The translations under genes were made by a program, and so were the position numbers. The notes under the pieces are model-generated. The model searched no databases and had not been told where the DNA came from. It was given only the letters and a program-made list of their open reading frames with translations. This document shows, one piece after another, positions 1 through 34,227 of a stretch of DNA of 34,227 nt. Position 1 is the stretch's first letter, and every line of letters starts with the position of its first letter. The stretch comes from Pseudomonadota bacterium (GTDB taxonomy: Bacteria; Pseudomonadota; Gammaproteobacteria; Xanthomonadales; Xanthomonadaceae), in NCBI GenBank assembly GCA_018242465.1, contig JAFEBY010000025.1:1-34227 (forward strand), read 5' to 3'.

Positions 1-9
1 AATACCTTG

Positions 10-42
10 AAACTCCTTCCCGTTCGCGGGGAGGAGTTTTTT
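10..42 (+). terminator. Rho-independent terminator of an off-window gene
   Basis: Thirteen-base-pair stem (10-22 with 27-39, one T-G wobble) closed by a TTCG loop and followed by a T run (37-42). The T run lies on the + side, so it ends a + strand gene left of the window. It also separates that gene from the convergent serine hydrolase, whose stop codon is at 48-50. Confidence 0.85.
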
Positions 43-47
43 ATTGC

Positions 48-1376
48 CTAGTCCTTGCCGGAGCCGTTGTCGTCGTTGTCGGACGCGGGGGCATTCCCGC
101 CGGCGATGTCCGGTGACGTGCCGCCAGTGATGCTGTTGGGCACCCATGCCACGGCCGGCAGGTTGAGCGCGCGGTCGAGGATGGTCGGCATTAGCCCCGA
201 GGGCAGCGAGCTCTCACTGTTCCACAGGATCACCAGGCCGAGGTCGCGATCGGGCAGCACCGCCATTGCGCCGCGATACCCCTGCACGGCGCCGCCGTGG
301 AAAAACAGCGGGTGGCCGGCGTAACTCATCACGCGCCAGCCAAACCCGTAACCGGCTGACTCGAGGCGTTCATGGCGCCAGCCACTGCCGCGCAACTCGG
401 TCGGCGTCGACACCTGCGCGGTGTGCAACTGATTGAGCACGTTGGCAGGCAAGACGTCGGGGCGATGGCCGCTCTGGGCGATCATCCACTGCGCCATGTC
501 GCTGATGCTGGCGTTGACGCCGGCAGCGGGTGCCAGTTGGTAGAAATTCGGCTTGGGCATCAGCGCGCGCCAGCGACCGCCACCGCGCACGTGCGGCTTG
601 GCCCAACGCGGACTCGACTCGATGCCCTTCAGGCCATAACTGGCATCGTTCATGCCGAGCGGCTTGAACAGGCGCGTCTGCACGGCATCGGAATAGAAAT
701 TGCCGGTGGCGGCGAACACCACGTCGCCGATCAGGCTGAAAGCAACGTTCTGGTAGGCATAGCACTGGCCGGGCATGCACTTCATCGGTGCCGATGCCAG
801 CTTCTGCACTGCGCTCGGGTAATCGGCATTGCCTTCGATGTCACGGTCGTAGGCATTGTGGGTCAGGCCGACGCGATGGCTCATCAGGTCGGCGACAGTG
901 ACGCTCTGGGTCGCGGCTTCGGAAGGCAGGCGGAAGCTCGGTACGTAGCGCACCACCGCATTGTTCCAGGCCAGGCGGCCATCGTTGACCAGCAGGCCGG
1001 TGAGCGCGCTGGCGAATGACTTCGACAAGGATGCAAGGCGGAAGGCAGTGTGGGCATCGATGGGTTGCGGATGACTGACATCGGTCACGCCATACCCACG
1101 CTCCATCAACACCTGTCCGTTCTGGACGATGGCGACGGCGAGGCCGGGCACGCGTTCACCGGCGACCAGTGCACGCGCAATGCGATCGACTTCGCGCAGG
1201 TCTTCGGGAGACACTGAAGTGTTCGAAGCGCTCGTCGATGGCCGGGCTGCAGGACTCGTCGCCGGCAGTCCTTGCGCCGGATCCGGTCGCGCGGGGATCA
1301 GGGCGTTCTGGGCGCCCGCGGTCGTCGCGGCGAGCAACAGCGTCGGGATCAGGATGGACAGCATGGACTGGCGCAT
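48..1376 (-). CDS. Secreted serine hydrolase, class C beta-lactamase/penicillin-binding fold
   Basis: Exported serine hydrolase of the beta-lactamase/esterase superfamily (Pfam Beta-lactamase, PF00144). From the ATG at 1376 the 442-residue product starts with a typical signal peptide (MRQSMLSILIP...TTAGAQ). Upstream in-frame ATGs would put a charged extension before the signal, so 1376 (or the ATG at 1364) is preferred. The three active-site motifs are visible: SxxK as S116-L-S-K119, YxN as Y208-Q-N210, and an HGG triad box at 360-362. A Pro/Ser/Thr-rich linker at about 25-55 separates signal and catalytic domain. Such proteins may be esterases, D-aminopeptidases, carboxypeptidases or true beta-lactamases; the substrate cannot be told from sequence. 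It lies 151 bases downstream of the GDPD-like gene on the same strand. A TACACT -10-like hexamer sits at 1434-1439 on the minus strand. Confidence 0.9.
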   Translation of the reverse strand: MRQSMLSILIPTLLLAATTAGAQNALIPARPDPAQGLPATSPAARPSTSASNTSVSPEDLREVDRIARALVAGERVPGLAVAIVQNGQVLMERGYGVTDVSHPQPIDAHTAFRLASLSKSFASALTGLLVNDGRLAWNNAVVRYVPSFRLPSEAATQSVTVADLMSHRVGLTHNAYDRDIEGNADYPSAVQKLASAPMKCMPGQCYAYQNVAFSLIGDVVFAATGNFYSDAVQTRLFKPLGMNDASYGLKGIESSPRWAKPHVRGGGRWRALMPKPNFYQLAPAAGVNASISDMAQWMIAQSGHRPDVLPANVLNQLHTAQVSTPTELRGSGWRHERLESAGYGFGWRVMSYAGHPLFFHGGAVQGYRGAMAVLPDRDLGLVILWNSESSLPSGLMPTILDRALNLPAVAWVPNSITGGTSPDIAGGNAPASDNDDNGSGKD

Positions 1377-1527
1377 GCGGCGGATCCCGGGACGCGGATT
1401 GTTCACGGCAAAGCTTCCAAAGGGGTCGCTGGCAGTGTAGTCACGCTGTCTGCGAATTGCATGAACAGAGGGAGAAACACCGGATATCACCTTGATTCCA
1501 AAAGAGGGTGCTGGTCCGGCCAGCCCG

Positions 1528-2430
1528 TCAATCGTTGTCGCCCTTGTCGTTCGGACGCATCAGGAAATCGCGCAGGGCTTGGCGACCACTGGAATAACGG
1601 TGTGGATCGCGCTGGGCGCTGCAGCTGGCCGGATTGTTGGTGACGGCGATATCGACGCCACGACGGAAAGCCTGGTCGCAGCTTGCGGTCAGGCGTTCTT
1701 CGAGCACTTGGTAGCGCCACGAATTCACCGAGACCAGTTTGCCGGCCTGGTGCAGCCGGGCGATGCGGGCCCCCGTGGCGAAGGTGGCGTTCATCTCGAC
1801 CGCCACGAGCTTGGGGTCGTGCTGCGCGATGACCCAGTCGATGTCGTTGTCGCTGGTGGCCTTGTACTGCAGGTAGACGTCTTTCGAAATCGCGCGTGCC
1901 GCGGCATATTTCGCCCGGTCACCCTGGGTTTGGAAATACACTTGGTCGAGCATGTTGGCGCGGATGGCCAGGGTGATGGCAGGTGCGATCACATCCATCG
2001 TCTTGAATTCGGGGTCAAGGAAGATGCGCTTTCCCTTGGCATGCGCCAACACGTCTTCGAAGCGTGGCAGCGGATCGCCCGCGCGCAGGCGGCATTGGCG
2101 GATCTGCACCGACGTCAGCGTGCGCGGTTCGCCATGGCAGTTGCTCTTGGTCGAAAGGTCGTCGTCGTGGTAGACGAACACATCGCCGTCGCGTGATGCA
2201 TGCAGATCCATCTCCAGGATGTCGGCATTGCCGGCCGCCATGGTGGCATCGAACTGGCGCTGCACGTTCTGCAAGCCGAAGTAGCCGCCACGATGGGCGG
2301 CGACATAGGCGTGCCCCAGTGGCCTCAGCTTGATGTCGGGAGGCAGGTTGTCCGGCGTGCCGTACTTGGCATACGCGCCGACGGTGCCCAACAGCACCAG
2401 GGCGATCAGCAGGACTTTGGTTTTTGTCAT
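1528..2430 (-). CDS. Glycerophosphodiester phosphodiesterase-family protein
   Basis: A 300-residue GDPD-fold (TIM-barrel) phosphodiesterase with an N-terminal hydrophobic segment (residues 5-20), so membrane-anchored or exported. Family landmarks are HRGG at 46-49, the acidic E73-M-D75 pair and HDDDL at 88-92; a later LDPEF segment occupies the place of the family's metal-binding Glu. The usual N in 'ENT' is kept within QNV (54-56). GDPD enzymes hydrolyse glycerophosphodiesters to glycerol-3-phosphate and an alcohol; here the substrate is unknown. The start at 2430 places the hydrophobic segment at the N-terminus. The gene diverges from the transporter gene at 2535. A weak stem (1510-1524) with four A on the + strand (1500-1503) may terminate it. 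Confidence 0.82.
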   Translation of the reverse strand: MTKTKVLLIALVLLGTVGAYAKYGTPDNLPPDIKLRPLGHAYVAAHRGGYFGLQNVQRQFDATMAAGNADILEMDLHASRDGDVFVYHDDDLSTKSNCHGEPRTLTSVQIRQCRLRAGDPLPRFEDVLAHAKGKRIFLDPEFKTMDVIAPAITLAIRANMLDQVYFQTQGDRAKYAAARAISKDVYLQYKATSDNDIDWVIAQHDPKLVAVEMNATFATGARIARLHQAGKLVSVNSWRYQVLEERLTASCDQAFRRGVDIAVTNNPASCSAQRDPHRYSSGRQALRDFLMRPNDKGDND

Positions 2431-2502
2431 GCGAGGTCAGAGCGGAAGCGGCCAAGATCGCATACTGAGGCCTGTGACCTTCAATTTCCTTGCAACCGTG
2501 TT

Positions 2503-2519
2503 AACGTCGCGCAACGTCG
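2503..2519. repeat. Tandem 7-bp direct repeat between divergent genes
   Basis: AACGTCG occurs at 2503-2509 and 2513-2519, so the repeats begin 10 bases apart (about one helical turn). They lie 16 bases before the transporter ATG at 2535. This could be a two-site protein-binding element or chance; no regulator is linked. Confidence 0.35.
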
Positions 2520-2534
2520 AAACGCGTTTGGCCA

Positions 2535-3920
2535 ATGCCCGTCACAGAATCACAGCGCGTCCACCAGGGGGAATGGCCGGCGATGGCGCTGTCCTTCGTC
2601 TATTTTTTCTGCGTGCTTGCCGCCTATTACGTGATCCGACCTGTACGCGAACAGTTGGCGGCTGCCGTCGGTTCCACCCAGTTGCCCTGGTTCTTCGCCG
2701 CCACCTTTGCGGCCACGCTTGTCCTGACTCCGGTCTTCGCATGGCTGGTCGCGCATTGGCCGCGACGGGTCGTGGTCCCGGTGGTGTATCTGTTCTTCAT
2801 GGTTTGCCTCGTCGCCTTCATCCCGTTGTTCGCCCGCGATGGGCTGATCTCGCCGCGCGCACTCGGCATCGTGTTCTTCGTCTGGGTCAGCGTGTTCAAC
2901 CTGTTCGTCGTCTCGGTGTTCTGGAGCTTCATGGCCGACATCTGGGACGAAGGGCAAGCACGTCGCCTGTTCCCGCTGATCGGCGTTGCCGGCACCATCG
3001 GTGCAATTGCCGGCCCGGTGATCACCCGCGTGCTGGTCGATGTCATCGGCGTGGCGCCGCTTTTGGCAGTGTCCGCCGGCCTGCTCGGGATCGCGTTGTT
3101 GTGCGTATTGCTCCTCGGTCGCTGGTCACAGCGGCATGATTTCGGCAAGCAACAACACAACCAGCCCGTGGGTGGCGGCATCTTCGATGGATTGAAGCAG
3201 ATCGTCGCCACACCGTTCATGCGCAACATGGCCATCCTGATGCTGTTGGGCGATGCCGTTGGCACCATCTGCTATGCACTGGTGACCGACTATTCCAAGG
3301 CGACGTTCCATGATGCGGTGGCGCGCACCCGCTTTGCGGCCGATCTCGACATGAGCACCAACTTGCTGATGATCCTGCTGCAAGTGACGGTGACGCGCAT
3401 TCTGTTGCCCCGCGTGGGCGCTGGCGTGGTCATCGCGGTGTGGGCGGCCATCGGCATCGTGGTGTGCCTGGCGATGGCAATGTCGGGGAATCCCAATGTG
3501 CCGGTCTTCGCGATCAGTCAGGGACAGGCCTCGGCATGGATCGCGCAGATCCCCGACGTCCCCTTCCTTCGCAGCCTCATCGCCCAGCCGATCGAACTGC
3601 TGCCAACACTGTCGTGGGTGGTGCTGATGCTGCTGGTCACGCGTGCCACCGCCTACGGGATGATGCAGCCCGCGCGCGAGAGTCTGTACACCCTGGTACC
3701 GCGCAGTTGGCGCTACAAGGGCAAGAACGCGGTGGATACCGCAGTCTGGCGCGCCGGCGACGTCGCCAGCGCATTGCTGGTCAATGCATTGAAATCGATC
3801 GGCGCCGCAGGGACAATCTTTGGCCTGACCGGTGCGGCGGCGATCGCCGTCTCGGGATGGATCGGCTGGCGTACAGCCGCGCAGGCGCAGGATGCACGTG
3901 ATGCAGCAAGAACCGACTGA
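2535..3920 (+). CDS. MFS-type transporter of the NTP/NDP exchanger-like (Npt/Tlc) group
   Basis: A 461-residue polytopic inner-membrane protein with about 12 hydrophobic segments over its length. Segment 1 leads into a YYVIRPVREQ motif (31-40), which resembles the N-terminal signature of bacterial Npt1/Npt2-like proteins related to ATP/ADP translocases; a TRATAYGMMQPARESLYTLV-type segment in the second half matches the same group. Free-living proteobacterial members are usually annotated only as MFS transporters, so nucleotide exchange should not be assumed. Two starts are possible, 2535 and 2583; the second begins directly before the first membrane segment. Its 3' end overlaps the metallophosphoesterase start by 20 bases, so the two are likely translated together. 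Confidence 0.75.
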   Translation: MPVTESQRVHQGEWPAMALSFVYFFCVLAAYYVIRPVREQLAAAVGSTQLPWFFAATFAATLVLTPVFAWLVAHWPRRVVVPVVYLFFMVCLVAFIPLFARDGLISPRALGIVFFVWVSVFNLFVVSVFWSFMADIWDEGQARRLFPLIGVAGTIGAIAGPVITRVLVDVIGVAPLLAVSAGLLGIALLCVLLLGRWSQRHDFGKQQHNQPVGGGIFDGLKQIVATPFMRNMAILMLLGDAVGTICYALVTDYSKATFHDAVARTRFAADLDMSTNLLMILLQVTVTRILLPRVGAGVVIAVWAAIGIVVCLAMAMSGNPNVPVFAISQGQASAWIAQIPDVPFLRSLIAQPIELLPTLSWVVLMLLVTRATAYGMMQPARESLYTLVPRSWRYKGKNAVDTAVWRAGDVASALLVNALKSIGAAGTIFGLTGAAAIAVSGWIGWRTAAQAQDARDAARTD

Positions 3921-4812
3921 ACCGGACATCCCGGAAGAAGATCCTCCGCTCGATCCCGCGACCATCCTGCGCCAACGCCGCTGGTTGCGGCGCGCGTCGT
4001 TGGCGATCACGGTGGTCCTCGTTGTCTGCGGTCTCTACGCTTGGTTGTGGGAGCCGCGCCAGCTTGTCGAGCGCGATTACACCCTGCGGCTGGCAAATTG
4101 GCCTGCGCAATGCGACGGCCTGCGCATCGACCAGGTCACCGATCTCCATACCGGGTCATGGATGAACGGCATCGACAATGTCGATCGCATTGTCGCCAAG
4201 CTCTCCGCCAGTGATTCTGACGTCGTGGTGTTCACTGGCGACTACGTGATCCTCAGCGTGGTGCTTGGGAAACACGTCGATCCCGCGACGATCGCCAATC
4301 ATCTGGCGCCATTGACGCAGAAGAAGGTGGTCTATGCCGTGCTCGGCAACCATGACTGGTGGGATGGCGGGCCGCGAGTTGCACGCGAGTTCGAACGCGT
4401 CGGCATCCATGTGCTGGAAAACGAATCGACCCGCGTCGGCGTTCGCGATTGTGGTTTCAACCTGGTCGGTGTCGATGACCTCACCGCCGGCAAGCCGCAA
4501 CCATTGGCAGCCTATGCGCGTATCGATCCGGGGTTGCCGACCGTCGCGCTCGAGCACGAGCCCGAGATGTTCCTGAAGTTGCCGGCCTACACCTCACTGG
4601 TGCTGGCGGGGCATACGCATGGCGGGCAAGTGAATCCGTTCGGGCTGCGTACCCCCTCGAAGTTCCGCGCGCGTTCCGCAGCGCTGAGTGGCGAGTACCA
4701 CGTCGGTGATCGCACGCTGTTCGTGTCGCCTGGCATCGGCACCAGCTGGCTGCCGTTGCGGATGGGGCGATATCCGGAGATTTCGCGGCTGACGCTGCGC
4801 AGCGATCGTTAG
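3901..4812 (+). CDS. Membrane-anchored metallophosphoesterase (YaeI/YkuE-like)
   Basis: Calcineurin-like phosphoesterase, 303 residues from the ATG at 3901; an ATG at 3892 adds three residues. One membrane segment (about 33-51) follows a charged N-terminus, then the dimetal site motifs appear in order: D81-L-H83, G113-D114, GNHD 149-152, EHEP 218-221 and GHTHGGQ 237-243. This set matches the YaeI/YkuE subgroup, whose members include membrane-associated phosphodiesterases and lipid A precursor (UDP-2,3-diacylglucosamine) pyrophosphatase-like enzymes. The substrate is not fixed by sequence. The start lies inside the transporter gene, so both form one transcription unit. A long palindromic repeat begins 38 bases after its stop. 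Confidence 0.87.
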   Translation: MQQEPTEPDIPEEDPPLDPATILRQRRWLRRASLAITVVLVVCGLYAWLWEPRQLVERDYTLRLANWPAQCDGLRIDQVTDLHTGSWMNGIDNVDRIVAKLSASDSDVVVFTGDYVILSVVLGKHVDPATIANHLAPLTQKKVVYAVLGNHDWWDGGPRVAREFERVGIHVLENESTRVGVRDCGFNLVGVDDLTAGKPQPLAAYARIDPGLPTVALEHEPEMFLKLPAYTSLVLAGHTHGGQVNPFGLRTPSKFRARSAALSGEYHVGDRTLFVSPGIGTSWLPLRMGRYPEISRLTLRSDR

Positions 4813-4850
4813 CACGAGCTGGTTTGGTGGGGCTTGCTGAAAAGCATCGC

Positions 4851-4954
4851 CCGGCTGTGCGCCTATTGCGGTTGTCTGCAGCCGCCGACACGCCGTGAAT
4901 ACATCCATGCTGCGTACGGTCGGCTCTGCAGACGAACCGCATAGGCGCCGCCGG
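4851..4954. repeat. Long palindromic repeat, copy 1 (core shortened)
   Basis: Imperfect inverted repeat of 104 bases. Outer arms 4851-4881 and 4926-4954 pair with few mismatches (GCCTAT, GCGGTT and CTGCAG blocks), and pairing continues as GCCGAC (4884-4889) with GTCGGC (4919-4924). The inner core shares ACGCCGTGAATAC, TCCATGCTGCG and ACGGTCG with copies at 5046-5150 and 25233-25355. It lacks the GTAG-containing half of the core, as if two TCCATG direct repeats had recombined. It lies 38 bases after the metallophosphoesterase stop and may act as its terminator, though no T run follows. Confidence 0.75.
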
Positions 4955-4980
4955 TGGAGGCTTTCAAGCCTTTGAAAAGC

Positions 4981-5009
4981 GAAAAGCAACAGCGTGCGAG
5001 CTGTTGCTC
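4981..5009 (-). terminator. Probable fadE terminator
   Basis: Arms AGCAACAG (4985-4992) and CTGTTGCT (5001-5008) form a stem extended by a C-G pair, with a 6-base loop. On the minus strand it is followed by TTTTCGCTTTTC. It lies about 155 bases after the fadE stop, beyond repeat copy 2. Confidence 0.6.
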
Positions 5010-5045
5010 TCATGCTCCCAAGAAAGCCACAACACGCGCGCGGAA

Positions 5046-5150
5046 GTGGGTGCGCCAGTCCGGTGCGCGGGCGTGACGCGCCATGGATGGCGCGTCCGAG
5101 CCTACATGGACGTATTCACGGCGTCCCGCGCAACGGAGCTGGTCACCCAC
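5046..5150. repeat. Long palindromic repeat, copy 2
   Basis: Imperfect inverted repeat of 105 bases starting 14 bases beyond the fadE stop codon. Outer arms are 5046-5071 and 5125-5150, roughly 26 bases each, with the innermost GCGCGGG/CCCGCGC pairing perfectly. On the minus strand the core reads ACGCCGTGAATAC, GTCCATGTAGGCTCGG, then a tight inner hairpin (5075-5084 with 5087-5096, ten base pairs around GG). The GTAG tetramer (minus strand of 5102-5105) just before the hairpin resembles GTAG-type REP elements of Xanthomonadales. A smaller stem, GCTGGT (5138-5143) with ACCAGC (5153-5158), overlaps its fadE-side end. Confidence 0.8.
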
Positions 5151-5163
5151 GCACCAGCGCGAG

Positions 5164-7644
5164 CTAGGCAACCGCCCGCGCCAACTGCTGCTCGCGCGCA
5201 ACCAGATCGCGGTAACCGGCGGAACGCAGTTCTTCCGGATCGAAGTCGTCGACCATGATGGTGTCGAGCGTCATTGTCCGCAGCTCGCGCAACTGGTCGG
5301 CTTCCTCGGACGTGATCCAGCCTTCGCGCACGCCTTCGACCAGTTGATCCTCGAACTCCAGCGCCTCGATGTCGCTGTTCTTCAGCGCCTTCATGAACTT
5401 GCGCTCGACCGGTTCTGCCATCACGAACTTCGGCAGGTAGCTGATGATGCGGCCGGCCGGATTGTTTTCGCCGGGTGTGGTGAACACGCCTTCGGCCAGG
5501 CGATCGCGTGCATCCGACGGCGTCATCAGCAGGCTCGCCACCTTGTGGCCGAGGCGATCGCTCGGCGCCTGTGCGCGGCGTCCCCACGGGAAGATGATCG
5601 GCCACAGCAGCCACGCCACCGGGCGCACCGGGAAATTGCGCAGTGCGCCGGACAGCGCGGTTTCGATCTTGTTGACCGCGTCGTGGATGGCCCAGGCCAG
5701 CAGCGGCTGGTCGCTGGCGGGACGGCCTTCGTCCTCGTAGCGCTTGAGCATGCTGCTGGCGATGTAGAGCTCGCTCAGCACGTCACCGAGGCGACCCGAC
5801 AGCGATTCCTTGAACTTCAGCTTGCCGCCCAGCATCAGCATCGAGACGTCGGCCATCACCGCGAGATTGGCGGAGTAGCGATTCATCTTGCGGTAGTAGC
5901 GGCGGGTGTAATCGTCGCCCGGCGCCTTGCCGAACTGCGACCACGTCAGGCCGAACCACAGGCTGCGCACGGCGTTGGAGATCGCTGCGCCGATGTGTCC
6001 GAACAGCGCACCGTCGAAAGCGCTGATGCGCGCGTTGGCATCGGCGATCTGGGTCGCCTTCATTTCCTTCATCACCCACGGATGGCAGAGGATCGCGCCT
6101 TGCCCGAAGATCATCAGCGAGCGCGTCATGATGTTGGCGCCTTCCACGGTGATCGCCACCGGCGATGCCTGCCAGGCGCGGCCAGCGAAATTGCGCGGGC
6201 CAAGGATGATGCCCTTGCCGCCGATGACGTCCATCACGTCCTTGGCGACTTCGCGGCCCATCGTGGTGCAGTGGTACTTGGAGATCGTCGAAGGCACCGC
6301 CGGGTTCTCGCCGCGCGCGACGGCTGCAGCGGTGGCCTGCGACAGCGCGCTGATCGCGTAGGCGTGGCCGCCCATGCGCGCGAGTGCTTCCTCGACGCCT
6401 TCGAAGCGGCCGATCGACAGGCCGAACTGCTTGCGGATGCGCGCATAGCTGCCGGTGACGACCGCGCCCATCTTGGCGCCACCGCTGGCGGTGGAGGGCA
6501 GGGTGATGGAGCGGCCGATCGACAGGCATTCCATCAACATGCGCCAGCCCTGGCCGGCGTAGTCTTCACCGCCGATCAACTGCGACAGCGGCACGACCAC
6601 GTCCTTGCCGCGGATCGGGCCGTTCTGGAACGGCGAGTTGAGCGGGAAGTGGCGACGGCCGATGTCCAAGCCTTCCGAATCACGCGGCACCAGCGCCAGC
6701 GAGATGCCGATGTCCTTCTTGTCGCCAAGCAAACCATCGGGGTCGTACATGCGGAAGGCCACGCCGATCAGGGTCGCCACCGGCGCCAGCGTGATGTAGC
6801 GCTTATTGAGCGTCAGGCGCACGCCCAGCACCTTGGCGCCGTTCCATTCGCCGCTGCAGACGATGCCGTAGTCGGGAATCGATGTGGCATCGGAGCCGGC
6901 GAACGGGCCGGTCAGCGCGAAGCACGGCACTTCGCGGCCGTCGGCCAGGCGCGGCAAGTAGTGCGCCTTCTGCTCGTCGGTGCCGTAGTGCATCAGCAAT
7001 TCCGCCGGGCCCAGCGAATTCGGCACGCCCACCGTCGAACTCACCACCGACGAGATCGATGCCAGCTTCTGGATCACCTTGTGGTTCATCAGCGCCGAGA
7101 ACCCGAGGCCGCCGTATTCCTTCGGGATGTTGAGGCCGAAGAACTTGTTGCGCTTGACGTACTCCCACATCTGCGGCGGCAGGTCGGCGCGGACATGGTC
7201 GATTTCCCAGTTGTCGGTCATGCGGCACAGCTCTTCGCACGGACCATCCAGGAAGGCTTGTTCTTCGGCCGTCAGTTCCGGCTTCGGCAACTTCAGCAAC
7301 TGCGACCAGTCGGGCATGCCGGAGAACAGCTGGCCTTCGAAGCCGACCGTGCCCGCTTCCAGTGCGGTGCGTTCGGTGTCGGACAACGGTGGCAGGATGC
7401 GCGTGTAGAACTTGAGCAGTGGCGCTGTCACCAGCGACTTGCGGATGCCCGGCACCAGCAACGGGATCGCCGCGATTACGGCCAGCCCCATCAGCGCGAT
7501 GGTGAGCGTCGTATTACCGCTGAGGAACCAGGCAACCAGCAGGAATGCCGCCGTCAATGCCAACCACAGCGCAAGGCTCCAGCGGTGATAGGCCACGATG
7601 CCGGTTGCGATCACGATAGCGAGGATGGGGAGAACGATGCTCAT
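5164..7644 (-). CDS. fadE: Acyl-CoA dehydrogenase FadE
   Basis: First enzyme of fatty acid beta-oxidation, oxidising acyl-CoA to trans-2-enoyl-CoA with FAD. From the ATG at 7644 it is 826 residues, close to the about 814 of E. coli FadE and much longer than ordinary 380-residue acyl-CoA dehydrogenases. Two or three hydrophobic segments (about 4-18, 22-40, 46-64) precede the dehydrogenase domain, as in FadE. ALTGPFAGSDATS (243-255) is the flavin/substrate-binding signature, and the long C-terminal region matches the DUF1974-type extension of the family. A GGAG Shine-Dalgarno lies about 7 bases before 7644; an upstream ATG at 7716 would add an unlikely leader. Divergent from the TetR gene, whose product is the obvious candidate regulator. 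Confidence 0.93.
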   Translation of the reverse strand: MSIVLPILAIVIATGIVAYHRWSLALWLALTAAFLLVAWFLSGNTTLTIALMGLAVIAAIPLLVPGIRKSLVTAPLLKFYTRILPPLSDTERTALEAGTVGFEGQLFSGMPDWSQLLKLPKPELTAEEQAFLDGPCEELCRMTDNWEIDHVRADLPPQMWEYVKRNKFFGLNIPKEYGGLGFSALMNHKVIQKLASISSVVSSTVGVPNSLGPAELLMHYGTDEQKAHYLPRLADGREVPCFALTGPFAGSDATSIPDYGIVCSGEWNGAKVLGVRLTLNKRYITLAPVATLIGVAFRMYDPDGLLGDKKDIGISLALVPRDSEGLDIGRRHFPLNSPFQNGPIRGKDVVVPLSQLIGGEDYAGQGWRMLMECLSIGRSITLPSTASGGAKMGAVVTGSYARIRKQFGLSIGRFEGVEEALARMGGHAYAISALSQATAAAVARGENPAVPSTISKYHCTTMGREVAKDVMDVIGGKGIILGPRNFAGRAWQASPVAITVEGANIMTRSLMIFGQGAILCHPWVMKEMKATQIADANARISAFDGALFGHIGAAISNAVRSLWFGLTWSQFGKAPGDDYTRRYYRKMNRYSANLAVMADVSMLMLGGKLKFKESLSGRLGDVLSELYIASSMLKRYEDEGRPASDQPLLAWAIHDAVNKIETALSGALRNFPVRPVAWLLWPIIFPWGRRAQAPSDRLGHKVASLLMTPSDARDRLAEGVFTTPGENNPAGRIISYLPKFVMAEPVERKFMKALKNSDIEALEFEDQLVEGVREGWITSEEADQLRELRTMTLDTIMVDDFDPEELRSAGYRDLVAREQQLARAVA

Positions 7645-7776
7645 TGCAGCTCCGCTGGAATTCAAACAATTGAATGAATGAACATGAGCGTATACCAAGC
7701 CCACACTCTTTTCCATACTTAGACGTATTGAGTAAATTTCGCATTCGTCAAGTTGCAGTGCAGCACCATACGCACT

Positions 7777-7806
7777 TTGACTGAACCGTACGGTAGTGCT
7801 TACACT
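7777..7806 (+). promoter_or_regulatory. tetR promoter with palindromic operator in the spacer
   Basis: TTGACT (7777-7782) and TACACT (7801-7806) are spaced by 18 bases and resemble a sigma-70 promoter. The perfect palindrome ACCGTACGGT (7785-7794) fills the spacer. Only GGGTC separates the -10 hexamer from the tetR ATG at 7812, so transcription would begin at or beside the start codon. A TetR dimer on the palindrome would block polymerase, implying autoregulation. Confidence 0.6.
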
Positions 7807-7811
7807 GGGTC

Positions 7812-8414
7812 ATGACAAACCAGATCGCATCGATTTCCGGCAAGGCGGATCGCGCCGGCCGGCTCAGCGCCGACGATTGGTCGGCCGCGGCCCTCCAGCA
7901 GATCGGAGAACAAGGGGTCCCGGCGTTGGCGGTCGAGCCGCTGGCCCGCCGGCTTGGCGTGACCAAGGGCAGCTTCTACTGGCACTTCCCGACCCGCGAC
8001 GCCCTGTTGCAAGCCGCGCTCGATCGCTGGGAACAGTACGAACAGGCGCATGTGTTCGATCGCCTCGAATCGATCGGCGATCCGCGCGCGCGCCTCGAAC
8101 AGCTGTTCCAGCTGGTTGCACACGATGACGTCTCGCATGTCATCTATGGCCAGCTGTTGCGGGCGATGGACAACCCCATCGTGCTGCCGGCCGTCACGCG
8201 CATTTCGCGTCGCCGCCTGGAATGGGTCACCGATTCGTTCCGCCGCGCCGGCTTCGATACCGATGCCGCGCGCTATCGCGCCCGGCTGGTGTATTCGGCC
8301 TATATCGGGTTCCTGCAACTCAACCTGCAGTTGCCGCAGGATCGGCCACCGAAAGAAGAATATGAAGCGTATGTCGCCCACATGATGGCGACGCTGATTC
8401 CAAAACAGGGTTGA
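7812..8414 (+). CDS. TetR/AcrR-family transcriptional regulator
   Basis: A 200-residue repressor-type regulator. The N-terminal helix-turn-helix spans about residues 33-71, with LARRLGVTKGSFYWHFPTRD as the recognisable TetR turn and recognition helix. The remaining helices form the ligand/dimer domain, which shows no diagnostic motif. It diverges from fadE and is followed after 7 bases by pckG. An acyl-CoA or fatty-acid ligand is therefore plausible, with fadE, pckG and itself as targets; this is inferred from position only. The ATG at 7812 has no Shine-Dalgarno and lies 5 bases behind a -10-like hexamer, suggesting a leaderless mRNA. Confidence 0.9.
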   Translation: MTNQIASISGKADRAGRLSADDWSAAALQQIGEQGVPALAVEPLARRLGVTKGSFYWHFPTRDALLQAALDRWEQYEQAHVFDRLESIGDPRARLEQLFQLVAHDDVSHVIYGQLLRAMDNPIVLPAVTRISRRRLEWVTDSFRRAGFDTDAARYRARLVYSAYIGFLQLNLQLPQDRPPKEEYEAYVAHMMATLIPKQG

Positions 8415-8421
8415 GGCAATC

Positions 8422-10191
8422 ATGAGCGGACACGAACAGAAGGCGTCGAACCTCGATGCATTGAACCAGTGGGTGCTGGAAGTCGCGCAGCTCACCAAGC
8501 CAGACCGCATCCAGTGGTGCGACGGCAGCGATGCCGAGAACGACGCATTGATCGCGCAGATGCTGGCTGATGGCACACTGATCAAGTTGAACGAACAGAC
8601 GCATCCCAACAGCTATCTGCATCGCTCGCACCCTGACGACGTCGCCCGTGTCGAACATCTCACCTTCGTGTGCACCAGCGAGCGCGACGATGTCGGCCCC
8701 AACAACCATTGGATGGCTCCCGATCAGGCGCGCGAAAAAATGAAATCGCTGTTCGACGGCTGCATGCGGGGGCGCACCCTGTACGTTGTGCCGTATTGCA
8801 TGGGGCCGATCGACTCGCCACTGTCGCGTTGCGGCGTTGAGATCACCGATTCGCCCTACGTGGTCGCCAACATGCGCATCATGACGCGCATGGGCGCAGC
8901 GGCGCTGGCGCGCATCGAGCGCGAAGGGACGTTCGTGAAAGGGCTGCACTCCACCGGCGAGCTCGACCCCGATCGCCGCTTCATCATGCATTTCCCGGAG
9001 GACCTGGAAATCCAGTCCTTTGGCTCCGGTTACGGCGGCAATGCCCTGCTCGGCAAGAAATGCCACGCGCTGCGCATCGCCTCGCACCAGGCGCGCAAGG
9101 AAGGCTGGCTGGCCGAACATATGCTGATCCTCGGCATCGAGAATCCCAGGGGCGAGACGCACTACATCGCCGCGGCATTCCCCAGCGCCTGCGGCAAGAC
9201 CAATCTGGCGATGCTGATTCCGCCGGAAGGCTATCGCAAGGATGGCTGGAAGATCACCACGATCGGCGATGACATCTGCTGGATGCGTCCCGGAAAAGAT
9301 GGCCGCCTCTACGCCATCAATCCGGAAGCGGGGTTCTTCGGCGTCGCGCCGGGCACGTCGGAGAAGTCGAATCCGAATGCGCTGGCATCGATCCAGCAGA
9401 ACACCATCTTCACCAATGTCGCCGTCACCGCTGACAACCAGCCATGGTGGGAAGGCTTGGACAAGCGCGTGCCTGTCACCGACTGGAAGGGCAATGCCTA
9501 CGACGCGACCGCGACACACCCAGCGGCGCATCCCAATTCACGTTTCACGGTGAGTGCGAAGGAATGTCCGTCGTATTCGCCGCATGCGGAAGACGCCCAA
9601 GGTGTGCCGATCTCGGCGATCGTGTTCGGCGGCCGCCGTGCGTCACTGGTGCCGCTGGTGTTCGAAGCACGCGACTGGACGCATGGCGTCCTGGTCGGTG
9701 CCGCGATGGGGTCGGAGACGACGGCCGCCGCGACCGGCGCGGTTGGCGTGATGCGACGCGACCCGATGGCGATGAAGCCGTTCTGCGGCTACAACTTTGC
9801 CGACTACTTCAACCACTGGCTGTCGTTCGACACGCCGGGCTCGAAGCTGCCGAAAATCTTCCACGTCAACTGGTTCCGCAAGGGCGAGGGTGGCGATTTC
9901 CTGTGGCCCGGGTTCGGCGACAACATGCGCGTGCTCGAGTGGATGCTCAAGCGTGTCGATGGCAGTGCCAGCGCAGTTGAGACACCGATCGGCAACCTGC
10001 CGGACCCCGCCGACATCAATCTGGATGGCGTCGAGTTGACCACCGAGGCACGCGAAAAACTGTTCGGCTACGACCGTGCCAGCTGGGCATCGGAATTCGA
10101 GCACATCGGCGAGTACTTGCAGGAGTACGGGGCCCGAATGCCGGATGCCTTGCCGGAAGAACAGCAACGTATCCTCGGCTCCCTTTCGTGA
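8422..10191 (+). CDS. pckG: Phosphoenolpyruvate carboxykinase (GTP)
   Basis: Converts oxaloacetate and GTP to PEP, CO2 and GDP, the entry step of gluconeogenesis (EC 4.1.1.32). The 589-residue length fits the GTP-dependent class. The P-loop with the hyper-reactive cysteine is visible as SACGKTN (255-261), followed by the metal-binding TTIGDDICWM segment; further class signatures are the AINPEAGFFGVAPGTS block and the C-terminal CGYNFADYFNHWL and HVNWFRKGEGGDFLWPGFG regions that contact the nucleotide base. The GAGG ribosome-binding site overlaps the tetR stop codon, five bases before the ATG, so it is probably cotranscribed and translationally coupled with tetR. This links fat degradation to gluconeogenesis. 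Confidence 0.96.
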   Translation: MSGHEQKASNLDALNQWVLEVAQLTKPDRIQWCDGSDAENDALIAQMLADGTLIKLNEQTHPNSYLHRSHPDDVARVEHLTFVCTSERDDVGPNNHWMAPDQAREKMKSLFDGCMRGRTLYVVPYCMGPIDSPLSRCGVEITDSPYVVANMRIMTRMGAAALARIEREGTFVKGLHSTGELDPDRRFIMHFPEDLEIQSFGSGYGGNALLGKKCHALRIASHQARKEGWLAEHMLILGIENPRGETHYIAAAFPSACGKTNLAMLIPPEGYRKDGWKITTIGDDICWMRPGKDGRLYAINPEAGFFGVAPGTSEKSNPNALASIQQNTIFTNVAVTADNQPWWEGLDKRVPVTDWKGNAYDATATHPAAHPNSRFTVSAKECPSYSPHAEDAQGVPISAIVFGGRRASLVPLVFEARDWTHGVLVGAAMGSETTAAATGAVGVMRRDPMAMKPFCGYNFADYFNHWLSFDTPGSKLPKIFHVNWFRKGEGGDFLWPGFGDNMRVLEWMLKRVDGSASAVETPIGNLPDPADINLDGVELTTEAREKLFGYDRASWASEFEHIGEYLQEYGARMPDALPEEQQRILGSLS

Positions 10192-10232
10192 AGCGGCCAC
10201 CGGCAGGCTGACACATCCGGTTGATGCAATGG

Positions 10233-10266
10233 AAAGACCCGGCGGAAGTGGCCGGGTCTTTTTTAT
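10233..10266 (+). terminator. pckG terminator
   Basis: Eleven-base-pair stem, AAAGACCCGGC (10233-10243) with GCCGGGTCTTT (10251-10261), followed by further T and ATTT. A strong intrinsic terminator about 42 bases after the pckG stop. Confidence 0.9.
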
Positions 10267-10528
10267 TTGGCCTTCCTTGACACTCCTGTCTCGCGATACT
10301 GCGGGCATTTGCACACACCTGTTCCATCGGTTGACAAGTCTGGCGATTTCCGGAGTTCGGTTTATCACTGGGAAATGTAGGTGCACGGGTGCTGAACAAA
10401 ATTGCTCAATCCAAAGATGAATGGCCACCAAGGATTTTGTTAAGTAATCGTTTATGGAAGATGACCCGGTCGGGTTGCCCTGATGGATGGGGTGCCTGTG
10501 TCTTCACTCACTCCACGGGACTTCTTCA
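10267..10528 (+). promoter_or_regulatory. Upstream region of the first TonB-dependent receptor
   Basis: No convincing gene is seen here. TTGTTAAG at 10437-10444 is shared with the upstream regions of the second receptor and of the exported protein ending at 18676, and an AAGGATTTTGTT stretch (10429-10441) resembles AAGGATTTGTT at 13866-13876. No good -10 lies 16-18 bases behind TTGTTA here. TTGACA-like hexamers at 10277 and 10331 also lack a partner. Confidence 0.4.
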
Positions 10529-13500
10529 ATGGCATCCAATTCAATCCGGTTCGGATTCAAGCGCAGTGTGTTGACCGTCGCGCTCGGTCTCTGCTTTGCA
10601 GGCGGGGCCCATGCCCAAGCCACCAGCGGTTCCATCTACGGGACGGTACCTGCCGGCGCGACCGTCACGATCAAGAACGATGCGGGGTTCACCCGCACCA
10701 TGACCGCCGATTCGCAAGGCCGATACACGGCAAGTTCATTGCCGGTTGGCTCGTATACCGTCACCTCGGGCAACAGCACGCGAGAAGTCGTCGTGACACC
10801 TGGCGCCGGTGCCAATGTGTCGTTTGTTGCTGCCAAAGCCAGTGAGGCCAATACCCTCGGCACCATCACAGTCACTGCCCGTGGCGCGCCTGCCATTGAT
10901 GTGACCCAGACCGATACCCGCACTGTCGTGACGGCTGCACAGTTGAAGCGCCTGCCGATCGCCCGTTCGGCGGAAGCCATCGCCCTGCTGTCGCCAGGCG
11001 CAGTTGGCGGGAATGGCACCTTCTTTGGTGGTGAAGTGTCGTTTGGCGGTTCCAGCGTTGCCGAGAATGCGTATTACCTCAATGGGTATTTCAGCGGCAA
11101 TCCGATTACCAACGTGGGCGGCTTTCAGTTGCCCTATGGTTCGATCGAACAGCAGGAAACCTATACCGGCGGGTACGGCGCCAAGTACGGCCGTTCTGAC
11201 GGCGGCGTGATCAGCCAGGTGGGCAAGAGCGGCTCGAACACATTCCATTTCGGCGGGCAGTTCGTCTATGGACCGAAGTCGCTGCTGGAAACGGACCCCG
11301 ATACCTACTACAACCCGCCTGCGTTGCCCGCGGACACTCCATACGGCTCATGGTCATACCTGCATCCCGCGCGCGTGGGTCAGATGTACAGTTCTGGCAA
11401 GAACAACCTGTCGTGGGGCAATACTTACTCAGGTTATGTCAGTGGCCCGCTGGTCAAGGACAAGCTCTTTGCTTTCCTGTCCTACGAGACCACGCTTTCT
11501 CACGCCACTACCGCTCCCGTCACGCCCTTGGCTGCCCCCAGCCAATTGGGGACGAAGTCGTCCTCACGCGACCCGAAGATGTACCTCAAGATCAACTGGA
11601 ACATCAACGACAAGAACCTGCTCGAATACACCTTTGTCGGCGAGAAGTATCGCCAAAGTGGTGATACCTACAACTACGACTGGAACAGCAAGAGTTTCCT
11701 GGGCAAGAGCATTCCCGACACCAGCGTGCAGGAAGACAATCGCTTCCATATCGTCAAGTACACCGGTTACCTGTCTGACAACCTGACGTTGACCGCGCTC
11801 TATGGCAGGTCGACCAAGACCTACAACACCGATCCGTACCTGACCGGTCTGCCGCTCATCAATGCCGGCGATGGCGACCAGGATCCCGCCATCACCGGCG
11901 GTGCAACCCTGACCAACCTTCAGCAAACCCAGAATGCGGTCAAGAACACCAAGGACGCCACCGATGGCTATCGCATCGAGCTGGAATACGTACTGGGTCG
12001 CCACACCCTGAGCGCGGGCATCGACAACACCAACCTGAAGGGCGAGAACGAAGGCCAAAGCCAGGTTGCGGATGTCTGGACCTACAGCTATACCGGCGAC
12101 AACGTGACGCCTGTCAACGCTGGCCTGGGTGTCGGGCCCTCGACCAATCCCGGTGGTTACTACGTCAGTCGCGACCAGTATTTCGACACCACCACCATGA
12201 AGCTGAAGCAACAGGCGTGGTATCTGGAAGATCGCTGGCAGGTGACCGACAGGTTGCTGCTGTCGATCGGGATCCGCAATGACAAGTTCCAGAACTTCAG
12301 CGATGCTGGCGTGCGCTTCGTCGACAGCAAGGCCCAGTGGGAACCGCGTTTGGGCTTCAGCTGGGATACGTTCGGCGATTCCACGTTCAAGGTGTTCGGC
12401 AATGCAGGGCGCTATTTCCTCGCCATGCCGAATGCCGTGGCAATCCGTGGCGTGGGCAGGTCGACCTACACCAACGAATACTTTACTTACACCGGCATCG
12501 ACGCCAATGGTGTTCCTACGGGCTTGACCCCGATCCAGAACCTGGCGGGTACCGGCCCCGCGGGTCCGGTGTCGTCCGATGGCGAAACCGGCGCGCCAAA
12601 GGATCCGCTGGCCTATGTGCCCAAGGACATCAAATCCGAATATCAGGATGAGTTCGTGCTCGGTTTCCAGGCAAATCTGACCAAGGCTTGGACCATTGGC
12701 GCCAAGCTGACCCACCGTGATCTGAAGTCGGCGATTGACGACATGTGTGATCACGGCTCGGTGATGGCAGCGGCCGGCATGACAGACCAAAGCGGTGGCG
12801 GCACCAATAATCTTGGCAATTACACTGCGCAGGGCGCTGATGGCAATTACTACGGCGTGTCAGGTTGCTACATCTTCAATCCGGGCGGCAGCAATACCTA
12901 CAGCTTCGCGCAGATCAACCAGGACGTGAACGGCCAGTGGCAAATGACCGGGAACCGCAAGAACGTGAAAATCGCCTCGGGTGCCCTGGGGCCCGGCATG
13001 GATGTGTTGAAGCGCAAGTACAACGCATTGGATCTGTTCCTCGAGCATCCGTTCGACGGCAAGTGGGAGGCCCGCATCGACTACACCTTCAGTCATTCGA
13101 CCGGCAACTCGGAAGGCCCGGCCAACTCGGATACCGGGCAGGGTTCCGATTCGCATGACAACGGCGTAGGCACGAGCCAGAACTACGATGCCTGGCAAAT
13201 CATGGCATTCGCCGACGGCTATCTCCCGAACGATCGCACCCACGTGCTGAAGGCGCATGGCAGCTACGCGATCACGCCCGAATGGATGGTGGGGGGCAGC
13301 GCGACCATCGCCTCCGGTGCGCCGATCAGTTGCTTCGGACTCTATGATCCGGACGGCAGCATCGACCACAACTCGCCCGATGCAGATCCGATCGGCTATG
13401 GCGATTCCTACCATACCTGCCTCGGCCAGAGTTGGACGCCGGGCAAGACGCGGACTCCGTGGACGCATACCTACGATCTGAATGTGACCTGGAAGCCGGC

Positions 13501-13681
13501 ATTCCTCCAGCACAAGATGGCGGTGTCGTTGAACGTGTTCAACGTCGGCAACAAGCGCACGCCGACGTCGGTGTATGCGTATAGCGAGAGTTCCCCGTAC
13601 CAGATGCGTGAAAGGTTGTTCCAGCCGCGTTCATACACGACACCGCGCTATGTCAACCTGAGCGTGAGCTACGATTACTGA
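10529..13681 (+). CDS. TonB-dependent outer-membrane receptor with N-terminal carboxypeptidase-regulatory-like domain (paralog 1)
   Basis: A 1050-residue outer-membrane receptor of the Oar-like type. From the ATG at 10529 it has a 29-30 residue signal peptide ending GGAHAQ, a small beta-sandwich domain (about 31-105, with the GRYTASSLPVGSYTVT signature), a TonB-box-like LGTITVTA (110-117), a plug domain (NAYYLNGY, YGAKYGRSDGGVI) and a long beta-barrel ending LSVSYDY. Cysteines occur in two pairs: one around DDMCDHG...GCYIFNPG, the other around ISCFGLYDPDGS...YHTCLGQ. All four recur in paralog 2 and are probably disulfides in surface loops. The substrate is unknown; this class imports or binds large or complex ligands. 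An upstream in-frame ATG (10487) is rejected because it precedes the signal peptide. It is followed by its own terminator. Confidence 0.92.
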   Translation: MASNSIRFGFKRSVLTVALGLCFAGGAHAQATSGSIYGTVPAGATVTIKNDAGFTRTMTADSQGRYTASSLPVGSYTVTSGNSTREVVVTPGAGANVSFVAAKASEANTLGTITVTARGAPAIDVTQTDTRTVVTAAQLKRLPIARSAEAIALLSPGAVGGNGTFFGGEVSFGGSSVAENAYYLNGYFSGNPITNVGGFQLPYGSIEQQETYTGGYGAKYGRSDGGVISQVGKSGSNTFHFGGQFVYGPKSLLETDPDTYYNPPALPADTPYGSWSYLHPARVGQMYSSGKNNLSWGNTYSGYVSGPLVKDKLFAFLSYETTLSHATTAPVTPLAAPSQLGTKSSSRDPKMYLKINWNINDKNLLEYTFVGEKYRQSGDTYNYDWNSKSFLGKSIPDTSVQEDNRFHIVKYTGYLSDNLTLTALYGRSTKTYNTDPYLTGLPLINAGDGDQDPAITGGATLTNLQQTQNAVKNTKDATDGYRIELEYVLGRHTLSAGIDNTNLKGENEGQSQVADVWTYSYTGDNVTPVNAGLGVGPSTNPGGYYVSRDQYFDTTTMKLKQQAWYLEDRWQVTDRLLLSIGIRNDKFQNFSDAGVRFVDSKAQWEPRLGFSWDTFGDSTFKVFGNAGRYFLAMPNAVAIRGVGRSTYTNEYFTYTGIDANGVPTGLTPIQNLAGTGPAGPVSSDGETGAPKDPLAYVPKDIKSEYQDEFVLGFQANLTKAWTIGAKLTHRDLKSAIDDMCDHGSVMAAAGMTDQSGGGTNNLGNYTAQGADGNYYGVSGCYIFNPGGSNTYSFAQINQDVNGQWQMTGNRKNVKIASGALGPGMDVLKRKYNALDLFLEHPFDGKWEARIDYTFSHSTGNSEGPANSDTGQGSDSHDNGVGTSQNYDAWQIMAFADGYLPNDRTHVLKAHGSYAITPEWMVGGSATIASGAPISCFGLYDPDGSIDHNSPDADPIGYGDSYHTCLGQSWTPGKTRTPWTHTYDLNVTWKPAFLQHKMAVSLNVFNVGNKRTPTSVYAYSESSPYQMRERLFQPRSYTTPRYVNLSVSYDY

Positions 13682-13705
13682 TTGAACCCCACTCCAGCTG
13701 AAACA

Positions 13706-13740
13706 CGAACCGGCCCCGAATGGGGCCGGTTTCGTTCTTG
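13706..13740 (+). terminator. Hairpin terminator after receptor 1
   Basis: Ten-base-pair stem AACCGGCCCC (13708-13717) with GGGGCCGGTT (13722-13731) around GAAT, extendable by CG pairs past a one-base bulge. The following TTCGTTCTTG is only moderately T-rich, so termination may be partial. Confidence 0.7.
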
Positions 13741-13781
13741 CGAAATGAATCATTGAAGAAAGCTGAATGGGCAATCAAATT

Positions 13782-13799
13782 AAGTGAATTCCGTCACTT
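13782..13799. promoter_or_regulatory. CRP/Clp-like palindrome
   Basis: AAGTGA (13782-13787) and TCACTT (13794-13799) are perfect inverted arms six bases apart. The GTGA-N6-TCAC core equals the core recognised by CRP and by the related Clp of Xanthomonas. It lies about 105 bases upstream of the predicted start of transcription of receptor 2. No Clp gene is in the window, so assignment is by motif only. Confidence 0.45.
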
Positions 13800-13860
13800 C
13801 TTGGTGTACGAGGAATAAATCCATTACCTAGATTTCATTTATGAATGCGTGGTGAGGGAC

Positions 13861-13889
13861 TTGTTAAGGATTTGTTTCTGTCGCATAGT
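13861..13889 (+). promoter_or_regulatory. Predicted promoter of receptor 2
   Basis: TTGTTA (13861-13866), 17-base spacer, CATAGT (13884-13889). Transcription would start near 13896, leaving a leader of about 72 bases. The -35 lies in the TTGTTAAG motif shared with two other genes of this locus. Confidence 0.55.
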
Positions 13890-13967
13890 CCCGAAGTCAG
13901 GCTGACAGGGTGCGCCCAAAGGCCGACGTGTATTCAATGTGTTTCCACACCCATGGGGTTCAAATCA

Positions 13968-16900
13968 ATGGCATCCAATTCAATCAGGTCCGGCCTCAAG
14001 CGCAGTGCCCTGACTGTGGCACTGGGTTTCTGCTTCGCAGGGACCGTTCATGCGCAATCCACCACCGGCACCGTGTATGGCACGGCGGCACCGGGCGAGA
14101 CCATCACCGTCGTTAGCGAAACCGGTTTTGCACGTACGGTTGGCGTCGACAATTCCGGTCGTTACTCACTGGGCAACCTGCCGGTTGGCAACTACACCGT
14201 CACCGCAAAGAAGGGTGAGCAGGTCATTGGCACCAAGCAGGTGCTGGTGAAGGTGAGCTCCGGGTCGGAAGCATCGTTTGCAAGCGGTGGCACCGCAGGC
14301 GGAAGCAACGAGCTTGGCACGATCACCGTGACCTCGAGCGGCGCCGGCATTGATGTGACCCAGGTGGACTCGCGCACCGTCATTACGTCGAAGGACTTGG
14401 CCGTGCTGCCAGTCGCGCACAGCGCCGAAGCCATCGCGCTGTTGGCCCCGGGCACCGTCAAGGGCAGCGGCTATTTCGGCAGTGCCGTTTCGTTCGGCGG
14501 CGCTGGCGTGACCGAAAATGCCTATTACATCAACGGCTTCAACGTGTCTGATCCGCTGGCCAATATCGGCGGTCTCGGCCTTCCGTATGGTTCGATCGCC
14601 CAGCAGGAAACGATCAACGGCGGCTGGAGCGCCATGTATGGTCGTTCCGATGGTGGCGTGATCAGCCAGATCGGTAAGCGCGGCAGCAATGACTGGCACT
14701 TTGGTGGCCAGGTGAGCTGGCGCCCGAAGGCGCTTGCGTCGACGCCGAAGAACATCTTCTACCCGACGACCCCTCTGCCGGGCGGTACCAATACCGGTGA
14801 TCCGACCAGCATGATTGGTGCGCCCAATGCTGCCGGTACGCCTGTTGCCGCGTGGCACTATGACAATGCCTCGTTGCCGGGCAGCCTGTATCGTGATCGC
14901 AGCAAGGACAAGCTGTGGAACACCACGTACGACGCCTATATCGGCGGCCCGCTGGTTCCCGACAAGTTGTTCTTCTTCCTGTCGGCTGAAAAGTCGAAGG
15001 ATTCCTACGTCAGCACCGGCACCAACACGCTGGGATCCGCGCGTTCGTATATCGATGCCCCGACGACCAGGATTTACGGCAAGATCGACTGGAACATCAA
15101 TGATTCCAATATCTTCGAACTGACCGGCATCAAGGAAAACGACCACTCGTCAGGTAGCCGTTACGCGGCGGGTGGCGGTACGTCCACCTATGGTACGGAT
15201 GGCAATTACCTGGGCAATGCAACGCCGACCAAGGAAGACACCTTCGTCTACATCGCCAAATACACCAACTACCTCACCGACAACTTGAACTTCTCGGTGA
15301 CCTACGGCAAGGACGTGGTGCACAATCCGACGATGCTGGCGGCGATTTCGCCACTGCCGTTCATCGCCAACACGCAATACATTCCGGCCGCTTACATCCC
15401 GGCAGGCGGTCTTAGCTTGCCGCAGGTTTCGAATGCAGGCGGTACTCCGGATGCGAGGCTGCAGGCAACCGGCGTGCGCTTCGACGTTGAATACAAGCTC
15501 GGCTCCCACCAGTTCCATGGTGGTATCGACAACATGACCTACACGGCCTTCGGTCAGGGTGCCGCGACCTCGGGTCCTGGGTATTACTGGAACTACCGTT
15601 CGAACAAAGTCAATGTTCGCCAGTACTTCTTCAACACCCAGGCTTCGATGTCGGTGGTGCAGAAGGCCGTGTACGTGGAAGACGTGTGGCAGGTGTCTGA
15701 CCGCATGCTGTTGAAGCTCGGTATCCGCAGCGATGACTTCAACAACAAGAACAGTGCCGGCCAGAGCTACGTGCATGAAAAGCACCAGATCTCGCCGCGC
15801 CTGGGCGCCAGCTGGGACCTGAAGGGCGACTCGACGATGAAGCTGTACGCCAACGTCGGCCGCTACTACTTGGCCTTGCCGAACGAAGTCGCGATCCGTG
15901 GCGCTTCGCCGTCGACCTATTACTACCAGAACTACACCTATACGGGTGTCGACGCCAATGGCCAGCCGACCGGTCTGACCTACAAGCCGAACCCGGCGAC
16001 CGCCAATGGTGGCTATTCGGGTAACAACGAATTCGGCCAGGTCCCGGATCCGAACGGCATCGCCGCAAAGAGCCTGAAGCCGCAGTATCAGGATGAAGGC
16101 ATCCTCGGCTTCGACTGGCAGTTCAGCAAGAAGTGGATTGCCGGCGCCAAGGCCACCTATCGCAAGCTGGGGACGGTGATCGATGACTGGTGCGATACCG
16201 GTCGCGTTGCCGCAGCATTGCCTGGTGGCGGTGCGGACTACACCGTTCCGGGCTGCTACATCATCAACCCGGGTCGCGACAACACCTTCCACGTCAAGAA
16301 CAATGTCACCGGCCAGTACTCCGACGTCGTCCTGAGCAACTCGCAACTCGGTTTTGACTTCAAGCCGGTTCGCAAGTACGAAGCGCTGGACCTGTACCTG
16401 GAGCATCCGTTTGACGGCAAGTGGCAGGCGCGCGTCGATTACACCTGGAGCCGCAACCCCGGTAACACCGAGGGCCAGGTCAAGTCGGATATCGGCCAGA
16501 CCGACGTCTCCAAGACGCAGGACTGGGATTACGCCGGCCTGATGGTGAATTCGTATGGCTACATGGCCAACGATCGCCGTCACTCCCTGCGTGTCCGCGG
16601 CATGTACCAGTTCGCGCCGGAATGGCTGTTGACTGGCAAGTTGCTGGTGCAATCGGGTACGCCGAAGAGCTGCCTCGGTTACTTCTATGGCGATACCGAT
16701 CCGATTGGTTATGGCTCGTCCTACCACACCTGCTTCAATCAGGCTTTCGCACCGGGCTCCGCCCGTGGTCCGTGGACCAAGCAGCTTGATCTGGGCATCG
16801 TCTATCGTCCGAAGTTCTTCAACAAGAAGCTGACGGCCGCATTGGACGTGTTCAACATCACCAACGACCGCAAGGGCATCCAGTTCGATCCGACCCTGGA

Positions 16901-17012
16901 AACCAGCGGCGTGACCGGTTCGGGTGACGGCACCATTCGTTCCGCTTACGGGATGCCGCTTTACTTCCAGTCCCCGCGTTACGTGCAGTTGAGCGTGAGC
17001 TACGACTACTGA
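13968..17012 (+). CDS. TonB-dependent outer-membrane receptor with N-terminal carboxypeptidase-regulatory-like domain (paralog 2)
   Basis: A 1014-residue paralog of the preceding receptor with the same architecture: signal peptide ending TVHAQ (1-30), small beta domain (31-105, GRYSLGNLPVGNYTVT), TonB-box-like LGTITVTS (116-123), plug (NAYYINGF, YGRSDGGVI) and barrel ending LSVSYDY. The bases around the start codon, TCAATGGCATCCAATTCAAT, are identical to paralog 1, as are many later blocks. The four paired cysteines (DDWCD...PGCYIINPG; KSCLGYFYGD...YHTCFNQ) are kept. The barrels differ most in the middle, where surface loops would set ligand choice. The genes probably arose by tandem duplication and diverged. 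The start at 13968 is chosen for the signal peptide; an in-frame ATG at 13845 precedes it without one. Confidence 0.92.
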   Translation: MASNSIRSGLKRSALTVALGFCFAGTVHAQSTTGTVYGTAAPGETITVVSETGFARTVGVDNSGRYSLGNLPVGNYTVTAKKGEQVIGTKQVLVKVSSGSEASFASGGTAGGSNELGTITVTSSGAGIDVTQVDSRTVITSKDLAVLPVAHSAEAIALLAPGTVKGSGYFGSAVSFGGAGVTENAYYINGFNVSDPLANIGGLGLPYGSIAQQETINGGWSAMYGRSDGGVISQIGKRGSNDWHFGGQVSWRPKALASTPKNIFYPTTPLPGGTNTGDPTSMIGAPNAAGTPVAAWHYDNASLPGSLYRDRSKDKLWNTTYDAYIGGPLVPDKLFFFLSAEKSKDSYVSTGTNTLGSARSYIDAPTTRIYGKIDWNINDSNIFELTGIKENDHSSGSRYAAGGGTSTYGTDGNYLGNATPTKEDTFVYIAKYTNYLTDNLNFSVTYGKDVVHNPTMLAAISPLPFIANTQYIPAAYIPAGGLSLPQVSNAGGTPDARLQATGVRFDVEYKLGSHQFHGGIDNMTYTAFGQGAATSGPGYYWNYRSNKVNVRQYFFNTQASMSVVQKAVYVEDVWQVSDRMLLKLGIRSDDFNNKNSAGQSYVHEKHQISPRLGASWDLKGDSTMKLYANVGRYYLALPNEVAIRGASPSTYYYQNYTYTGVDANGQPTGLTYKPNPATANGGYSGNNEFGQVPDPNGIAAKSLKPQYQDEGILGFDWQFSKKWIAGAKATYRKLGTVIDDWCDTGRVAAALPGGGADYTVPGCYIINPGRDNTFHVKNNVTGQYSDVVLSNSQLGFDFKPVRKYEALDLYLEHPFDGKWQARVDYTWSRNPGNTEGQVKSDIGQTDVSKTQDWDYAGLMVNSYGYMANDRRHSLRVRGMYQFAPEWLLTGKLLVQSGTPKSCLGYFYGDTDPIGYGSSYHTCFNQAFAPGSARGPWTKQLDLGIVYRPKFFNKKLTAALDVFNITNDRKGIQFDPTLETSGVTGSGDGTIRSAYGMPLYFQSPRYVQLSVSYDY

Positions 17013-17041
17013 TCGCAAGATCGTTCAGTCGTGCAATATGG

Positions 17042-17070
17042 AAACGGCCACCTTCGGGTGGCCGTTTTTT
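17042..17070 (+). terminator. Terminator after receptor 2
   Basis: Eleven-base-pair perfect stem (17042-17052 with 17057-17067) around TTCG, followed directly by TTT. It ends 19 bases before the sulfotransferase ATG at 17089, so that gene needs its own promoter or read-through. Confidence 0.92.
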
Positions 17071-17075
17071 ATTGC

Positions 17076-17081
17076 TATCCT
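17076..17081 (+). promoter_or_regulatory. Possible -10 element of the sulfotransferase gene
   Basis: TATCCT lies seven bases before the ATG at 17089 and directly behind the receptor 2 terminator. The -35 position falls inside the terminator stem and shows no consensus. If used, the mRNA would be leaderless. Confidence 0.35.
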
Positions 17082-17088
17082 GATAAGC

Positions 17089-18636
17089 ATGACGCCACAT
17101 GTATCTCTTGATACCCGCATGCTTTTGCTCGAAACACATGCCGGGTTGATGAGGCAACTGACATCCCTTGGCGAACGCGCCAGTACGCTCATGCAGTTGT
17201 CGAAAACGGAAATGCAGTTGGGGCATGCCCGTGCATCCGTTGAATATGCACTGCGCGCAGCGAAAGTCCGCCCAGAGAATCTGGAAGTACTGAGTGGCAC
17301 GCTTGCGCAACTGAGGATCACCAACAAAGCAGAAGAGTTTCTGGCCTATGTGGCACGGCTCGGGCCGTTGACGCATTTGCCAATACCGGTGTTGCTCGCG
17401 ATTGCGAGGGAGTTTTCGTTCTTCAATTTGCAGGAGAAGGCGGCGAACTATGTCGCCGAAGCACTTCGCGGCGATCCCGATTTCCCCCCGGCATTGTTGG
17501 CGCAGGCGCAGTTGTCAACGTATTCGGGCAATCTCCGCGACGCATTGGCGAATTTGCGCAAGGCATTGCGGCGCGCACCGGAAATCCCCGAGACGTATTG
17601 GCTGCTCGCGCAGCTCGGGAAGACGGCGCGGGGAGGCATGGACGATGCGAACATGGCGGAGGCACAGTTGCCGCGCGCAGGTGGGAATGTCCAGGGGGGG
17701 ATTCACCTGAACTATGCATTGCATCGATTTCATGACGATGACGGTAACTACGACCAGGCATTTGCGCACCTGCGACAAGGAATGCAGGCCAAGCGGAGCA
17801 CACTCCATTACTCCACAGCGGAGACCAGGAGGTTGTTTGATCTATTGAAGTCGCTTCCGACGGCCGTGTCAGTCGCTGGCCAGGAGGCAGGGTGGAGGCA
17901 ACCGATCTTCATCGTCGGCATGCATCGGTCCGGAACGACATTGCTAGAGCAATTGCTGGGTGCTCACCCCGATGTTCGCGATATCGGTGAGCTATACGAT
18001 TTCACCAGTGCCATGCGCCATGAAACCGATTGCCACTGTCGTGGCGTTATAGATCCGACGCTTGTTGAGCGCACCCTTGCCACGGCGCCGGACTACGCAG
18101 CCGTCGGGAAAAAGTATCTCGAAGGCCTCAACTGGAGGCTGGGCGCGGAGCGGATGTTCACGGACAAATTGCCATCCAATTTCCTCAATATTGGCTTCAT
18201 TGCGCAGGCATTGCCGGGTGCACGAATTCTGCACATGACACGGGATCCAGTCGAAACATGTTTCTCGAATTTGCGCGAGCTGTTTTCGGATGCGAATCCC
18301 TATTCGTACGACCAGATCGAGATCGCCGAGTATTACGCGATGTACCGAGAGTTGATGGCACATTGGAAGGCCCGTTTTCCCGGGCGGATTCTTGATATTG
18401 ATTATGGGCGCTTGACAGCAGATACCGGGACAGTGATGGAAGAGGTATCCGATTTCTGCGGATTGGAATTCGTCCCGGGCATGATGGATACCAACTCGTC
18501 GCGCCGTAGTGTGGCCACCGCCAGTGCAGTTCAGGTGCGCGAGGGTGTGGTCAGGCGGGATGTTCCGAAGTGGAAGCCCTATGAGCGGGATTTGCAGCCA
18601 CTGATGTCACGGCTCGCCGAGCTCGGCATCAACTGA
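17089..18636 (+). CDS. TPR-containing sulfotransferase (tyrosylprotein sulfotransferase-like)
   Basis: A 515-residue fusion of a helical tetratricopeptide-type region (about 20-240) and a PAPS-dependent sulfotransferase domain (Sulfotransfer_3, about 270-510). The 5'-phosphosulfate loop is IVGMHRSGTT (275-284), TDKLPSNF (358-365) matches the TPST-type segment, and the 3'-phosphate-binding motif is R385-D-P...S393-N. Relatives of this architecture sulfate proteins or other acceptors; the acceptor here is unknown. No signal peptide is seen, so it is probably cytoplasmic. The start at 17089 is chosen because the ATG at 17038 lies ahead of the terminator stem and would translate through it; an ATG at 17119 is also possible. 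It follows two TonB-dependent receptors, a recurring type of neighbourhood that suggests a joint role. Confidence 0.9.
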   Translation: MTPHVSLDTRMLLLETHAGLMRQLTSLGERASTLMQLSKTEMQLGHARASVEYALRAAKVRPENLEVLSGTLAQLRITNKAEEFLAYVARLGPLTHLPIPVLLAIAREFSFFNLQEKAANYVAEALRGDPDFPPALLAQAQLSTYSGNLRDALANLRKALRRAPEIPETYWLLAQLGKTARGGMDDANMAEAQLPRAGGNVQGGIHLNYALHRFHDDDGNYDQAFAHLRQGMQAKRSTLHYSTAETRRLFDLLKSLPTAVSVAGQEAGWRQPIFIVGMHRSGTTLLEQLLGAHPDVRDIGELYDFTSAMRHETDCHCRGVIDPTLVERTLATAPDYAAVGKKYLEGLNWRLGAERMFTDKLPSNFLNIGFIAQALPGARILHMTRDPVETCFSNLRELFSDANPYSYDQIEIAEYYAMYRELMAHWKARFPGRILDIDYGRLTADTGTVMEEVSDFCGLEFVPGMMDTNSSRRSVATASAVQVREGVVRRDVPKWKPYERDLQPLMSRLAELGIN

Positions 18637-18675
18637 AGAAGTTCTATTCAACCAGCGATACCGTCGAGTGACGAA

Positions 18676-19491
18676 TCAAAGATCCTGCTGGTAGCGCACG
18701 TAAGGCACCGCGCTGTCTTCCTTGCCATCCTTGCCGGGAACGGCGAAGGGATTGGTGCCCTTGGTGACGATGTTTTCCGCACCGACCGAGAGCTGGCCGC
18801 TCCAGGGGGTGCGCCAGGTGACGCCGAGCCCGAAGCCTTCGAACTTCGGTTGGCCGGGGACGTTGACCACGCGGCCGAAGATGTTGGCGCGGATGTTGCC
18901 AACCCCGCCGCCGACACTGAGCGACTGGGTGTTCCAGCGATCGGCGAGCAATGGCATTTCCGAGGCCGGGACGAGGCGGGCATTGGCGGTGGTACCGGCG
19001 ATCGAGACCACACCGTTACGGCCGATGTTGCGTTCGGCGAACAGGGCCATGTCGGTCTGTTGCACCTTGCCGTTGACCGGCGTCAGCCATTCGGGAAGGC
19101 CGGAATTGCCCTTGCCGAGGTTGAAGCCGGCACGATTGCTACCCTTCTGGACACTGGCGCCGACACCGTGGCGGCCGCTGCGATCGAGCGAACCAAGCAT
19201 GCAGCCGCTGGAAAGATTGCGGATCGATTGTGGCGCGGTGCCGGAATCGCAGAGCAGGGCGAGCGATTCGCCATTGCCGAGGCCGAAGGCGCTATCGAGC
19301 GAGTTGCTGCCGAAACGCCACTGCGCGTGGTTACCGCCGGCGGTCATCGGGTCGAGCTTCAGGAATGCTTCGACCTTGCCGCTCTTGTTGTTCACGACAG
19401 GTACGTAGGTCGATGACTGCGCATACGCGGATCCGCTGCAGGCAAGCGCCAGCAGGGAAACAGCGACAACGGTGCGAAACCGGTTGTTCAT
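18676..19491 (-). CDS. Exported protein of unknown family, beta-rich, possibly outer-membrane
   Basis: No family is recognised. The 271-residue product has a clear signal peptide (about 1-25, LLALACSGSAYAQ). The rest is rich in Gly, Asn, Ser and alternating hydrophobics and has no internal membrane helix. Repeated short strands such as GVVSIAGTTANARL, NIRANIFGRVV and GQLSVGAENIV look like barrel or porin strands. Two cysteines (near LALLCDSGT and SSGCMLGS) are about 22 residues apart and could form a disulfide. It ends VRYQQDL, not with the usual terminal aromatic residue of a barrel. It is convergent with the sulfotransferase (39-base gap) and carries the same TTGTTAAG promoter motif as both receptors, which suggests shared control. 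Confidence 0.8.
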   Translation of the reverse strand: MNNRFRTVVAVSLLALACSGSAYAQSSTYVPVVNNKSGKVEAFLKLDPMTAGGNHAQWRFGSNSLDSAFGLGNGESLALLCDSGTAPQSIRNLSSGCMLGSLDRSGRHGVGASVQKGSNRAGFNLGKGNSGLPEWLTPVNGKVQQTDMALFAERNIGRNGVVSIAGTTANARLVPASEMPLLADRWNTQSLSVGGGVGNIRANIFGRVVNVPGQPKFEGFGLGVTWRTPWSGQLSVGAENIVTKGTNPFAVPGKDGKEDSAVPYVRYQQDL

Positions 19492-19503
19492 CGGCAGTCA
19501 GAC

Positions 19504-19518
19504 CGGGCACGATGCCCG
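19504..19518 (-). other. Short hairpin in the 5' leader of the exported protein gene
   Basis: CGGGCA (19504-19509) and TGCCCG (19513-19518) form a six-base-pair stem around CGA within the predicted leader, 12 bases before the start codon. It may affect translation or stability; no function is known. Confidence 0.35.
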
Positions 19519-19544
19519 AAGTTCCCCTCTATATGAACGAGTCG

Positions 19545-19573
19545 ATTCTAATCCGTTTATGGTTTCTTAACAA
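19545..19573 (-). promoter_or_regulatory. Predicted promoter of the exported protein gene
   Basis: On the minus strand: TTGTTA (19568-19573), 17-base spacer, TAGAAT (19545-19550). Transcription would start near 19538, giving a leader of about 47 bases. TTGTTAAG (19566-19573) matches the motif before both receptors. Confidence 0.65.
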
Positions 19574-19605
19574 CTTCCAAGCCGACCCGAACCGAAATCA
19601 TTCAG

Positions 19606-20502
19606 CTACTGCAGGCGTGAAGACGGTGTCACAATTGGCGGGTCCAGGAACAGGCGCTCGATCTCGTCGCTGCTGAGATGGTAGTGCTTGCCGCAGAACT
19701 CACAGATGATCTCGGCCTGGCCCGGGACGGAGGCACCGGTAGCGGCTTCGGCCTCTTCCCGGCCAAGGGCGCGCAGCATGTCCTCGACCCGGCCCTGCGA
19801 GCAGGAGCAGCCGAATTGCAGCGGTTTCGCCCCAAGATCCTGCAGGGTTTCCTGATGGAACAGTCGGGTCAGGAGGATGTGGGCGGGGAGCTGGAGCAAC
19901 TCGTCGCGGCCCAGGGTGTCGGCCAGCAGGGAAATGCGGTTCCAGCCGTCATCGTCGGCACCAGCGCCGGGCAGGACCTGCAGCAACAGGCCGGCGGCGC
20001 GATCGCCGTCAGCGCACAGGATCAGTCGGGTCGGCAATTGCTCGGAACGATCGAAGTAGTCTTCGAGGGCGCCGGACAGGGTGGGGGATTCCAGGGGCAC
20101 CAGGCCCTGGTAGCGCACCGGCTCACCACCGCCGAGCCCGGGATTTTCGATGGTGACGGCAAGCATCGTGTCTTCGCCGAGCGAAGCGAGGTCCAGCGGC
20201 GGTGCTTCGCCATCGGCGAGCCTGGCGATGCCGCGCAGGGTGCCGGCGGCGGTGCATTCCGCGAACAGGGTGCGCAAGGCGCCACTGCTGCGGGCCTGCA
20301 GGGACAATCGGCCCTCGACCTTGGTATGCGCGCTGAGCAATGCACTGGCGACCAGGGCCTCGCCGAGCAGGGCTTCGACTGTTTCGGGATAGCTCGCGTG
20401 TGTCAGGACGTGTTTCCAGGTGGCGTCGAGGCGCACATGGGCACCACGGACATGTGCGCCCGGTAGCAGGAAACGATGGAGGAGGTCGCTGGAATCGCTC
20501 AT
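19606..20502 (-). CDS. hslO: Redox-regulated chaperone Hsp33
   Basis: Cytoplasmic holdase activated by oxidation. From the ATG at 20502 it has 298 residues, normal for the family. The zinc/redox switch is complete: C232-x-C234 and C267-x2-C270 (FGCSCSQG and CEFCGKHY). An N-terminal domain typical of Hsp33 (LLHRFLLPGAHVRGAHVRL, then the HxSYP-like THASYP) and the GARADGDRAAG-like core are present. The open frame extends far upstream, but that part is Arg/Ser-rich and runs opposite the mtgA start, so it is rejected. Only 28 bases separate its start from that of mtgA, so both divergent promoters must overlap. Confidence 0.95.
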   Translation of the reverse strand: MSDSSDLLHRFLLPGAHVRGAHVRLDATWKHVLTHASYPETVEALLGEALVASALLSAHTKVEGRLSLQARSSGALRTLFAECTAAGTLRGIARLADGEAPPLDLASLGEDTMLAVTIENPGLGGGEPVRYQGLVPLESPTLSGALEDYFDRSEQLPTRLILCADGDRAAGLLLQVLPGAGADDDGWNRISLLADTLGRDELLQLPAHILLTRLFHQETLQDLGAKPLQFGCSCSQGRVEDMLRALGREEAEAATGASVPGQAEIICEFCGKHYHLSSDEIERLFLDPPIVTPSSRLQ

Positions 20503-20518
20503 TGCGGGGATCGGCAAG

Positions 20519-20524
20519 GATAAT
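20519..20524 (+). promoter_or_regulatory. -10-like hexamer of mtgA
   Basis: GATAAT lies six bases before the mtgA ATG at 20531, so transcription from it would begin at the start codon. No consensus -35 is seen. The overlapping minus-strand CATTAT could serve hslO. Confidence 0.4.
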
Positions 20525-20530
20525 GTCCGG

Positions 20531-21349
20531 ATGGGTCGGACTTCTGGCAATCGAGATGGGGGCGCACCAGCCGGTGCGCAAGGGACGCGGCGCCGGCTTC
20601 GCCGGCTGCGCAAATGGCTGCTGTGGCTGCCAGCCATCGCGATCGCCTTCAGCATCGTGCAGGTCGCGAGCCTGCGCTTCATCAACCCGCCCATTTCCAG
20701 TTTCATGATGATCCGCACTTTGGGTGCGTGGCTGTCCGGCGATACCGGATTTCGCATTGCTTACGAGTGGCGGCCGCTGGCGAAAATTTCACCATCGCTG
20801 CCAGTGGCGGTGATGGCCTCGGAAGACCAGAAATTCGCCGAACATGATGGGTTCGATTTCGACGCGATCCAGGCCGCCGAGCGCTACAACGCGCGGATGA
20901 AGGCGCGCGCGGAAGCCCGCGGCCGGCCGGTGACGAAGGTGCGCGGTGCCAGCACCATCAGCCAGCAGACCGCGAAGAACCTGTTCCTGTGGCAGGGCGA
21001 CAACATGGTGTTGCGCTGGGGGCGCAAGGGATTGGAGGTCTGGTACACCTTCCTGATGGAGCACCTGCTGCCGAAGGATCGCATCCTCGAGCTGTACGTC
21101 AACATTGCCGAGTTCGGTGACGGCGTGTACGGCGCGCAGGCGGCGTCGCGTAGTTTCTTCGGTGTCGATGCGTCGCGATTGTCGTCGGCGCAGGCGGCAC
21201 GGCTGGCGGCGGTGTTGCCGAGTCCGCGCCGGTTCAGCGCCGCGCATCCGAGTCCCTATGTCCTGCGTCGTGCCGGCGCCATCCAGCGCCAGATGGGCAA
21301 TCTTGGGGGAACCGGTGCATTGCAGGATGTGGAAGACGCCAGCCGTTGA
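20531..21349 (+). CDS. mtgA: Monofunctional peptidoglycan glycosyltransferase
   Basis: Polymerises lipid II into glycan strands at the inner membrane (GT51 family). The 272-residue protein has an Arg-rich cytoplasmic tail, one membrane segment (about 28-46) and the catalytic motifs in order: EDQKFAEHDGFD with catalytic E98, GASTISQQTAKNLFLW (139-154), the ELYVNIAEFGDGVYG segment and a C-terminal LPSPRRFS. No transpeptidase domain follows, so it is the monofunctional form. The ATG at 20531 gives a short tail before the membrane segment; longer upstream frames overlap hslO. A strong palindrome (GCCGGC-TTC-GCCGGC) lies within the N-terminal coding part. Confidence 0.94.
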   Translation: MGRTSGNRDGGAPAGAQGTRRRLRRLRKWLLWLPAIAIAFSIVQVASLRFINPPISSFMMIRTLGAWLSGDTGFRIAYEWRPLAKISPSLPVAVMASEDQKFAEHDGFDFDAIQAAERYNARMKARAEARGRPVTKVRGASTISQQTAKNLFLWQGDNMVLRWGRKGLEVWYTFLMEHLLPKDRILELYVNIAEFGDGVYGAQAASRSFFGVDASRLSSAQAARLAAVLPSPRRFSAAHPSPYVLRRAGAIQRQMGNLGGTGALQDVEDASR

Positions 21350-21403
21350 GCGGGGTGTGACGGTGGGAGTATCCTGAAGGCCGGCTCGAGGCGAGGAATA
21401 TCC

Positions 21404-21835
21404 ATGGGTCAGGTACAGCATCTGCTTGAGGGAAAGACTGTTTCCGGAGTGGTGTCGATCGCTCCGACGGCGCCTGTTCTCGATGCCCTGCGCTTGATGG
21501 CCGAACGCGGCATCGGCGCGGTGCTGGTGATGGAGGGAACGAAGCTGGTCGGCATCCTCTCCGAACGCGATTACGCGAGAAAGGTCGTGTTGCTGGGGCG
21601 CACCTCGGCGACCACGCCGGTGAGCGAGATCATGAGCCATGAAGTGGTCTGCGCGCGCCCCGGAGACGATATCCACAAGTGCATGCAGGTGATGACCGAC
21701 AAGCGCGTGCGCCATCTGCCGATCCTCGACCACAAGGAAGTCGTCGGCCTGGTATCGATCGGTGATCTGGTGAAGGCGGTGATCGATGACCAGAAGACCG
21801 AACTGCGCCACCTGCAGGACTACATTACTTCTTGA
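21404..21835 (+). CDS. Two-CBS-domain protein
   Basis: A 143-residue cytoplasmic protein made only of a CBS pair. CBS1 is at about 10-70 (VVSIAPTAPVLDALRLMAERGIGAVLV...GILSERDYARKV) and CBS2 at about 78-135 (VVCARPGDDIHKCMQVMTDKRVRHLPIL...GLVSIGDLVKAVI). Such stand-alone modules bind adenosyl nucleotides and regulate partners; the partner is not evident. A GAGGCGAGGA Shine-Dalgarno precedes the ATG. It follows mtgA by 54 bases on the same strand and converges with trhA. Confidence 0.92.
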   Translation: MGQVQHLLEGKTVSGVVSIAPTAPVLDALRLMAERGIGAVLVMEGTKLVGILSERDYARKVVLLGRTSATTPVSEIMSHEVVCARPGDDIHKCMQVMTDKRVRHLPILDHKEVVGLVSIGDLVKAVIDDQKTELRHLQDYITS

Positions 21836-21853
21836 GGTGGCAGTCCTGATTCG

Positions 21854-22501
21854 TCACGGGACGACGAGTTCCCACACTGCAACGAAATGGCAGATGGTTC
21901 CGGCGGCGACGAAGGCATGCCACACCGCATGCGCATACGGCAATTTCTTGCTGAGATAGAACACCGTGCCCAGCGTGTAGCAAACGCCGCCGGCAATGAT
22001 CCAGTTGAAGACCCAGGGGCCGAGTGCGCTGCGCATCGTCCGCCATTCGAAAATGGCGAGCCAGCCCATCGCGATGTAGACCAGGGTCGAAACCAGTTTG
22101 AAGCGTCCGGTGAAGAACAGCTTGAAGGCGATGCCGAAAGCCGCCAGCGACCAGATGACGATGAACAACCGGATGCCGGTCGGCTGGGGCAATGCCAGCA
22201 GCGTGAACGGCGTGTAGGTGCCGGCGATCAGCAGGTAGATGGCGCAGTGGTCCATCACCTTGAGGCGCGCGCGCCGCGCCGGTTCACTGGCGCTGTGGTA
22301 TGCCGTGCTGGCACCGTAGAGCGCAAGCATTGAAGCGGTGAACACGGCTGCCGACAGCAATTGCAGGCCGCTGGCATGTTGCACGACTGCCACAACGAGC
22401 AACACCACGCCGGCGATCAGTGCGGCGATCACGCCGAGTCCGGCAGTCCAGACATTGGCGCGTTCTTCCTGCGGGGTATAGGTGGAGATGCCGTGGCTCA
22501 T
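21854..22501 (-). CDS. trhA: Hemolysin III/TrhA family (PAQR-like) membrane protein
   Basis: A 215-residue protein with seven predicted membrane segments. Signature metal-site residues are present: AYHS with H69, D84-H85 in KVMDHCAIYLLIAGTYTPF, and the C-terminal HAVWHAFVAAGTICH (H191, H195, H205). Family members are PAQR-related membrane proteins linked in some bacteria to membrane lipid homeostasis; true haemolytic activity is generally not expected. The ATG at 22501 directly precedes the TYTPQEERAN segment common to the family. It lies 75 bases after the CPBP gene on the same strand. It has its own -10-like TATGCT six bases before the ATG and a perfect palindrome upstream. Confidence 0.92.
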   Translation of the reverse strand: MSHGISTYTPQEERANVWTAGLGVIAALIAGVVLLVVAVVQHASGLQLLSAAVFTASMLALYGASTAYHSASEPARRARLKVMDHCAIYLLIAGTYTPFTLLALPQPTGIRLFIVIWSLAAFGIAFKLFFTGRFKLVSTLVYIAMGWLAIFEWRTMRSALGPWVFNWIIAGGVCYTLGTVFYLSKKLPYAHAVWHAFVAAGTICHFVAVWELVVP

Positions 22502-22507
22502 GATCGC

Positions 22508-22513
22508 AGCATA
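22508..22513 (-). promoter_or_regulatory. -10-like hexamer of trhA
   Basis: On the minus strand TATGCT is followed by GCGATC and the ATG, so a transcript would start at the codon. The same TATGCTGCG string precedes the glutaredoxin-like gene at 31760. Confidence 0.45.
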
Positions 22514-22520
22514 CGCCAGC

Positions 22521-22541
22521 GAATGATGCGTTGCATCATTC
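22521..22541. promoter_or_regulatory. Perfect palindrome upstream of trhA (candidate operator)
   Basis: Arms GAATGATGC (22521-22529) and GCATCATTC (22533-22541) are perfect inverted repeats around GTT. The site covers the expected -35 region of trhA, between trhA and the end of the CPBP gene. The size fits a dimeric repressor; which one is unknown. Confidence 0.65.
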
Positions 22542-22575
22542 AAGGCGAACGATGTGGCGCCCGGGTTTCGGAAGG

Positions 22576-23487
22576 TCAGCCGATCTTGCGGCGCCAACTC
22601 GGAGCGACAATGGCGTTGCGGCGCATTGCTACGACGAGCAACAAGGCCGACGCAGCCACGCATGTCGCCAATGCGACCACCGATGCTTCTGCCCCGAACG
22701 TGCCGCCGGTCAACCAGTCGGCACCGGTGCGGGTCGATACCAGCCAGCCGTCTGCCTTGGTGCCCGAAACAGGAATGCCGTAGACGGTTCCCTGGAAGAA
22801 GTTCCAGGAGGCGTGCAATCCCATGCAGATCGGAAGTGAGCGCGTCACCATGTAGAGCAGTCCGAACAACAGGCCGGCCTCGACGGCGATGGCCAGCGAG
22901 CTCCATGTGGTTGCACCGGGATTTCCGGCGTGCATGAAGCCGAACGCCAGTGCCGAAACCAGCAAGGCGGCCCAGCTGCCCAGGCCTTCCTCGACGATGC
23001 GGAACAGGATGCCGCGGAACATGATTTCCTCGCCGATGCCGGCGCCGATTCCGACCATCATCAACGACGTGATCCAGTTGGCATGCGGGTTGTAGCCGAC
23101 GACGTGATAGACGCCCAGCAACCACAACAGGCCAACGATGGCGCTGAACAGCGCGGCGCCCGCGATGAAGCCGGCCAGCGCCCGCGACAGCGAGGTGTTG
23201 GACAGCAGTTCGGTCGGAGATCGGCGCTCAATCAGGGACGTCACCACGAGATACGCCACGAGCGCGGGCAGGATGCGGCCGAACATCTGACCGAGCCCGG
23301 CCTGCAATGGCGTTCCCAGGTGCGTCCAGCCCAATGCACGCATGGCGAGTTGCATCACGAGGACGCCGGGCACGAACATCGCGACGAACAGCACGAGTCG
23401 CGCCAATGGCGAAAACAGCGCCCAGCGTTGCCAGGCGGGCTTGCCGGCGGGCGTGGCAAATGCGATCTGCGGACCGGTGACGAACAT
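22576..23487 (-). CDS. CPBP-family intramembrane protease
   Basis: Polytopic 303-residue membrane protein of the CPBP/Abi family (Rce1-like, PF02517). Catalytic motifs: EEIMFR (E153, E154, R158), FGFMH (F182, H186) and HASWN (H225, N229). Hydrophobic segments flank and include these motifs. Family members act as membrane proteases or as immunity/maturation factors; no peptide precursor or bacteriocin gene is seen next to it, so its job is unknown. The ATG at 23487 has a strong AAGGGGGAA Shine-Dalgarno. It follows prfC by 85 bases on the same strand, with a perfect stem-loop in between. Confidence 0.9.
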   Translation of the reverse strand: MFVTGPQIAFATPAGKPAWQRWALFSPLARLVLFVAMFVPGVLVMQLAMRALGWTHLGTPLQAGLGQMFGRILPALVAYLVVTSLIERRSPTELLSNTSLSRALAGFIAGAALFSAIVGLLWLLGVYHVVGYNPHANWITSLMMVGIGAGIGEEIMFRGILFRIVEEGLGSWAALLVSALAFGFMHAGNPGATTWSSLAIAVEAGLLFGLLYMVTRSLPICMGLHASWNFFQGTVYGIPVSGTKADGWLVSTRTGADWLTGGTFGAEASVVALATCVAASALLLVVAMRRNAIVAPSWRRKIG

Positions 23488-23528
23488 CGATTCCCCCTTA
23501 TGACTGGCTCGAGGCAAGTCTGGGGCTG

Positions 23529-23562
23529 GGCGTGACCAGCGCACAGTGGCGATGGTCACGCC
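23529..23562. repeat. Perfect stem-loop between prfC and the CPBP gene
   Basis: GGCGTGACCA (23529-23538) pairs with TGGTCACGCC (23553-23562), ten base pairs with a 14-base loop, starting 10 bases after the prfC stop. No T run follows on the minus strand, so it is more likely an RNA-stabilising or attenuating hairpin, or an operator, than an intrinsic terminator. Confidence 0.55.
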
Positions 23563-23572
23563 ATGGCGAAAG

Positions 23573-25174
23573 TCACGGATCGATGGCGTGCGCGTGCTCG
23601 CGCGTCGCGAGGAAAGACACGCCGGGCGCACGTTCTTCCGCGAGTTGCAGATTGACGCGCGTCGGTGCGAGGTACACCAGCTGGCCGGCGGCATCAATCG
23701 CAAGATTGCCTGCGTGCTTTTCCCGGAATTCTTCCAGCTTCTTCGGATCGTTGCAGCGAATCCAGCGCGCGGTCGCCACCTGCACGTTCTCGAAGGAGGC
23801 ATCGACGCCGTATTCGTCCTTGAGGCGATAGGCGACGACATCGAACTGGAGCATGCCGACCGCGCCGAGGATGAGGTCATTCGACATCAGCGGTCGGAAG
23901 AACTGGGTCGCGCCTTCCTCCGACAACTGCGCCAGGCCCTTCTGCAGCTGCTTGAGCTTGAGCGGATCGCGCAGGCGCGCACGGCGGAACAGTTCCGGCG
24001 CGAAGTTGGGGATGCCGGTGAAGCTGATCGATTCGCCTTCGCTGAAGGTGTCGCCGATCGAGATGGTGCCGTGGTTGTGCAAGCCGATCACGTCGCCCGG
24101 CCACGCGTCCTCGGCGATTTCGCGGTCGCTGGCCATGAAGGTGAGTGCGTTGGCGAGTTTCTGTTCCTTGCCGGTACGGACGTGGAAGGCCTTCATTCCG
24201 GCACTGAATCGGCCGGAGCAGATGCGCATGAAGGCGACGCGGTCGCGGTGTTGCGGATCCATGTTGGCCTGGATCTTGAACACGAAGCCGGTCAGCTTGT
24301 CTTCGTCCGGCTGGATGCCGCGGCCGGTGGTGGCGCGCGGCAGTGGCGAGGGCGCGTGATCGACGAAGAAGTCGAGCAGCGGCTGCACGCCGAAGTTGTT
24401 GACGGCGGAACCGAAGAACACCGGTGCCTGTTCGCCGCGCAGGTAGGCATCGCGATCGAAGGGATGCGACGCGCCTTCGACCAGCTCCAGTTCGTCGCGC
24501 AGTGCGGAGAGCATGTCGGCGCCGATCGCGGCTTCCACGCCGGGATCATCGATCGACGGGAAGATGGTCGAATCCTGGCGGGTGAAATTCTTGCCAGCCT
24601 CGTACAGGTGTACTTCGCCGGTGATCAGATGGACCACGCCCTTGAGACGCTGGCCCATGCCGATCGGCCAGGTCACCGGCGCGCACTGGATCTTCAACAC
24701 GCTTTCGATTTCGTCGAGCAGTTCGATCGGATCCTTGCCCTCGCGGTCGAGCTTGTTGATGAAGGTCATGATCGGCGTGTCGCGCAGGCGGCACACTTCC
24801 ATCAACTTGATCGTGCGTTCTTCGACGCCCTTGGCGACGTCGATCACCATCAATGCGCTATCGACCGCGGTGAGCACGCGATAGGTGTCCTCGCCGAAGT
24901 CGGCGTGGCCGGGGGTATCGAGCAGGTTGACGATGCGGCCCTCGTAGGGGAATTGCATCACCGAGGACGTCACCGAGATGCCGCGTTCCTTTTCCAGCGC
25001 CATCCAGTCGGATGTGGCATGGCGTGCAGCCTTGCGGCCCTTGACTGAACCGGCCATCTGGATCGCGCCCCCGAACAACAGCAGCTTTTCCGTCAGCGTG
25101 GTCTTGCCGGCGTCGGGGTGGGAAATGATGGCGAAGGTGCGCCGGCGGGCGGCTTCCTGGGCAACGGTGGACAT
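23573..25174 (-). CDS. prfC: Peptide chain release factor 3
   Basis: Translational GTPase that removes RF1/RF2 from the ribosome after peptide release. At 533 residues it has the usual length. GTPase motifs: G1 SHPDAGKTT (18-26), G3 DTPGHADF (86-93), G4 NKLD (140-143), and RF3-type [20 protein letters not shown] ahead of the switch. The C-terminal domain holds the expected [19 protein letters not shown] segment. The ATG at 25174 is the only start that gives the standard N-terminus. A TATAAT hexamer on the minus strand (25223-25228) may be its promoter, just inside a long palindromic repeat that separates it from the M23 peptidase gene. Confidence 0.97.
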
Positions 25175-25222
25175 ACGGAAGACGACGCGGGGCGCGCCAA
25201 CTCATTCAAATGGGAACGCGGA

Positions 25223-25228
25223 ATTATA
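25223..25228 (-). promoter_or_regulatory. -10 hexamer of prfC
   Basis: Exact TATAAT on the minus strand, about 49 bases before the prfC start. The -35 position falls in the left arm of the long palindrome (25233-25257) and shows no TTGACA-like sequence. Confidence 0.5.
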
Positions 25229-25232
25229 CCGG

Positions 25233-25355
25233 GCGCGGCAGGGGGCCATGGGTCGGGATTCCGCGACACGCCGCAAGTACGTCCATGTAGGCTCGTGCGC
25301 AGCATCCATGCTGCGCAACGGTCGCTTCACCCGATCCCATGGCCCCCTGCCGCGC
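25233..25355. repeat. Long palindromic repeat, copy 3
   Basis: Arms 25233-25257 and 25330-25355 are complementary over 25 bases with one bulged T; the outer 20 pairs are perfect. The inner part continues with GCGAC/GTCGC pairing, then the conserved core ACGCCG, TACGTCCATGTAGGCTCG and a second hairpin (25296-25305 with 25308-25317, ten base pairs around CC). GTAG is at 25287-25290. The element begins four bases after the M23 peptidase stop codon. Compared with copy 2, the inner hairpin differs in sequence but stays fully paired. Confidence 0.85.
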
Positions 25356-25358
25356 GCG

Positions 25359-26192
25359 CTAATTCGGCAACTTCAGGATGCCCTGCGGCGCCAGAATCCG
25401 TACCGGAATCGACTGCAGGCGGCGGTCGCCATTGACCTGCACCGCGAAATGGAGGTGCGGCCCGGTACTCCAACCGCTGTTGCCGACACTGCCGATGCGC
25501 TGGCCACTGGCGACGCGATCACCACGATGGACCGGGATGCTGCCGCGCTGCAGATGCGCATACAACGCCATGCTGCCGTCGGCGTGGAGGATGCGGACGA
25601 AGTTGGCGCGTGCGCGGCGATTGCCGTTGGCACCGAGGTTGTCCGGCTCGTCGTTGTCGAGATCCATCACGATGCCGTCGCGGGCGGCGCTGACCATCGT
25701 CCCCATCGGCTGTGCGAAGTCGATGGCGTGGCGATTTTCGTCGTCGTTGTGGCTGTGCACGCCGCCGTCGGCCTGGTCGATGCGCATCCCTTTCGCGGGG
25801 ACGGGGAGGATGTAGTCGAACGGTTGCGGGTGCAATGCGGGATCGCCTGGAATCGCCTGCAGCTGCACGTTGATCGCCTGGTTGATCGGCAGCTGCACCA
25901 GACGGCTGCGGCTGCCGGGCCGGATCACGGCGATGGTGTCTTCCTGGCGGCCGTTGCGATCGAGGCTGACGATGGCCTGGACCGGGCCGGCCAACGGGTT
26001 GTCGACCAGGACGTCGATGTGGTCGCCGCTCCTTTCCAGCACCAGGTCGACCTTGCGGGCGTTGCTGCGGCCTTCCATCGGCGCGATGGCGGTCGAGCCT
26101 GATCGCGGTGGCCAGTGCATCCAATCCTGGGCGGCAGCGGTCGAAGCCGCGATCAGCAGCAGGGCGATGACCGCCCGTTCAATCGACCGCAT
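25359..26192 (-). CDS. Exported M23-family (LytM-like) metallopeptidase
   Basis: A 277-residue secreted peptidase with a signal peptide (about 1-22, IALLLIAASTAAAQ). An N-terminal beta-rich domain (about 40-130) precedes the M23 domain (about 140-260). Likely zinc-ligand segments are VHSHNDDENRHAIDF (145-159), with D158 and an upstream His, and GPHLHF (244-249); the DFAQPMGT and AARDGIV strings are typical of the fold. Such enzymes cleave peptidoglycan cross-bridges or activate amidases in the periplasm. The ATG at 26192 gives the signal peptide directly. Its neighbour upstream is the divergent met operon, to which it has no clear functional link. Confidence 0.9.
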   Translation of the reverse strand: MRSIERAVIALLLIAASTAAAQDWMHWPPRSGSTAIAPMEGRSNARKVDLVLERSGDHIDVLVDNPLAGPVQAIVSLDRNGRQEDTIAVIRPGSRSRLVQLPINQAINVQLQAIPGDPALHPQPFDYILPVPAKGMRIDQADGGVHSHNDDENRHAIDFAQPMGTMVSAARDGIVMDLDNDEPDNLGANGNRRARANFVRILHADGSMALYAHLQRGSIPVHRGDRVASGQRIGSVGNSGWSTGPHLHFAVQVNGDRRLQSIPVRILAPQGILKLPN

Positions 26193-26281
26193 GCGCGCGC
26201 CCTGTCTTGTCCATTCAGCGATCTTGGCGGGAAGAGGAGGGCGCCGGCAAGCCCGGCGGGGCGATCCGTGCCATTCATCGC

Positions 26282-26295
26282 TTCATCCGAATGAA
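26282..26295. promoter_or_regulatory. Inverted repeat before the met promoter
   Basis: TTCAT (26282-26286) and ATGAA (26291-26295) are inverted around CCGA, ending five bases before the -35 hexamer of the met operon. A further TTCAT lies at 26273-26277. An activator such as a LysR-type MetR-like protein could bind here; the spacing does not match TGAA-N5-TTCA exactly, so this is weak. Confidence 0.3.
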
Positions 26296-26299
26296 AGGA

Positions 26300-26328
26300 T
26301 TGACACTTCTGCCTGAAGCGGGCACACT
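26300..26328 (+). promoter_or_regulatory. Predicted promoter of the metX-metB-hom operon
   Basis: Consensus -35 TTGACA (26300-26305), 17-base spacer and CACACT (26323-26328). The start of transcription would fall near 26335, exactly where the SAM aptamer begins. Confidence 0.65.
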
Positions 26329-26335
26329 GGCCTTT

Positions 26336-26453
26336 CCATCCAGACCGGCTGAGGGACAGGCCCTTCGACGCCGGGGCAACCGAGGGACGATCCTCATCGA
26401 GGACGATCCGGACGGTGCCAACTCCTGCGGGGGCTTTGCCCACCGGAAGATGG
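26336..26453 (+). ncRNA. SAM-I (S-box) riboswitch aptamer
   Basis: The sequence follows the S-box consensus: P1 CCATC (26336-26340) with GATGG (26449-26453); the kink-turn and P2 core GGCTGAGGGACAGGCCC; the GCCGGGGCAACC junction; a variable P3 hairpin (TCCTC-ATC-GAGGA); the highly conserved GGTGCCAACTCCTGC; a P4 hairpin; and the closing GGAAGATGG. It binds S-adenosylmethionine and lowers expression of the methionine genes behind it when SAM is plentiful. The aptamer starts at the predicted transcription start. The adjacent hairpin at 26461-26477 is the likely expression platform. Confidence 0.93.
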
Positions 26454-26460
26454 TCGCGTG

Positions 26461-26477
26461 CATCGTCAGCCACGATG
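26461..26477 (+). promoter_or_regulatory. Possible expression platform of the SAM riboswitch
   Basis: CATCGT (26461-26466) and ACGATG (26472-26477) form a perfect six-base-pair stem around CAGCC. The right arm includes the candidate metX ATG at 26475. CATC (26461-26464) can instead pair with GATG (26449-26452) of the P1 3' strand. With SAM bound P1 is closed and the start codon hairpin can form; without SAM the competing pairing would free it. This is a model from base pairing only. Confidence 0.45.
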
Positions 26478-27527
26478 ATGCCGACCTCGCCGGATCCGCA
26501 GCGCTGGAATCACCGCCTGCAGGAAGTCGAACCCTCCGTGCAATACGCCCCACACGCAGTTGCCCGAACCGATACTGCCATTGCGCCCGATGCCGAGCGC
26601 GGCGAAGTTGCGTGTCGGCTGGCGCTGCGCCACACCAGTCCGCGTGACGTCCGCATCGCCTGGGAATTGAACGGTCCCGCCGATGCGCCGTTGCTGATCG
26701 TCGCGGGTGGCATCAGCGCCAATCGCCATGTCCTTGCCAGCGCCGCCTTCCCGGAAGCGGGATGGTGGGAAGACCAGCGTGGACTCGGCATTGATCCGTC
26801 GCGCTTCCGATTGCTGTCGATCAACTGGATTGGTGCCGATGGCGACATCGACGCCCCGATCGACAGTGCCGATCAGGCCGATGCGGTTGCCGCGGTGCTC
26901 GATGCGCTGCAACTGCCGCAGGCAGTGGCATGGATCGGCTCGTCCTATGGCGCGATGAGCGGATTGCAGTTCGCGGTCCGCCACCCCGGGCGTCTGCGTG
27001 CGCTGGTGGCGATCAGTGGCGCCCATCGCGCGCATCCGTTCGCCAGTGCGTGGCGCGCATTGCAGCGGCGCATTGCCGCGCTGGGAATCGAGTCGGGTGA
27101 CGAGAGCTCCGGTCTTGCGCTGGCGCGGCAATTGGCGATCCTCAGCTATCGCACGCCGGAAGAATTCGCCACGCGTTTTGCCGAAGCGCCGACCGTGCAC
27201 GACGGCGTGGTGCGCGTCGCCGCCGAGGATTATCTCGATGCCTGCGGTGCGCGCTTCATCGGGCGGATGCCGCCGGTCGCATATCGCCGGTTGTCGGAAT
27301 CGATCGACCTCCATCGAGTCGATCCCGCGCAGGTGGAGGCGCCGACCACCGTGGTCGCGATCGCCGAAGACCGCCTGGTGCCACTCCCCGACATGCTCGA
27401 CCTGTCATCGAAACTGCCGCATTCCGAATTGCACGTGCTGCGTTCGCATTACGGACACGACGCCTTCCTGAAAGAAACCACCGCCATCGCGCGCGTCCTG
27501 CGCGCAGCCATCGAGGCCACACCATGA
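26475..27527 (+). CDS. metX: Homoserine O-acyltransferase, MetX family
   Basis: Alpha/beta-hydrolase that activates homoserine by acylation, the first committed step of methionine synthesis. Acetyl or succinyl donor cannot be told reliably by eye; MetX-fold enzymes of proteobacteria often use succinyl-CoA. The nucleophile elbow is GSSYGAM with S157 (numbered from 26475), followed by the HPGRLRALVAISGAHRAHP block; the acid is in AIAEDRLVPLPDM and the His in SHYGHDAFL. The start is uncertain: ATG 26475/26478 lie just behind the riboswitch without a Shine-Dalgarno, whereas GTG 26538 has AGGAAG 11 bases ahead and would give 329 residues. The stop overlaps the metB start as ATGA. Confidence 0.85.
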   Translation: MMPTSPDPQRWNHRLQEVEPSVQYAPHAVARTDTAIAPDAERGEVACRLALRHTSPRDVRIAWELNGPADAPLLIVAGGISANRHVLASAAFPEAGWWEDQRGLGIDPSRFRLLSINWIGADGDIDAPIDSADQADAVAAVLDALQLPQAVAWIGSSYGAMSGLQFAVRHPGRLRALVAISGAHRAHPFASAWRALQRRIAALGIESGDESSGLALARQLAILSYRTPEEFATRFAEAPTVHDGVVRVAAEDYLDACGARFIGRMPPVAYRRLSESIDLHRVDPAQVEAPTTVVAIAEDRLVPLPDMLDLSSKLPHSELHVLRSHYGHDAFLKETTAIARVLRAAIEATP

Positions 27528-28717
27528 GTTCCAAGACGATTTCCCCTGCAACCCGTGCGGTGCGCGCCGGCATCGACAGCGATACCTCCTTCGGCGCGGT
27601 GTCTCCGCCGATCGTGCTCTCCACCAATTTCTCGTTTGAAGGATTGCACGGCAAGCGCAAGTACGACTACACGCGCAGCGGCAACCCGACCCGCGACCAG
27701 TTGGGCGATGCGCTGGCGGCGCTGGAAGGCGGTGCTGGCGGCGTGATCACCGCGACCGGCATGGGCGCGATCACATTGGTGCTGCACGCGTTGTTGCAGC
27801 CGGGCGATCGCCTCGTGGTTCCGCACGATTGCTACGGCGGCAGTTGGCGCCTGTTCAATGCGTTGGCGAAGAAGGGCGCGTTCGAACTGGTGACCTGCGA
27901 CCTCACCGATCCCGCGGCGTTGGCCAGGGCACTGGATCCGGCACCGGCGCTGGTATGGATCGAAACGCCGTCGAACCCGTTGCTGCGCATCACCGATGTT
28001 CGTTTTGTCGCCGAAGCGGCAAAGCGCGCGGGCGCCCGCGTCGTCGCCGACAACACGTTCCTGTCGCCGCTGTTGCAGCGCCCGATCGAACTTGGCGCCG
28101 ACGTGGTGGTGCATTCGACCACCAAGTACATCAATGGCCACAGCGACGTGGTCGGTGGCGCAGTGATCGGCGCGACCGCGGAATTGCACGAGCAGCTGTC
28201 GTGGTGGGGCAATGCGTTGGGCATCACCGGCGCGCCGTTCGACAGCTTCCTGACGTTGCGCGGCCTGCGCACGCTCGATGCGCGCCTGCGCCTGCATCAG
28301 GAAAACACCCAGCAGCTGGTCGCGCTGCTGCAGTCGCATCCGGCGGTGGCCAAGGTCCATTACCCAGGACTGGCGACGCATCCGGGCCATGCATTGGCGG
28401 CGCGCCAGCAGCACGGCTTCGGTGCGATGCTCAGTTTCGAGCTGGTAGGGGGCGAAGCTGCAGTCGCGCAATTGGTGGATGGGTTGGAATGCTTCAGCCT
28501 GGCGGAATCGCTCGGGGGCGTGGAAAGCCTGATCGCCCATCCTGCGACGATGACGCATGCCGCGATGACGCCGGAAGCGCGTGCGCAGGCAGGCATCGAT
28601 GACGGGCTGGTGCGCGTCTCGGTCGGCATCGAAGCGCCCGAGGACTTGATCATCGATCTCAAGGCTGGACTCGATCGTGCGCTCGCCGCGTGTCCGCCGA
28701 AACGCATCGGCGCATGA
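27524..28717 (+). CDS. metB: Cystathionine gamma-synthase / O-acylhomoserine sulfhydrylase-type PLP enzyme
   Basis: Cys/Met-metabolism PLP enzyme, 397 residues, normal family length. The PLP lysine is K201 in HSTTKYINGHSDVVGG, with substrate/cofactor residues in YDYTRSGNPTRDQL (47-60), the ATGMGAITL loop and the ETPSNP motif (147-152). It joins O-acylhomoserine with cysteine to cystathionine; direct sulfhydrylation cannot be excluded. The C-terminal GGVESLIAHPATMTHAAM segment is typical of the gamma-synthase group. Start and stop overlap its neighbours by ATGA on both sides, so it is translationally coupled within the SAM-regulated operon. Confidence 0.92.
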   Translation: MSSKTISPATRAVRAGIDSDTSFGAVSPPIVLSTNFSFEGLHGKRKYDYTRSGNPTRDQLGDALAALEGGAGGVITATGMGAITLVLHALLQPGDRLVVPHDCYGGSWRLFNALAKKGAFELVTCDLTDPAALARALDPAPALVWIETPSNPLLRITDVRFVAEAAKRAGARVVADNTFLSPLLQRPIELGADVVVHSTTKYINGHSDVVGGAVIGATAELHEQLSWWGNALGITGAPFDSFLTLRGLRTLDARLRLHQENTQQLVALLQSHPAVAKVHYPGLATHPGHALAARQQHGFGAMLSFELVGGEAAVAQLVDGLECFSLAESLGGVESLIAHPATMTHAAMTPEARAQAGIDDGLVRVSVGIEAPEDLIIDLKAGLDRALAACPPKRIGA

Positions 28718-29784
28718 GTGCCGTGCGTGCGATTGCAGTGAAGCCAGCTCCCTCGCTGCGGATGACGTTGCTCGGGACCGGGACTGTCGGCAGTGCGTTC
28801 GTCGAGCGGCTCGCTGCCTTGCGCGGAAGTGCGTTGCCGCTGCCTCCACTCGCCGCGATCGCCAATTCGCGTGGCTTCATCGAGGTCGATGCAGCGTCGC
28901 AGTACGACGCGCTTGCCGGATTGCGCGATTCCACTGGTCCGCGTGATGCCGCATGGATGGCCGATGACCATTTCGGTCGTGGCGATATCGTGGTCGATGC
29001 CACTGCCAGTGCCGTCGTCGCGGAACGGCACGCCGAATGGTTGCGTCGTGGTGCGCACGTGGTGACGGCGTGCAAGATCGGGCAGGGCAGCGATCTCGCG
29101 CGCTGGTCCGTCATCCAGGACGCGCGCCGCAGTGGCGGATCGCACTACGGCGACAGTGCGACAGTCGGTGCGGGCCTGCCGTTGTTGCGTTCGATCCGCA
29201 TGCTCGCCCAAGGCGGTGATCGCATCCACGCGATCGCCGGCGTGCTGTCAGGTTCGCTGGCGTGGCTGTTCAATCACTATGACGGCATGCGCCCGTTTTC
29301 CGGATTCGTGCGCGATGCCCGCGATGCCGGTTACACCGAGCCTGACCCGCGCGACGACCTCTCGGGGGAAGACGTGCGTCGCAAGATCCTGATTCTGGCG
29401 CGTGCCGCAGGCGTCGAGCTGGAAAGCACTGACGTCGACGTGCAATCGCTGGTGCCGGATGCACTGGCTTCGCTGTCCGTCCCCGAAGTCGATGCCGCCT
29501 TGCCGGTGATGGACGAATCATTGCGCCAGCGCTTCGCCGAAGCGCATCGCAATGGCGAAGTGCTGAAGTTCATCGCCCGCCTCGAGAATGGTCGCGCGCG
29601 CGTCGGGCTGGAATCGTTGCCGTTTGATCATCCGCTTGCTGGTGGCGCCGGCACCGACAATCGCGTCGCGATCTGGAGCGATCGCTACAGCGTGCAGCCG
29701 TTGGTGATCCAGGGCCCGGGTGCGGGGGCGGAAGTGACCGCCGCGGCGTTGCTCGACGACGTGTTGCAGATCAGCACTCGATGA
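28714..29784 (+). CDS. hom: Homoserine dehydrogenase, short form without ACT domain
   Basis: Reduces aspartate semialdehyde to homoserine with NAD(P)H, supplying the substrate of the two preceding enzymes. From the ATG at 28714 it is 356 residues. GTGTVG (21-26) is the dinucleotide loop; the catalytic domain has [40 protein letters not shown] and [19 protein letters not shown]. There is no aspartokinase part and no C-terminal ACT domain, so threonine feedback through ACT is not expected; control by the SAM riboswitch may take its place. The last 14 bases overlap the convergent sdaA gene. Confidence 0.93.
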
Positions 29785-31153
29785 CGTTCACCGCCAGCCC
29801 GCCGCGGCTGGTTTCCTTGTACTTGTCCTGCATGTCGCGGCCGGTGTCACGCATGGTCTTGATCACCTTGTCGAGGCTGACCTTGTGCTTGCCGTCGCCG
29901 CGCATCGCCATGCGCGAGGCGTTGATCGCCTTGACCGCGCCCATCGCGTTGCGCTCGATGCAGGGAATCTGCACCAGGCCGCCAATCGGATCGCAGGTGA
30001 GGCCGAGGTTGTGTTCCATGCCGATCTCGGCGGCGTTCTCGATCTGCGACGGTGTGCCGCCGAGTGCGGCGGTCAGGCCGGCCGCGGCCATCGAGCAGGC
30101 AACGCCGACTTCCCCTTGGCAACCGACTTCGGCCCCGGAAATGCTGGCGTTTTCCTTGTAGAGGATCCCGACCGCAGACGCGGTGAGCAGGAAGTCGAAC
30201 ACGCCCTGTTCGTTGGCACCCGGGCAGAAGCGGGTGTAGTAATGCAGCACTGCAGGGATGATGCCGGCGGCGCCATTGGTCGGCGCAGTGACGACGCGGC
30301 CGCCGGCGGCATTTTCCTCATTCACTGCCAGCGCGTACAGGTTGACCCAATCGAGCACGGTCAGCGGATCGTACATCGCTGCTTCCGGGCGCGATGACAG
30401 TTCCGCGTACAGCGCTGGTGCACGCCGAACCACGTGCAGGCCGCCGGGCAGGGTGCCCGTTTCGCGGATGCCGCGCGCCACGCACGATTGCATTGCGGCC
30501 CAGAGTTCGCGCAATCCGGCGACGATGTCCTCGTCACTGCGCCAGGCGCGCTCGTTTTCCATCATCAATCGTGCGATCGACAACCCCGTGTCCTTGCTGC
30601 GCGCCAGCAGCTGGTCGCCATTGGCGAACGGATGCGCGACCTCGGTGGTGTCGGCGACGATGCGGTCTTCCGCCGCTTCGTCCTGATTGACCACGAAGCC
30701 GCCGCCGACCGAGTAGTAATCGCGCGTCGCCAGTTCGTTGCCATCGGCATCATAGGCCGCGAAACGCATGCCGTTGGTGTGGAACGGCAGTTTCTGGCGC
30801 TTGTTCATGATGAGATCGGTCTTCTCGTTGAAGTCGATCTCATGTTCGCCATGCAGTCGGATGCGCTTGCTGGAGCGAATCCGTTCCAGTGCATCGGGAA
30901 TGATGTCGGGGTCGATCTGGTTCGGCCAGTGGCCTTCCAGGCCCATCAGCACCGCCTTGTCCGTGCCATGGCCGCGGCCGGTCAACGCAAGCGAACCGAA
31001 CACTTCGGCGCGAACGCGTGCGACCTGCTGCAATCGTCCGCTTTCGGTGAGGTGGTGTTCGATGAAGCGTGCTGCCGCGCGCATCGGCCCGACGGTGTGG
31101 GACGAGCTCGGGCCAATGCCGATCTTGTAGATATCGAAGGTGCTGACGGCCAT
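29771..31153 (-). CDS. sdaA: L-serine ammonia-lyase, iron-sulfur type
   Basis: Converts L-serine to pyruvate and ammonia using a [4Fe-4S] cluster (EC 4.3.1.17). From the ATG at 31153 the product is 460 residues, single-chain type. The N-terminus has the family pattern [17 protein letters not shown]. Likely cluster ligands are C345, C387 and C398, a spacing equal to that of the Legionella enzyme as I recall it (C343, C385, C396). The protein ends in C460, matching the C-terminal tail cysteine that occupies the active site there. A longer upstream frame without family similarity is rejected. It follows the b561 gene by 16 bases and may be cotranscribed. Its 3' end overlaps hom. Confidence 0.95.
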
Positions 31154-31169
31154 TGCTGGATTTTTCCGG

Positions 31170-31697
31170 TCAGGAGCCGCGCCACATGCGCATGAGCGTG
31201 GCGTTGCGGCGGAATACGTGGTGGTAGATGGCGGCGAGCGCATGCAGCACGGCGACGACAACCAGCACCCAGAACAATTGCTCGTGGCGCCCTTCCATGA
31301 TTTCGTGCGCGGCATCGTCGGCTGCGACCAGGCGCGGCAACTCGAACAGGCCAAACCAGCGCACGGCGTGGTCGCCGTAGTCCGACATCAACCAACCGCT
31401 GATCGGGACTGCGAACAACAGGACATAGAGGACGAAATGGCCGGCCGCGGCAATGCGCTGTTGTGCCACGGAGACGCCCGCAACAGCTGCCGGCCGGCCG
31501 GCATACAGCCGCCAGGCAAGACGGGCGATGGCCAAGGCGAGGATGGTGATGCCCAGCGAGATATGCAGGGAGATGGTGCCGCGTGGGAGGTCATCGTGGA
31601 ACAGCCCAAGCGCGCCCTGGACGATCAGCAGCGCGACGATCAGCCAATGGAAGGACCGGCTGATGCCGCCCCAAGTCTGGGTATTCTTGAGAGTCAC
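31170..31697 (-). CDS. Cytochrome b561-family membrane protein (YceJ-like)
   Basis: A 175-residue di-haem cytochrome b561 of the bacterial type with four membrane helices. Candidate haem ligands are H17 (SRSFHWL), H45 (SLHISLG), H87 (AAGHFVLY) and H152 ([11 protein letters not shown]). It moves electrons from quinol, in some bacteria to superoxide or other acceptors. The start is a GTG at 31697; the ATG two bases upstream runs directly into TGA. No Shine-Dalgarno is visible. A TAGAAT hexamer (minus strand of 31725-31730) may be its -10. It is followed closely by sdaA and is a paralog of the gene at 32553-33131. Confidence 0.9.
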
Positions 31698-31746
31698 ATG
31701 TGCGTCCGGCGGGGAGAAATACAGATTCTAGGCCGTGGGCGCCTGT

Positions 31747-31752
31747 TATGCT
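31747..31752 (+). promoter_or_regulatory. -10-like hexamer of the glutaredoxin-like gene
   Basis: TATGCT followed by seven bases and the ATG at 31760; TATGCTGCG is identical to the string before trhA. No -35 consensus is seen. A transcript from it would be leaderless. Confidence 0.4.
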
Positions 31753-31759
31753 GCGTCGG

Positions 31760-31999
31760 ATGCACCTCGTCCTGTTCCAGCGCGACAACTGCCATCTTTG
31801 CGATCTCGCGCTCGACGTGCTGGCCCGGGCCCATTGCCCGGAGTTCGACAGCGTGTTCATCGATGACGATGACGTCCTGGAGTCGCGTTACGGCGTGCGC
31901 GTCCCGGTGCTGCATGAGATCGGCAGTGGTCGCGAACTGGACTGGCCGTTCGATGCCGCCAGGGTGCGCGATTTCCTCGGTGCGCAGGCACCTGGCTGA
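31760..31999 (+). CDS. Small glutaredoxin-like thiol protein (DUF836 type)
   Basis: A 79-residue thioredoxin-fold protein with the redox motif C11-H-L-C14 in LFQRDNCHLCDLA and the cis-proline segment GVRVPVLHEI. The pattern matches the glutaredoxin-like DUF836/PF05768 family of short proteins. It may act as a thiol-disulfide reductase; the partner is unknown. The ATG at 31760 starts directly with the first strand. An ATG at 31700 would add a leader with no similarity. It diverges from the b561 gene and converges with the YceI gene (8-base gap), inside a cluster of envelope redox genes. Confidence 0.88.
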   Translation: MHLVLFQRDNCHLCDLALDVLARAHCPEFDSVFIDDDDVLESRYGVRVPVLHEIGSGRELDWPFDAARVRDFLGAQAPG

Positions 32000-32007
32000 C
32001 GCCAGCG

Positions 32008-32556
32008 TCACTTCACCGGTTGCAGAACCACCTTGGTGCTGACCGCGATCGCATCCGGGATCAGTTTGGTATCCGCCCAGTCGCCGGCGCCGACGCCGAA
32101 GTCGAGCCGCTTCACCGTGGCCGTGCCGGTCAGGACCGGCTTTGCGCCGGGTGTCCAGGTGAATTCCAGCGTCACCGGCTTGCTGATGCCGTGCAGCGAC
32201 AGGGTGCCATCGGCGGCATAGCGGCCGCCCCCGAGTGCGCGGAACTTTGTCGCGCTGTAGGTCGCGGTCGCGAATTTTGCGGAGTTGAAGAACGCGTCGC
32301 CGCGCATCTGGCCGTCATAGTCGGGATTGCGCGTGGTGGCGGTCGCCATGGGGATGGTGACGTCGAGTTTGGCGGTCGCCAGTTGCTGCGGATCGAACGA
32401 CATCTTCGTCATGAAACCGGGAAAGGTCCCGGCAAAGGTGTCCCCTTGGTATTTGCCGGCAAAGGCGAGTGCGGAGCCGGGTGCCTGGACGTAATCGGTT
32501 GCGAATGCCGGCGTGGCGGACAGCGCAAGCGCAAACAGCAGGGCCGTGCGGATCAT
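32008..32556 (-). CDS. Periplasmic YceI-family protein (paralog A)
   Basis: A 182-residue exported lipocalin-like protein of the YceI family, which binds isoprenoid chains such as quinones. The signal peptide is about 1-19 (LLFALALSATPAFA). Family landmarks: FAGTFPGF, the MATATTRNPDYDGQMRGDAFFN segment, FATATYSATKF, LSLHGISKPVTLEF and a C-terminal DFGVGAGDWADTKLIPD. The ATG at 32556 has GGAG ahead and overlaps the b561 stop as ATGA, so both are translationally coupled. The pairing mirrors the E. coli yceJ-yceI operon. Confidence 0.93.
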   Translation of the reverse strand: MIRTALLFALALSATPAFATDYVQAPGSALAFAGKYQGDTFAGTFPGFMTKMSFDPQQLATAKLDVTIPMATATTRNPDYDGQMRGDAFFNSAKFATATYSATKFRALGGGRYAADGTLSLHGISKPVTLEFTWTPGAKPVLTGTATVKRLDFGVGAGDWADTKLIPDAIAVSTKVVLQPVK

Positions 32557-33131
32557 GGGGGATCTCCTTGGTTGCGGATGCGCAGCCAGCCGCGTGGCAA
32601 CATGCGGGCGAGGGTGGCATCGCGCTGGATGAAGTGATGGCCGATGGCGGCGAGTGCATGCAGTGTAGCCAGCGCGACCATCGTCCAGAACAGCCATTCG
32701 TGGATGGATGTCATCCGTTCATGCAAGTCATGGTCGCGGGCGACAAGCGCGGGAAGGTTGATCATCCCGAACCATTGCAGCGGGAAACCGGCGGCCGAGT
32801 TGACGACCCAGCCGCTCACCGGCGTCGCCAGCAGCAACGTATACAGAATCCAATGCATCAATGTCGCGGCGACCTGCTGCCAGCGTGGCGTCCCCGGATC
32901 TTCGGCGGGTGCGCCCGCGTACATCCGCCACAACAGGCGCAACACCACCAGTGCGAGCAGCGTCAGCCCGATGGATTTGTGCAACGCATAGGTCGCGATC
33001 TTGTGCGGGCTGATCGGCAGGTCGACCATGGTCAGGCCGAGGTAGCCCATCACGATGATCAACACGACGATCAGCCAGTGCAGGGTCTTGCTGACGCTGC
33101 CCCATTCGCCCGGCGTGTTCTTCAGCGGCAT
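32553..33131 (-). CDS. Cytochrome b561-family membrane protein (YceJ-like, second copy)
   Basis: A 192-residue di-haem cytochrome b561 with four membrane helices. Candidate haem ligands are H18 (SKTLHWL), H51 (ALHKSIG), H93 (LMHWILY) and H158 (TLHALAAIGHH). It is similar throughout to the copy at 31170-31697 (shared LKNT, HWLIV, YAG, ISGW/VSGW, ALAAI-HH). It lies between two YceI genes: 15 bases after paralog B and overlapping the start of paralog A by ATGA. Likely role: electron transfer between membrane quinol and periplasmic YceI-bound quinone or an oxidant. Confidence 0.92.
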   Translation of the reverse strand: MPLKNTPGEWGSVSKTLHWLIVVLIIVMGYLGLTMVDLPISPHKIATYALHKSIGLTLLALVVLRLLWRMYAGAPAEDPGTPRWQQVAATLMHWILYTLLLATPVSGWVVNSAAGFPLQWFGMINLPALVARDHDLHERMTSIHEWLFWTMVALATLHALAAIGHHFIQRDATLARMLPRGWLRIRNQGDPP

Positions 33132-33146
33132 GTGCGTGCGTGTCCT

Positions 33147-33755
33147 TTACTGGGAAGGTTGCGGTGCGGTGGCGCCATCGTGGCGGACCAGCTCGGCTTC
33201 GATGCGCAGTTCGACATCGTCGCCCACCAACGACTTCCATGAAGTCATGCCGAAATCGCTGCGTTTCAATTCCGCGCGTGCGGAAAAACCAGCGGTGCGG
33301 CGGAACGGCGGCAACGGATAGCGACCGATCTTGTTCAACACCAGGTCCATGCAGAACGGGCGGGTGACGCCGTGCAGGGTGAGATCACCGCAGGCGATGC
33401 CGTGGCTGGCGTCCTTGCGGGTGATCGTGGTCGAGACGAAGCGTGCCTGCGGATAGCGTTTCACGTCGAGGAAGCGTGGGGCGAAGATTGCGGCGGCCCA
33501 GCCGGAATCGCCCATGTCGATGCGCTCCATCGGCACGTTCACTTCCAGCCGTGCGCTGCTCCAGTCGTCGGCATCGAACAGCAGGCTGCCTTCGCTCCCG
33601 GACACGATGCCCAAGGCCTTGGAGTAACCGGCATGGTCGATCGCGAAAAGCACGCGGGTATGCACCGGATCAATGGCGAAACGCTCGGGCTCGCCGGCAC
33701 GCGCCGCGGTGGCGGCGAGGGCGAGGATCGCCAAGGGCAGGAAGCGGCAGCGCAT
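33147..33755 (-). CDS. Periplasmic YceI-family protein (paralog B)
   Basis: A 202-residue exported YceI protein with a signal peptide at about 1-20 (LAILALAATAARA). Landmarks: FAIDPVHTRVLFAIDHAGYSK, the NVPMERIDMGDSGWAAAIFAPRFLD segment, LTLHGVTRPFCMDL and RSDFGMTSW. Two cysteines (IACGDL and PFCMDL), 13 residues apart, are absent from paralog A and could form a disulfide. It is first in the yceI-b561-yceI operon. A TAGAAT hexamer six bases before the ATG suggests a leaderless transcript. Confidence 0.93.
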   Translation of the reverse strand: MRCRFLPLAILALAATAARAGEPERFAIDPVHTRVLFAIDHAGYSKALGIVSGSEGSLLFDADDWSSARLEVNVPMERIDMGDSGWAAAIFAPRFLDVKRYPQARFVSTTITRKDASHGIACGDLTLHGVTRPFCMDLVLNKIGRYPLPPFRRTAGFSARAELKRSDFGMTSWKSLVGDDVELRIEAELVRHDGATAPQPSQ

Positions 33756-33761
33756 GGCCGG

Positions 33762-33767
33762 ATTCTA
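33762..33767 (-). promoter_or_regulatory. -10 hexamer of the yceI-b561-yceI operon
   Basis: TAGAAT on the minus strand is followed by CCGGCC and the ATG at 33755. The match is five of six to TATAAT; no -35 consensus is seen. Transcription would start at the first codon. Confidence 0.5.
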
Positions 33768-33796
33768 TGCCAGCGCCGGGATGGCGGTCGTGGCGC

Positions 33797-33826
33797 TTGC
33801 GACGGGGCAGGCGGGGCGGTCACACT
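33797..33826 (+). promoter_or_regulatory. Possible promoter of the propeller sensor gene
   Basis: TTGCGA (33797-33802), 18-base spacer and CACACT (33821-33826), the same -10 string as the met promoter. A GGGAGGA ribosome-binding site follows at 33854-33860, six bases before the ATG. Confidence 0.4.
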
Positions 33827-33865
33827 GCGGTCAGGACGCGGTGGGGAGTCCGCGGGAGGATCGCG

Positions 33866-34227
33866 ATGTCCAGCAGCAGGGCCTTGGTTGCGTTGATCGC
33901 CGGACTGGCGCTCTTCGGCGTGGCTGGCGATATCGCCGCACAGGAGATACCGCGCATCCCGCGCATGCGCCTGCTGCGGGTCACCGACGGCCTGCCCTCG
34001 AACGAAGTGACGGACATCGCCCGCGATCGCGACGGCTTCATCTGGATGGCGACGCCCGATGGCCTGGTGCGCTACGACGGCAGCGGCCTGCGCATCTGGC
34101 GGCCGGAAGGCGATGGCAGCAAGGGGTTGCCGAGCGGCGAGATCATGCGCGTGCATGTCGATGCCCGCAATCGCCTGTGGGTCGCGCTGATCGACGACGG
34201 CGTGGTGATGCTGGATGCGTCGCGCAA
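33866..34227 (+). CDS. Exported beta-propeller sensor protein, N-terminal part (cut by window end)
   Basis: The open frame runs from the ATG at 33866 to the window edge (120 codons) without a stop. A signal peptide or anchor (about 1-26, LVALIAGLALFGVAGDIAAQ) is followed by two regulator-propeller repeats: LRVTDGLPSNEVTDIARDRD-GFIWMATPDGLVRYDG (37-72) and GLPSGEIMRVHVDARNRLWVALIDDGVVMLD (86-116). This start is typical of periplasmic two-component-propeller (Reg_prop) sensors, which usually continue into a Y_Y_Y domain, a membrane helix and a histidine kinase or GGDEF output. The output domain lies outside the window. A strong Shine-Dalgarno supports the start. Confidence 0.85.
   Translation, partial: MSSSRALVALIAGLALFGVAGDIAAQEIPRIPRMRLLRVTDGLPSNEVTDIARDRDGFIWMATPDGLVRYDGSGLRIWRPEGDGSKGLPSGEIMRVHVDARNRLWVALIDDGVVMLDASR

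Follow-up and report, generated by a model that had tools for sequence, protein, structure and literature searches.

The palindromes of a Xanthomonadaceae DNA stretch are copies of an interspersed repeat found across many Gammaproteobacteria

The window analysed here, a stretch of 34,227 nucleotides from a bacterium of the Xanthomonadaceae, carries three long palindromes (e1, e2 and e3) that are copies of an interspersed repeat found across many Gammaproteobacteria. The reading we favour, and regard as probable, is that e1-e3 are non-autonomous mobile palindromic repeats of a gammaproteobacterial family, the stems of which would stay roughly paired and the centre of which would flip as a result of template switches from one arm to the other during replication. 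The evidence comes from R2, a covariance model of the 59-nt core built from 16 copies, and from comparisons of individual loci (L labels) between the window genome (G000), a draft of 139 contigs that is 87% complete, and other genomes (remaining G labels).

Table 1. Coordinates of the palindromic elements and their cores in the window
Feature	Positions	Strand	Remarks
e1 palindrome	4851..4954	+	Subfamily A; core lacks 23 nt between two ATCCATG loops
e1 shortened core	4886..4921	+	Deletion product of the full A core
e2 palindrome	5046..5150	-	Subfamily B, with the core on the minus strand; arms common to other B copies
e2 59-nt two-hairpin core	5070..5128	-	R2 84.6 bits, E 3.5e-19
e1-e2 composite, A(+)-spacer-B(-)	4843..5163	.	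Left end AGCATCGCCCGG; boundaries approximate
e3 single palindrome	25233..25355	+	Arms absent from the other own-genome copies read
e3 59-nt two-hairpin core	25264..25322	+	R2 85.7 bits, E 1.7e-19

The preliminary description of this DNA had placed three palindromes at the positions listed in Table 1, and the folds confirmed them. The z-scores were -6.3 for e1, -4.6 (core strand) and -5.1 (other strand) for e2, and -8.3 for e3, and none of 200 shuffles was equally stable for any of the three. The 20-bp perfect stem reported at 25233/25355 in e3 was also recovered; no other perfect stem in the window exceeded 12 bp (loop of at least 20, span of at most 160), and the longest in 100 dinucleotide shuffles of the window was at most 15 bp. 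An inner core common to the elements had been claimed as well, and the three cores do align, that of e2 being on the minus strand. A full core of subfamily A, shortened by 23 nt between its ATCCATG loops, gives the e1 core exactly, and e1 is a deletion derivative of that core; R2 matched it at 4886-4946 with 21.3 bits (E 0.03). Together, e1 and e2 are the halves of a composite of ~320 bp with arms that recur in the genome, the right end of which is worn and adjoins the stop codon of a minus-strand gene, and a composite unit of about 300 bp recurs within the genus. All three elements lie just after stop codons, as had been noticed: e1 starts 38 nt past the stop of a metallophosphoesterase-like gene (3832-4812, plus strand), e2 ends 13 nt from that of a minus-strand acyl-CoA dehydrogenase gene (5164-7716), and e3 ends 3 nt from that of a minus-strand M23 peptidase gene (25359-26192). 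At the gathering threshold, Rfam matched nothing in the whole window except one SAM riboswitch.

The own genome held 28 occurrences of the search pattern for the core, against none in the control. A covariance-model search, which the preliminary description had proposed, gave 62 own-genome matches at E ≤ 0.001 (70 at E ≤ 1) and matches in 15 of the 41 genomes of the relatives set, own included, with 0 to 77 copies per genome in the genus. More distantly, R2 matched at least 68 of 369 genomes (own included) in at least 61 of 272 genera of a class sample, and at least 27 of 398 genomes of a phylum sample, every one of these 27 in Gammaproteobacteria, the share of the 398 lying outside the class not being given. 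Scoring in either sample was limited to the best 13-15 candidates of each genome, and the copy counts are lower bounds from which weak copies may be missing. A 25-mer scan of named genomes returned at least 119 stretches, among the titles of which were Rheinheimera, Marinobacter, Stenotrophomonas, Yersinia, Methylotuvimicrobium, Halopseudomonas and Idiomarina. With the limited sensitivity of short queries, blastn found no match to the composite or core queries in plasmids, to the core query in phages or to e2 in E. coli genomes; one copy on a viral contig matched Ysr224, a Yersinia RNA family discussed below, at 133.9 bits.

R2 applied to 100 of the at least 119 pattern loci gave 139 matches. 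In their alignment the core forms two hairpins, both capped by an NTCCNT loop that reads ANGGAN on the opposite strand. None of the 14 core pairs was without a change on both sides, and the cells changed on both sides numbered 363, against 93.9 in shuffles, none of 500 of which reached as high a count. Such changes were mostly found in hairpin 2, and the GCC/GGC pairs varied in few cells. The alignment had been fitted to the two-hairpin structure, against which slid controls guard: paired cells made up 93.4% of the alignment and 29-40% of the controls. TCC was present in the first loop of 138 of the 139 matches, a position largely fixed by the search pattern, and in the second loop of 132. Inverted neighbouring cores were convergent without exception, in 26 of 26 pairs of the GTDB loci, which also held six same-strand neighbours, and in 17 of 17 pairs of the own genome, e1-e2 among them. 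In one of the 26 (L176), a palindrome was hit on each strand, and the own-genome count used 64 of the 70 R2 matches, the weakest six being left out. Several copies have a further repeat nested in the apical loop of hairpin 2; 11 such insertions were flagged by pattern, and three of them (L024-, L053-, L056-) were dropped, their ATCCATG loops being intact.

The arms around this core are mostly 15-35 bp long and unrelated in sequence between families. The preliminary description had taken them to be unrelated at every locus, which is correct among e1, e2 and e3; not all arms are locus-specific, however, as those of e1 recur as family A and those of e2 as family B, in both of which the arms recur along with the element. 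Among the 55 own-genome copies read by script, 28 carried B arms, 20 A arms and seven others; three of the last (L056, L092 and L097) look like worn B arms, and e3, L019, L026 and L027 have arms of their own. We compared arm pairing in 120 of the 127 copies read from the named genomes (107 for gene context), omitting copies too near the end of a locus. The median pairing score of a copy with its own arm was 19.5, versus 7 for cross-pairs, and in 96 of the 120 copies the own-arm score exceeded the 99th percentile of the cross-pair scores. Arms unlike those of any other sampled copy were carried by 44 copies, 40 of which still paired with themselves. A conserved core on paired, variable arms is thus the general layout. 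The earlier proposal of a structured apical domain on variable yet paired stems, which had been made dependent on outer-arm pairing beyond chance in other copies, is supported both by these 96 copies and by covariation at all 14 core pairs.

The evolution of the arms was followed in 23 comparisons between G000 and G007 (22 totalled, one having fewer than 12 pairs), taking those pairs that form Watson-Crick matches in G000 and could be aligned to G007. Among 667 such pairs, 537 were unchanged, 92 had changed on one side (22 to G-U, 70 broken) and 38 on both (21 to another Watson-Crick pair, three to G-U, 14 unpaired); seven further pairs were gapped. At 12.6% change per site, about 10.6 double changes and about 3.5 Watson-Crick replacements would be expected, against the 38 and 21 seen, and given 38 double changes about 13 would be Watson-Crick by chance. 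Double changes cluster, an effect that wear or misalignment of the arms could produce as well, and the excess of Watson-Crick double changes supports concerted arm change only moderately. The upkeep of the arms is loose, as the 70 pairs broken on one side show. At single loci, hairpin 2 stems differ wholesale between species, which suggests an exchange of cores between copies.

Orthologous sites were found filled, empty and inverted, in agreement with the mobile-element behaviour that the preliminary description had considered. G004 and G006 lack the element at the e3 site and have no more than a short dyad there (in G004 one of 6 bp, judged by eye); in G007 and G015 the site holds the element inverted, together with its private arm sequence (CATGGG...CCCATG). 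The outermost arms of e3 differ between the species, their pairing being full in G000, mostly kept in G007 and partial in G015. At L019, the element of G014 is turned round relative to that of G000; in G004, G007 and G015 the site is empty, with a 13-bp stretch and no trace of arms, and G006 has other sequence without the core. At L027, the copies of G006 and G007 are inverted, the G014 site is empty and without arms, and in G004 a terminator-like hairpin is present. Arms of one locus differ between species and yet pair to a large extent, and some of the stem turnover suggested earlier is supported. At e3, L019 and L027, private arm sequence is common to both orientations. We found no explanation other than inversion in place for the single copies that carry private arms.

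Composites were also inverted. The e1-e2 composite is inverted in G006 and reduced in three relatives, of which G004 retains A, oriented as in the window, G007 retains B, turned the other way, and G015 has the ends only. At L016, G015 is inverted relative to G000, G004, G006 and G007, whereas G003, G008, G010 and G013 are empty and G014 keeps only A. For composites, independent or repeated insertion at one favoured site is possible. Over the 20 loci filled in both G000 and G007, 13 had the same and seven the opposite orientation; the comparison covered 40 stretches of G007 (77 copies), and among its 21 rows L025 and L054 are one locus, counted once. A rough script gave, as same and inverted, 11 and 7 for G000/G007 (plus one other), 4 and 4 for G000/G006, 4 and 3 for G000/G004, 5 and 3 for G006/G007, 3 and 2 for G004/G007, and 2 and 1 for G004/G006; it allowed five mismatches and made some spurious core calls, and we prefer the 20-locus count and the sequences themselves. 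Single orientation calls in the window genome could be assembly errors, since this genome is a draft. Nevertheless, composite inversions also separate G004 from G007, both of which are 99-100% complete in about 20 contigs, and this speaks against a draft artefact. At e3, L019, L027 and L016, the empty sites are too diverged to define any target-site duplication.

If template switching between the arms operates on these elements, it would explain both the paired but unrelated arms and the flipping. A switch of template from one arm to the other during replication would homogenise the arms and invert the spacer. Template switching is described as homogenising inverted-repeat arms and inverting spacers in yeast genes with short spacers in the consulted part of PMC8604942, and as making and mending stems in that of PMC8794818. 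Spread between loci is not explained in this way, so an enzyme is needed, and this putative transposition enzyme would recognise the constant hairpins rather than the stem sequence. In its most specific form, which we offer tentatively, the idea is one of mobile hairpins read only at the tip: the putative machinery would recognise the two NTCCNT loops, leaving the stems free to be rewritten in each lineage by template switching, which would flip the element as well. When transcribed from the upstream gene, an element would form a 3' hairpin irrespective of its orientation, which would probably affect mRNA ends mildly at most.

The long arms could alternatively have been supplied by the target. 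The preliminary description had suggested insertion into hairpin loops, and if the core inserts into the loop of an existing terminator-like hairpin, locus-specific arms would be the two parts of a split target. The short dyads seen by eye at the empty e3 site of G004 and at the empty L016 sites of G003, G010 and G013 fit such an origin, as do the repeats lodged in the apex loop of hairpin 2, and the targets of YPAL, a Yersinia repeat, are reported in the consulted part of PMC2229807 to span or adjoin dyads, with duplications of 3-26 bp. However, arms are absent from the three empty relatives at L019 and from G014 at L027, in the genomes filled at L016 a short dyad resembling the empty-site ones is found intact next to the element, on one side (by eye), and in A and B copies the arms recur together with their element. 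Insertion into a ready-made hairpin is not supported as the source of the long arms, and we consider this explanation improbable.

In another rival explanation, e1-e3 would be REP or TIR elements of the GTAG type, mobilised by a RAYT/TIRYT tyrosine transposase. The habits are the same, as REPs are palindromic, intergenic, arranged in head-to-head pairs and located after genes, and the consulted part of Di Nocera 2013 (PMC3733652) describes REP dimers inside longer palindromes as well as self-complementary TIR families in Stenotrophomonas maltophilia. Nevertheless, the GTA of the core is base-paired and shows compensatory changes, C-G replacing U-A at one pair in 15 of 134 scored cells, and there is thus no fixed unpaired GTAG tag. 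The Y1_Tnp profile, moreover, had no match in G000, G004, G007, G008, G013, G014, G015 or G016, some of these genomes being incomplete, and a partial one in G006; near-complete matches lay in G002 and G011, which lack any core match, and G003, which has one. A Y1_Tnp/RAYT enzyme was therefore rejected as the present mobiliser in this genus, no complete match being found in core-rich genomes, and we give the REP explanation very little credence. Pairs of cores at a spacing of 1-4 kb were inspected for an autonomous element. At L404/L411 a DUF4357 gene separates the two cores, and the L404 protein had no relative in the other loci compared (tblastn, best E 0.58). One lead to the putative machinery is a DUF4357-domain gene, which also matches GIY-YIG weakly, between two convergent cores 1.1 kb apart in G474. 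At L412, L413 and L414, open frames were seen by eye between or beside cores.

The gene context of 107 GTDB copies, judged from crude open-frame gene calls, was convergent in 29, tandem in 40, divergent in 11 and not classified in 27. In their placement the repeats avoid divergent intergenic regions. With the same crude gene calls, tandem contexts held 25 copies in core-strand sense versus 15 in GGA sense and convergent ones 13 versus 16, and no fixed strand relative to transcription was found (38 versus 31 overall). Strand-specific RNA functions are ranked low because of this lack of a clear preference. Hairpin loops with ANGGA are of the type bound by CsrA/RsmA, and a functional RNA with two such hairpins on one strand, the dispersed copies of which would be putative CsrA-binding sites or sponges, is as doubtful as REPs are here: both loops are nearly invariant while the stems covary, and one loop hairpin of e2 weakly matches TwoAYGGAY (RF01731), which shares Rfam clan CL00106 with RsmW, but this match covers one hairpin only (22.2 bits against a threshold of 43), elements occur in both orientations at one site, the Rfam Ysr224 model lies on the UCC strand, and blastn with e2 found nothing in the E. 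coli genomes.

Non-autonomous mobile repeats with flipping centres, as we prefer to read e1-e3, can be compared with three known systems. TwoAYGGAY (Weinberg 2010, PMC2864571, as far as the consulted part goes) resembles them in the AUGGAU/C hairpin loops on one strand, and differs in that a single hairpin of its 168-position model aligns, at 18.5-22.2 bits. REP/BIME and TIR elements, as covered in the text consulted, share the general habits set out above, including, for some, a position inside longer palindromes; the repeats described here differ from them in their two-hairpin core, which is without the fixed unpaired tag, and in the Y1 transposase results for the core-rich genomes of the genus.

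The closest likeness is to a repeat of Yersinia. The preliminary description knew of no named family with this layout, and in this it was mistaken: the Yersinia copies are YPAL/RU-2, Rfam RF02770 (Ysr224), which is the one named family member that could be identified. Copies in Yersinia similis found by the core pattern match Ysr224 at 126.5 and 129.9 bits, and two Yersinia loci (L141 and L179) were found by both the core pattern and R2. RU-2 is equated with the YPAL of De Gregorio 2006 in the consulted part of Delihas 2007 (PMC2759123), and the reverse complement of the 168-nt RU-2 printed there (Table 1b) carries the 59-nt core, by reading. The RF02770 model, with a gathering score of 70, gave 28.2 bits on e2, along which it aligned, 19 bits on e3 and no match on e1; on eight loci from other genera it scored 32-41 bits at three (L123, L137 and L178) and had no match at E ≤ 0.01 at five. 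Six core 15-mers were not found printed in the literature searched, which is a weak test in that the printed RU-2 is also without them. Ysr224 is listed among the 20 most prevalent annotated sRNAs in a table of PMC9029176, and transcripts from several copies, differing in expression, are described for Y. ruckeri (PMC12112432), each source being consulted in part.

YPAL/RU-2 and the window elements share the 59-nt two-hairpin core, the intergenic location and insertion polymorphism just after genes, empty and filled sites having been described for YPAL in the consulted part of PMC2229807. They differ in their arms, those of the window being unrelated to the Yersinia ones, and in their unit, which is about 167-168 bp in YPAL/RU-2 versus palindromes of 104-123 bp in the window, two of them in the ~320-bp pair. 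The hosts named in the same review are Yersinia and Erwinia carotovora only, and the wider host range, the turnover of the arms and the in-place inversion are absent from the YPAL accounts consulted. The comparison joins a repeat named from Yersinia to a family present in at least 61 of the 272 sampled genera of the class, in which unrelated-looking arms are the usual state. Since copies flip and arms differ at orthologous sites, this family could serve as a natural record of bacterial template switching, and it could help to find the enzyme that spreads YPAL-like repeats.

A gene is enclosed between two copies of the core, the 59-nt two-hairpin unit of the repeat, at one locus of genome G474 (L404). 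The two cores are convergent, lie 1.1 kb apart and carry similar arms. The gene between them encodes a product of 294 aa, in which a DUF4357 domain was recognised (E 1.2e-19); the match to GIY-YIG is weak (E 0.19). This core-gene-core unit is possibly an autonomous or cargo-bearing form of the repeat. Cores were also found in tandem arrays at two other loci (see the table).

The apex loop of hairpin 2 holds another repeat in approximately ten copies of the window's own genome, across different stem variants. The nested repeat starts with CCGCT or CCGTT and ends with CTCACC. In three other genomes (L139, L202 and L228), hairpin 2 is interrupted by further hairpin sequences, and TGCAGGAGCAATTT is common to the inserts of L202 and L228.

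At L055 (G000:C129) in the window genome, a GGTC tetranucleotide array, which is missing from the relative G007, directly precedes the composite of two convergent palindromes. At the site in G006 (L275) orthologous to L019, an own-genome copy with arms of its own, ~130 bp of different, palindromic-looking sequence (CCATTTGGGTGC...GCGCCCAAATGG) without a core occupies the place of the element.

Locations of the features described in the text
Feature	Location	Strand	Details
Convergent cores enclosing a gene	L404:411-1559 (G474)		
Tandem core array	L118:3132-3727		period ~180 bp, four copies
Tandem core array	L415 (G583)		period ~228 bp, five copies
Own-genome copies with nested apex repeat	L008, L024, L025, L028, L053, L101, L102, L103, L106		
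SAM riboswitch	window 26333-26456	+	RF00162, 72.2 bits
Open frame 1	window 10487-13681		~1060 codons
Open frame 2	window 13845-17012		~1060 codons

Elsewhere in the window, genes for an alpha/beta-hydrolase-fold protein and a Cys/Met metabolism PLP enzyme lie downstream of a SAM riboswitch. Two adjacent open frames, 71-85% identical in DNA over stretches, perhaps represent a tandem duplication.
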